Part shown: positions 1 through 63,786 of the stretch, one piece after another
How positions within the stretch are numbered: position 1 is the stretch's first letter
Layout of the letters: each line of letters opens with the position of its first letter
Assembly (NCBI GenBank): GCA_032358255.1
Contig: JAULBX010025298.1
Location: 1 to 63,786 of the forward strand
From: Heterotrichella gracilis
Taxonomy: Eukaryota > Sar > Xanthophyceae > Tribonematales > Xanthonemataceae
Reading direction: 5' to 3'
Length of the DNA: 63,786 bases
Translations under genes and position numbers: made by a program
The notes under the pieces: model-generated
Seen by the model: only the letters and a program-made list of their open reading frames with translations
The model's database searches: none
What the model was told of the DNA's origin: nothing

Positions 1-1610
1 AAGGATTTAAAGAATACCGTAGCAGCTGCAACAAAACTCGAAATAATTAAAAGCCATTGATCATAATATTAATTGAACTGACAGTTGACTGTGGCTGGGC
101 GTATATACGTGCCATGGCTCCCTGCAACCAGAGGTTCAACAGTTTTCCTTCTCGTCTCTCCACAGCAGCCTGTCAGCCTGGAAGGTCTGGCCAAGGAACG
201 CACAGGTACAGGTAAAACGAGGTTCTTGATACTTGCGGCAACACAAGTCGAGCATACGTTGTAGCTGTACAACCCAGATAGCGTATATCAAGCCTCAACC
301 CTATGTTTAATGCATGCATGCATGTGCAGTTTCATCCACTTGCAAGCACGACTGGAACACTGGCAGGCCTATTTACGAGTCGTCACTGTGGTTTGGTTGA
401 CTTTGAGGTAAATAGCGCCTTAAACCTGTTCAACAGGTTACCTTACAAGGGTGAGGCTCATGAGGCTCTGTTGCATGCATGCATTGGCCTCATTTGGAAC
501 ACTGGCTTGCCAACCACGAGTCGCATCCTTCAACAGCTTGCGTCCATGCTATGCCAACTGTGATTCTTAGTTGATGGTCTTCTTAGCACCGTGAGTAGAA
601 GCACAGCCAACGCTCTCGCTGTTCTTGCAACAGGGTTTGCCCACTTGACGCCAGCTGGGACTACAAATCAGTGCCAGTATTGAGGGTTCTCAAGCACTGC
701 CCCTAGTGCTCCAACATCCATGGCCTCCACCAGCAGTGCCGACAGCACACCCACCACCATGCACAAGCTGCACCACATTTACACCTCGCCGATCTCACTC
801 TTCCAAGGCACGGCTGCAGCTGGTGTGCAAGCGGTAGCACGCTGCCCTGGCCGGTCCCAGTGAGGCCTGGAGTGACGTGAATATGTTCGCGTTCTACCAC
901 TAGCGGTGTTCAGTCCCGTGGTTGGGAACCAGGCTTGGAGCTACACCCTCTTTCACCGATAGTCTGCTGGGCACACGGAGCCTCAGGGCAGTTGGTTGCA
1001 AGGAGATCCTGGCTGCCTCAGTCCTGCCCGCCTATAGAAGCCATTCAGTGGTGCAGATGGGTACCTGCACTCTGTGATACATGTTTATGTCCGGGTGAGA
1101 TGAGCCCCAGGGATGGCTGTGGCGCTGTTGCCCTTATGAATTATCTATCTATCTAATCCGCCGTGTGTGGGGGCGTTTTATAAGTTACTTTCTAATCCAG
1201 TGCTCAAGAGTCTCAATATCGACACTGACAAGGGCACAGTGCCTAAGAATGACACGGACAAGGTCAAAGTGCCCATATTTTTTGGGGTTTATCTTAGGTT
1301 TGAGTGGAAATACTTCCGGCAGTAAAATAATGTATACTACTTGCTATTAGCTTTTAACTGGTTTCAAGCTTGCAAGCTCAATAGAGCATGCGTCCCACAT
1401 GTCGCATGTTGCCCAAACTGTGCACCAACATGTTGCTGCAACGAATGCCCCTCCCCTCCCTCAACCACCACCAAGATACCCATCAGAGGCGAGCCTGCAC
1501 ACCTCCTCTAATTCCATTCGCCCCCAACCCCCATAGCTCCCTCTTCAGGAATGTGAGCTGCCGGTGGAGGCAGGCAACTGCACACAATTGTGCTGCCCTC
1601 CATGCAGTAA
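1..1610. other. Left flank, no supported gene
   Basis: No open frame here shows a recognisable domain or a splice-consistent exon chain. The right end should hold the 3' untranslated region of the thymidine kinase gene. Visible structure is limited to CATGCATG palindromes near 309-322 and 474-483, a short TATC run near 1142-1155, and a weak direct repeat (GGAACACTGGC followed by CGAGTCG) at about 352-385 and 497-530. Confidence 0.6.
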
Positions 1611-4148
1611 TCACCGAGGCGAAGCTTCGGCCCCTGGCAGTGCCCTAGCCCCTGCGCTATCCGATGCAGCGTTGCCGTCTCCACTGCCCTCCACCACGAC
1701 CTCCAGCTCCCGCTTGAGGCAGGTCAGCTGCTGGTAGTGCGGGCGGCACACAGGCGCGTAGGTGTCTGCGCCCCCCACCAGCTCCTGCTGCTGTGAGGCA
1801 GCGATGCGCAGGGAGAAGAGGGCGGGGCGCGCGCAGTAGGCGCAGTCTGCAGTCAGCTTGGTGACGGCGTCTGCGTAGGGCACCACATCCAGCACCTGCA
1901 AGGGTTTTGGGGAGGATTTTAATAAGGGTTCTAGAGTGTTAGCGAGGGTACCGGCATGGTTTTGTGAGGAGTTTATTGAATCTGCAGGACGGTATGCTGT
2001 CAACAGGTTGCTTGGTGACTGCATGCGATTGGCAGCTGGGCACTTGTGTATGGACGATGACTAGCAACTGCACAGGGTTTGCCAAGGTTTGGTAAGTGGC
2101 GTGGAGAGGACAGGCAGCATAGCTGCATCTCCCTGCTTTGTATTTTACATATATATCCGACGCCTCCAAATTTTTGCCTGGTTTTGTGTTTGCACCATTG
2201 TCCCCCACCTGCCCAAACCGCCTGCGCATGAAGTCCCCATCCAGCCCCGCCAGCAGCACGGTCTTGTGGTGCAGGTCGGCTGCGGTGGTGCAGAAGTCAA
2301 GCAGGTCGGGGAAGAACTGGGCCTCGTCAATGGCAAGCACCTGCAGGGGAAGGGCAGCTCTGTTATTGATAATCGATGCAACAATTGTGTGATTTTCCTG
2401 TCATTCATTAGGGCGGGTGGCAAACAGGTTAGGAAAGAACTGAGCCTCGTCAATGGCCAGCAACTGCATGGGAAAGAGGTCCGGCGCCATATGGAACTGG
2501 AAACCCTAGTCCAACCCCAGCCCCTGCAATAACCCTGGCCCAAGGCCTGCAAAAATCCCTAGTTTCAACCTGCAAATACCCTGACCCAACCCTTGCACAA
2601 ACCCCTGTCTGCTTACCTGGTAGCTGTGGTAGTCCTCGTCTGACAGCAGCTGGCGGAATGCGGCCAAGGTGGGGGCGGCGTAGCACGGCTGCAGGGAAGG
2701 GAACACAACACAGGGGGTGAGCGGCACAGGACGAAGGATAGCATCATAGTGGCTGCACACTGGGTGGCTGCAGGATCTGGCATCATGGCATGGCGTCACT
2801 GTGCATGGCAGAACTACACCTACAAGTACAAATCATTATTACCACACGCATACCAGCCACAAAAGCCAGATCAGCCATCAACCTCGCACAAGGATGCACC
2901 ACTCACTCAGTCCTGTCCTGGCATTGACTAGTACAAATGATCGGGCAAAAAGCGACAAAACATGATGGCTCCACGGTGCTGGCAACCACCACTTGTCAAC
3001 CGTAACCCGTGCACTGACGTTGAATAACAAATGGGATGGGATGCCCCAAAAATTGCCATTCCAAAACAACTGCCCTACATACCAGTTGGGCATGGTTCCA
3101 ACTCCCAAGGCAAAGTTGGGACCATGCCCTTCACTGGTCATGGTGAAGGGCATGGTCCCAACCATGCCCTTCATGCACCTGGTGCGGCATGGTAACCCAC
3201 CCATGCACCCCATCCGTAGCCGTATACATGTTGGTTCATGCTGCATCTTAATTCATGCTGCACTCACCCGGCGCACTCCATTGTGTGTCACCACAAACGA
3301 GTCCGCATAGCGCGTGTCCTTCTCAGACTTGATCACAGCGACTCTCCTCCCCTCTACCTGCATCATCACACACCCCTGTCAGACTCGCACCCAACAGTAT
3401 TGCCTGCGTCCCTGTATGATTCACAAGCCAGAAGCAAGAATTGCAGGGCATAGTCTTGCCCTGCAATGCCATCAATAACGTTGGCATCCTGAACTATTTA
3501 TGCATGCCTGCACATGTCCTAGGGTTTGCTGTAGGGTTTGCCGGTCAGGATTTTGCGATGACCCCACCTCCTCTTCTGCCACCCTGCGCAGCAGCGCGCT
3601 TGTCTTTCCGGCAAACATTGGCCCGATGAACAGCTCAATCCTGCCGTGACGCTGCTGCAACAGGAGCTCCCCGTCAGGGGCAGTGGTGGGGGCATCGGCG
3701 CTCAAGCCCTCTTCCTGCGCCGCTGCAGAGGTGGGGAAGGGTTCAGGGTTTGGGAAAGAGGTTATGGAGTTGAGGGTATGCACTGATTAGGGTCAACAAT
3801 TTATGTATTAGTAAAGGGCTTTTAAGGTCAGCAGTGTCTAGGGTTTCGTGTCAGGGTCAGAGATGTGCTCTCCCAAAGGCCTTGGGTCATGCACTGTTTA
3901 GAGTTTGGGTTGAGGGTCTCTACCTAATTCAGATGTGGGTCAAGCAGTTACAGTGCGCACTGTCTTAAGGGTTCAGAGTTCTCACCTGACCCAACGGTGT
4001 GCACTGCTCTGTGGCGTGGCCGCAGGGAGGGTAGGCTGTGCTGGATGGGGGCGCTGTGGGAGTGGCGGAGGTGGGCTGTGCAGGTGGCCAGGCGCCATGG
4101 GTGGCATGCCAGTCGCGTGAGGCGGGTGGTGAAGGTACGGGGCAGCAT
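1611..4148 (-). CDS. Thymidine kinase, TK1 type, probably organelle-targeted
   Basis: Phosphorylates thymidine to dTMP in the pyrimidine salvage pathway. Six exons on the minus strand join in frame: 3986-4148, 3568-3722, 3268-3357, 2617-2688, 2209-2340, 1611-1895, giving 298 aa. Exon 2 has the P-loop (GPMFAGKTSALLRR), exon 3 the strand VAVIKSEKDTRYADSFVV, exon 5 the DEAQFF motif with the catalytic Glu. Exon 6 has the lasso and zinc region: CAYC, then ELVGGADTYAPVC. This matches plant TK1 rather than the herpes-type fold. The first ~55 residues, starting MLPRTFTTRLTRL, are rich in Arg, Ser, Thr and His and lack acids, like a mitochondrial or plastid presequence. The start is the first in-frame ATG of that exon; the exon 1 donor and exon 2 acceptor match in phase. 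It lies head-to-head with PUS10. Intron 4 holds a decoy copy of the exon 5 beginning, and intron 3 a 20-bp-arm hairpin. Confidence 0.93.
2414..2472 (-). repeat. Decayed copy of thymidine kinase exon 5 start
   Basis: Intron 4 contains a near copy of the acceptor and first ~45 bases of exon 5 (true exon 2209-2340). Read on the minus strand it encodes LLAIDEAQFFPNLF, against VLAIDEAQFFPDLL in the real exon. It keeps an AG acceptor but diverges after about 15 codons and has no matching downstream portion, so it is a partial duplication, not a functional alternative exon. Confidence 0.85.
3115..3162. repeat. Perfect 20-bp inverted repeat (hairpin) in TK intron 3
   Basis: Arms 3115-3134 and 3143-3162 are exact reverse complements, beginning GTTGGGACCATG, with an 8-base loop. 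Partial extra copies of the arm (CATGGTTCCAAC, CCAACCATGCCC) lie at about 3091-3102 and 3158-3170. It could be a decayed foldback element or a hairpin in the intron RNA; no transposon ends were recognised. Confidence 0.85.
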
Positions 4149-5303
4149 GGTGGTGGTGATAGTGGTGGTGACGGCGGGTGGTGTGTGGCCTGCCCCCGGC
4201 AGGCTCGACTAGCGTAGGATTTGGTGGTGCTGGTGCTGGCTGGTGGTGGTGGAGGGGCTGGCGGTAGCGGTGGTGGTTGGTGGAGGCGCTGGCGCCTGTC
4301 TGCAGGTTGGACTAGTACTTCAACAGTTCTGGTGTTTTGTTGGCCTGTGTCACCTGTCCTTGGCCTGCTTGCTTACGTGACCTTGGTGGGGAGGGTCCCT
4401 TATGCCGCTGCCATGCTGGGTCACCTTTCCTTAACTCAAGGGTAACCTATCCCTCTGTCCTTTCCCTCCTGTGTCCAGACACTTGCTGGCGGCTGGATAT
4501 AGGTTGTGCTAGTGTTTCAAGGGGACGCACTCCAGCGCTGCCTTGGGTTGGGGTATGACGGCAGTGGGATTCTCTGAAAACCCTGACTTGGAAGGAATGG
4601 TTTTGGGTGAGCGTTGGTCCTCAGCGGCCAAGCAGATGAGATGGGGTAAAAGAAAGCTTGTACAGGCTGCTGGCAAGTTAAACTTCAAAGCAGCAGCCAA
4701 TTACGCCTGTGAGGATGTGTCTGGCTGTGGTTTTTTGGGGGGCGCTGTATGCATGCATACGATAATCACATCCCTACTGCAACCAACAAGTGCTGACGGC
4801 AAGGTGCTGACTTTGAGAAGCGAGAACCAGGACGTTACAACCGCCGTCGTTATTTATATGGCCTGGGTTGCGGGTGTATCGCAAGCGTTTTGCACAGTGC
4901 TTGGTTCCAGCGCCGCGCCGGTCCCCCCGGACTGCCCCCCCCGGCCGTCGGGAGTCCCGACCTCAGCGCTGCAGCCAGGACTTTTAGGTCGGGTATTACC
5001 GTAGAGGCAGCATTTGACATCAGTCTGTTTTCCTGCGAGAGCGCGCTAGTACTTACTCTATTGCCGTGGACGTTCAGACCAGTGTTGTGCGTGTATGTGT
5101 AGTGAACCGATGGCATGCGCTTTATGCATGCATATGACCTTGCATACACCCGAAACTCGCCCAGCTTTGGCTAGCCGCTACCCCCCAACCTGTTAATCAA
5201 TATTTAATCCTGCCCGTTTCTAAACTCGCACTTCCGTTAGCTGCCCCAGGCCCACCACGCAGCTTGTCTGAAAACTTTACTATCAGAGGCCCCATCGCCA
5301 GCC
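4149..5303. promoter_or_regulatory. Head-to-head spacer between thymidine kinase and PUS10
   Basis: The two genes diverge from this 1.15-kb interval, so it must contain both 5' untranslated regions and promoters. The TK side is G-rich with GGTGGT runs (about 4149-4290). A 153-codon open frame (4543-5004, +) has no recognisable domain and no splice partner, and is taken as chance. No clear TATA box was identified. Confidence 0.55.
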
Positions 5304-8300
5304 ATGGCGTCGGCTCAGCCGGACGTGGCGCGATATGCTAAAGCTCTGGCAGGCGGCGGGTTGCTGCCAGCGGTGGCGGAGCTGTTGCAGCAGGAGGTGA
5401 GCCACTTGGCAGGACAGCACCCCAGTCCCTCAGAAGCATTCGATTGCTTCTGTGCTAGGAACTGGTACCAACACTCGAAGTGTGTCTGTGTTAGTACAAC
5501 GCAAACCCTAAGAGACACTGGAACTATCGTAATACCAATCTGCATATTGCAACGCCCAACTCCCAACTCCCCAAGCAGAGTGGGAACGATTGGGTAGAAT
5601 GGCAGTGACGTTGACGTCCCGCTTTGTTGGCAGGTCTGTCCCAGATGCTGCCTCAGGATCTCCGGGATCAGGAACCAGGTGTATGCATCCCCAGCACCCA
5701 CCAGCCAGCAGCTGTTACAGGAGCTTGTATCGCAGCGTTTGGTCACCGCGCCAAACCCTACCGAGCCAGCCGCCCAAACCCTAAACCCCACCACCTCACC
5801 AGCAACCGACAACCACACCCCTGGGGGAGAGGTGGCAATAAGTGGAGCACATTCAGAAACTCATGCAGGTGCCAATGGCGATGCCAGCAACGCATGCGCA
5901 CAGGCTGACGGCATGGCGATCGAGCACCCGCCACATGAAATCACCAGCACCAGTCCTGTGATACCATCGAACAGCAATGCAACCATCCCAGCAGACAGCG
6001 CGGATCCTGAAACCCATGTGGTAAATGGCGATGCGCATAGATCACATGCACCCGATGACCCACCAGGTGCAGCACATGCACCACTTGATTCAGCCGCAGC
6101 GCCAGCCGGCAGTCCCACAGATGCGGCGCCAGGTGGAAGCCCATCAGCTGCAGTGCCAGGTGGCGACACCTCAGAGGCAGCGCCAGGTGCCGACCCTGTG
6201 TGCCCCATCTGCTTGGGCATGCTTCAGGCGGTGGACGCATGTGCGCACCCGGGGGGGCTGTTCAGGGGACCCTTCCCGCAGACATGTGAGTTCCCAAACC
6301 CTTGAAACTCGGACCTTGGATTTTACACCCCACACACCTCGTGTTGCCCTGTCTGTGCCGTGTCAGCACTGCGCACATGCATGGCCACATGCCTCACATG
6401 AAACAGCCCAGCCTTGCACACGGGGCCTCTGTAAGACGTGTCATGCAGGGAGGAAGGAGAGTGGGCTGGAGCAGTGGTTGCCATGAGCGGCATGGTGCCA
6501 CCAACCACAAATGCATTGACCCTAGCATATTGGCCACCATGGGCATACATGGGCAATACATGGCCATGGGTTGGGTGGCCAAGTTTTCAACCCTCAATCC
6601 CCACCCATAAACCCTAAAGTATCCTCACCCCTTGGCCGCAGTGGGCGAGGGAGGCACATGGGGCCCCGCCACCTCCAGCAGCCCCGCCACCCTGGCAGCC
6701 ACATGCACCGCCGAGGGCCACGTGGCACCCGCATTTGCACTGGATGTCAGCTACCCAGCCTCTGTGGCACTGCGCCAGCTGGCAGCGTGGCGCTACCTGC
6801 AGGTATGGTCCCTACATGTATCATTTACACTGTTTCTTCTTTAGAAGAACCCTTAGAAAGGAAAGTATCTTTAATTCACCATACATCATTAAGCCTTTTT
6901 AATTTTACGTTTCAGCCCTAAACCCTCATCCGTGCGCAGGCCAAGTTCCCAAACTCAGCCTCCCTCAAGGCCAGCATGCAGGAGCGGGCTGTGGACTGCA
7001 AGGATGCGGTGCGCCTCAGCCTGGCGCAGCCTCTGGCGGAAACCCTAGGCAAGGGTTACGACTCGGGGGCGGAGCTGCGCGTGGGGGTCGTGTTCCTACA
7101 CCCCCAATCAGACAGGGAGACTGACTTTGTGTTTGGCAAGATGAACAAGCGCAAGCGGGGGCAGGCGGGGAACCAAGGTGGGTGCGCAGGTCTTACGCTG
7201 GTGAAAATGGCAGGGTGCCTGTGTAATATTGAAGCAATATACGCGCACGTTATTTTTTTGGCAAATCATGCAATTACAAATGGAATGAGCGCATGCTCAG
7301 GCTGTCTCCACCCACATGTATGGTCAGATATCTGCATGCCCCTGCAGATCCACACACCCCCTCTTTTTAATAATAATAAGCATCAAATGGTCCTTTAAAA
7401 ATAAACAATCAAAATTAAATTTGGATGAATAAGTAAATCCTGCATTGTACTTGTCACAGGCCGCGCCGCCACCGACGCCATCACCCAGGGCCTGCTGCGC
7501 CACCCCCTGCAGGACTTCTGCCAACACTCCCCCTGGCCACCCACCCACCAGGCCAAGGGGTGCTACGTCATCACGCGCACGTGGCACCGGCCGGTCTATG
7601 TGGGCGCACGATACCTCAAGGTAGCTTTCTTTTGCACTCTGTAGGTGGCCCTGTCGCATATGGTAGACTCATCATGTGTACTAAGTACCTCAGGTGGTTT
7701 TCTGTAGTGCCCTTTTCTGTGTTGACTTGCACCTGTCCATGTCACATCATACGTAAATGGTAGAAGTGAAGAAGCTGGTTAGTAGCATACCCTAAACCCT
7801 AAACCCGAAGTTGCTTACACCCGTGTGCGCTCCGGGCCTCCAGCTGCAGCGCGGCATCAGCCAGTCGCCTTGGGTCATCGATGGCGTGCGCAAGGGGGAG
7901 ACGTCAGTGCAGGAGGAGATTGCGGCGGTGCTGGTGGGCACGTTCAGGGGGGACCACTACAAGTTCATCACGGCAGGTGGGGGCCTGACATGTAGAGTGG
8001 TCATGGCACATCCACAAGGGCAGATGCAGCCTGCAGTTGTTCTGTCACCAGGCTCTGCAACATCATGCTGCATGTCTGGGGTGAAGGGTTTTGATGGGGG
8101 TTTTGTAGGTGATAACCTGGCTGCATGACTGGACCATATGTAGCAAAATAAATAGTGTGTATCAGGAGCCGCGTGGAAGGCTATAAATGATGGGATAATT
8201 ATAAAGGATTTTGCCTGTGTGCAGGGCGCGAGGACTATGACGTGCGCATGCTGGGCCACGGCCGCCCCGTCATTTTCGAAATCCAAAATCCCCAGGGAGG

Positions 8301-9829
8301 CATGCCGTCCCAGCAGGATTTTGACCGCATGCGAGAGGAGATTGCCGTGGTAAGGGTTGGGGTTTAGGGTTTAAAATGGCTTCGGGTTTTGGGTGGATTT
8401 AGGTAAAGGTTACTTAGTAAACTAGTTGGTTACGTGCATCCCAGCAATACAGCCAGGTTAGCAGTCAGTCATGCACATTCGGCACCATGCAGGTTTTAAG
8501 GTATTGGATTTAAATTTTAAAATGAAATTGGGCTTGCAGGCACAAGGTACGCAGTCTTGGTTATGGGTTTGTGTTTACGCTAAAGCCCCAATTGTTGCAA
8601 CTGAACACCCCACACCCTACATTGCAGGCCAACTCTGGGGTCCAGGTGGCTAGCCTGCAGGCCGCCTCCCGGACAGACCTGCAGGCGCTGAAGGAGGGGG
8701 AGTCGTCGAAAGAGAAGAGCTACGTGGCGCTGTGCCGACTCGACCGCCCGCTGACACCTGGCGACGTGGCACAGCTGGATGCGATCAAGGATCTGATGCT
8801 GTACCAGCAGACCCCGGTCAGGGTGTCGCACAGGTAGGCCCTAAACCCTAACATCTGAACCCCAAAACCTAAGTTGTATGGCGATGCGGGACCTGGTGCT
8901 GAATTAGCAGACCCTGGTCAGGGTGTCGCACAGGTATCACACAACCCTCGATCTTTAGAGAACCCTAATCCCGGGGCACAGGTTTGAGGTGGAGGGGGGC
9001 ACGGTGTTGGGGAACGAGGGCATGGGAGCGGTTAGGTGTGTGAAGGGGATAGTGTGTGTTCTCGTCAAGAGGGAAGCGCTGTACCTGGTGATTGGTGCTG
9101 TGTCGCCATGTTGGTTGTATTATGATAGTAAGCCTTAATTGCACTCACAGTCCCAAATATACCCCTGCAGGCGAGCTGACCTGATACGCGAGAGGGCCAT
9201 CCGCACCCTGCGCTGCCAGCCTCTGCCCGAGGACCCATGCGCCTTCCACCTGCACCTGCGCACACAGGCAGGCACATACATCAAGGTGAGCCCCTTTTCC
9301 TAGGGATGGCCTCCATTTAGGTTTCTTGCCAGTTCCCTCTAATATTATTGGCTTATACAGGTTCTATGCTTGAACACTGGCCATCCGCCCTGCATGCACT
9401 CCTGCCTTTTAATTCGCTTCAAAGTGCCAGTGTCCTGTAAGCCTCTGCAAGCAAGGCTCCTCTGCATGGTAGGATGAACACTTCATAACGCCGCCGCCGA
9501 CATTGCCTGAGGCTTAATTGCGCGCACAGCCTTCCCCATATGAGTGCAAAATCAACCTCTAGGTACTTGGGTATGCCATACTGGGTACTACTGTGATTTT
9601 GTAAGCTAAATGGTACCCTTTTCCTCTTCCTTTCCAGGAGTTTGTGCACAGCGACGAGGGGCGCACCAAGCCCTCTCTGGGCGATTTGCTGGGATGCAAG
9701 GCTGATATTGAGTCCCTGGATGTGCTGGAGGTGCACGTGGACCTGTTCCTGCCACCAGGGGCCAAGGCGGGGGATGGGGGCGGGGTGGCGTGGGAGGGTG
9801 CCAGTGGGGATGCAGGGGATGGGCCATGA
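5304..9829 (+). CDS. PUS10: tRNA pseudouridine synthase Pus10
   Basis: Pus10 family enzymes make pseudouridine 54/55 in the tRNA T-loop. Ten exons join in frame: 5304-5396, 5634-6285, 6642-6802, 6940-7177, 7460-7620, 7844-7976, 8225-8349, 8628-8833, 9171-9285, 9638-9829, giving 691 aa. The catalytic motif spans the exon 6/7 junction: AGREDYDVRMLG, in which the Asp before VRML is the expected catalytic residue. C-terminal family blocks are clear: RPVYVGARYLKLQRGISQSP, SHRRADLIRERAIRTLR, then AGTYIKEFVHSDEGRTKPSL. The N-terminal zinc domain has CPRC (exon 2 start) and CPIC (about residue 200). The CxxC pairs are about 165-170 residues apart because of a Pro/Ala/Gly/Asp-rich insert; the human protein is 529 aa with a much shorter spacing. 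The start is the first ATG before the CPRC exon. Converges on RME-8. Confidence 0.94.
8881..8940 (+). repeat. Decayed copy of PUS10 exon 8 3' end and donor
   Basis: Intron 8 repeats the last ~55 bases of exon 8 (about 8779-8836), including the string GGTGTCGCACAGGTA that spans the splice donor. The copy has an in-frame stop (GAATTAGCAG replaces TGTACCAGCAG). Between exon and copy lies CCCTAAACCCTAA. Use of the second donor would read straight into TAG after the true exon end. Confidence 0.88.
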
Positions 9830-9912
9830 CAGCGTGACGGCATGACGGCATGACGGCATGACGGCCCATCGGATGGGGATGGGGTGGCGTGGGAGGGTGC
9901 CGGTGGGGATCC
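9770..9912 (+). repeat. Duplicated PUS10 tail sequence plus ATGACGGC tandem repeat
   Basis: The coding end GGGTGGCGTGGGAGGGTGCC (about 9781-9800) is repeated after the stop at about 9884-9903. Between the copies is a tandem (A/G)TGACGGC run of four units (about 9832-9863). The second copy lies in the presumed 3' untranslated region. Confidence 0.8.
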
Positions 9913-10589
9913 CTTGCCAAGGGAGGGGGAAGGCCTGGCGGCCTGAGGACGCGGCGATGCGCATTGGTGTACTGTTTTGCTAGGACAGATTACAAACAAT
10001 GGTATGTTCAACAGTTATCATTGTGCGAGGTGATCAGACATGACATGCCACATTGTGCTGCAAGGCCAATGGCATGTGGCATCTGTTTAATCCAAAGCAC
10101 AGTCAAAGGATTCTGCGCTGTTGTACAGATATTGTGCACTATGGCACTGCTGTCGCACTACACGCAAACAGTAATCTTTAAATGTATGCACTGACGAGAG
10201 CTAACTTCCATTCTACACCAGCGCTCTCCACTGGAGGTAATCTACCCACTTCCGCCGCTTTGCGCAGTACAGCTCAGCCTGGCGAAACCACCCTTCACCC
10301 AACATGGTACAATATGTGCATGCATGGGACAGGAAATGACGTGATTTTGCTATCCCCTCCTTGTGTTTTGGAGCCAAATCCCGCAAACAATCCCCACACA
10401 AACAGTCCTAAAAAAGTGAACAGATTTTCATTCATCACATAATTCTAGATGAATTCTAGACACAGGTGATCACTCCCCCCGCCACCACCACCCCTGTCAC
10501 CCCCAGCGGCTGCTTGCACGCCATCAAACCACAAACCACAAAAAAAGCCCCCAAAACAACAACAAAAACAGATCCATTTTCCCCAGTAA
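9830..10589. other. Convergent intergenic region, PUS10 / RME-8
   Basis: Holds the 3' ends of two convergent genes. After the tandem repeat the DNA is lower in G+C; no further coding exon is supported. Poly(A) signals in this group (TGTAA in chlorophytes) are too short to assign. Confidence 0.5.
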
Positions 10590-13500
10590 TCACTCCCCAC
10601 GCATGATCCCCCCTTGCCCCCCCAGCGGCTCATTGTAGGCAGTAGCTGGCAGAGCAAATCGCGCCACCTCCGACCCCTTGAGCAGCCCCACCACCCCTGT
10701 GGCTGCGCTGCCCCCTGCCGGCAGGAACAGGTCGTGGCGCTGGTCGCGGTATGCCGGCCACACCTCGGAGCTGTCAAGCAGCTGGCGCACCTGCGGGAGA
10801 TTAGGGTTTATGATTAGGGTTCAGTGTTTTAGACACAGACCTGGGAGATGTAAAGTAGAAGCACACCTGGACCTGGCTTGCAACAAAGACGTTACGGGCA
10901 CAATCAGTCAGGTTAAGAAGCACACCTGCTCGTGAGTAATCCGCTCCCCTGTATCCGTGTGGATCACATGCAGCTGCTGCCAACCCCCCCCTACTCCCCA
11001 CCAGCACCCGCCACATGCATGGGGTGCCACCACCATCCCCACCCACCACCCACCTGTGCCCCATGCGCCCCCTCTGCCGCCATGAGGTGCAGCACCTCCA
11101 CTGCCAGCACGCGCTCAACAGCCTCGTCGCGGTCCTGGAGCCAAGGGAAAGGGTGGAGGGTGAGGTAGCGCGCAGCGGACACATGAAGCCACGTGGCACA
11201 CACACAGCAAACAGCGTGTGACACGCACAGAGCTTGGCCCACAAGCACCACTAGAAGAGCCACACAAGGCGCCAAAAGGGCGGATTTATAACAAAAACAT
11301 GGTGATAGGAGACCCTAAACCCTAAACCCTAAACCAGAGGTTTTCCCATGGCCATCCCCAAATGATTTCCTCCCATCCCTTGCGCAACCCTGTGTAACGC
11401 ACCCGCTCCCTTGCCTCCGCCCCCTCCTCCCCCCGCCGCCAGTCCAGTCGGTGCAGCAGCAGCCGCACCAGACCCCACTCCAGCCCGCCCCCCACCAGCA
11501 CGTCCCGCGCGCGGTTCCCCACCCCTATACCCCGCTTGTACGTCTCCAGCGCCAGCACGCTGCCCGCCACCCCCCACCCGCTGGCGCTCAGGATGACCGG
11601 GGCCGCGGGCGGTAGGGTTCTTGCTAGGGTTTCTGCGGCGGAGGGTGATGCGGCTAGCTGGTGGAGCAGGCGGAGGATGCTGCCGCCGACTTCGTCGGGC
11701 TCGGAGACCACTCGGGGGATGGGGGTGTCTGCGGCTGTGGTGAGGGGAGGGGAGGTTTAGGGTTTAGGGTCTAGGATAGGGGTATCTGAGGTTACGGTGA
11801 GGGGAGGGAGAGGATTAGGGTTTGGGGGTTTCAGATTGGGGTGTCAAAGGCTGTGGTGAGGGGAGGGGGAGGAAGAGGGCAAGGAGTAAGGAGTGGAACC
11901 CTGAACCCTAACCCCGAATCTCAGAACATTCCCCACCCTGCAGTCCAAAATCAGCACAAAGACATATTTTACGAGTGGGTTATTGAAACCCCCACTCCCC
12001 TGGAAACCTGACACCATACATGTGCCACCCAACCCCTGCCCCACCCACCCACCTATGTCCATGGCCGGCACCCTCCCCGCCAGCAGCTTCACCAGCCGAT
12101 CCACATACCCCAGCCCCACAGCATGCTCCGCCAGCAGGGGGTGCACCATCAGCAACCCCACAGCAGCAGCAGAAAGAAGCACCGGCAGCTCTGACTGCTT
12201 CTCCGCATACCCCACCTCCTCCACGTAGCGTCCCAGCAGGCCCTCCAGGAAGGCCTGGGGATGGCGCAGCGGGAACTGGGGATTCGATAAAAAGAGGCGC
12301 ACGTACACCCCGCCCACAAACAGCTCGTCTCGCAGGGCTGCGTGGGTGATGGAGAAGCCCTCGGGGGGGTGCCACTCCCGGCGCCCCGAGGCCTGCGAGG
12401 CAAGGGAACAGAAAATTGAATGCTTTTGTGGTCGTGATGATGGGAAGTAGTCGTTCTACTGTAGTGTTGACATGCACCAAACCATGGGAATGTCACATGC
12501 ATGTGAGATTAGGGCCATTGATACAACATGCGCGTGCGACACGGCATGGCGGCGCCAATGTGGTTGAAATCTCACAATCGTGTGGATGGTGTCCCATAGG
12601 AGCCTGCACAGTGCATTCCCAACCACAACCAACCCCCCTCCCCACCCCCACATGCGCCACACGCCCCCTCCACCCCCCATCTGCTCCCGAGCACCCCCCA
12701 CCTGTGCCGCACGCGCCGCCTCTGCCAGACCCGCCAGCTCCTCGGCTGTAGTGCGCGCCATCTGCACGCTCCACATGCGCTCGGGCGTCTCGGAGGCCTG
12801 GCCCAGTGCGCGCACAGCCGCGTCGCCGGGGCCCTCCTGCACAGGGAATTAAATGGGGGTGGGGTGGTGCGTGGTGGTTTTGTGATCAGGTATATGGCCA
12901 GATGGGCTGGTGGGGAGTGGGTATAAGTGTGTGTAGATACTTCCCATTATGTTTGACAAGTGTGAAGCTGAAGCGCTCCCACCAGACCATGTAGAAGGCA
13001 GGCTCCAGGTGACTATCAAGGATGACTGGGTGCATCAATACTTTTTGTAGCCACACGGCGACCATCACCTGAAGCATTGCCAGCCCTATGATGCACGCTT
13101 TCCCCCTTGTAGACGCCATACCTGGAGTGTCGCCACCAGGCCCCGAGGCAGCAGGCGCTCCAGCAGCAGCCTCACCCTGGGACCATGCAGCGGCTGGTGC
13201 ATGAAGCGAGACAGCAGCGTGGCGCACACCGCGCGGTCCCCGGCCCCCACGCCCTCGTCCCCACCCTCCGGCGGCGCCAGGGGCAAGAGCTGGGTCAGCA
13301 GGTATATCGCCCCCCCCTGGGCGGCCGCGCTCCACGCCGCGGGTGGGGTTTGGGCGAGGGCTTGTAGCAGGCGGAGTGCCATGGCGAGGGCTGTGCGTGA
13401 GGGTGGTCGGTGTATGATCCAGAAGCACAGCAGCAGGCATCGCTCCTCGGAGAGCGCCTCAATGCAGCCTGGGGGTGGGAAACCAGGGTTGAATACAGGA

Positions 13501-16500
13501 GCAAATTTTGTTTTGAGATTTTTGATTTTTGAAGCTGAGGGGTGAACAGGCACAAAGTGACATGCATGCATATTGAGGGCATACCTTGTACAGCGCTGTG
13601 GACTTTCCTGTTGTAAAAACAGGAAATATTGCTTAAGCACATTATATTTTTCCCAATGTAAATGTATTTTAGTTCTCACATCTCATCTTGCGTTATAAGG
13701 CGCAGAAATGGTTTAGTGCCACTCCCTACCCCTGCCACAATCCCGCCCCAGCGCACCTGCATGCGCCGTCAGCCGCACAAGCACCGCCAGTGCCAGCTCG
13801 GCAATGGCCACGTCATGCGAGGCCGCCGCCACGTCATCCGCATGCTGCGCCTCGGCCGCCACATCGCCCGCATGCTGCGCGGCCGCCGCCGCCACAACGC
13901 CCGCATGCGCCGCCGCCGCTGCCGAGTCACCCGCATCCTGCGCCTCCGCCGCCGCCGCATCCCCGGCTTGCTGCGCCGCCGCCTCCACATCACCCGCATG
14001 CTGCGCCGCCGAATCGCCCGCCGCCCCGGGCGGCTTCCCGCCGCCGTGCATGCGGCGGCAGGCGGGTTCTATGCAGCTCAGCAGGGGCGCCAGCGCGGGG
14101 CGGGTGGCCATCAGCGCAGCCAGCCTTGGATGCACCTCCACCAGCTTCTGCAGCGCGGAAAGCGCAGACTCCAGATGCTGCCGCCGCCGCGCCGCCGCGC
14201 CCTCCTCCTCCCCGTTTTCGTCACCGCCGCCCTCGCCCCCTTGCGGGTGCACCACCTCGTTTATGTACGTCACCAGCCCCTTGCAGAAGGCCGATGCGTC
14301 GCTGGTCAACGAGGCTGGCTGCTGGTTGTACACACGCACAAACACCCCACCGATCACCAGCTCGTGCTGCAGGGATGAGAACTTGAAGCCGGCCACCGGG
14401 GCGGCGGCGGGGGAGGATCGTTCCTCAGCCATGAGCGCAAGGACCTCCTCCCGCATCTTGCTGTTCCAGATGACCTGCAGCAAGAGATGCATTGTCTGAA
14501 AATTTCGTCTGTATCATTATTTCTTTACCATTTGTTTCCTTTACCATAATCCTTTACCAGATAAGTGGGGCAAACTCTGTGGATGCAGCCCAACAGACCA
14601 GTTAACCCAGCATATGGGAGGAGGAGGGATAAACAAATGGCCTAAACTGCTGGTAGTCCATCAAAATGAGGCACCTGTAAGTATCAATTGTGAACACAGA
14701 ATGGCAAGGGAAACGCCCTTCCTTTACCATCCAGCCTGGTTCATGTAAAGGCTGGAGGTTTGTCTGCAGCATTCATTTGCAGCATTAACACCAACTGACC
14801 TGTGGCGTTTGCACGCTGCTGTTGAGATCCCTCAGCAGGGGCCGTGGGTCCAGCTCAGCCAGGCGCGCAGCCAGTGGTGGGGTGAGGAGGGTGCACAGCG
14901 TGGCGAGGGTGGGGGCGGAGGGGGGGGTGTCCAGCGGGGGAGGGAGCATGCCCGCCAGCCGGGCCAGTGCGCGCGCGGCCAGCATGGCGTGGTGGTTGCT
15001 GGCGGCCTGTGGGATTTTAGGGTGTTGGGATGTAGGATTTCAGGGTTTGCTTTAGGGTTTAGGTGGGTGATGGCGGTCTGCAAGGGAAGGGAAAGATGTG
15101 CCTATCTTACCGCGTTGGGGGGCAATATGGGTGTATGGGATACAGTCACATGCCTGGTTGGGGCCATGTGCATGGGAAGGATTGCATGCATATGTGGGCG
15201 CCGCATGCAACAGCGGCCACAGGTGGAGTCATGTGCATAGAATGCAAAAAATTGATAAAAGAATACCAACAATAAGAATGATAATATACATAATAATAAC
15301 AACAATACAGTGCAGGGGTAGGTTTGCACCCATGGGTGGAGAGCCACACACGCACAGGGCTCAGCAGTACGATCCCCTCCTAGGGTTTAGGGTCTGCCCC
15401 TCCCCCACCTGCATGTTGCTGCGCTCCACCCCCAGTCCAAGGAACGCAGGGCCCAGCTTGTCCTCCCCGCTGAAGTCAAACTCCGGTGCCCCCCCTTCCT
15501 CCCCCTCCTCATGCGTAATGTCGTACTTGAACAGCAGAGGCACCACGTGACCCAACACGCCAGCTGTCATGAGCGCCTGTTGCAGCGCCGGGGATGCCGC
15601 CATTTGGGCGATGCATGTGAGCGCGGCGTCCACCGCGGCGGCTGCAAGCTCGAGGGAGCAGGAGCGCACGATGTCCGATATGATGAGTGACCTACAGCGG
15701 GGATAAGGGTTTAGGGTTTGCAGAATGGGGGTTGGGATGAGGGTGTGGGATTTCAGGGTGTGGGGTGTGGAGATCGCGACATCCGTGCGATGCAGGTGAG
15801 CGCGGCGTCCACCCCGGCCACCGGGTTGGAAACGTGGGGAGTGGGGATATGAATGTTGCTTTGAGGAATGCGACCATGGTGATGCATGTGAGGGCAGCAT
15901 CTACCGCAACAGCAGCCAGCTCCAGCTTGACTCTCACCTCCACCCATCTCCACCACCATCCCTTACCCCCACCTAACCCCGACCTTACCCCAACACCCTC
16001 CCACAGCGGAAGGAAATCCACCCTTCTACCTGCCACCCACCTAAATGCAAGCTCCGCCCGCGCCGCGGGGAAGCACGTCATCCCCGCAAACGTGCGCAGT
16101 GCCTGCGTGGCAATCACGGCGGCAGGCGCGGCGGGCGACGCATCCCGCGGCATGACGGCGGCGGTGCGGGTGAGGGCGCGGCCCACGATGTCCACGCCGC
16201 CTGCGCGCGTCAGCTCCTCCCCGTTCAGTTTCGATGACACGCACGTCAGCCAGCACAGCTCGATGGCCACCTGCGAATTGGTGAGGGAAGAGGGTGAGAG
16301 GGGTGGGTTCAGTTGGGCTGTAAGTTCGAGGTTTCAGCATACTTAGCAGGTTTAGGGTTTTCAATAGGGTTTAGGGTTCTGCACGAGATAGTGACCACCC
16401 AACTACTCTGCTTAACTAACACCCCTATACTTGAGACGAGGCATAGATTTTCTCCTCTGATATCATTGTTTTAATCTCAACGCACCATCACGCATGAAAC

Positions 16501-19500
16501 GGTGCTTGTAAATTCTTGTCAGTTTACGACCAATGCATGCCCCCACCCACCTGCAGCTGGGGCGCCCGCTCCGGCGACAGAAAGTGTGGCTGCTGCTGCT
16601 GCTGCGCCTCCCCGTTGCTCCCATTCCCTTCCTTCCCCTCTGGCAGCGCCACCGCCTGCAGCAGCATTGGGTACCCCGCGTACTTGAAGGGCTCCAGCAC
16701 CTCTGCATAGCGCCGGAACAGGATGCACTGGGCCTGCGGGAAAGGGGGCAGGTGAGGGTGAGGGTGAGGGTGGAGGATTTTCTTGGTTAGGGTAAAGGTG
16801 GAGGGGGAGAAATGAGACATTCCTCACTTCAAAAAAAAAAAGGAGGGCATACGGTACGGCAACTTCAGGAGGGGATCCTCAGCGAGCAAGGGCCTGCAGA
16901 TAATTCCAACACCGGCAACAAGTGTTGACGAGGCCCCTCCTTGCCATGATACCCCTATAACAAATGCAACCAACCGCTTTCCAGGCCACAGCACAGGGCA
17001 GGCATCCCTGGCCCCCACATTGATCAGCAGCATGAGCCTCAGCCCCCTAAACACTAGATTCAGACCCTAATCTCCCACCTTGAGCAGTAGCATGAGCCTC
17101 CAGTACAGCGTATGCCATCCTAAACCCTGAACCCTAAGGCCCCACCTTGAGCAGTAGCATCCCAAACCCTAAACCCTAAGGCCCCACCTTGAGCAGTAGC
17201 ATGAGCCGCCATGCCTGCGGCCCCTGGCCCCCCGCCACCCCCGCCTGCAGCCGCTCGTACGCCTGCTGCACCGCAACAAACATGTCGCGACCACCAGGGT
17301 TCTTGTCGGGATGGTACCTACGGTTACCACAACAGGGGCCTCAGAATCGAACAAAGTTGCACAAAGAGGGGGTAGGTCGGCCAAGGGCCTCATGAGCTGA
17401 CCTAACCCAGCGCGCCACAATGTCAAGAAACTGCACAATAGCGCTGGGATAGAGTTGCATGGTGCTGCTTGTGCAAGGGCTGACTGCTAATTTTGGCTGC
17501 ACTGCTGCAATAAATGTCGGGGATTTGGCCATGGTGTCAGGGATGGTGCTGGGGATTAGGCCATGGTCCTAGGGATGATGTTGGGATGAGGCTAAGATGT
17601 GAGGAATGATGCTGTGGACGACGCCATAAACCTGACCTTAAACCCTATTAGGGTCTAACACTTTCACTCACTTGCGCGCCAGCTTGCGGTATGCCCCCTT
17701 GAGCTCCTCCTCGCCCACCCCCTCCTCCCCCTCCTCCAGCCCCAGCACAGACAGCGCCTGCGCCTGGGTCATGGACAGGGGGCGGCGGGACAGCTCGCGC
17801 CGCCACTCCTCAAGCAGCGCCTGTGAGCAGAAAGGGTGTGGCTTATAGTGTGGAAGAAGGAGAAAAGAATTCAACTAATCATAATGTCTAGTATCTGTAT
17901 GTTTTATTTCAAATGGCCACTCAGGCCATCTCTGCCGCATGCCGAAAGTGATGTAATTCCATCGTAAGTATCGCCAGCAGAGTGTTGCACTGGCCTGTAG
18001 AAAAGGCACATGATCTACTATCGACCAGTCTAAGCATAGCAATGGGCACCAATCCTGCAAATCCAACCCTGCAAATCCCCTCTCACCCCCATGCAATCAT
18101 ATTTACCTGGAGGAAAGGCACAACATACTTGCTCAACCACACAGCCCCCCCATTTCCCGCAGCCCTCCCCCCAAAATGTAAGGATGATTTTACCTGTAGG
18201 AATGGCACGTGGTCCACGATCGGCCAGTCTGGGAACCGCTCCTGGTCGCACAGGTTGCGCAGGTAGTAGCGGTGGCACCACACCTCCTCGGCCAGCTCGG
18301 GGTATGCCAGTGGGGGCAGGGGGGTGTAATCGTACACAAGGTGGGTGGCTTGGGTGAGGCGGGAGGGGAAGTCGCCCAGGTGGTGGAGCAGCTGCGGGTG
18401 GGGGGTAAGGGTTAAGGGTTTGGGGGTGGGGGTGTCCATCCAAACAGAGGTAGTGCCAAGACCTTCCAAGCCCAAAACCACGGGCAGCGGCAAACCCTAC
18501 ACCAGCTGAAGCCGACCCCCATACACACCTAAGAATACCCATCCAACCACATGCCGTGGCATCAATCACCCACCCACCTGTGGCACCAGCCGCTGCTCCC
18601 GCATGCGGTGCGTCCACACCAGCTCGGGAGTGTCGCCATCCCCAGTCCCCACCACCACCACCATTTAGGGTTCAGGCTTTACCCTAACCCACAGCACCCA
18701 CCCACCTGTGGCACCAGCCGCTGGCCCCGCATGCGGTGCGTCCACACCAGCTCGGGGGTGTCGCTATCCCCAGTCACCGCCCGCGCAAACGCCTCTGGGC
18801 CGTAGCTCTCGAGTATGTGCAGCAGCGACTCAGGCAGCAGCGACCCCAGCACGCTGCGCTGTCCCAGGGGGAGCGAGGAGGGGTCTGGGGAGCCGCGCCA
18901 GTGTTGGACCAGGTGGGAGACCTATGGGGACAGGAAAGGTGGATGTGGGGAAGGGGAAATAGATGTAGAAGAGCAACTTTCACCATCCCGCCGCCTTACC
19001 CCAGCCCCATTGGCCAGCCTTGAGATGCCATTGAAAAGTAAACGGGTACAAATATTGGATTTTATTGAACAGGGAATTATATATTAAATTTCACTTGTTC
19101 ATTCACGAGGACCAACACCATAGCATTTCACAAAGCCCCTGCAGGAGCTTGGGGGAAAGGTGGAATCTAGACATTGATAACCCAATACAATGGCGGTATA
19201 AACTCCACCCTTGCTAACCCCACTCAGCCCATGTCTCTACCTACCCACCCACACACCTTGAGCAGTTTCGAGATCTCCACAAAATTCGATCCACAGTACG
19301 CCAGCACATAGAAGAACAAGCCTGAGGTGTACAGCCGCGGCAGCGCCTCCCCGTTATGTTTCAGCACCACCTCTAGTAGCGCGCAGGCGCCGGACACAAG
19401 GGAGGGCTCGCCGGTGAGAATAGACTGGGGAGGGAAAAGGTGGGTCAGGTAGGCGGGACCTGACCCCCCCCTTTCAGGGGGGAAGAGGATCCACGAGGAA

Positions 19501-22500
19501 AGGGTGGTGGCTGGGTGCAAGCAACCGTGCCGAAAGGCAAGATGAGGTACTATTCTAGGGAGATTTTATACCCATCGTGGGGCATGTTATTACCCATTTT
19601 GAGAATCTGCCGATGCCAATATGCAGACAAGCAATACCCTCTACCTCAGGCCCTAGCCAAGGGTTTTACCCGCACCTGCACCACGTGCGGCAGGCAGCCT
19701 GGACCCGCCAGCTGTCGATGCACCACTGGCAGGGGGAGCATGACCTGCCCCGCACCGTCCACTGCAGCATGGGCAGCCGCCAGGGAGGCCAGCATGCGCA
19801 GCGCCCTCCCCGCAACCTCGTACGCGCTGTACACACCTAGGCATGGGGAAGTTGGAGGTGAATATTGCTTTCTGCCACAATGGGTCTGTGACTGGGACAC
19901 GGGAGAATGAATAAATGTATACAGGCATAAATACATAAATAAGTAGCTACTCGGCCTGCACTTGAACATGCACGCTGAGAGTCAGCCAAGAGGGCTACGC
20001 TTATATGGACACTGTCCCCTGCCTGCATGTCCACATGGATGACGTTTGAATGCTCGACCCCCCCATGTGTGACGCTTTCCACAGAAGGCAGACAATGTAG
20101 AACTTCTTTAGCTACATTTTGCAGTTTTAATCAAAATTCTTTCTTCATTTTCAATCCCTTGTCCGGCATGAACCACATCATCCTTTCATAAATTCAACTC
20201 ATCCAGCCCCCACCTTGTCGCCTTGCGATCCACCACCTGAGCTCCCTGACTGCGTACAGGGGCTGCGGGTGTGCCATGCCTGCGCACCAGCAGGGGGTGG
20301 CCAGGCGGATGGTGCCGCGTGTGAACAGGGAGCGCAGCTGGGCCTTGGACACCGGGCCCTTTTTGAGATCTGCAAAAGCGGGGAATGGGATTTGGTTAAC
20401 ATCGCACTCCTGCACCATATTCGATGCATTCTTGCAAGCGTGAAGCAAACCATATTTGCAACCTGGTAACACAGCAGGATTTATCAAACATGGGTGCAAA
20501 GGCAACGCCTGACACGCATGCACATGGGCTGCACCTGCTACACCTGGCAAATAAAAATGCCCTGGCATGCATGCACAAAGCTGCACCTGCACATTGTATG
20601 GTATTACATCTGACGGCCATCCCCACCCGGTCCAGAACCAGGCCCACCACGCACACACGCACCTTCCTCCGTCTTGCTGGGCGACGCCTCCCCATTGCTT
20701 TTGCGCCGCTCCTCCAGCGCCCCCTCGTAATAGAACCACTCCTTCACCTCTTGCACCGCGCCAGCGAAGGTCAGCAGGTTGCCCTGCAGAGGGGTGTGCG
20801 CGCGCTCCCCCGACTCGTGCGCGGCAGCCAGCAGGTCAACGGCCAGCCCCACCCCGCCCGCGGCCACAAATGCGGTCATGTTGGCCCGGGCGGCGATCGT
20901 AGCGCGCGCAACCTCGCCCGAAACAGTGGAATCCCCCCTGCCGCCGAACGACGACACGCTGCCTGCGCCGGAACAGCAAGGAATGATTTTGTGAACGCTG
21001 TGGTAGAGTATAAATACCATGGTATGCATGATTGCTTGTATGGGATTCCTTCTCCTTGTGTAGTTAGTCCTAAGCACGGGATAAGTCCTAAGCCTGGGAA
21101 GCCTGGGCAGATTTCTGAGGAAATTTCCCACCTGCGCCCGCATCCTCGCCCGCGTCCCCAACCCCCGCGGCGCCTGCCCCCACCACCGCCCCCCAGGGCG
21201 CCAGCAGCGCCTCCAGCAGCTCCAGCAGCAGGTGGCGCAGGGTGCGGTTCATGGTTCGGTCGAGCAGGCTGGTGACATGTGGCGTGCCCTCAAAGGGGCC
21301 GATGGCGGCGGCGTGCGCGCGGTATACGCCAGCCATGGCGCGCACGCACAGCTCGCGGTCCGCCTCCCGGTCGCCGTCCACGAAAGCCGCCAGGGTGGAA
21401 TTCTCCTGCACGCCCTGGTGGGGGTGGGGGGACACATCTTAGGGTTTGGGAACAGCGTTAGGGTTTAGGGTTCAGGAGCTGAAATTGCTTGGCGCAAAGG
21501 TAATGTTTCAAAGAAAAGCATGCATTTCTTGGCCCCATGAACTGCAAAACCTGCAGGTGGGAGCGCTCGTTACACAACTCCAGCGCATGGCTGGGGGTTG
21601 ATTCCTGGATCTTGTGACCACCTCAAGAGTTGCAAAACCCATGGGAACACTCCTACACACATGACTCATGAGTACACGCTCATTTTCCTTTGCACCCTGC
21701 CCCCCACCTGCATGCCCCCTCCTCAGGTTGGCGCAAAAAAGTAATGCTTCAAATGAAAATGTGTCTTTCTTGGCACAGATCAAAGCTGCCAAACACTGCA
21801 TTGGTACTTGCAACAAACATCTGTACACCTTCAGTCCCCTTCTCAACTCCCCCGCCCCCCCCACCACCACCCACCTGCATGCCCCCCCCTCCCACCCCCA
21901 GCTCCAGCCCCACGTCTGCCAGGCACAGGCAATGGTGGTACAGCGCGTGGAACAGCTCCTTTGGCGCTACCAGCTTGTCCACCGCGCCCTTGTCCAGACC
22001 CTCCACCAGCAGGCGCACGTACACACCCGCGATGCACAGCTGCTTGGACAGGCTGGGGTAGTCAACCTGGGGTGAGGAGGGACAACAGGGCCCATGTAAG
22101 TGCGCTGGCAACCAACACACCAAGTCCCCAACCAACCCCTTGAGGGTTTGTACGGTAGGTCGGAATACAGGGTTTACACCTCGTTAGGGTATCCAAAGTC
22201 CACGCAACCACACTCCGGCGCACACAGACCAGAAGGGCATCACCACTGCAGTGAACTCCTTTTTGGTTCTAGGTATTCTAAGCAAAACTCCTAGGGCCTC
22301 AAACCACATGCCACCCCCACCACCCACCGTGAACTCAGCATGGTTCCACGCAGGGTAGGCCCCCGCCCCGTCCGCCACCCGCGTGCGCGCCGCCACCAGC
22401 GCCGCATGTGCAGCCCCCAGTGCTGTGCGTGCCTCGGTGCGGGTGGCCTCGTTCCAAATGAGGCCCGCGTGGCAGTGGTCGCGCAGCACAGCGGTCCAGA

Positions 22501-25500
22501 ATGCGCCCCAGTTGCACTTGAGGTGGCCTGGCAAGGAGGGACACAATGCTCGATTGATAATTATCAACATTATGTGTAATACTTGTTCGGTGCTATAAAC
22601 AGCTGCACCAGGCGACAGTAAAGTTGTCATTGTTTATAGTACAGGCAGGGATTGTTCAATGATACATGCCAATCCAACGTATGGCATTGAAGTAAAAACA
22701 TGGAAATTGACAAGTGTGCTTTACTTCATTCTCACACTGATACCATTTTAACTAAAATTTTATTAGCAGTTTTATTTTCACCTGGTCCCCTGGGCGCAGG
22801 CAGCACGCTCACAGTGGCGGCGGGGGCCTGAGGCTGAGGCTGGGGCTGTGGCGGTGGCTGGAGCTCCCCATCCCCCTCCTGGCTGCCACCTGGCCCAGGT
22901 GCTGTGCCGCCATTGGCCAATGGCTGCGGGGATGGCGGTGGATGTGGCTGGGGCTGGGGTGGAGGCTGCACTGGTTTGGCTGATGGAATCGCCCCTAGCC
23001 TGCAACACCGTAGGGAAGGTAGTGTGGCTGTGACCATGTGTCCATGTGTGTTAACTATGCTTTGGGGAATGTGGTCCTGGTATTGATCACAGATGCAATG
23101 GACTCTCTTTAACCGTGCCTGATCCCACACAGGGATAGATCAGCAGTGAACCCTCACCAACAACCCATCTCATGGCATGCACCGCATCGCATCCCGGATA
23201 CATCCCAAACAGCGCTATATCTATCCCCGACACCCCACACATACCCGGCGACAACAGCGGCCGTGGGAGCAGCAAGTAGCGGATCGCCAGCTGGCGCTGG
23301 CGCAACTGGCGCTGGTGGGGTTGGGGATGCAGCCAGTGGTCCTTGTGTGGGACCCGCAGCAGTGGGTGGTGGCGGTTGTGGGGGTGCGGTGCCAGGGGCA
23401 GCCAGGGGCAGTGCCTGCTTGGGTGGGGCCCCGGTGGGGGACATGGGGTTTCTGGGGGCGATGGCAGGCGGGGTGGCAGTTGCGCCAGGTGGAGCGGCCT
23501 GCAAGTAAATCATACCGTACCTAAGAAAACGACTGAATAAAGAAAATAAAACAGAATTACTGACAGCCAGTCTTTGGATATAGAGAGACCTGTGGTCACA
23601 TGTGCGCCGCATGCCTATGTGTGCGGGTTGGACCAGGGGCATTAAGATGGGCTGCCCTCAGCAGTATCCCCAAGGACACTTGACGCACATTTTACAAATA
23701 TTATAGTATACTATCATAGTATAAGACCAACCCACACCCGTATCAAGGAACCAAGGCGCTACCTCCCTCTTGTTAAGGGTTTAATGCATGCAAGATCCCC
23801 CCAGGCCCTTACCAAGGGTTTCCTCGGCTCTGCCGGCGCAGCAGGTTTGCGCTGTGCCTCCTGTGCTGGCTTGCGCTGGTTGAGGTAGCGAATGAGGCCG
23901 GGGGGGAACACGCGCCTGAGTAGGGCCAGGGCAGGGCCGTACTCGTCCGCCCACAGGGCTACAAGCTCCCTGCTCAGTTTGGTGCTGGGACCCTGTGGCG
24001 TGGGGAGGCGGGGCGATTCGTATGAAAACCAGGCTGAACATGTGGCGCTTTCACGCACCATTGGCTGGATGCATGGCAATCGCAACTCAAATCAAGGTAC
24101 CCATCAAATAAGAGTTAAGGTGTAATTGGTGTCTCTGTCCAGAGCAAAACTGGCAAGCTGGCGGCGCACACCCAACCGTGAGCAGACCCAGGCCTAGTAC
24201 ACCGATACCCACCTCCCCCATCCCCCACCGCCAAGCCCACCCACAGCCATACTCCCGCTCCCACCCCCAAAGCCCTTTACCCACCCAACCCCCCACCTGC
24301 GGCGCCAGGCTGTTACAAAGGTGGTACAGCAGCGCCCCCTCGGTGAGTGCCGCCCCCCGCATGGGCGCAGCCGCGGCAGCACCGCCCTCCGCCACCGCAC
24401 GCATCACCAGAGCGGCGCCGTCAGACACGCGCGCGGCAGGGTGGGAAAATAATGCGAACAGGGGGCGGCCCAGTCCAGCGGCGCCCTATGAAGGGGTGGG
24501 GGTTTGGGGGTTAAGCAGGTTGGGGGGCCCGCCGGGTGTGTCTGGCAATGGGTGTGGCTGTGGTTGTGTAGGTGAGTGTGGAGGGTGGATGGGTGGCCAT
24601 ATGCATGCATGGTGCATTCATACAGCGGCATCGTATGAACACCAGATCAGCAACATCACGAACCCCACCCATCCATTAAATGGCCATTCTTTGCCAATCC
24701 CACTAGGCGCTCATTGCATTGCACCACCCCAATCCCACCACCACCACCACCCCTCACCTGCAGCAGCTGGTCCAGCACCCCCGCCTCAGTCACGCGCGCC
24801 CCCGGCTCACACACCACCGCCGCCAGCGCCTCCACCGCCCCCATCAGCAGCAACGGGGACGCCCTCCGCTCCCGCGCAAGGGGAGCAAGCAGCGCCTGGC
24901 AGCGCCCCGCGGGCTGCAGGAAGGCGGCCTTGCTTGCGCGCGCCAGGGCGGTTTCCTCGGAGGTGTTGATGCCGGCGGGGTCCTCCTCGCGCAGGCTTTT
25001 ACCCCTGGGCAGAGATAGATGCGGGTGTGGGTGCACTGTGTTTGCTCTGTCCAGCTTGCTTGATACGGCCCCCGTACAACACAATGTTTAGCGTGGCATG
25101 CCATTTCCAGTTTAGAAATCCCACACTCGTCTGCATCCCAGTATGAAATCTGCAGCACTGCCTCGACCCAAGCCACCCGCCCAATTCGCCCCCTGCTCCC
25201 CCCCATTTCCCTTTTCCTAACCCACCCACCTGGTTAGCTGCCATGGCCCCGCCCCGATGCGCGCCGCTGCGGGTGCCCACATGCGCGTCAGCAGGCGGCA
25301 CGCGTCAAAGGCCACGTGGTCGTTGCTGCTGCCCAGCGCCGCCATCACCCGAGTAGAAAAGCCTGCCAAATGGAAACACCACATGCATGTGTCAGCCCAC
25401 ACGATACAGACACATCCAACAAAACACTTGCAATGGGTGATAAGCAGTTTGATACGCTGGGATTGATACAGGAATTGTCACAACATACCGCTTGATACAG

Positions 25501-28500
25501 GAATCGCTACAACACACCGTTTGAACTGGAATCGCTACAACATGCCATTTGATCAGTATTGTACGTCTTAATAATTGAAAATGAGTTGCAAGCAGCCTAC
25601 AAGGTGACTGCAGCAGCGCACCAAGTTCATTCCCGCCACCCCCCCCACCCACCTGGACTCAACAGCAGCTGCGCTGCAATTGCCGGCGACGCCACCAGGC
25701 GCTGCATGCACTGAAGCACCTCCACAGCAGACATGGCAGCGGAGGCGTGCGGCTGACCCGCACCACCACTCCCCACCGGTGCCAGCAGCGCCACCAGGCC
25801 CGCAGCCGCCTGGTCGTCCAGCCTGGCCCCTGGGGCCACCCCGCTGTACTGCACGCAGGCGTTGAACTGGCGCACGCGGTCGTGCACAAGCTCGGCCATC
25901 TCCTGCAGAAACGGAGGGTGTGGCCGTCAAACCCTAGACCCTACACATCTCAACTCCTTCAAGCCCGCCATCAGTGACGCCCTACGTCCAACCTCTGCTC
26001 TCATGTGCTGCAGTCGATCATCTCAGTATGTTGCTAACCAAACCAGACCACAAGCTCTAAACCCAATACCCCACCTGTCGCCCTGCGTGGCCTCAGCGCA
26101 TGCTCCTGACATGCTGCGAAAACAAACACTGAACCCTAAGCAATTGAAGGAACCACTAAAATATAATCCCTAAACCCCAAGCCCTCACCTGCCGCCCCAG
26201 GTGGCTCAGCCGCATGCTCCCCATGTGCTGCAGCTTTTGGCGGGTGTCGGCAAGCGCATTGGTCAGCACACCCGCTGCGGCGCCGCCAAATCCCCCGGGG
26301 ACGCGGCGCGATCCCGGGGATGTGCCTGCTCCCGTGGCCCGTTCTGAAGAAGCGGAGGATCGGTCATCGGAAGCTGCGAGGTGGTGGTAATGTGATCGCG
26401 GCGGATGGTGGTGCATAGTGTTCAGTGCTTCAGGGTTCTGGCGGGGTGGGTTGAGACCATGACATTTTGTACTGGGGTCACAGTACAATTTGCTGCGTGT
26501 CACGACGGCATCTAGGCCCAAGTGCAAGCAAGTATGGGGCAAGTACCATGTGGCGGCTCTAGCAAACCCACCACCCCCCACACCCCATCCACACCCCACC
26601 TTCCTGCTCCTCCGCCTCTGCAGCCGCAGCCGCCTCCTCCACCCCCGCCGCGCCCCCCGCCAGCGCGCCCCCCACCTCCCTTGCCACTGTGTTGAGCTGC
26701 GCAAAGCAAATCCTCTCCAGCTCAATGTCGGCCTCAGTGGGGCAGCTGAGGGCGGGCTGGGGGCGGTTGGCCAGGATGACGTCACTGGGGTCGGTGGGTT
26801 GGGCAAGGACGGGGATGGGGCGCCCGGCAGAAACCTGCGGGATGTTTTGAGGTATTGTGAGCACTTTTGGGGGCATCTTGGGTTTTCAGGAAATTTTTGT
26901 GCAGTTTCTGGAACGTTGCTCTAGCCAAACTCCGGGCTCCTACAACAAAGGCAGCTGTGTGAGCAAATCACACATGCGATCGGCAAATTCCCCAGACGCG
27001 CACCCCCACCAGCCCTGCCCACCACCCACACACCACACACCGCCCAGCTCATGTATTTTTATAGGTCTTTTTCAATTTCACTTATTTTCTTTTCTTTTAT
27101 TTTTTATATGTATATGCATATCTAGCGTATACTCAATTTCTCTTCATTTGTTTCTGCCCCTACCTGCGCCGCATCCAGCACCGCCGACAGGATCGCGTCC
27201 CGAGCCGGGGTCACAAACACCGCCGGCGCCGCGCCGTCCACCCACTCCACCGCCAGCCACTGCGGCTCCGACACAAAGCGCACCAGCGCCGCGATGCCCG
27301 CCAGCTGGCGCCGATCCGCGACCTCGTAGGTGTCCGTGCGCCGCTCAAGGAGGGCGGTGGCTGTGAGCACCAGGCGGCGGCGCACAAAGCGCTGCGCGGC
27401 GGCGCCCCCGGAGCCCTGCAAGTTGTTGTCAAGATCATAGAAAAAATACATGCAGTTATAAATATGGCACGTAAAGCGATGCGCATGCATGCATGCGCCA
27501 CCCCCGGCGCCCTGCGTTACACAAATCAGTGGAGATGGGTGCAGAACATGCACGGCGTTCAGCCGCCCACCGCCCACCCACCTCCATGAGCGGGGTATGG
27601 CATGTGGCGATGCAATCGGTCCAAGAATCGAAGCGGCGCCACCTCATGTGAGTGACTGTAGACCATGATTGTGCTCGTCACATGCATGGCGCCCGACAGG
27701 CCGCCCACCGCCCACCCACCCGCACAAACTGCTCCAGGTCCTGGTGCGATGCCAGGCTGTGCGCCAGCGCCCCGGGCGACATGTCGGGCCGCATGCGCAC
27801 CGCCTCCCACTCGCCGCGGGGTGCGTCGTCCGGCAGCGCTGCGCGCTCGCGCTCCGCATTTGCGACTGCTGCCAGCAGCTCGGCCCCGGTCATGCGCGCC
27901 TGGGTGTCCACTGGAGGAGGGAGAGGGTGTGGGCGGAGGTCAGGGATACGGGGGGGGAAGGGGGAGGATGGTCGAGGTATGGGTGGCGTAATGGGGTGCG
28001 GAGGGAATAGCCGTAATGGGTGAGCTGCAATTAGAACGGCACAAAAAACGCCGGGCAGTAGGCAACTAGCAACCTGCCTAGTGCTCCTTTACACCATGCA
28101 CTCCAATGCACCAGCACATGGCATCATCAACCTTGCCATAACATGCTACCCTCCTGCCACTGCCACCTCTAATCCCGCCCTCCCACCCACCACCACCACC
28201 CACCTGCCAGCGTCACCCCCATCTTCTTCAGCGCCTCCCCCTGCACGTGCCTCAGGAACCCCTCCCTGTCCCGCAGCCGGTACACGCGCGGGGAGCGGCT
28301 GACGCGACCAAACAGCGCCACCGCCTGGCCCCCGCCACCCCCATCCTCCTGTGCCACCAATAGGAATCGTGCAGCAGGGCTGGACATCATGCGGTACTCC
28401 AGGCGCCACTTGACCTTGCCTGCGAGCAATGGAATGGATTTGCATTGGGTTTGGCTCAAGATGTGTTGGGTGAAGCATATGTGTATACCCTGTTACAATC

Positions 28501-29804
28501 CATGGCCTGAGCAGGCCTGTGCATAGCTATCAAGTATATTTACTCCTCGAGCCGTGCATGCTGACTGTGGCTTGCATTTCCTAGGTGGGACGCATTTACC
28601 TGGCCATTGGCTACAGTTGCATACAGCCAGCGAGGCGCAAACTAAAAAATCCCCAAACCTCGCGGCATGCACCCAGCAGGCCACGTCCCGCATTGCCATG
28701 CATGCATGCCAATCCCTGGGCATGCATGCCAATCCCTGGCGCACCTGTTGCTGGGTCCAGTCGCTCCACCCCGTACCCAGTGACCCGCAGGACCACGTCC
28801 ACCCACTTGCCTCTCCGTAGCTTCTGTGCCTGGAAGTCCGTAGGGGTGCTGCAAGGGGGGGAATTGGCCTGCTCTCGTATGGGGAACGAGGAGGGGATAC
28901 CATGCAGCAAGACAAGCCAATAGCGCCGCGTGTGTTGCAGCCAGTTGATGGAACGAAAGTTTGAAAACAGAACATGCTGAGGTAGGTGCTGGCTCTGTGC
29001 CGTTTGGGATGTAGGGTTTAAGGGTTTAGGTTTTTTCGACAACCGCACCCTATGATTTTGGCTGCAATGGGACAATTCCCCCTGAGCTGCGCCGCCGCCA
29101 GGCACTGATAGAAAATGGTGAGCACTGTTATGCGGTGCCTGCTGGTCAGCTTGCTGCCCTTGAACTTGCTCTGCAGGGGGGGGCCAGCCAGCTGGGTTTA
29201 GGGTTTACGATCTAGGATCTAGGGTTTAGGGTTGCACCTCGTGGTGAGCAGTGCAGTCGTTGAGGTGGCAGGGTGCAAAGCGAACCATGTTCCTGCTATG
29301 CAAGTTTTCTCGCTATGTTTGGGGTTGTGGGCAACGCACAACACCGCTTGCCCCTGGTGGGTTCCTGTATGCATGCATATCACAGAGGCCACCCACGTCA
29401 CCTGTGGACTACAGAATGCAACCTCATATTGGGTGCACAGGAAGTCCCAACTGGGAGCTGGTGGGTACCACCCTCCAGGCATGAGGCCATGCCACCACCC
29501 GACAAACATCCAACCCTAGCGACAACTCCAGCCTCACCTTCTTGTCCTGCCGAGCTGTCAACGTAAACTCCGCGTCATCCGTGTCAGGACCCACGGGCAC
29601 GACCCCATCAACGTCCGGGTCTTCCAGATAGGCCCAGGAGTTTGTCAGAGCCAGGTTATCTGGTTGCTCGGTGAGCAGCATGGTGCGGGTGATGCACAGG
29701 ATCCGCCTGTACTTGCCCCTCCAGGAGTGCTTGGTGCACATGATGCGGGCCAGGCAGTCGTGCTGCCGCTCCCCATCTGGGTTCGTCTTGCGATACGCCA
29801 GCAT
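10590..29804 (-). CDS. DNAJC13 / GRV2 / RME-8 endosomal J-domain protein
   Basis: RME-8 is a peripheral endosome protein whose J domain recruits Hsc70 for clathrin and retromer-linked sorting; the Arabidopsis form is GRV2/KAM2. I place 38 phase-consistent exons totalling 8238 bp (2745 aa). 5' ends in transcript order: 29804, 29170, 28848, 28419, 27910, 27415, 26834, 26373, 25902, 25362, 25004, 24485, 23992, 23498, 22999, 22527, 22066, 21405, 20962, 20369, 19836, 19424, 18921, 18391, 17820, 17317, 16733, 16270, 15691, 15006, 14474, 13468, 12836, 12392, 11734, 11134, 10976, 10790. The start MLAYRKTNPDGER leads into KHSWRGKYRRILCI, as in plant GRV2. The J domain is near residue 1620-1710 with HPD in YHPDKNPGGRDMF across exons 25/26. 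IWN repeats (LIWNEATR, VIWNSKMR) and the GPVSKAQLRSLF block (GYF-like) are present. The C terminus is YRDQRHDLFLPAG. Pro/Gln-rich (exons 14-15) and Ala-rich (exon 31) inserts make it longer than the usual ~2250-2550 aa. Exon 2 and 14 donors are the least certain. Confidence 0.95.
13780..13995 (-). repeat. Ala-rich degenerate minisatellite inside RME-8 exon 31
   Basis: The minus strand encodes about seven degenerate copies of an 8-12 residue unit of the form A-A-A-x-A-Q-H-A-G-D-V-A (for example AAEAQHADDVAA). The frame stays open through the array. It sits between the block IEPACRRMH and DVAIAELALAVLVRL, where other RME-8 proteins have no such insert, so it is probably a lineage-specific expansion into a surface loop. 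Confidence 0.82.
15780..15932 (-). repeat. Two decayed copies of the middle of RME-8 exon 29
   Basis: Real exon 29 encodes LELAAAAVDAALTCIAQM at about 15595-15650. In the upstream intron two further stretches encode VDAALTCIARM (about 15780-15820) and LELAAVAVDAALTCITMV (about 15880-15932) on the same strand. Neither has a proper acceptor and donor pair, so they are partial duplications of exon-internal sequence. Confidence 0.82.
17020..17205 (-). repeat. Tandem copies of RME-8 exon 26 3' end with CCCTAAA
   Basis: On the plus strand CTTGAGCAGTAGCAT occurs at 17079, 17146 and 17188, with a diverged form (TTGATCAGCAGCATGAG) near 17021. The 17188 copy is the true exon end (LMLLLK then donor). 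The units between copies contain CCCTAAACCCTAAGGCCCCAC, so telomere-like repeats and the splice donor were duplicated together. Confidence 0.88.
17989..18135 (-). repeat. Two decayed copies of RME-8 exon 24 3' end
   Basis: The true exon ends DWPIVDHVPFLQ with donor at 18193. Downstream in the intron, copies encode YVVPFLQ followed by a GTAAAT donor-like site (about 18105-18135) and LDWSIVDHVPFLQ (about 17989-18030). The second is the more complete; its donor is lost. Confidence 0.85.
18573..18655 (-). repeat. Copy of RME-8 exon 23 3' end with intact donor
   Basis: The last ~75 bases of exon 23 (18706-18780, encoding DSDTPELVWTHRMRGQRL) are repeated almost unchanged at 18573-18650, where MRG becomes MRE. 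The GTGGGTGG donor is also copied. CCCTAAACC and CCCTAACCC lie between the copies. This is one of the youngest-looking duplications in the window. Confidence 0.9.
21490..21785. repeat. Duplicated intron segment with exon 17 donor echo
   Basis: Within the intron between exons 17 and 18, two similar stretches begin TTGGCGCAAA and contain TAATG(T/C)TTCAAA and TTTCTTGG (about 21489-21560 and 21725-21785). Beside the second, CCCACCTGCATGCCCCC (about 21704-21720) copies the minus-strand exon 17 end and donor at 21870-21886. Confidence 0.7.
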
Positions 29805-31112
29805 CGTGGTCAAAGACCCTGAGGGCAGATCCCGTCACAGTTAAGGCATCTCTCGGTTCCCACTTCGCACTGCCTCGGTTCTTGGCTTCTTGCCGTAGAA
29901 GAAGTGTTTGAAACGTCTTTAAAGGTCCTTGGACGCAGCTCTGAAGGCCTGGCGCGTCAGCATCCTGCTGGGCGATTTGCTAGATTGGGCCCCGGCAAAG
30001 GGCTACACAAAGCGACGCACGTCAACCCAACCCAGAGCTGTATGCCCCTTTTTAGCAACAAACCAAGAATATGCCGACCATCAAGGTACTTCTACTAGTG
30101 GTTCGGAGCTGCTAGCCTTGAAAATAACCCTTGCTCGTTTCTGGGCTCGAGCCCAAGCTCGTATATGCATGCATTTGCAGAAATGGAAATTGGGCTAGGA
30201 TTTCGTTTTAATCCTATTTAGTTTTCCCTCCTTTTTCGGCAGTGCCATCTTCGAGTGGTGGTCTGGGCCTAGAAGATCTGCACAATCATTGCGGTTAAAG
30301 AGTTCAGAACGCACCATGGATGCCATCGTGAAGTGTGAGGGAGGAAACGGGGCACCATGGCAGCCACAGCGGCTGTAAAATGCGGCAAATTTACTTTAAA
30401 TGGCCCTCTTTCAAGGGAGTGGATGTTCGAACCCAATGGGGCAAGATGGGGGAGCCAGCTTGGCTGAAAGCATCGACACAAGACAAGTGGTATCACCTCG
30501 TATATTACACCACCCTTATCCATTGCAAACCATACTGTAGCGCTGCCTGATTAGCAGATGGACGCAATAATCTATTGCAACCAAGCCTGGCTGGTCCAGT
30601 CAAAACCCACATGGTCTTCAAACACCACCTCTTCAAACCTTCGATACTGCATACTGCAGCGCATGCGAGAGGGGAGCCGCGCCTCGGCACCGCAGCGCCT
30701 GCTGCGTCTAGCATCAAATTGCCACACCCCACCTCTACTGCAACCACCATGGCTCCACTCGGTGCTGCAGCGCCTGCCTCGCCACTCCTGCTCCTCATAC
30801 AACCCCACTACGTGTAGTTCAGAAATGCCAGCAAACCCCACACAGCACTGCTCCAACCATGAAGTGTGAAGACAAGGAAAGCCTGCCGTAGAGGAACAGA
30901 GGCGCGGGGCCAGGGTGGATCTGTCCCATGTCCAACTCCAACGCACCCTCAATTCCAGAGCCTGCCTGGGCCCCCAGCGCTCCACCTCTCTGTTGCTGTA
31001 CGCGCACGCGCATCATCCCGAATGGCCCCACCGTAGCAAGGACGGGTTGTTGAGGAGGAGCGAAGGTGCGGCACCAGCTCGGCAAGATCGCGCCAAAAAA
31101 ATGCCCTCCCCC
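29805..31112. other. Interval between RME-8 start and MAK16 end
   Basis: Contains the RME-8 promoter and 5' untranslated region and the MAK16 3' flank, both genes being on the minus strand. No supported exon or RNA gene was found. Its right half carries two decayed copies of the last MAK16 exon. Confidence 0.55.
30665..30820 (-). repeat. Decayed copies of MAK16 last exon downstream of the gene
   Basis: The end of MAK16 reads on the plus strand CAGTGCCGCAGCGCCTGCC followed by the CTCCTCCTCGTA stretch. Similar strings occur at about 30676-30695 (CGGCACCGCAGCGCCTGCTG) and 30760-30815 (GGTGCTGCAGCGCCTGCC then CTCCTCATA). They preserve order but not the frame. Confidence 0.75.
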
Positions 31113-34100
31113 TCAGTGCCGCAGCGCCTGCCTTGCCCCCTCCCGCTCCTCCTCGTATTCCACCTCCATGTGACCGCGGCGCCGCCGCTTCTTGGGGGCG
31201 GACTTGGGGGCGGGGCCAGGTGGGGCAGCTGCGGGGCAAGGGACCCAAGTTAGGGTTTAGGGTTTAGGTGCACGTGCACGCGCAGCACGAAAACCCTGAG
31301 AGTCCGGCAGGCCCTGGTTGAACAGCTGATTCAAAACAGCCAAGCTAAAAGACCAGCTGGTTCGCTGCTGTGGGCCTGGCTGGCAGGCAGCAGCAGAGCA
31401 TGTGCAGTGACGATGGTGCGCAAGGCATATGGCTGGCTATAGACACTCGCCACCACCCCATCTTTGTCAGCAACCTTTATCACACAGTGATACCCACTGT
31501 CTGACTTTTGCGACAAGAGGCATGTACAAATTGCTCCAGCCCCATGAGTCCTATGGGTCACACCCACCCACCCTCACCTTCCCCAAGAAATGCACAGAGC
31601 TTCTAAACCCTAAACCCAGACCCTTAAACCCCAAACCCTTAAACCCCCACCTTTGCCGCGCTTCTTCCCTGCCCCCTGCACATCCTCCTCCTCCTCCGAG
31701 TCCTCCTCGCTATCCTCCTCCCCTGACGAGCTGGCCTCCTCATCCCCATCTGACCCGCTCTCCTCCCCGCTGTACCCCTCAAAGTCCTCAAGGTCCTCCT
31801 CCTCCTCATCGATGTCAACCTCGTCCTCAGCAAGGTACTCAACCTCCTGCACCGGACAACGTGTGAGGCTTTCTAAGAATGCGCCCATCCGGGGAATCCC
31901 AAATTTGGCCCTTCCCTTTCGGTGGAGTCTGCGGGGAATTCAATTTCGCGAATAGTAGGCTGTGCATGCTGGGTGCCGGTGGCAGGCGCCGTGCATCATG
32001 ATGCGGACTGGTGTCGGGCATCGGCATGCTCAAAAGGATGTGGCTAGAGCATGTTTTTGCTGCATGTGTCATTGCTGTACGCTCCATCCATCCCCTACCT
32101 CCTCTTCCTCCTCGTCATCCCCCTCGATGTACTCCTCCACATCCTCCTCCTCCTCCTCCTCAACCTCCTCCTCCTCTTCATCATCCAGCTCAGCAACCAC
32201 CTGCCCGTCAAGCACCTGCAGGGGTGGCACAAGCAACCAATTGAATGCTTGTACTTTTAATTAAGGAAAAGAAATGCTTGTTTATTAGTACAATTATTTA
32301 AATATACATTGATACATATATGCTGGGACAGGTGCATGACAGGTGCATTAGCAATTTCAAAATTGGTTTTTTGGGTAACCAAACCACATTCGGGTACCAA
32401 ACTACACACCCTAAACAAGGTCCATCTATACTGCCACCCAGCTTTTTCGCCGAGTGCCACACCCATATCCATTATATACCATGCATTGGTATGAAATTGT
32501 CCCCCGGGCGCAACTCCTTACCACCAGGCACTCCATCAGACCAATGCGCAGCGAGTCGCCAGTCATGCTGGTTCATGCAACCTCCACCACCACCCACCTT
32601 CTCGTAGTTCTTCATTGGGAAGTTGTAGATGTCCCCGTAGGTGCCCGACTGCAGCCGCTTAAGCAGCTCCGACTCGATTGCCTTGTCCAGCTTGGCTGCC
32701 ACCTCAGCCTTGGCCTCCTTGCGCTTCAGCTGCTTCTCCTTCCTGCGAGTGACCACACAGGGCTGATTTCAACGCACTGACTTGGGTCATTGCCTGCCAA
32801 CCAGGAGGGGTTTGCATGCAATGCACATGCATGGCCTTCTATGCAAGCTGTGGTACTGTGCTGAGGCATGCTGGGGATGCACTGAGCAGTGAGCACAATT
32901 GCCCTGTCCAGCAGCTTTAGCCTCCTTGCGCCTCAGCTTACGTGCTTCTCCTTACTGGCACCACACGGGATGGTTTCAAACCACTGACTTTGGCAATGGC
33001 CTGCCTGCCAACCCCCCCCCCCCCCCCCGCCCCCAAACCACCCACCACCACCACCCATGCACCGCCCATGCATTGCCGCCGCCGCCGCCATGCACCGACC
33101 ATGCACCACACCATGCACACCAGCCTCCTCCACCACCACCACCCACCAACCCCAGCACTGCCATCCACCCCACACCCACCTAGCCGGCATTGTGATGAGC
33201 TTTGGCCTTGCCTTGAGCGCCAGCTTGCGCATGCGAATGAGGTACTGCGTCACCTTGGTCAGGCGCTGCTTGTTCTTGTGCACGAGGAACTTGGGCCAGT
33301 GCACCAGGTGCTCGTCGATCTGCGCCAGCGCCTGCGCACAACTCTCCTTCAGCTAAGGTTTCAATTAGGAGCTACACTTACAGTTCCATGCGTGCACCAC
33401 CATCGCCATCGCCACCGCCATTGCTCATGTTATCCACAAGCCGCTGCCTAAGCGCCAGTACCATGTAACCCCCTCTGCCAGCATGGACGCATTGGGTGCA
33501 TGTGTGCCCACTTGGCACACAGATGCATATATGACACTCAATAACAGTCACAAGGTCATGCGTAATTACCCAGCTGGTTAACCCAGCTGGGGTGCCTTCA
33601 CTGCAAGGGTTCAAGGCTTTTTCCCAGCTTCCCCCCCCCGCCACCCCACCTGCGCGTAGTTCTTCTTGAGCTTCACCCGCTGCCACATCTTGTTGGGCAT
33701 GTGCGCGCGCTCAATGGACTTCATGTACAGGTAGCACCGCCCCTTGTCCTCCCGAATGGTGGCGTATCGGGAGTTTGCCAGCGGGCAGGAGCTGCGGTTG
33801 CACAGCCCGGTCACGTTGTATTCGTTGCGGCAGAAGGTCTGCGTGAGCGTCTTGGCCTTGTAGCTGCAGTGGCTGTGGTTGATGATCTGCAGGGTGGGGG
33901 GTGGGGTGCGGGTGGGTGAGGTGGAGGTGGAGGGGGGAGTGGGGGATGAGTTGAGTGGGGTGAGGTGAGGTTGGGTGGAGGGTGAGGTGCGGGTGCAAAG
34001 TGCCCACAGTTACTTGCTTACAAGCGCACCTGTAGTACACCTCGATTGGCAGTCACATATGCGCAACTCAAGACACCCAGCCCTGTCATTCCGTTTCTAA

Positions 34101-34279
34101 ATATGTAAACACAAGGGCCCTATGGTGGCTGCATATGCATGCATATGGCACAAAGTAGAAAACCCCTAGAGGATCTCCCGAGGCGCTTGCTAGGGTCGTA
34201 ATCAATGCACGTATTTGGTTGCTGTGACTGGGGTTGTGCCCAAGCGGCTCACCTGCCATATGACCTCGTCGTGCTGCAT
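31113..34279 (-). CDS. MAK16: MAK16, 60S ribosomal subunit biogenesis factor
   Basis: MAK16 is a nucleolar protein of early pre-60S particles, needed for 27S rRNA processing. Seven exons join in frame: 34253-34279, 33650-33886, 33180-33331, 32598-32742, 32099-32215, 31651-31846, 31113-31228, giving 329 aa. The protein starts MQHDEVIWQ on a 27-bp exon, then [49 protein letters not shown] and [20 protein letters not shown], all strongly conserved family blocks including the Cys residues of the N-terminal zinc-like region. Two acidic exons (Glu/Asp runs) follow, then a basic end [19 protein letters not shown]. An alternative exon 3 acceptor at 33353/33354 would add eight or so residues (LKESCAQ...), but the chosen one gives the canonical [13 protein letters not shown]. 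It diverges from the tRNA cofactor gene over 657 bp. Confidence 0.95.
32675..33015 (-). repeat. ~125-bp direct duplication of MAK16 exon 4 start and flanking intron
   Basis: The block 32675-32810 is repeated at 32890-33015. Shared landmarks in order are TGTCCAGC, GCCTCCTTGCGC, TGCTTCTCCTT, ACCACAC, TTTCAA then CACTGACTT, and CTGCCAACC. The upstream copy has lost the frame (minus-strand KEKH then stop) and its acceptor. Here exon 5' end plus intron was copied rather than the exon 3' end. Confidence 0.88.
33007..33026. repeat. Poly-C tract in MAK16 intron 3
   Basis: An almost uninterrupted run of about 18 C beginning near 33007, followed by GCCCCC. On the transcribed strand this is a G run at the edge of the duplicated block. 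It may be length-variable or a sequencing weak point. Confidence 0.8.
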
Positions 34280-34936
34280 GGTTGCTGGGAGCCCTGGTGG
34301 GCGAGCTGCTCCCCTGTGGCGGCAAACTGGCTACAGCACCAGAGAACCAGGCCCCAGTAAACGATAGGTCCTGCTTGCGAGGCCAATACCAATGGCTTTG
34401 AACCGCTGGCTTCCTGAACGTGGATTTTGGGCTGAAGGCTTGCGTGGCTGCGGAACTTGTGCAGCGGGTTCCCCCGCGGATTTTGGCACCAACAGGTGCT
34501 GTAATTGCTAAGAAGGAGAACAGAGTGCAGTACCGCGCTTTCCCTGCGGTGTGGTGGACACTCGACAACTCTTTTGACACAGCTCGGCGGCTGAAGTGTG
34601 GCGGGAAACAGTAGGTCGGGACAAATTTGAGCACTGGCAAGCTTGTCCAACAACGTTGATAGTAGGTACCACGATCAGAACTCTGCGTGGAAATAGCTAA
34701 AGCAACACATAAGAAAACGTGCTGGAGTAGGCGCCGCTGTAACAGAAAGCAGAAAGCATGAAGGTGGCATGGTATGGGTTCCACAGTGCCCTCCTGCAGG
34801 GCTGCGCAAACACAAAAAGACTTTCATTAGTGCTCTTGCCATCACTGGAGGTTGTTGTTTCCACATTTGTTGGCTGCAGAAAAGGGTTGAGCTAAAGAGA
34901 GTCGGTCCACTCCAGTTTCAGCCCCCCGTTGCCGAC
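34280..34936. promoter_or_regulatory. Bidirectional spacer MAK16 / tRNA cofactor
   Basis: Two translation-related genes diverge from 657 bp with no other gene between them. No TATA box is evident. It must hold both 5' untranslated regions and promoters, suggesting shared regulation; this is inference from layout only. Confidence 0.6.
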
Positions 34937-37900
34937 ATGGTTCCCAAGGCATGCCTGTCGCTCCCCGATGGCTGGGATGCCAAGGGCGTGCAGCTGGTCC
35001 TCAACTATACACACACCACTGAGCAATATGAAGTCAAGGGCAGCGAAGGCGAGGTGCAGCTGGCTACTCCTTCCGGGGACAACCTGACGGGGTTCAACAC
35101 GGCATGCAAATATATTGCTGGCCAGAGCCCCATGGCTGCAGCACTGCTCGGAGCAACCCCACAGGTTCAGGCTCAGGTAAACACTGCAGAACACACTCTA
35201 AAATGCGTATAAATGGGTATCACGTGTGTGTAGATGTGTATTTCTCAGTTGCCTTAGTGCCTGCCGTGGATGGTTATGTCCCAACACCATGCCACTGCAG
35301 GTTGATGAGTGGATCTCCTTCCGACACACAGAGCTGTCCCCGCTGCAAGACACAAAACTGCTCAAGGTAGGGGCGGGTGGTTGCATCGTGCGCGCCGGGA
35401 CCCAACAAAAGGACCTCTTGTGGCTCTGCCGCTTCCATGCCCTGCACCGACCCATGCAGTCCATCTTTAAGGGAGGTTTCCAAGGCCCCTGGGTTATGCC
35501 TATGCCTAGGCAATGCGGCAGAGGATAGCAAACACAGCAGTGATTCTGGGCGCGTCCTGTGCAGGTGAATGAGTGGCTGTTGACCCGGACCTACCTGGTG
35601 GGATCCCAGCTCACTCTGGCTGACCTGGTGCTGTTTGCCACTGTGGCGCCGGCAGTGGTACGTACATCTGCAGCTTGCGACATGCGTTGGCAGTTGCACC
35701 GTTTGATTGATCAACCCATATTGGTTGTTCCAACTTGGGCGTATGTTGCACACTGGTTGCTCGCGTTGTGGCATGCACTCGGATGGCCGCCTTCATAGTG
35801 GCGAGACCCTAAACCCTAATTTGCGAACCACCAGCTCACAGATGCTAAACCCTTGAAGCTCACTTGTGTGTCACCCGCAAATATTAATGTGCTCGCAGGT
35901 TGCATTCCCGGTGGCCCAACATGCACACTTCAGCAACCTGATGCGGTGGTTCGACTACGTGCAACATACAGCTGACGTGGGGAAGCTGTACCCTACGCTT
36001 GCGTACCAAAAACCAAAGTTCACGCCGGCACCGGCAGCTGCACCCAAGGTCAGGCGGTACATAAACAGGAATTATCCAGAAATATTGAGATATCCAAATA
36101 TATCAAAAAGATTCATCGGTCCATTTCCAAAGCACAGAGCTGATCATCATGCATGATATGATGCATGCCATTCCATGCCATCAATTATTAAAAGAGCAAC
36201 CACCATCTCATACCCTCACTTGGCAACATGCATGCTGGCGCCATGCATGGTACAGTAGGGGGCACACAAACCACACACACCCACCCATTGGCTTGATCGG
36301 GCTGGTGGGTGCACCCAGCATGTGCCGGGTGCACACATGTCTCGCCACAACTACACGGAGGTTTGAACAACCCTCAAATGCAGGTTGAAAAGCCAGCAAG
36401 CAGCACAGCGGAGAGTGCCAAGCCTAAGGAGGGCAAGGCTGCGCCAGCTAAGTCTGCCGAGTCATCCAAAGCAGCACCAACCGCAGCACCAGCCGCAGCA
36501 CCAGCTGCAGCGCCAGCCGCGGCGTCTTCAGCGGCCACACCCGCACCCGCACTCGCTGCTGGCGACGGATCCCAAGGTAGGCCTAGCTTACCAGTAAATA
36601 CTGCCATTGCATAATCATAACCGTCATGAGCATAATCGTCATCATCAGCACAATCCCAGGGTGACACAGACAGTGTTGCCAGAATCATCAGCAGGGACAA
36701 GTGTTGCAACTTGTGCCTCAATGAGCCATGCATATGGTGAATGCTTTAGGGCTTAGGGTTGCTGTGCACAATAGCTCAAGGTTGCCATGCCCCACACCAG
36801 CAGGAGCGGAGCCCGCTGCAGAGGGCAAGGGGAAGAAGGACAAGAAGGAGAAAAAGGCAGCCAAGCCTGACGCCCCCAAGAAGGCTGAGGATGAGCTGCG
36901 GGTGGACTTGCTGGATATCAGGGTGGGTAAGATTGTCAAGGTGGAGCAGCACCCCAATGCGGATGCGCTGTACCTGGAGGAGATTGATGTGGGGGAGGAC
37001 AAGCCGCGCCAGGTGAGGGGCCGCGGATGTGCAAGGGGTTTACGAGGCAGATGCCTCCACATGTGCTGCTTGAGATGGTTCCAGAATGCAATTTTCATGC
37101 CATACCAGTGCAATCAATTTTCAAGCTGATTGCTGGTCTACATGTCATGTCGGAATACCCATGTAATTACTTATGTTGCACTGAATTGCTTTTCAGAGGC
37201 TGTGCAACTGGCCCCCATAACATGACCCATGCTGGCCCACCATCAAAAAGAGCTTAACCCAAATTAAAAAGGTTGATCAAATCCGAAAGGTTTTTCGCAT
37301 GATGTCACCTCCTCCTGCCAATGCTGCTTGCCTGTGCCTGCAGGTTGTGAGTGGCCTGGTCAAGTTTGTGCCGATCGAGCAGATGCAGAACCGGCGGGTG
37401 GTGGTTGTGATGAACCTCAAGCCTGCCAAGATGCGCGAGGTGATGTCGTACGGGATGGTGCTGTGCGCCTCCAACGACACGCACGATGTGGTGGAGCCAA
37501 TCACACCGCCGGAGGGGGTGCCTGTGGGGGAGAAGGTCACCTTTGAAGGGTGCGCATGATTAAGCTGGATGGTTTTAATTCTTGTCAGTATGGTATTGGT
37601 CTCTAATGTTGATTGTCATTTATTAGCAATTAATTAAGTTTCTGTATAATGATATATTTTTTCTTCAAGAGTTTGTAGTTACGCGCAGAGGCTGGTATCA
37701 AATGCATGTGGCATGCATGCATCTTGGTCTACCACCCGGGACGGTGAAAGCACGTGGGGTTGCACCTTTGACGCGTGTGAGTATCACAAAACTGCCATGT
37801 CAGCCAGGTGTGGGGTGGGGTGCTTTGCGTTGATTTGTTGGGCACCATGACGGCAGCCATTGAGACTGTGCATGATGGTGTCCGACCCATACCCTGCCTG

Positions 37901-38564
37901 CCCTCCTGGTATCAAACGTTGCACCAATGGGTACACTCTGCTCTGTACCAAAACCTCTGCCTCCTCCCCTGTGCAGCTACACCAACGAGCCTGAGGCTGT
38001 GCTCAACCCCAAGAAGAAGCAGTTTGAGAAAATCTCACCGGATCTGCAAACTGATGCAAGTAAGTAGAAAGTGGGAACGCAGGGGTTGCATTCCACGCCA
38101 GGGCACCAAAGCAGGGATTGGACCAAGGGGAACTTGGTGTTGGAGCGTGCTGAGGCTGCTCAATTGCAAACCCATGATGCATTGATGCAAGGTGCATTGC
38201 ACACACAGCGCGTTTCATACATGGCTTTGCCGAACTCGTTGCTTACCCGGAGAAATTGGGGAGTGTTCCGGGGCATGGGACGAAGCCTCAGCTTGTTACA
38301 AATCGCCCACATTTTGCCATTGCCGGTACATAAGTTTTCACAACGGCGGAGGTTGACGCATAGGGTGGACTGTGCACCGTGCAGCACTCGATGTGATGGA
38401 TGGAGGGCCATCTCGATACATGTTGGATGCTGGTCTCATGATCGACATCATTAATCCATGCCTGCCTGTGTTGTGCAGGTGGTGTGGCCAACTACAAGGG
38501 CATTCCATTCATGACCAGCAAAGGACCCATCACCTCCAATGTGCGTAACGCGCTGGTCAAGTAA
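34937..38564 (+). CDS. Arc1p/AIMP1-like tRNA-binding cofactor (GST-C-like plus EMAPII domain)
   Basis: Proteins of this kind bind tRNA and dock onto aminoacyl-tRNA synthetases (Arc1p with MetRS and GluRS in yeast; AIMP1 in animals). Nine exons join in frame: 34937-35176, 35301-35366, 35565-35657, 35899-36048, 36384-36576, 36804-37012, 37344-37549, 37977-38059, 38479-38564, giving 441 aa. Residues ~30-160 resemble a GST C-terminal fold, with [20 protein letters not shown] and [11 protein letters not shown] linker of Ala/Pro/Lys repeats ([15 protein letters not shown], then [12 protein letters not shown]) spans ~165-290. The C-terminal ~150 residues are an OB-fold EMAPII domain: [62 protein letters not shown]. 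No synthetase catalytic core is present, so this is a free cofactor, not MetRS or TyrRS. Start is the first ATG of the open exon; AG lies too far upstream to support a longer form. Confidence 0.93.
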
Positions 38565-40046
38565 ATGAGATGCCTGCAGCCGCACATGGCCAGTGCACTA
38601 ATGAACAATGTGATCTGCAAAATGCATTTAGATGCAGGGGCTTTATATTGCGAAACACGCTCTCTGGCTCAGGGATACAGTGTGGGTACATGGTCTGGCA
38701 GATACTTCTTCTTTTTGCAATTTGGCCAGGGCTCTGCAGAGGCCACCCCTGGCGGACTCGTGCGCACCATGCGCAGCTTTAAACACGCGGCTGGCTGGAT
38801 GTGATGGTGCCTGTTCTTTTTACATTCATGAGATTCAAACATAGTAGAAGAAGAAGAAAGAAAGAAAGGGAATGCACAGAGGCGTAGTTAGGGGGCCACT
38901 GGCTTGCACCAGGGCACCACACCAGCCAGAACGGCTGGTCAAGGATAGCCAATGCCCGCAGGCATGGCATGCAAAAGGGTTTGTTCATTGAGATTCAAAC
39001 ATAGGACACTCTGACACGCACATGATTGTTCAGCCTGTATGGAGTGATTTAAGGCTTGCAATGAGCCCTACATTTGACCAGCCGTTCTGGCTGGTCGGTG
39101 CGAGCCAGTGGCCTTTGTGCGTCCCCTTTCTTTCTTTCCGTTCTTCTTCTTGTAGTTAAAGATTAAGAAAGAAGGTAACACGCCGTGCGTAGACAATTTA
39201 GGCAAAATTACGGTAATTTACAGGTAACCTGACGTCACACTGAATAATAATTGGCATTACAATGAACCTTGTGGTGTTGTTGCTACCTATAAATTGACAA
39301 TGTGAGTTTGCTCCGCATGAGCGCGCTGAAGCGAGGACTTGGTATTAAACCCACGTGCCCAACTCAGCCTATTAGATGTACAAAGAATCCTCTCCTCAGA
39401 GCCTAAACATCACAAGGTCTTGACTTCAATAAATCTCATTGTGGCATATGACTGATGGTGAAGGGTAAGGTCATCAATGCAACTGCAGTGTGCGCAATGG
39501 GCTTGGCATGCCTGATCACAGTGGCTGTTGCAAGTAAGATAAAATTATGAAATAAAAAACGCACGCTCACAAGTGATGGCAATATTAGTATTGCGCAGGA
39601 ATAATGATCGATGGGGTAACCGTCAGGGATTGTTTCATTGGACCCTATTGCAAGCTAATGAGAAACAGCAGTGTGTAGCAACGTGACAATGTTGATAGAA
39701 CATTGTCAACGTGACAGGACGACAACTGAACTTGTGTCATGTCATGATACGCAAAAGAGGTACATCAAATCTGAGCAGTGTCCCATGCATGTGTGCTTGG
39801 CAAGAATGATCCATGTACGATTGGACTGCAGGCATAACATGCCATGGAGTTCAACTGCATTGCTACCTTGCAAGTATTGCCCTGTGAAGCACCAACTGCA
39901 GATCACCATGTTTTACAGCTCCCCACCAGCAGGGTTACTCACAGGGAGCAAAGCAGCTGTCCCACCATTGAGCTGCAATTGCCAGGGCTCGCCAATGACC
40001 ATGCCTTGCACATGGACAGAGTTGAGGCCCAGGAACATTTGGAATG
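38565..40046. other. Convergent intergenic region with a foldback element
   Basis: No coding exon is supported between the tRNA cofactor stop and the small minus-strand gene. The DNA is less GC-rich than its neighbours. The main structure is the inverted repeat at 38845-39155. Confidence 0.55.
38845..39155. mobile_element. Imperfect foldback (MITE-like) element
   Basis: Left arm 38845-38942 and right arm 39073-39155 are imperfect reverse complements. Matching pieces in order are TAGAAGAAGAAGAA, GAAAGAAAG, GCACA, GGCCACTGGCT, GCACC and CCAGCCAGAACGGCTGGTC, the last itself nearly palindromic. The loop is about 130 bp. A direct repeat GAGATTCAAACATAG occurs just outside the left arm (about 38830) and in the loop (about 38990). 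No transposase is encoded. Confidence 0.7.
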
Positions 40047-41213
40047 TCAAAATTGGAGGGTCTCTGTCCCCGGTACCCAGGGTTGGATTTGGCCTTGTGT
40101 GATGCATCGCATGATGTCCAACTTGCCACCGCCCTGCATAGGGGCAATGCATTTTTTTTGTTAAAATGACTGGCAAGAATTTGGTGCCATGCAGCGTGCA
40201 CACTGGCTGCACATGCATTGTGCACACTGGCAATTACAGGTACAGTGCATGCCCCTATTAATAACAGCCACATGCACTGTGATGTGCATGCCGCACCCAT
40301 GCATGGAAGCTGCTACAGCGGCATTGCCACAGGTTGCTCACCTGTAGGAACTTGATATCCTCGTCACTCAGCATCACCTGAATGCCCCCCTGCTCAGCCC
40401 CAGCAGTGAATTCAGCTGTGACAGTTTCCCCAGTCAGCGGGGTCTTTGCCAGTAGGCCCTGTTCGTGCGGTTGTACAGGCGTGTCTGCTGTGTGGGCCTC
40501 CCCTCCAACAGGCTTGGTGGCAGTGGATGTGCGCTGTGTGCTCCCACCATCCTGTTCTCGGGGACTTGTGGTGCTTCTGGGCAGCCGTTGCATGACTTTC
40601 AACCGCTTGGCACGCTGCGCGACACCAGATGTGGACATTGACTTCCACACATTCCACAGAGTGCTTCTGAAAAGCTTTGCGGATGTGACCCTATAACCCA
40701 ATGAAGGCGATTGGGGGACGCACCTCATACTCTTTCACCTCTTCCACTAGGAGGTCTGCTGCCCGCTTGTGCAGGCGCACCTCGTAGTCTTCAAACACCT
40801 CAGTAGGCAAAGAGCTGAAAAGCTGGAAGGACAATAAAGGGTGGTTGTTAGGAGTTGATACAAACCACAATGAGGTTCCAAAACCTGTGTGTGGTGTGCA
40901 CCTGCTTAGTTAGCAGCAAAACAGGCCAGACATGTTCCAGTGGCGCCAGACTAGACTGCAAGATGGGGACACCAACCTGTGTCTGGTCCCTTTCTTCCAG
41001 GTCTCTCAGCTGGCCCATGAGCTGAGGAAGCTTTTCTAGGCTGTTTTGCACTGGTGTACGAGCAGCGGCAGGGACGGGACTGGATAGACCAGATATGTGC
41101 AAGTCGTGGTGGCTGAAGGACAATGGCTGTGGGCTGAACAGCAAGCTTTGAACAAGGCGAGACGAAGAGGAAGGGCTGTTGGTGACATAAGCATCAGCAA
41201 AAGGGTCTGTCAT
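40047..41213 (-). CDS. Unrecognised 231-aa protein
   Basis: Not recognised. Four exons join in frame: 40977-41213, 40724-40822, 40342-40614, 40047-40133. The N terminus (MTDPFADAYVTNSPSSSS) is Ser/Pro-rich and probably disordered. Exon 2 encodes a charged, likely helical stretch LPTEVFEDYEVRLHKRAADL then LVEEVKEYE. Exon 3 is Thr/Ser/Gln-rich and ends VMLSDEDIKFLQ; exon 4 ends GGGKLDIMRCITQGQIQPW and a short tail. The alternation of charged and hydrophobic residues in exons 1-2 suggests a coiled-coil adaptor or scaffold, but no family can be named. The exon 3 acceptor was chosen because it is the only one keeping phase; confidence in exon 4 is moderate. Confidence 0.6.
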
Positions 41214-42853
41214 TGCTCTGGTTGACGATCCAAGCTTTGGAGAGGGAGTATGGAGTAGCAGGGGAGCTCAGTGTGAAGATGGTGGTGAAGAGTGGGGGGA
41301 TCCCAATCCCAAGCCACGCCTCATTGTGGTAGAAACCCGCACAGTCTGTCCAACAAGACCTGCACACGGCCAAGTGCAGTCTTTGAAACCGGTGAAGGCG
41401 CTAATCTTGCTTTGTTATCGCTCCTGCAGCTCAGCAGTGTGAGGCACCCTGCCAGCACCTTGCAAGTTCAAACTTGGCCTTAAGGGAACGACAACTGGCC
41501 CTCAGTCGCCAACTTGTTGTTCAGGGTGCACAAACAACACTTCCAAACCAGCTTGTTTGGTTCCAAAGTGGTTACAGAGCGCAGGACACGGGCAGTGTTG
41601 AAGTGGACTTTGGGTGGAAACGTGGTGGAGAAGTGGGTGACTTTGATGCACGAAAGCTTTTGAATTCAGCAAGATACGGCCGCGAGACGGTTTGCGGGTA
41701 GAGCTTTTTTTGTTTAAGTTTATATTGAAGTGGCTTGCAACACAATTGACCAGCTACAAGCGACAGTGGAAAGCGTTCAAACATAGCCAGTGGGGAGCCC
41801 AGAATGATGGGTCATTTTTTGACGCGGGTTTCTCTTGATTTTGAAAATGCGATGAGCCTAACAGCAGGCCATCAGTCAGGAAGAAAGTACTTAACAACCC
41901 ACAAGTGTCACGCACCTCACTTTACGTCTGGAACTTCGGCAAAGCCCTGCTGCCACACTTGGTACCAGTTTCGAACGACGGCTGCAGGTTCAAACGCCTG
42001 GCCAGGGATAAGCAGGTGAAGCACCACAGTTGCCAAGATGAACGTTTATTCTTCTAAGTTGCACCCAGTACTATGCGTAGGTTCAAACCAGGGCTCCCTG
42101 GATCGAGCAAATTTGAAATGCTTCAATTGCGCTTCATGCTTCATGACTGGGCATTGTACTGGAAAGAAGCCTCTGAACGCGTTGCAGGTGGTAGGGCGTT
42201 GCAACTCTGTATGTACGCATCTGTTGAGTGCCCACGTCATCTGAGTGGCACGGTTTGTGTCCGCTGCACGGCTTTGAACACCCAACGACATCACGGATGC
42301 CGATGCCATCAAATTGCAGACTCAAATGCAGGCCTCAAACCCTAAACCCTAAACCCTAAACTTTACTGAGTTCCCAATATGCATGCATGCAACGTCAATT
42401 TAATTGCCCTTCAAAGTTCCTTCTGCCTCTACACAAGCAAAAAGGCCAGATCTGGTACTCATCCGTTGAATCTTTAGTCAACCTCGTTCTACCTGGAACC
42501 AACTCACTGAGTGGGGTGTCCAGGTTCATCGTTCTCAAGGGCACCTGCACCTTCAATTTCCACGTTGCCTTCGACTATCGTCTGTGCACGTGGGAGTGCC
42601 TTGTTTGTTACTGACGTGCATTGACAATTCAACACTTACAAAGCATACCCTTGCTGGACCTTGAAGGGATTTTTCACCTCGGATGGGTCCTTGCATATGC
42701 ATGCATTCACGAGGTTGAGTAGCACAAACCAGGCCCCAAACTGCACGGTGGCGTGTGGGTTTTCGTGCCAGGTAACATCACGTGTACACCGTGGAGCACA
42801 AGGCCTTCCACGCTGGCAGCACACTCACAGTTGGCCCTAAAACCCTAACCGCC
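41214..42853. promoter_or_regulatory. Head-to-head spacer, unrecognised genes
   Basis: This 1.6-kb interval separates two divergent genes and must hold both promoters. Open frames at 41474-41701 and 42387-42614 (+) lack domain signals. A three-unit CCCTAAA array lies at about 42336-42359, and a CATGCATGCA palindrome at about 42379. Confidence 0.5.
42336..42359. repeat. Interstitial telomere-like array (CCCTAAA)3
   Basis: Three exact CCCTAAA units in intergenic DNA. Comparable short arrays occur at about 11311-11331, 17164-17178 and 54112-54132 (as TTTAGGG), 7791-7805, 31252-31268, 52704-52720 and 59980-60060. They occur in both orientations, nearly always in introns or flanks. Confidence 0.9.
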
Positions 42854-43943
42854 ATGCGAGGCATGGCGAGAGTGACGAGCGCTACCCGGCGCTTGCTCCT
42901 GACACGGGGTTTGCTGGGCGGTAGGCAACTTAGCACCAACGGGGAATTCACAGAAGGTGCGACGGCGCGTGGTTGGCTGTGCCACACCCCAAACATGTGC
43001 ACACTTCTGGGGACAAGCCATGACGGTTGTTATTGTCCCCATGCAGTGTGTTTCCTGGATCCCCGCTTTGCTTTGAAGCCTGGTGAACTGGCTGAGGTTG
43101 AAGCGCAGCAGCGCCCAGGCTCCGGGAGGGCAGTGGTCTCCCTCACCGTGCCTGTGCCACTGCTGCCCCTGCTATCGCGGGGCACCCACGAGCTGGGGGA
43201 CATGGACGACCCCATGAACCACTGGGTGTTTGGCAAGCAGGGGGAGCTGTTCCAGTACAGCTTCATTGGCACGCACAAGGTGCGCTGGTTGCTGACTCTC
43301 TAGTGCATGTGCATGTAGTCGGCTTAGCCTGCCTGGTTGTGGGCTGCAGCCCTGCTCCTGGGTCGCCTGCTGTGTGTCCCGGCGTGTATTGCCTTGTACT
43401 CGGCTCAGCCTGCTGTGCAAACCGCTGTGGAACTATTTTCAAGAGGAACCTTGCCATGCAAGCATGGCATGATAGGTGTATATATGCTGCAACGCCGTGT
43501 GTGCCTCCCATGCTAGGTGTACGCTGCAACACCCATGTGGCCCCCACAGACAGGCTAGGGTCCTGCAGGTCTGAAGCTTGGTAGTTAGGGACATGCGTTC
43601 CAGACCAGCAGTCTGCCCACCATGCCTGGTGCTAGCCAATCCCCGCCCTTGACCTCATGCCTCCTGCTTGTGACAGGTGCGATCAGGGCTAACCTGCATC
43701 ATTGAGCGCCACAAGCTGGATGCGCTGCGCAGCGGGAGCGCAACCAAGCTCCCTGACTGGGAGGAGTTCCTGGAGCAGTACACCTCCCAGCAACTGCTGT
43801 ACCCGCACCCCAAGTGGCCCTTCCTGTTCGCCGGCAATGTGACAGACTGTGTGACCGCCAGCGTGTTCAGCCTGGGGATGCAGGCTGGGGAGGGGGTGCA
43901 GGGCGTGATGATTGCATCGGATTACGAATCAATTGATGATTGA
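42854..43943 (+). CDS. Unrecognised protein with mitochondrial-like presequence
   Basis: Three exons join in frame: 42854-42956, 43047-43279, 43677-43943, giving 200 aa. The leader MRGMARVTSATRRLLLTRGL then LGGRQLSTNGEF is Arg-rich with no acids and ends in a pattern (RQLST) typical of mitochondrial presequences. The body has FLDPRFALKPGELAEVEA, LTVPVPLLPLLSRGTHEL, GDMDDPMNHWVFGKQGELFQ, IIERHKLDAL and WEEFLEQYTSQQLLYPHPKW; it ends SDYESIDD. I recognise no family. The dense conserved-looking aromatic and charged residues and clean phases support a real gene. A second in-frame ATG nine bases downstream is also possible. It could be a respiratory-complex accessory or assembly protein, but that is only a guess from the leader. 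Confidence 0.72.
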
Positions 43944-45471
43944 GCGCAGATCAGCAACCAACAACTGATCGACCTGTCTTGGCGTGATTCAGCATTGCAG
44001 GCACAGGCAACCTGCATTGGCTGAAAAATGGCAATGCCGCATTGGCAATGGCAGTGGCCGCTAATGCTATGATACATCGCATCATTGCCCGCACCTGTTG
44101 GCGAAATACCCAAACAACCTGGCGCAGCTCTCAGAGCTGCGCCAGGCTACGTGCAAATTGGATCTGAAATCATTCCATTATGGTACCATACCTGTATCAA
44201 TCGCTCCGGTCCAGATTTTTTTTCGCATGTATTTGAAATTGAATAGATGGGTTATGCAATTCGCCTTGCGAAATCTGATGATGTCATGCCATGACTGCTG
44301 CAACAGCAGACTGCGGTCACTGACACAGTCAGCTACTTATACGTTGCATTTAACCGTTGCATAAATTTTTAGGAAGGTATTACACTGTGCCTGGCAGGGC
44401 ACACAGCAAACCTGTCCTAGCTTAGGCAGCTTTATGCATACATTGCACAATTATGCCATGTATTGTACTCAAAATGCAGGCCTGAAAGCCGGCTTGGAAG
44501 AGTGCTTCACAATTTTGTCTCACACAGGAAGTTGATGCAATAAACCATGGACTTAGGGACAAGCTCCTAACATCTATATGATGATCATGCCCATGGCTTA
44601 CTACAGTAATCAGAAGCAAAGGACCACCAGGTGGCACAAGCATTCACTTGAAATTCAATGCCACATTGTACAAGCTGCGACACAAAGTGAAGTATTAGTA
44701 TAGCTCCACTGCTGTATGGATAATTTCTTGCAGGAGTGATAAAAATTGTATCAATTGCACAATAAACACGCATGAAAATGGCTCCTTCGAAGTAAACGCA
44801 TGTCGCACTGCACTCAACACAACACGCAAGGCCTTGCACTAAATACTAGTACAAGAAATCACACAACAATACCATGAGCTAATAGTACTGGAATAGTACA
44901 ACCAGCTGCATCAAACCCCATGTGCTTGTGGAAAACTTTGCATCATGCTTCATATGCATATGATGAAAACAAGCTGTTCTGCATGTAATACGCTCATCTC
45001 GGGGGTAATGACCCATGTCAGTATGTCAGCTCAAAAGGCATTCCTGACTATGCTCACCCCAGTCCCAATGCCAGTCAAAGCACTGCTTCCAGTGTGGCAG
45101 ATGGAGGCCAACCAGCCGCAACGCACACCGCACTACATGCTAATGACCCAATGTTCCCGTGTCACATCGCCGCTTGGGCAACTGTGCCGGTATTCCCCCA
45201 ATGCTAACAAAACCACTCAAAGCTGAAAACCAAGAAGCGAAATCAACGGCTGAAGCATCCTCAACCCTCAAAAGGAGCACACCATTAGCACCGTGCTCCA
45301 GCCGCAAAATTGGTGATGGCACCTGTGTGCATCAGGCGCATGTTTTGCAGGCGCACGCCTTTGTCCTGTCAGCTGCCAGTGAGGCATGTCCTCCTCCCTC
45401 AATCGCCATCATCCGACACATGCCAGCTGTGTAGGATCCAGGCAATGTGTCCATGCATTGCTCTCCAGCTG
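43944..45471. other. Convergent intergenic region
   Basis: No coding exon supported. AT-richer than surrounding genes; should contain the 3' ends of the two convergent genes. One strong short palindrome is present at 44119-44145. Confidence 0.5.
44119..44145. repeat. Perfect 12-bp-stem hairpin
   Basis: CTGGCGCAGCTC, loop TCA, then its exact reverse complement. It lies about 175 bp after the stop of the upstream plus-strand gene, so it may be in that transcript's 3' end. It does not match the 6-bp stem, 4-base loop of histone mRNA ends. Confidence 0.85.
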
Positions 45472-47451
45472 CTACTTCTGGCGCTGATAGACTGTGCGGT
45501 AGCTGGTTGACTGCCCCGTCGCCAGGTTGATTGTGCTGTCAACGTTCAAGGTGTCAGCATCTGGGCAGTAGAACACATCATGCCCCTGGCCACCCATCGG
45601 TTCATTCCACTGCAGCCGCATGATGACCGCGCCGCCCTTTGTTTGCTCCACAGTGCCTGTGTGCTTGCCTGCACATGTGTTTGTCGTAAGCACCTCACAC
45701 AAACCAGCAGAAATGTTTCCTAGTCTTACACCAGGCTACAGACCATCTCTTTCCAAGCTCAAGGGGAACAGTTGTAACACGAGGCTGCTCATATCTGCTT
45801 CACTGGTTGAAGCAGCTCGTTCACAAAGTCAGGAACATGCTACAGACAAACAGAAAATAATGTGGCAGTAAAAGGTAGGTATTGTACACGGTGAGTGACG
45901 TAGCCTGCTGTGTATGACCCATGCACTTTGCAGCCGTTCTCACCTTTTCTCAAGTCCCTCCGCTTGAAGTATGCCGGCTCCCCATTGACTGGATACTTCT
46001 CGCGGACCTAAAAAAGGCATAGGTGCACGGCGTTGGATTGCAAGATACATTATAATAAACAAATCCCGCCTCGGAAAGGACAGACATATTGGGGTACACA
46101 GGTGAGCAGTCCCTCACCTTGAACCAAAGCACCCCGCTGTGGAGGATCATCTCAAACTCCTCCGCAGAGTGCCGCAGCTCCATGACCTTCACCAGCTTGA
46201 TGGCCTTTGAGATTATGAAGCTGAGGCGCATGAGGGTGATGGCTTCCGCCATGGAAGTTGAGGCGTTGTCATTCTGTGGGTGGCACAGACAGACAATTAG
46301 ATACACGCGTCTCAGCAATACAGCCAGCTAAGCAGTCATCCCTGCATGCCGCACACAGCCAGCCCTGTCTGGCGCTGCTAATACCAACTCTGCACCAGCT
46401 GAAGCAAGCTCACCCCATGTGGCACTGAGCGGGTGCCAGCAGGCTCACACAGGGACAACCGAGCCAGCTCTCAATAGATGCATATTCAGAACGTACCTTG
46501 CGCCATACTCCTGACAGGTCTCGCAAGGACGAGCTCGGGAAGGCCTCTGGGGCTTTTACAGGGGTGGCTGCGTGGGACAGGGCCACTCGTGTCGCGGTCA
46601 GCGCCTGCAGGTGAAACCGCCACTCATACAACAGAAGCCCAGGTGGGCTGTATTGGTGCATATTCATGTTTCCGTCACAACACGGTTGGTGGCAAGAGGT
46701 GCGTTTGCTGGTGGTGCGAGAACAGCGTTTTGCATGCAGCATGCATGCATATGTGGGCGGTGAACACTGTAGAAACCGTCAGTGGCAAGAGCATTCTTCG
46801 CTTGTTACCTTGCTAATCCTAACAGTAAACTCGTTTGCCAGCTTCTTGGGCTGGTACCCACGACTGCTAGCAACGCTCCACGCTGCGGCTCCAGTGACAC
46901 CCACAGCCACTGCTCGGCCTACAGTGACGCCTAATCGTACCGGGACAGGCATTGCTGAGAAACCTCTAACGACTACTGCTGCCAAACATCTTTGCACGGC
47001 TCATAAAACAAGCTGCACCCACAGCTACGGGCCCGCTTTAACCGGAACTGTTTTGCCAGCTGCCACTCAAGTAGACCCACATGTCCCCAGGGTGTGTTTG
47101 CCTCACCTTGACTGCGTACTGGAGCCCCAGTGAAACCGCAACAAAGCCGGCTGCAACCACGTACACCTGGGTCTTGGCGTGCTCGTACTTCTCTGCGACA
47201 TACCAGGTGAGCAGCGCAGGGAGCAAGGCCTGCAGCAAGCTTATCAGGCCCTCAAGGATCCTGGTGGTCGATGGGGTTGTGTGACCATTGGGTGCACCAC
47301 CCATGCAAGACTGCAATGCTGCTTGGCGGTGGGTGATGGTTGTTTTCGCTTCCGCATCGGTTCGCTCCTCTTCCAACCTTTTGTTCAATTGGCGCCTGGC
47401 CACAACAAGTGTTCCCAGCAGGATAGCCGAGGCTGCAATGGACTTCTGCAT
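45472..47451 (-). CDS. Putative membrane-anchored lipocalin-like protein
   Basis: Exons placed: 47107-47451, an exon ending at 46809 (start unresolved, about 46950), 46497-46604, 46118-46273, 45944-46007, 45472-45668. The first exon encodes three hydrophobic segments: SIAASAILLGTLVVA, LEGLISLLQALLPALLTWYV and VYVVAAGFVAVSLGLQYAV, suggesting a membrane anchor. The C-terminal part starts LRDLSGVWRKNDNAST and continues as alternating strands (EFEMILHSGVLWFKVREKYP, then KHTGTVEQTKGGAVIMRLQW, then YRTVYQRQK), which reads like a small beta-barrel of the lipocalin/fatty-acid-binding kind (SGVW near the barrel start). Ligand unknown. Phases of the last four exons match exactly; the exon 1 to 2 junction does not fit with the strong donor at 47106, so an extra exon or another donor is likely. 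Confidence 0.65.
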
Positions 47452-50137
47452 GGCTGGATGTGACTAAACCTGGAAGAGAGGCAGATGCTCACGGACGGAC
47501 AAAGGATCGTAGATGCCTTCAAGACAACTAGGGATACACAGGCAGCTTAGGCGATGCCTAGTGCAACTCAATAGTGCAAGGATGTAGGCAACATCGTGAG
47601 CTTTTAAACCTGGGCCAAGTAAAAATAAACCCATTTTTGCAAAACATATTAATTAATTTTATGGTTTTTGTGGGCAAATAATGGATCAGCATGACGTGGA
47701 CATTTGACAGTCAGAGGACAATGTCTGGCTGAGGGAACAAGTGTAGGCCCTGCACTTCCCAACAAGAAGGCCGGCCCGGCGTTTACTCGTTGTGCTACCA
47801 CCAGATGATGGTGCGCATGCCATGGCATGGCGATGGCATTGGCAGTACTGCTGCACACATGCACATGCAACACTTGATGTGGCAGTGGCATGGCATGTTA
47901 ACATGTTTTTTTCTGCAAGCAACCATGCCCCTTCCATCTCAAACCAACCAGATGTTTTACAGAGTATGGGGTAGGCATGCACGTAAGGGTATGCACGCTG
48001 CCAGCGCTACAAATGCAGTGGCTGAGCCAGCAGAACATTACTGAACATGCTCCACACCAGTACGCCCCCCAGTATTGTTCCCAGTGTGCGTGTATACAGC
48101 TGCGCAATAATCCCACTTAATGTATGTGCCACTGCACTGGGCCTATTCAATCTGCGACACCCTATCAGCCCTGCAAGCAGGTGCAGAGTGCCATGCAGTT
48201 TAAATTGATGCGACATGCTGTTGCCAAGTGCATGTAGAAGTAAATGGTACATGCTTGGACAATGCGCTGGGGATGTAGTCACTGCCGGCGTGGCATGTAA
48301 CGATTACATGCGCACACAAACAATCCCATGTACACGGCCATGTGAAGACTAGTGCATGTTGCGCACTGCACTATTACGGCTTGCATGGCGACGGGACTGT
48401 GCCATGTACCGTCAGGCTCACAAACTGCCAGTGCACCCATGGCAACCATGCAAGCTAAAACAGGTCTTCACTTATTTATGCTACAGCTTCACAAACGCAG
48501 GCCGCTCGTTTTGGTTCGCCTTGCTATTGTCTACACAGAATTCGATGGCATCAGCAGCGAGGTCAGTCCGGTAATGGAACCATTCTAGTCCCTTCGCTAT
48601 AGCCTAGCTTTTCTCCTTCTAGTAGCACACATGCCTATTGTAACTAGCTAGTACTGACATACCCTGACTGGCCAGAGCAGAGCAAAGTTTGCCACCAGCT
48701 CTGGGCCTCATGCACGCTTGCCAAGGGTGTAAAGGGTGGTGGATGTCACTTTGCCAGAACAGTGGAGCAGCGAGGAGTGCTTGCAATTGCTCATGAGCAT
48801 GAAAAGTGGAGTGCTTTGGAATTGCCATCCTTATCCAAGTGGGGCACGAGGAGAAGAGAAAGGGCAATCACGATTTCTCATAATTGAGCGCCGGTACGCA
48901 CGAGATGGCTCAGCCATGTTGACCAAGCCATTGGCCACGTCCACCTCGGAGGGGGTGCCACCAGCGGCTGAAGGTGGCCATGGCTGGCCATGGTTTGGTC
49001 AAGGCCGTTATTGGCAGCGGGGGGCAGAGCCAGCAGATGGATACCCTGGTCAAAGGCTCTCCAGACACCACGCAGGTTCATGGGCGCGTGTGGGCTACGT
49101 GCATGCAGCCTGCCGAGTCAGGGTCATCTGAACAGCGTCCTCCTGGTGACACGCCTGTCGAGATACGGGTGCGCAACAGGACCCTTTCAAGTGACCAGGT
49201 CTGCTCACCTGGCATACCGTACGTACCCCCACGGGACTAGGACCAGGTGGGTGCCACGAGGCCTGCCTTCTCAGCTCAACAGTGTACGGCAGGTGGCGAT
49301 TCGAATTTCATTGAGTCAGCATGCACGGCACTCACAGGCGGCACCACATCACCCTGTAGGTTGAACGTCACTCGCGCCGCGCTCTCCAACACGAGTATAA
49401 AAGCCAAGTGCTGTCGACAAAGAACAGAGGCAAAACATGCTACGTTGTTCCGAGCTTCCCAAGCACATCTCTTTCAGGAACGCTTGTTGAAGGGCCTGCT
49501 GCAACCAACGGACTAGAGCAAAATCCTCAGCGCACCTCGTTGACCAGTTAATCGATTCCGGCACACGCGTTAGCTATCAGAGAAAGCACGCCTTGTGCAC
49601 AAGGTCATCAGGCGATAATAAGTTATTTAAAGGTAAGCGCCTGGAACACTGTTATGCATAGGTACGGTCCCAACTGCTTGCACACGCCATTGCAATTGTG
49701 CGTGCCATGTACGCATGGCGCCAGTGACACCCAACAAAAAGCTTTTGACTTGCGGGCTGCGTGATGCGGTTTCTATGTGTATCTGATCGTGAAAATGTTT
49801 CTGTGTCCTCGCCTCCCTGATATGGCTGTGTTTTGAGTTAGTTTTTACCCGCTGTTCCTGACATGGCATGCTCCTTAGTGGTGAACAGCTCAGTGGCAAA
49901 TACCCTTGACAGCTAGTGTTATTCCTGGGTTTGGAAGTTGGTACAGTTGACTGCAGCGCAATTCCATGCCATCATATTTGCATTTCTTCGTGCCAGTTGA
50001 AATTGTGTTTCAAATCAAGTCTGTCTACCGATTTACTCACCACACAGTTTGCCAGCGCTTCCAGCACCTATATCAATGTGCCACCCATCTGTGCAGGCGA
50101 ACCACGACTTCAAGCTCGGAGCTTGCCAATAACCATC
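47452..50137. other. Long divergent interval, no supported gene
   Basis: 2.7 kb between two divergent genes. Open frames such as 48736-49131 (+) show no domain or codon pattern to support them. A TATAAAA at 49396-49402 is followed by only a very short open frame. CATGG/CCATG and GCATGC motifs are frequent. A lightly expressed or noncoding gene cannot be excluded. Confidence 0.45.
49396..49402 (+). promoter_or_regulatory. TATA-like box without an assigned gene
   Basis: TATAAAA on the plus strand, 740 bp before the secreted-protein ATG. It may belong to a distal start of that gene or to an unannotated transcript. Assignment is weak. Confidence 0.3.
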
Positions 50138-51733
50138 ATGGCGCACCACAAGACAGCCGGAAGCTACAGGTGGACTGCCGTGCTGGCAGTCCTGGCCCTG
50201 CTGTGCATGTTTGCCTCGTCAATTCAGGTGAGACCACTCAGTGGCTAGTAGGCAAAGTGGATCGCACTGGTCCGTATGCGCATAGCCGCCCAGGCTATGG
50301 CTACTGCACCTTTGTTGAAGTTGCAAACTGTGGTGCAATTGGCACCTGGAGCCCTTCTTGTATTGCAACCATTTCTCTCAACCCTTGAACTGCTGGATAT
50401 AATGCGCGCCGCATGCTGCATCAAATGATGCACCTTGCCCTAGCTATACTATAGACAGTGAGATGGGTATAGGTGACGGATGCAGAATTTCAAGCAACCA
50501 ACTTTGTATGGCAATGAGGTGGACGTGGTACTAACTGGTAGTCCCCAAACACTCCTTTCATGCATATATTTTTAATTCTGCAGCCTGAGATCAAATGCCC
50601 AATTTGTAACTGTAATGATCACCGCCAACAATGCAGTGTACATAGAATTGTCAAATGACTCAGACTCTGACAGAAATTCCCATTTGCTGCAGGCTCAGGA
50701 GTCTGATGACGTCACACTTGCGGCGGCCACAGGGAAGCGCCTGCTGTGGGCCCCGGGATGCCCCAGCGACCAGGCAGCGTAAGTCACTTGAGTTACTGCA
50801 CCCTTGAAGAATGCTCCAGTTCATAATTGCACGCATCTTGTCAATCAATAGCATGGCTTGTCTTTTAATCAAGATTTTGGCACCTGACTTTGCCATTTGC
50901 TCCAGACATCTTGTGCATGCACTTGGCGCAGCTTTATAGTGCCACTGATTGTTGTAGGCTTGAACACATAATATTTGCAGTTATATGCATGTTCTTAGTC
51001 CCCATGCGTCAGCGGACACCATCATGCAATGTGGCATTCCGCGCTGCAGCTGGTTGCCTTGCTTGCAGGTGCTAGGGTTGACTTGCTTTCATGGCGTCAG
51101 TCTGCTGACATCACACTTTTGCATGAGCAGCCAATATCAAAAACCCTACAACCTGCAGCTTAAAAACCCTAACCTCAACCGCTGTGGTTGTGCAGGCAAG
51201 ACCCTGCATTCCAGCAGGCAATCGCCACAGGCCAGATCATCCAGCAGAACGGCAGGTGGTTCTCCCTCTTCAATGGCTGCACCTTCTACAAGGCCCTGCG
51301 TGACGGCATGTGGCACGTCATCGGCCAGGGCCCCGAGCCCAACCTCCAGTTCCAGAACGTGGTCCAGAAGAAGGTGCCTGTGGTCCAGAAGAAGGTCCCG
51401 GTGGTGCAGAAGAAGGTTGAGCAGAAGAAGGTGGTCCCTATCTTCCACCAGAAGAAGGTGGAGCCTGTGCACCAGGTGAAGGTGGTCCAGCCAGTCAAGA
51501 AGCATGACAACAACAACAACAACCAGATCAACAACAACCAGAATGCGGTGGCGGTGGGCAACAACGCCCAGGCCTCCAACAACGCTGTCAACACCATCGT
51601 CAGCGGCGGGCGCAGCAACAACATGATCAACAACAACCAGAACGCGGTGGCTGTTGGGGGCAACGCGCTTGCGACCAACACAGCGGCCAACACCATAGTG
51701 TCTGGTAGGCGCCTCCTGCAGGTCCTGGCATGA
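50138..51733 (+). CDS. Secreted repeat protein, Lys/Val linker and NQNAVAVG repeats
   Basis: Three exons join in frame: 50138-50227, 50693-50778, 51196-51733, giving 237 aa. Residues ~12-30 (WTAVLAVLALLCMFASSIQA) form a signal peptide. A small globular part follows (CPSDQAA, then FQQAIATGQIIQQNGRWFSL, CTFYKALRDGMWHVIGQG) with two Cys that could pair. Next come tandem VVQKKVP units and related HQKKVEPVH sequence, strongly basic. After a poly-Asn stretch there are two ~30-residue repeats of the form NNNQNAVAVGNNAxAxNxAxNTIVSG, then a tail GRRLLQVLA. The Asn/Gln/Ala/Val periodicity recalls beta-solenoid or curlin-like repeats, but no family is recognised. It is probably an extracellular matrix, cell-wall or surface protein. 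A TATATC motif near 50068 lies about 70 bp before the ATG. Confidence 0.82.
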
Positions 51734-53180
51734 TGATCCCCCTGGGTGTGGTGCAGGCAGATCATCTATGTACCCCCTGATTGGTGATTACTACCTAGTG
51801 ATTGCAATATGACGGGGAACTGTGCCGTGATGAGCCAGCATTATGGATTTTTGGGTGCAATGTGCAAGGCGCGCAATGTGATGTGGTGCGGCGTGATGGT
51901 TCTGAAACCCAGCCTGTACAAGCATGATGTGTGGTGTGGTGACAAGGTGTTTGTGACAATTCCTTGCCGAGAGTTGCTGCATTTGACAAGGCCTGTTGAT
52001 TGTCCATTCGTTGGTGCGCAATGGATTTGCCTGTATGAAGGAATGCCACCAGCTTGTGTTGGCATTGTCACAGACATTTTTCACCAAATCCCGGTACCGG
52101 TGTGCTATTGTGTTGGCTTGCAGCATTGCTTGCATACAATTTTTGTTCATTGTTTTCACTGGGTGGTGGTCAAGAACTCAAAAGTGCAGTTACACCATCA
52201 GTGATCGTTGACATTGTGACAGCAAATATAATCAGCGGTTATAGAAGTTGTGTGACTTTGCCACTGAGTAGTTGCTTGTAACATATGGCAGTAATGCGTA
52301 TGTCAAGCACAATCCCAGGCATGAAGGCATGTTCTCTGATGTCGTTGTCCTGAGCAAGTTGGTTCAACCTGAATACATATCATATGTAACATATGGCAAG
52401 CATTTGTGAGAAACCTCAATACCGGTGGTGCCATGCCATCCACAGCAGTGCAAGATGAAGGTTTTTCTGTCCAACATGTTTCAGCGAATGTTTGGGATAG
52501 TCTTTTGGGAGTGCAAAAATCGTCAAACTCGTCACCTGGGGTACTAGGGCTGACCTACCTGAATTATATATAAACCACACGGCTCTGCACTTACACCACC
52601 GGTGCAGAGATGGTATGAGCAATGCCAGGACAATGCTGGTTAACGCATGGCATGTAGGAGTGAATGCTATTCTGGGTGTACTGCTGGAACGCATGTAATT
52701 TGGTTTAGGGTTTAGGGTTTCACTGCTGGCTGGCACTGGGTACAGGTGGGTTTAAGTACAGCCTGCTTCTTTAGAGCAAGTTCGTGATATTTTCTGGCCT
52801 GTTGTGTCCTGATGTGTGATAGCGCCTCCGCAAACAAGTACAATCAACCGCTGAAGGGGAGCTGTATCTAATAAGGCATAGGCACAGCATGAAACAGGCA
52901 GCGCCTCTCCCTGCTTGCTGCATGACAGGCTAGGCAATTGGAAAGCGTGTCCTTAAGAACACATTACGCTTCGTTCGGTCAGTTCCCAGTGCTGGGGTAG
53001 AAACACAGGCCAAGGCGCAGCGCAAGGGGCATGTGCACATGTGACTGGCTTGTAGCCATGCCTGAAGATTGAGGCCGCGAGGAGGTTCAGGCGCCCACCA
53101 TGCTTGCCCAATTTCGCTGTCACCGCAGCTAAGGGTCCAGTGCTAAGGGTCTGCAGCACAAGCTCGCAGCCAGGGTTGCC
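51734..53180. other. Intergenic region before the mitochondrial carrier
   Basis: Begins with the 3' flank of the secreted-protein gene. A TATATATAAA lies at about 52564-52573 and a TTTAGGG array at about 52704-52720. No open frame here is supported as coding. Confidence 0.5.
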
Positions 53181-55759
53181 ATGGGCAGTGACAGCGAGGG
53201 GGGTGGCCACGCACACATATGGCACGGGCTGGCAGCGGGGGTGGTGTCCGCCGTGGCTTCCAGAATTGTCACCTGTACGTGGTTTCGCATATGATGTATT
53301 TCCTTTGCGGCTTTCCACTCTGTGTCCACACTTCACCCTAGCTCCATGCCCTTCATATGCATGCATACATGCATGCGTGTGTGAGCAACATGCAGCATGC
53401 ACTCGACAGACTATAGTTGCTGCTGAGGACTATGCAGTGCACTTGAAAAATGATCCAGCAGGATCACGCGTGCGCATTGCATCATGCCGCCATGCCTCCT
53501 CCCGTTGCCGCCATCTGCATGCCAGCGCCACCTGCCACAAGTGGGTGTATATGTGCAGACCCTCCGGACACAATCAAGGCTCAGCTGCAGATGCAAGGCG
53601 CAGCGCCTGGCAGCAAGGCGTATAGCAGCACCTTCCATGCATTCACCAAGGTGTGGTGGTTCCGCTGGCATTGGCACCTTTTCCATTGCCTTCACGGTTT
53701 GGTTCGTGGTGGTGTCCAGTGCCCGCACAGGTAACCTGCGTGTCTGTCAGTCTGCCATCACCTGAAACACGACGCCAATGATGCAGCAGCACTCGCGACC
53801 ATCATTGGCAGCGCCGCCATCCACCCAGCAGGTCCCCAAACCCTTAAAACCCTAAAACCCTAACTCCCGCAGGTGGCGACCACCGAGGGCATCGCGGGGT
53901 TCTACCGCGGGCTAGGGTTTGTGCTGCTGGGCGTGGTGCCCGCCAACATGGCCTACTTTGGCGGCTACGAGGCGGCGCGCGCGGCGCTGCCACGTGGCGG
54001 CAGCCCGTTGGCCGCTGACATGGCAACTGGCCTCATTGCGCAGCTGGTGGCGGGGGTGGTGTACACGCCGGTGGATGTGATCAAGGAGAGGCTGCAGGTG
54101 GGTGCTGTTTAGGGTTTAGGGTTTAGGGTTTGTGGATGGGAGAGAAATAGGCTGGTAGATGGGGTCAAGGAGAGGTTGCAGGTGGGTTCGGGGGGTGGGA
54201 GGGGGAATACTTGCGGCTGGTGGATGGCGTCAGGGGTGGGAGGGGGAATAATTGCGGCTGGTGGATGGCGTCAAAGAGGGGCTGCACGTGGGTTGCAATA
54301 CATGCGTGCGGTGCTGCCAGGTGGCGGAAATCTATTGCCTGCTGACATGGCCTCACGCCTCATCCCCCAGCTGGTGGTAAGGGTGGTGTATTGATACCCC
54401 CTTTTATTCGTGCCCGTGCCACACATAGTGCCAGACAGGAACCCTGCATTAGGGCATCCATTCGTGAATGCCCCTCCCCTGCCAGGTCCAATCCATCATG
54501 TCGCCCCAGCTGCGCTTCACCAGCGCCCGCCACGCCATCGCATCCACCCTCACTCGCCATGGCCTGCGGGGGCTGCTCAAGGGCTACTGGGTGACCAATT
54601 CGGTGTGGATACCCTGGAATGTGGTGTACATCGGCTCATATGAGGCCAGCAAGCGACACATGGCGGCGTGGCTGGGGGTGGGGGGGGAGGGGGCGCTTCC
54701 AGCGTGGGGGTTTGCTGCCTGCTCGGCGGGGTGCGCGGGTCTGGCGGCGCTGTGCACCCATCCAGCGGATGTGGTCAAGACGCGGCTGCAGGTGGGGGCA
54801 GGAACCTCCTGAACAAATTTTGTTACTTTGAAAAGTTTGCATGTAACGAACTCGGTTGATAACCTTATTTTGAGTTCGTGGGGTGGGGACGTACTGCGTT
54901 ATGTTTTTGCATCGGAGGTTGCAATTTCACTGTTTCTTTGTGCCATAACTTTTGAACGATTTAAATATTCGTATTATAATAAACACTGAGGCAATTACGA
55001 TAATATACACCCTTGCTTGGGGTTGTGCAGGTGCTGTCTGCTGACCCACGGGGAGGGGAGTTGACTGCACTGGGTGTGGCAAAGCAGCTGTACCAACAAG
55101 AAGGTAGGCACTCTTTGCACAAACTTGAATGCTATGCCATTTCATCCTCAGCACTGCTGTAGCATTTGACCACCACCATGGCAAGTACTCACATCGCACA
55201 CAGTTGTACATCATGGTCCATTGCCGAGGGGCCATTATCTTGTTGTAGCATAAACCAGTTCTCATGTCGGTCCTTACAAACCATAGGCTGCATGCCAGCA
55301 GGAGCAGCATTCTTCATCTTGCACAGACGTGCATAACATGCACCCCCACTGTGCTTCGTTACGCATCCCACTGACTTGCATGTGCATCCCCAGCGTTCTT
55401 CCATAGCCGTTTGCAGGAAAATGCATACCCTTTATACTTCCATGCGCACCCTGCTTACAGGGAATTGCGTCCTCTACTGTACTTGCATGTGCACCCCCAC
55501 TGTGCTTCCATGTGCATCTCCGCTGTGCATTCTTTAGCATCCCCACTGTACTTGCATGTGCATCCCTGCTGGGCTCCCATGTGCATCCCCACTGTATTCC
55601 ATGCCCATCCCCACTTCGCCTCTTTGCGCCACAGGGCTGGCGGGATTCAGCCGAGGCATGGCCGCACGGGTGCTGACCATTGCCCCAGGTGCCGCGCTGT
55701 CGTGGGCGCTGTATGAAACCATCAAGCGCCGGCTGCAGCAGCTTGAGGGTGCAGAATAA
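53181..55759 (+). CDS. Mitochondrial carrier family (SLC25) protein
   Basis: Inner-membrane solute carrier with three repeats of two helices. Six exons join in frame: 53181-53274, 53559-53650, 53873-54097, 54486-54791, 55031-55103, 55635-55759, giving 304 aa, the usual length. The three signature motifs are visible: YPPDTIKAQLQ, TPVDVIKERLQ and HPADVVKTRLQ, each at the end of an odd-numbered helix. The first motif spans the exon 1/2 junction and has Pro in place of the usual Leu/Phe before Asp. Other landmarks are EGIAGFYRGLGFVLLGVVPA, GLLKGYWVTNSVWIPWNVVY and EGLAGFSRGMAARVLTIAPG. The substrate is not assignable by eye. The N terminus is short, with no presequence, as normal for the family. 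Intron 3 carries decayed copies of exon 3 and intron 5 a minisatellite. Confidence 0.94.
54098..54395 (+). repeat. Decayed copies of carrier exon 3 in intron 3, with (TTTAGGG)3
   Basis: Directly after the exon 3 donor comes TTTAGGGTTTAGGGTTTAGG. Then the exon end (GATGTGATCAAGGAGAGGCTGCAGGTGGGT in the gene, about 54073-54102) is echoed as GGTCAAGGAGAGGTTGCAG (about 54163-54181) and GCGTCAAAGAGGGGCTGCA (about 54267-54286). A longer block 54307-54390 matches exon 3 positions ~53976-54070 in order (GCTGCCA, GTGGCGG, CTGACATGGC, GCCTCAT, CAGCTGGTGG, GGTGGTGTA). Confidence 0.88.
55375..55615 (+). repeat. Degenerate ~22-bp minisatellite in carrier intron 5
   Basis: About ten imperfect units built on TTCCATGTGCATCCCCACTG (variants with CTTGCATGTG, GCACCC, TGTA). 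The array stops about 20 bp before the last exon acceptor. Probable length polymorphism. Confidence 0.85.
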
Positions 55760-56618
55760 TAGGAGCAAGGGGCATCGATGACTGTTTCAGACACATATCT
55801 GAATAAATTACACACAACAGAGCATTTTGGCGAGAGCACAGCTTGACTGCCACAAATAAATACAGAGCAGTGTATTTCTACCGGTTCTGCTACTTGTGAT
55901 GGATGATTTTCCACCTGTTGCTTGTTTGCACTGCATGGCTCTGTAGCGATTTGGCACAGCTATTTTGACGTCACATTCTTTGTGAGGGTACGCTGATTTA
56001 AAATACAGGGTGGGTTTATGAAGTAACCTGCATGCACTGCCACTGCCTGCGCATTGCGTGACAGTGATGTCCTTTCTTTGGCTATGTCTGGCGCCGGCGA
56101 CTGGAATCCAAAATTCCTTTATTTGCTAGGAATTGGTTTTCTTTTCTCTTCCCTGCATGGCATGGCGTTGAGGTAGTGCACCTCATGCTACTCCAGGGCC
56201 TGAAAAGTGGGCTTGCTGTGCCAGCACCTTTATTTTCTGTGAGCTTCGAACACGGCGTTGTCATGTGAACGGGTTTCTTGGCATCACTGGGCACTTTGGG
56301 TGGGCTCGTAGCTGTTGCGCGGCTCTAAAGGGTTAGCCCGGGGCTGGCCGTCCGGCGGCGGCGCGCGCGGAGCTTTGCCACTAAAACGTTTCCAGTAACT
56401 TGTGTGTGGTTTGGGGGTTTAGGCATTGCCTTGCACTTGCCCTTCAAGTTCACCTTCCACAAAACCCATCAAGCATTCGGTAATATGTAACTGACACTGA
56501 GGGCGTTCAGCGAGCAGGGAAAGGTGCACAGGAACCCCAGCTTTTTGTAATGCATGCAAACTGCATGGCCCTTTGACGATAGAGGTTGCCATAGCAACAA
56601 GCGTAGTCCTACGCTGCA
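55760..56618. promoter_or_regulatory. Interval between carrier and ArgRS
   Basis: Contains the carrier 3' end and the ArgRS promoter and 5' untranslated region. A short G+C-rich patch (CCGTCCGGCGGCGGCGCGCG, about 56348-56367) stands out. No TATA box near the ArgRS start was identified. Confidence 0.5.
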
Positions 56619-59600
56619 ATGCTTGCCAACCTACAGCGGACGCAATCTGTAGGTGAGCACACCGCTATAGCCCAAGTAAGAACACCTGCTGCGAGCACAC
56701 CTAACTCTCAACTTCTTGCAACTGCAGCTTGCAGGAGCAACTTCAAGATCAAACGGTTCGCCTCCAAAGTTCCTTTCCGCTCCAGTTTTACAGGTAACCT
56801 AAAAAGCCATAAGATTGCCGCACCTCCACCTGAAACGTACAAATACTGACCCCATCGGCATGCATCCTGTGCTTTAGTCTAAGCAGGTGTAATTGTAAGA
56901 ACGCCATAATGGCGAACCTTATTGACGAGGCCATTGCCAAGATGGACGTTGTTTTGAAAGAGGTCACTGCTGCAAGCAATCCTGCAGGTAGGAGTGTTCC
57001 AGCAGAGGCCATTGCAATGCATGGCACCTGCTTGGCGCATGTTGCCTGTTGCCTGGCTATGGTTTCAAAGCCTTGCACTCCTACCACCTCTGCTGGAACA
57101 CTCTACCGGTCTCAGGCTCCACAGCGCTAGTTGAATAAAGGGGAATAGTACAGTTCTCTACCATATGCCACATGTCTGCACAACAGGCGCTCTGTGTCGC
57201 CTCACCACCACCACTAGACAGTAAACTGAGCATGTGTCACTCGCCTCCTGCAGGCCAAGCCAATCGGAGCGCTGCGGCACCAGCACCAGTCAGGAAGCAG
57301 CCGGAGGTGGCAGTGCGGGCCATGGCGTCCGCAGCGCCTGTGGTGGACGGCACTGCTCCCACAAGCCTATCCACAGGTACGCAGTGTGCGCCCAACCCAC
57401 CTTTGTGCAGAACCACTGACGTACACAAGCCACTGGTTTGCTCGACTTATGACATTGACAATCCGCTTATGTGCATAATCCACTTGTGTGGCAACCTGCA
57501 CCGTACGCTGCTCACCTGTGTGCCCAGCCTTGGGGTTACCCATGCCCTTCACCGAAGTTCCAGAAACAGCCCTGCTGTGTGTGCAAGCACTGACCCCTTC
57601 CTGCGTGCTCCAGGTGGACCTGTGGGCAGCATTCGGGTGGAGCTGACCAACACGTTCCTGGCTGCACTGCAACAGGCATACCCAGGTAAAACCAAAGTTG
57701 AATGAACGGAAAAATTAAATGCAAACACGATAATTTGTCAGGTTGAATTGTTTTTTATCTATGTTATGTTTGATTGGCTTTCCGTATCTTTGTTTTGCAT
57801 TCGCGTGTCAAAATTTCAGGAGCGGCTGCTACCACAATGCACGCCATGTTGTTGATCCCTCTGCACCCACAATGCTCGCCAGTGCTCGCCAATGGTCTTG
57901 ATCCCTCTGCACCAACGAACGGTGCACGCCATAGCCCCGCTTGCCTGCGGGGACCGCAATGGGCTCCGGATGTCATTTGCAGCATGGGCGATTTGCACGC
58001 TGGCTTGCAGCAGTGGGTTGCAGCCACTCAGCGTGCCTGACAGCAGGGTGTGTGTGTGTGTGCAGGCCTGGAGGACTTGCCTGCAGTGGCTGCCTGCAAC
58101 AATGCCAAGTTTGGCGACTACCAGTGCAACAACGCCATGGCGCTGTTTGGAAAGCTGAAGGGCAAGGTGGGTAACAAAGCACATCCTACGCTGGGTCACG
58201 CATGTAAATGCTGCTGGGCCCACATGGCCCCGCCCACATGGCTTCTCAACGCTGCTGCACGCCGTCTGCATGTGGCTGGTAGACGCTCATTGGATGTATG
58301 CCATGGGGTTGTGCGTCAAGCCATGTGCATGAGACACGCAGCTGGAATCCCTGAGTATCTGAGACAGGTGTTTCAGACTGTCGTGGGCTCAATGAGATCA
58401 CTGGTAGGACCACCCCTGGCCTTTTGCAGAGGGATTACCCTAGTTGGGTCATGCATGCTCCGTTTGAGGCCACATGACACAACGCGCTCGTGCAGGAGGG
58501 TGGGCCCAAGAACCCTCGGGCAGTCGCCGAGGCCATCCTGGCCAACCTGCCCCCCTCGCCCCTCATTTCTGAAACCAGCCTGGCGGGCCCGGGCTTCATC
58601 AATGTGCGTCTCAGCTTGGACTGGCTGGGCGAGCATGTGCGCAGCATGCTGAGGGACGGGGTGCAGACCTGGGCGCCCAAGCTGCCCTACAAGCGGGTGA
58701 TTGTGGACTTCTCCTCGCCCAACGTGGCCAAGGAGATGCACGTGGGGCACCTCCGGTCGACGATTATCGGGGACACCATCGCGCGCGCGCTGGAGTACTG
58801 CGGCATGGACGTGCTGCGGTTGAATCACATTGTGAGTGGGTGCGGGGGAGGGGGAGGAGATGGAGGACAGGATTGTGTGAGGTAGAGTTGCATTTTGCAG
58901 CTATACTGCATGTGGAGGATGTGCATGGTACTGCTGCCGCGCATTTGGATGATGGGCGCATGGTACAGCTGTACTGCACGTGGATGAATGCGCTTGGCAC
59001 AGCTGTGCTGCATCTGGAATGTGTTGCATGGTACAGCGATATATCTGAAAAAATGGAAGTTGATTTCACCTTCATTTGCCAATGATGGGTCTCATCCCCG
59101 CGCTACCTCACCGGCCCCCCGCCCTCCCCCCCCCCCGCGCAGGGCGACTGGGGCACGCAGTTTGGCATGCTGATCCAGTACATGCAGGAGAAGCGCCCCG
59201 GTGGCCTGGGCAACGAGGGCGGGGCGGAGGAGGACGTGGCTGACCTCCAGACCCTGTACCGGGCGGCCAAAAAGCGCTTCGATGAGGAGGAGGATTTCAA
59301 ACTGCGGGCGCGGGAAGCCGTCGGGAAGCTGCAGTCGGGCGACGAGGAGTTCCGCAAGGCATGGCTCCGTATCTGTGGGGCGTCCCGCAAGGAGTTCCAG
59401 GCCATCTATGACCGGTTGGGCATCCGGGTGGAGGAGCGGGGGGAGTCGTTCTACAACCCCTTTTTGCAGGACGTGGTGGATGAGATGATGGCCAACGGGC
59501 TGGGGGAGATTAGCGACGGGGCCAAGGTGGTGCGGATAGAGGTGCGTGGGGAAGGGTGTTTGGGGCGGCGTGGGGGTGTGATATTCAGAGGACCCCTGCC

Positions 59601-62533
59601 ACGTGGCGCTTTGTAGTCATCCCTTATGGCACCTAGTCATGAGTGATGTGCATGTGCCATGGATCAAGGTGCATGTGTTGCATGGCCTCTGCCACATGGG
59701 GCCAAGTGGAGGATGCAGAAGGCCGACGGCCCCAACCCTCTGAACCCTGAACCCTAAACCCTGAATCCTAATCCCTACTCCATGCAGGGCCTGGAGGCCC
59801 CCCTTATGTTCCAGAAGAGCGACGGCGCCTTCAACTACGCCACCACCGACCTTGCGGCCATCAAGCACCGGCTGCAGGTGGAGAAGGCTGAGTGGGTCAT
59901 CTACGTCACAGATGCAGGTGGGGTTAGGACTCAGGGTTTTGGCATATTGGGTCATCTACGTCACCGACGCAAGTAGGGTTAGGGTTTAGGGCTTAGGGTT
60001 TTGGCATAATGGGTCATCTACGTCACGGATGCAAGTAGGGTTAGGGTTTAGGGCTTAGGGTTTTGGCATAATGGTCATCTACGCCAGAGATGCAGGCAGG
60101 AGACGACATGCCTTGGGGTGGTAGCAGGGGTATGTTCACCTGCTGTTGTCACCATGCACCCATGTTACACCCATTCTGATGGCACCCCCTCAGGCCATTC
60201 GAGCAGGGGCGCAAACTTAAATCGGCCTTGCAGTTGGTCCCTCCACGTGCAATTACTGGTGGTCATCACTCGATGGCCTTTTGTCAAGATCCACCTTGTT
60301 GACACCCATTTGCTGTGCCCCCTTCTCCCCCAGGCCAGGCGCAGCACTTCAACATGGTGTTCAACGTGGCCCGCCGCGCCGGCACCATCCCGCCGCCAAA
60401 CGCCCAGGGTATCCCGCGCATTGACCACGTGGGCTTTGGGCTGGTGCTGGGTGAGGATGGGAAGAAGATCAAGACCCGGTCAGGGGAGGTGAGGCAGCGC
60501 GTGGGGGTGGGTGGGGTGTAAGCTTGTAAAGAAACACTGTAAAAATGTCTGATTTTCTGAAGTACATGTTTTAACAATACTTTTACAGGAAAACCAGTTT
60601 AAAAAACATACTTCAGTAATAGTCAATGTAATGTGTGAATTGAATAATGTCTTGTATAATGCATACATACTGCAAGATCACATGGATTCACATCACATTC
60701 TGGGAAACAAGGTTTTGAGTTTTATATTCCTCCCCCAGGTGATCCGCCTGGCCGACCTGCTTGACGAGGCCAAGGTGCGCACGGTGGGCACAATTAAGGA
60801 GCGCCGCGGGGATGACATCAGCCCCGAGGAGCTTGAGGAGGCCTCCTCGGCCATGGGCTACGGGGCGGTCAAGTACGCCGACCTCAAGAACTACCGCCTC
60901 ACCAACTACAGGTTCTCGTACGACGAGATGCTGTCGCTGCAGGTGCGGGGCGGGAGGCGATCCTAGGGTTTGGGGTTTAGGAAGTGGCCCCAAGAGGGCA
61001 AAGGGTTAGGGGTTGGGGAAAAGGAGGCGCCAGCATGGGGTGGGAGTTGATGGGTGCATGTGGGTGGTGGCGTGGGCATGCGCTGGATTTGGGTGGTCAA
61101 GGCTGTAGACTTGAGGAATTCCACCTGACCATCTAGTGGTGCTCATATGGCGAGGGGCTGTCGCTGCAGGTGGGGGGCTAGGTAGTGGTGGTGAGAGGAG
61201 TGGGGGGGTGGGGGTGTCATGTGGTGGTGGTGGTAGGGGGGGCAGGCGCATGTGTGTGGCCAATGGGAGCCAATGATTTCAAGGCAGGCTGCAAGCAGGC
61301 TACAAGTCCTGCAAACCACTACGTGCCATCGGCCTGCTCCCCACTTCACGCATGCATGGCACACCTACCATCACCCCCTGGCCATGCACCTCCTGAACGG
61401 CATTCAATTGACTGTTTGATTAGGATTGCATCCACATCCAATCCTATTCATGCAATCAACCCTAATTGCATGATTAAGATTGCCTCATTATCCAGTACCA
61501 GTGAGGGTTGCCACATTGCATGTGCCCACCGCACCCCGCACCCATCACCCCGCAGGGCAACACCGCGGTGTACCTCCTGTACGCGCACGCGCGCATCGCA
61601 TCTATTGTGCGCAAGGCGGGGCGGGACGTGGCGTCGGTGGCTGCAGCCTCGCCCATCAAGCTGGAGCATGAGAAGGAGATTGCCCTGGCGCTGCACATCG
61701 CAAGGTGGGTCAGCTGCTCCCTGACTGCACCTTGGCTGCTGGACGGTTTGTCGCAAAACCCTCGACCAGGGTTTAGGGTTAAAAACGTAGGGTTTTCCCA
61801 CTGTGGTTTGCCTTCTGCACCATGGTTGTTCCCTAGGTTGGTGTTGTGTTGCTCCCCTTGCTTGACGGCTGCTCGGTAATTACCCTTGCCCTTGCCAGGA
61901 CCTTGATCATCCACGTTCAAATTACAGCATGACCCTGCTCAATCATAAAATTGCAATTTGTGGTTCCCCAGGTTTCCCGAAGCGCTTGAGGAGATGCTTG
62001 AGAACTTGGCCCCCAACCGGCTGACCGAGTACCTGTACGAGCTGTCCGGGATCTTCAACTCCTTCTACGTGGAGTGCCATGTAAGTGGTGATGGAGCAGG
62101 GGGGGCATACAGGCTAGCATGGCCGTGATGGCACGTGATTGGAGGCTTGGTCCTGGAACTGCAGACTGGTGCCAAGTTGTGCTGCATCGGTGTGGTTGAA
62201 GCATGCGCATGTGCTGTTGGTGACACAAACACCCCCCACCCCCCCGGCCACGTGCGCACGGCAGAAGAGGATGTGCATAAACCCTAACCTTTGGCAGGCC
62301 CTAGACCCTAACCTGTGCCAGTCCCGTTCCAACGCGCCACCGCCTTGAACCATGTCAAGGTGAATGAGCACCCGCTTGACCCATCCCATCGCTCCCCAAC
62401 GACCCCTCCCCTCCTCCCGCAGGTGATTGGCACCCCCGAGGAGGACAGCCGGCTGCAGCTGTGCGAGGCCACCGCCGTCATCATGCGCCAGTGCTTCCAG
62501 CTGCTGGGCATCACGCCGCTGTTCAGGATATGA
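56619..62533 (+). CDS. Arginyl-tRNA synthetase, class I, with organelle-like leader
   Basis: Charges tRNA-Arg. Fourteen exons join in frame: 56619-56652, 56735-56793, 56900-56987, 57254-57376, 57614-57685, 58066-58166, 58496-58831, 59143-59541, 59788-59917, 60334-60488, 60739-60942, 61556-61704, 61972-62080, 62423-62533, giving 689 aa. The HIGH motif is HVGH in [20 protein letters not shown]. Other blocks are [45 protein letters not shown] and [10 protein letters not shown], which takes the place of KMSKS as usual in ArgRS. The anticodon-binding end has [16 protein letters not shown] and closes [16 protein letters not shown]. The first ~110 residues precede the ArgRS N-domain and hold Ser/Pro-rich sequence and [12 protein letters not shown], a VRA-type cleavage-like site, suggesting plastid and/or mitochondrial import. 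A second start at 56909 ([13 protein letters not shown]) could give a shorter form. An alternative exon 2 acceptor at 56728 gives an Arg-rich leader that does not fit exon 3 phase. Confidence 0.95.
56987..57107 (+). repeat. Inverted repeat spanning the ArgRS exon 3 donor
   Basis: Left arm 56987-57008 (GGTAGGAGTGTTCCAGCAGAGG) includes the donor GT. Right arm 57087-57107 is its reverse complement except for one base. A shorter second partner (CACTCCTACC) lies at 57076-57085. In RNA the donor would sit inside a ~21-bp stem with a ~78-base loop. Confidence 0.85.
59893..60097 (+). repeat. Tandem array of ArgRS exon 9 end plus TTTAGGG
   Basis: TGGGTCATCTACGTCAC starts at 59893 (true exon end), 59948 and 60010, with a shorter fourth copy near 60072. 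Each unit runs through GATGCA(A/G) and then AGGGTTAGGGTTTAGGGCTT to GTTTTGGCATA. Period is about 55-62 bp. Donors in copies 2 and 3 read GCAAGTAGG, so GT is kept but the exon G is changed. Confidence 0.95.
61139..61180 (+). repeat. Decayed copy of ArgRS exon 11 3' end and donor
   Basis: The exon end TCGTACGACGAGATGCTGTC then GCTGCAGGTGCGGGG is echoed as TCATATGGCGAGGGGCTGTC then GCTGCAGGTGGGGGG about 200 bp downstream. GT donor intact. Confidence 0.85.
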
Positions 62534-63786
62534 GGGGAGCGGTGGTGGCACATGCTGGTGTTCACAGCTTGTGAGGTGGATGAAGATGCTGTCATCCAGT
62601 GCTGCCAGCTGCTGAGCGTCAGTGATGCCAGTGTGCAGAAGTTGGGAGGGGTATGGTGGCGGGTGGGTTTTGGGGAATGCGGGTGAGCGCGAGGGACTAT
62701 CGTGTGGAAGCGCATGTGAGCACATGCGCAGCACTGCAGTTGCTCATTTTAGAAGGGCAAGTGGCGTACACTTTGTAATCAACGTCACGATTACAAAGCA
62801 CCGTATGTGAATGGGCAGCAACATGTCTAGGAGCAATGACACCTTTCTTTCATTCTGAACAAGAACAGTGTCATGCAATATGGAGTTACCTGCGTTGCCA
62901 AGTGACCAGTCCAATCAATCATTGTCTTGCAAAGGGGACTGCCCTTTCACTCCTGCGCTTGTGAAGGCAGCCAGTCACGCGGCTATCCTCAATGATGCGG
63001 CGTACTGCTGAGGACACACACAATTACTCTGCTCGTTGCGCAGTCTGTGCCTCCCAGGGCCACGGCTGTACAAATAGACTCGATGGCTATTATGCCGACA
63101 GTCACTGGGGTCTGCACCTCCAGGGGCTATATGTGTCACGTCAACTGGGTGTTACAGTAGCTGTTACAGTAGCTGATGGCGCCAAGCTCAATCTACTAGA
63201 ACAGTCAATAACGTCCAGCTTACACTGCCTTGGCAACTGCCTAACACTGGCCATCACCTGGGTCTGTGCTCATACGTCTCCGAACGTATGCAAACGACAC
63301 AAATCACTGGCAGTGTATCAGCGGCGCAAATCAGAAGGTTCCACAGAGGAAACAAAAGGGGAAAAGAAACAAAATAACCAAATAATGCCAGGCGGCCTGA
63401 GGCGGGAACTCATTGCCCTTATAAACCCTAATCAACCTGCAGTTCAACCCTATTTGCCCAAGGCAATACTCCTGAGATGGCATGACCAATCTACCGTGGT
63501 AGCCCATTATTACTCTGAATCAGACCCAAAGACTGCAGGAAGAGTTGCTCTCAAAAGCAAGCTGACTTATTCCCACAACCAACCTCCCCCATGAACAATC
63601 CAATTCTCCTGTCCACAATACTCCTCGGTAATAAGACCTTAACCATAGACGCTCTTCAAATATACAGTTGCAGTAGCAACAAAGGGCAGGGTTTCGATTA
63701 GTTTTTTTTTTTTGGCGGCGGTCTGGCGGTGATACCATGTTTCTGGCGGTGGAGTCTGGCGGTGAGCTGCCAAATCTGGCGGTGTC
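62534..63786. other. Right flank, ArgRS 3' end and orphan open frame
   Basis: Just after the ArgRS stop, 62591-62640 echoes the final exon (GTCATC, CAGTGCT, CCAGCTGCTG, GATGCC in order). A 200-codon open frame at 62992-63594 (+) has an unremarkable composition, no domain and no start context, and is unproven. No other gene is supported. Confidence 0.5.
63711..63786 (+). repeat. Short TCTGGCGGTG repeats at window edge
   Basis: TCTGGCGGTG occurs about four times (near 63720, 63741, 63755 and 63774) after a poly-T run. The pattern continues to the window end, so it may be the start of a larger repeat array or gene-family element. Confidence 0.75.

Follow-up and report, generated by a model that had tools for sequence, protein, structure and literature searches.

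The window analysed here, a stretch of 63,786 nt, carries genes for ArgRS, PUS10, TK, a mitochondrial carrier and MAK16, each name given in the first-pass annotation being borne out by Pfam, and for RME-8, recognized through its RME-8_N and DnaJ domains. PsbP and CBM53 domains were also matched in the sequence and, together with the TTTAGGG telomere, suggest a host of the green lineage. An Rfam search of the window gave no match. Pieces of the exons of these genes recur close by as partial copies, or 'echoes', in adjoining introns and flanks (Table 1). When the window is compared with itself, matches no more than 2 kb apart number 29 in direct orientation and one in inverted orientation; at separations of 2–4 kb there are none of either kind. 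Echoes had been described beforehand in all six genes, and all six do contain them; two of the named cases, a copy in the 3' flank of ArgRS and a second one in MAK16, are weaker.

Table 1. Exon pieces and their echoes in the window
Feature	Positions	Strand	Basis
TK exon 5' head with acceptor (source)	2298..2351	-	self-comparison; Pfam TK
Echo of TK exon head, upstream in preceding intron, 85%	2421..2474	-	self-comparison
PUS10 exon 8 tail and donor (exon end 8833)	8773..8849	+	self-comparison; Pfam
Echo of PUS10 exon 8 tail with GT, 78%	8872..8948	+	self-comparison
Downstream copy of predicted PUS10 coding end, 9772-9872 / 9871-9967, 70%, stop-spanning	9772..9967	+	weaker case
RME-8 exon head, acceptor side (11718-11769); two echoes (11775-11827, 11834-11879)	11718..11879	-	
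RME-8 exon piece, no junction inside (15590-15654); echoes (15769-15818, 15865-15925)	15590..15925	-	self-comparison
RME-8 exon tail and donor (17143-17211); echo (17028-17102)	17028..17211	-	self-comparison
RME-8 exon tail (18193-18230); 38-base match (17994-18031, 82%), weak case	17994..18230	-	
RME-8 exon-tail echo with donor, 93%, youngest in window	18567..18653	-	
Spacer of 93% RME-8 pair, 41 bases; holds GGTTAGGGT and ACCCTAAA	18654..18694	-	
Source exon tail and donor of 93% RME-8 pair	18695..18781	-	
RME-8 exon tail (26152-26233); two echoes (26036-26117, 25938-26013)	25938..26233	-	
RME-8 exon tail (27680-27752); match (27546-27613, 75%), weak case	27546..27752	-	
MAK16 region, short match 31109-31151 / 30755-30796 (84%; 43-63 bases), weaker case	30755..31151	-	
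MAK16 exon head and acceptor (32705-32803); echo (32912-33010)	32705..33010	-	self-comparison; Pfam
Carrier exon tail (53977-54103, exon end 54097); echoes (54151-54187, 54224-54293, 54304-54390)	53977..54390	+	Pfam
Carrier telomeric spacer between exon tail and first echo	54104-54150	+	
ArgRS exon 7 tail (end 59917); 62-base tandem array of exon tail, donor and telomere-like tract	59886..60100	+	
ArgRS exon 9 tail (60863-60951); echo (61091-61178, 74%)	60863..61178	+	self-comparison
ArgRS last exon (end 62533); weak copy in 3' flank	62423..62680	+	

The copy of the PUS10 coding end is a weaker case because its stop, at 9826, was placed by the gene finder. Parts of two echoes were themselves called as exon by the gene finder: 18578–18622 of the 93% RME-8 echo and 61137–61169 of the ArgRS exon 9 echo. 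The spacer of the 93% RME-8 pair has no significant match past the echo. The 3'-flank copy in ArgRS (about 62,560–62,640) scores 24, a value reached or exceeded by 4 of 400 random window segments; this count, like all our random-segment counts, is an upper bound because such segments can overlap the source.

Exons outside three hand-curated genes were called with a custom gene finder trained on those three. It fused adjacent genes and took a few echoes for exons, and 19 of 68 pairs are ambiguous, with both copies partly coding. The 25 additional contigs were a convenience choice, not a random one, and 19 of them share an unrelated 95-base repeat. One of the other six looked bacterial and was dropped; echoes occur in three of the remaining five (L031, L032 and L033). 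The counts from gene finding onward exclude L028 (GC 0.44), the bacterial-looking L029 (GC 0.35) and every locus under 10 kb (L001–L008).

The echoes are real, and they are present beyond the window too. In 24 loci, the window included (293,786 bases), local repeat pairs comprise 69 that are direct and none that are inverted, and locally shuffled sequence of the same loci yields no pairs at all. In 20 other loci of 10 kb, matches no more than 600 bases apart were 87 direct and 2 inverted. A copy of the edge of the adjoining exon was found in 68 of 467 predicted introns—about one in seven—against approximately one match when exon edges were compared with the introns of other genes, a control that had been proposed at the outset. 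The echoes are unevenly spread between genes, and the rate per gene correlates with GC3. Echo introns are longer than others (median 392 versus 269), though longer introns also give more room for detection.

The typical echo lies near its source, at a median offset of 163 bases, and within 300 bp in 41 of 43 clean pairs. The duplicated stretch is mostly 40–110 aligned bases long, the exon part being a median of 45, and a splice junction is included in 77 of 91 copies. Boundary events are 48 on the donor side and 24 on the acceptor side; the splice dinucleotide is retained in most of the echoes, GT in 20 of 23 and AG in 9 of 10. Identity to the source ranges from 0.75 to 0.95 (5–95% quantiles), and from this continuous range it is plausible that duplication is ongoing. 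The first-pass annotation had described the copies as direct, usually within 300 bp, usually of the exon's 3' end with its GT, and decayed to different degrees, and on each of these points the larger sample agrees. Direct orientation and a nearby copy are also what characterize small tandem duplications formed at staggered breaks.

A strict rule governs the side on which copies lie. Among the 43 clean pairs, donor-spanning copies are downstream in 22 of 22 cases, acceptor-spanning copies upstream in 10 of 10, and stop-spanning copies downstream in 3 of 3; one of the rest is mixed, and seven have no junction in the alignment. When long exons were examined at a score of 20, their near ends were echoed in the adjoining intron in 22/201 and 11/206 cases, whereas their far ends were echoed in 0/201 and 0/206. 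In these sets, copies come only from the near exon end, and this excludes isotropic copying and pasting of exon pieces into introns.

Splice boundaries are also duplicated in excess. Tiles of 70 bases recur at a distance of up to 600 bases in 14.7% of 374 cases at donors and 9.8% of 379 at acceptors, compared with 3.6% of 197 in exon interiors and 1.4% of 800 in intergenic DNA; the preference of local duplication for splice boundaries, proposed earlier by eye, is thus beyond chance. Tiles from intron interiors match in 102 of 1514 cases (6.7%), but 67 of these 102 are echoes with an exonic partner, and only 35 of 1514 (2.3%) have non-exonic partners alone. Three of the donor matches and six of the acceptor matches lie on the unexpected side. 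Could selection, acting on duplications that arise everywhere, produce this distribution? Uniform placement filtered for survival of the protein gives a mean of 34.3 junction-containing pairs (maximum 47 in 300 draws) versus the 52 of 69 observed, and the tile test agrees: selection alone is insufficient, because local duplication affects tiles at splice junctions more often than those inside introns. Contrary to what selection alone would leave, intron–intron copies are rare (both copies are non-coding in 6 of 69 pairs). If breaks are the origin, they must be biased toward exons or junctions.

Once formed, the echoes look neutral. A stop or frameshift interrupts 21 of 43, and mismatches between source and echo fall at codon positions 1, 2 and 3 in the numbers 98, 85 and 178, roughly the pattern that we estimate for a freely drifting echo together with synonymous drift of the exon. 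As a group, they do not keep the open, constrained frame expected of duplicated alternative exons.

The DNA between source and echo is of two kinds. Among 24 testable young events, the spacer recurs beyond the echo in 13, making a plain tandem unit (telomeric similarity may inflate this figure), and does not in 11, so that one mechanism may not cover all events. Simple tandem duplication is therefore insufficient as a complete account, although we retain it for the 13. Young pairs include L022:8899–9215, L017:7280–7545 and L016:6202–6519, besides 18567–18781 in the window. In one pair of 94% identity, the 175-base spacer is unlike its flank and matches nothing else in the genome. Spacers of at least 40 bases (n = 49) gave 58 matches in other loci; the 25 listed are 18–32 bases long and fall on telomere-like stretches. 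No dispersed element appears among the matches listed, and we set aside a shared transposon or introner on this evidence and that of the 175-base spacer. Nor did the assembly contain an empty site in the form of a second copy of the PUS10 stretch 8600–9300, or a second copy of L022:7500–10000 as a whole, of which only short elements were matched.

Many spacers are telomeric. The genome's telomere repeat, TTTAGGG, is found at contig ends that resemble chromosome ends, and its 14 rotations all rank within the 16 most over-represented 7-mers of introns; the tracts thus match the terminal repeat, as interstitial insertions do. Introns, and above all their ends, are strongly enriched. Spacers exceed even this background, with 40.0 telomere heptamers per kb versus 7.6 in introns without echoes sampled at matching positions (maximum of 1000 draws, 22.1), or 37.8 versus 11.5 when compared within genes (maximum 25.3 in 1000 draws), and a motif is present in 36 of 72 spacers versus 8.7 in the position-matched control. 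The copied intron part of the duplicated units is telomere-rich as well (67.5 per kb), and telomere coverage is 0.137 in the 50 bases past the echo junction, compared with 0.056 in the opening 50 bases of those introns of the same genes that lack an echo. The telomere tracts may therefore precede the duplication rather than accompany it. Echo-free introns in the 22 echo genes have a median of 7.2 motifs per kb, versus 1.4 in 19 other genes (p 0.0002).

We give about an even chance to the reading that the echoes are what is left, at various stages of decay, of short-range duplications that arise repeatedly in association with genes through repair of staggered breaks and persist where they are hidden by the transcript. 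As the most likely source we infer a staggered double-strand break, both of whose protruding ends would be filled in before being joined, either directly or through filler. The product would be a direct, adjacent copy, sometimes a clean tandem unit and sometimes one set apart by an unshared spacer. Within an exon, such a duplication would ruin the protein. Across a donor, an acceptor or a stop codon, it would keep one intact path, and the second copy, hidden in the intron or the 3' flank, would consequently drift neutrally. TTTAGGG-type repeats might take part in one of two ways: they could be inserted at the breaks as filler, or their G-rich tracts could recruit the fill-in machinery. The sequence also holds matches to a telomerase domain and, at two loci, to Ku.

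A polymerase that slips, or switches template, from the start of an intron back into the edge of the exon and copies it again could generate arrays or truncated tandem units too, and telomere tracts, by stalling forks, would then mark the sites. Plain tandem units, such as those at ArgRS 59893–60094 (62-base unit) and L012:245–581, suit this explanation, as do the 13 recurring spacers and the occurrence of telomere tracts not only in spacers but also within the duplicated unit. The 11 unshared spacers and the 175-base one do not, and slippage by itself leaves the rarity of intron–intron copies unexplained; we regard it as rather unlikely. Somewhat less probable again, in our estimation, is repair coupled to telomerase or CST, in which breaks near splice junctions would expose G-rich 3' ends, and extension by telomerase or fill-in by CST-primase would yield both tracts and duplications. 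The telomere density of spacers above controls is consistent with this, as is the motif richness of the echo genes' echo-free introns; so is the nominally higher share of GTGGG donors at echo junctions (0.40 of 48) than at others (0.25 of 419). Half of the spacers lack a motif, however, and the commonest 8-mers beside 109 telomeric runs, all of them telomeric, include no flank resembling a telomerase RNA. Nor does orientation serve as proof of telomerase: donor spacers are G-only in 22 cases and C-only in 9, not clearly beyond the 27:27 of the position control, although an earlier set of events (21 G-only, 6 C-only) looked stronger, and acceptor spacers, at 2:12, match their control of 7:44.

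Echoes might instead be genuine alternative exons, or decoy splice sites with a function, maintained by selection. In favour are the splice dinucleotide retained in 29 of 33 and the few echoes whose frame is open enough for the gene finder to have taken them for exons. The copies are partial exons, though, about half of them are broken, and codon positions 1 and 2 have often changed; we think this reading highly improbable. Slightly more improbable still is an artefact of assembly, by which haplotypes or noisy reads were joined into false local duplications. We worked from a single assembly with at least one bacterial-looking contig, but most copies diverge by 5–25%, are partial and obey the splice rule, and the PUS10 stretch has no second match.

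A broader proposal, which we consider doubtful, is that a telomere-linked repair pathway, acting genome-wide on breaks at splice junctions, is one of the chief drivers by which introns grow. Each event would duplicate an exon edge and possibly leave telomeric filler, and would be tolerated because splicing hides the duplicate. If the proposal is true, the introns of affected genes are largely built of decayed exon echoes and telomeric filler; and if the telomere link holds, the repair chemistry of chromosome ends becomes tied to the evolution of introns. The lengthening of introns and the multiplication of splice sites are poorly observed. Here, a small sample of one genome supplies scores of snapshots of different ages and, with them, a simple rule by which mutation and selection can be told apart.

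Small tandem duplications that arise when breaks with protruding ends are repaired are described in two reports, and human insertions shorter than 100 bases are mostly of this type (PMC5730883; PMC8355091); Schiml 2016 and Vaughn & Bennetzen 2014 are cited there on the subject. Echoes resemble these in being direct, local and of overlapping size; they differ in being very dense, in clustering at splice junctions and in often having unshared or telomeric spacers, and their mechanism we can only infer. In the horse, telomeric repeats have been inserted at staggered breaks with flanking duplication; 3 of 66 loci show duplication alone, and two more show deletion, addition and duplication together (PMC7215372). 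Telomeric repeats away from chromosome ends, there sometimes flanked by duplication, are what echo sites have in common with such insertions. In humans, the intron share of these repeats is said to fit random insertion (PMC7215372), unlike the strong enrichment in introns, and especially at intron ends, seen here.

Two systems at introns themselves bear comparison. Introns gained when AGGT segments are duplicated in tandem (PMC3443670) likewise involve tandem duplication adjoining splice sites, but the in-register signature, an exon tail like the intron tail and an intron head like that of the next exon, was found in 0 of 371 introns by either test (60% ungapped identity, 30 bases; old gains would escape), which leaves the link to intron creation suggested in the first-pass annotation unsupported; our copies sit within existing introns. 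The short repeats described at the borders of introns (PMC11782384) are direct and near splice sites, too. Those repeats are 4–30 bases long and shared between the two ends of an intron, whereas echoes are copies of exon edges, with a median of 45 exon bases, placed inside one intron.

Partial copies of exon edges, or 'echoes', recur in the introns and flanks beside the exons they resemble. The first-pass annotation had described them as local and in direct orientation, and this is borne out: matches no more than 2 kb apart in the window number 29 direct and 1 inverted, and matches within 600 bases (at 38 bits) in 20 other loci of the genome number 87 direct and 2 inverted. After complexity filtering, 24 loci yield 69 direct pairs and no inverted ones, and locally shuffled sequence yields none. 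The annotation had also proposed weighing own introns against those of other genes, and here echoes far exceed the control: exon-only probes reach a score of at least 20 in their own intron for 46 tails of upstream exons and 30 heads of downstream exons, where introns of other genes give 1.0 match on average. By this measure 68 of 467 introns (67 in a longer-probe search) and 19 of 44 predicted genes carry an echo.

The sample comprises the window, which is contig C280 and was compared with itself, and 25 ten-kilobase stretches of the same assembly (68.5 Mb in 903 contigs). The extra contigs were convenience picks, 19 of the 25 from the match list of a dispersed 95-base repeat, and the stretches were taken at fixed offsets. 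Two were left out, L028 (GC 0.44) and L029 (GC 0.35), which leaves 24 loci totalling 293,786 bases. The contig that contains L029, C1 (894 kb), is low in GC and has intronless genes; judged from the protein sequences, its reading frames look bacterial, and sorting-domain-like C-termini suggest Bacteroidota. C1 probably stems from an organism that accompanies or contaminates the culture. The 467 introns come from a small hidden-Markov gene finder trained on hand-curated models of PUS10, ArgRS and the mitochondrial carrier. Pfam agrees with the identities of ArgRS, PUS10, TK, carrier, MAK16 and RME-8 in the window, and matches 2 of 4 and 6 of 6 predicted proteins in two sets from other loci (one L022 protein is common to both), with domains that include PsbP and the starch-binding CBM53, both of which point towards a host of the green lineage. 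Other elements met along the way are tabulated below; an Rfam search of the window returned no match.

Other elements in the window and in comparison stretches (L-numbers) of the same genome
Sequence	Position	Feature	Remarks
Window	2832-2926	Dispersed element of ~95 bases in a TK intron	At least 39 further matches on other contigs; 74-96% identity among the matches listed
Window	51196-51704	VVQKKVP repeats encoded in a predicted exon	Also an asparagine-rich 99-base repeat
L022	~9416-9464	48-base palindrome-like element	Dozens of matches across the genome, on both strands
L028	1-10000	5 inverted local repeats	0 in 28 other sequences tabulated; excluded from later counts
L031	1498-2258	Arrayed units of acceptor and exon head, VASHTIGGLHAVV-like; the predicted protein has six	Exocyst Sec10-like gene; some copies could be spliced in

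Echoes obey a strict rule of side. Setting aside 19 pairs in which both copies are partly coding and 6 in which neither is leaves 43, and among these, copies spanning a donor are downstream in 22 of 22, copies spanning an acceptor are upstream in 10 of 10, and copies spanning a stop codon are downstream in 3 of 3; one more is mixed and seven include no junction. For exons longer than 150 bases, the near ends have an echo in the adjoining intron in 22/201 and 11/206 cases, the far ends in 0/201 and 0/206. Probing with 70-base tiles gives 53 copies downstream and 3 upstream of donors, and 33 upstream and 6 downstream of acceptors. This is what duplication followed by protein-preserving selection predicts; a process that pasted pieces of exon into introns at large would not predict it, and was rejected.

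Selection by itself is nevertheless an incomplete account of where echoes lie. Were duplications placed evenly and filtered only by survival of the protein, copies of intron within intron would be common; they are few, both copies being non-coding in only 6 of 69 pairs. A second copy within 600 bases is found for 14.7% of donor tiles, 9.8% of acceptor tiles, 3.6% of exon-interior and 1.4% of intergenic ones. Intron interiors score 102 of 1514 (6.7%), and for 35 of these (2.3% of tiles) every partner is non-exonic. That two unconstrained copies diverge faster would, by our estimate, explain a factor of about 1.6, not 4 to 6.

Once made, the copies appear dead. Mismatches between exon and echo fall 98/85/178 at codon positions 1/2/3, a third-position share of 0.49, against about 0.47 by our estimate for a freely drifting echo and synonymous drift of the exon. 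A stop or frameshift interrupts 21 of 43 echoes; splice dinucleotides are kept in 20 of 23 (GT) and 9 of 10 (AG).

The DNA between exon edge and echo is rich in TTTAGGG, which is the chromosome-end repeat, since arrays of it start no more than a few bases from the ends of several contigs (C70, C140, C526, C609, C717, C770, C824). All 14 rotations of this heptamer are among the top 16 over-represented intron 7-mers. Introns carry 9.6 heptamers per kb, intergenic DNA 2.6 and exons 1.0. In spacers the density is 40.0 per kb, where echo-free introns matched for position have 7.6 (at most 22.1 in 1000 draws); at least one heptamer occurs in 36 of 72 spacers, against 8.7. The excess persists within genes (37.8 against 11.5 per kb in introns of the same genes) and within single introns (43.3 against 17.1 on the far side; 18 cases spacer-only, 5 flank-only). 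The stretch after the echo is likewise telomere-rich, and the intronic stretch included in the copied units reaches 67.5 per kb, although there the repeats themselves may extend the alignments. The tracts may give rise to the events, accompany them, or both. In 286 introns of at least 250 bases, the motifs cluster at the ends, with few in the middle (0.052 G strand, 0.028 C strand): the first 60 bases carry both strands (0.143 G, 0.115 C), the last 60 nearly the C strand alone (0.024 G, 0.136 C). CCCTAAAC may act as a branch point.

Genes differ. Per-gene variance in echoes is 0.0371 against 0.0147 expected, an overdispersion near, yet within, the simulation limit (0.0398 in 2000 draws), and the longer-probe search finds no echo in 10 of 24 loci. 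Genes with higher GC3 tend to have a higher echo fraction (rho 0.61, 41 genes), and the fraction also rises with telomere density across a gene's introns that lack echoes (rho 0.48).

How might such copies arise? The main rival to the reading that we favor is replication slippage. Among 76 events, 24 are young and could be tested: the spacer recurs beyond the echo, as in a plain tandem unit, in 13, and does not in 11. The 175-base spacer of a clear spaced pair in L022 (94% identity) matches nowhere else in the genome, and the 41-base spacer of the RME-8 pair in the window (93% identity over 87 bases) shows no match to its flanks. We favor repair of staggered breaks: the breaks would be filled in, selection would filter the products, and telomeric sequence would participate.

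The open-licence papers surveyed, by title and opening of the abstract, contain no description of exon-edge echoes in introns, which is weak evidence of absence. The text consulted on the Trebouxia genome mentions telomeric repeats solely as contig-end features or misassembly points (PMC12712428). Our preference for staggered breaks rests on parallels in mammals, and on matches in the assembly to a telomerase domain and to Ku. Small tandem duplications in mammalian cells are reported to arise from repair of breaks with protruding ends, the fill-in being performed by CST-guided primase (PMC8355091; PMC5730883), and breaks in mammals to acquire telomeric repeats, in some cases with flanking duplication (PMC7215372).
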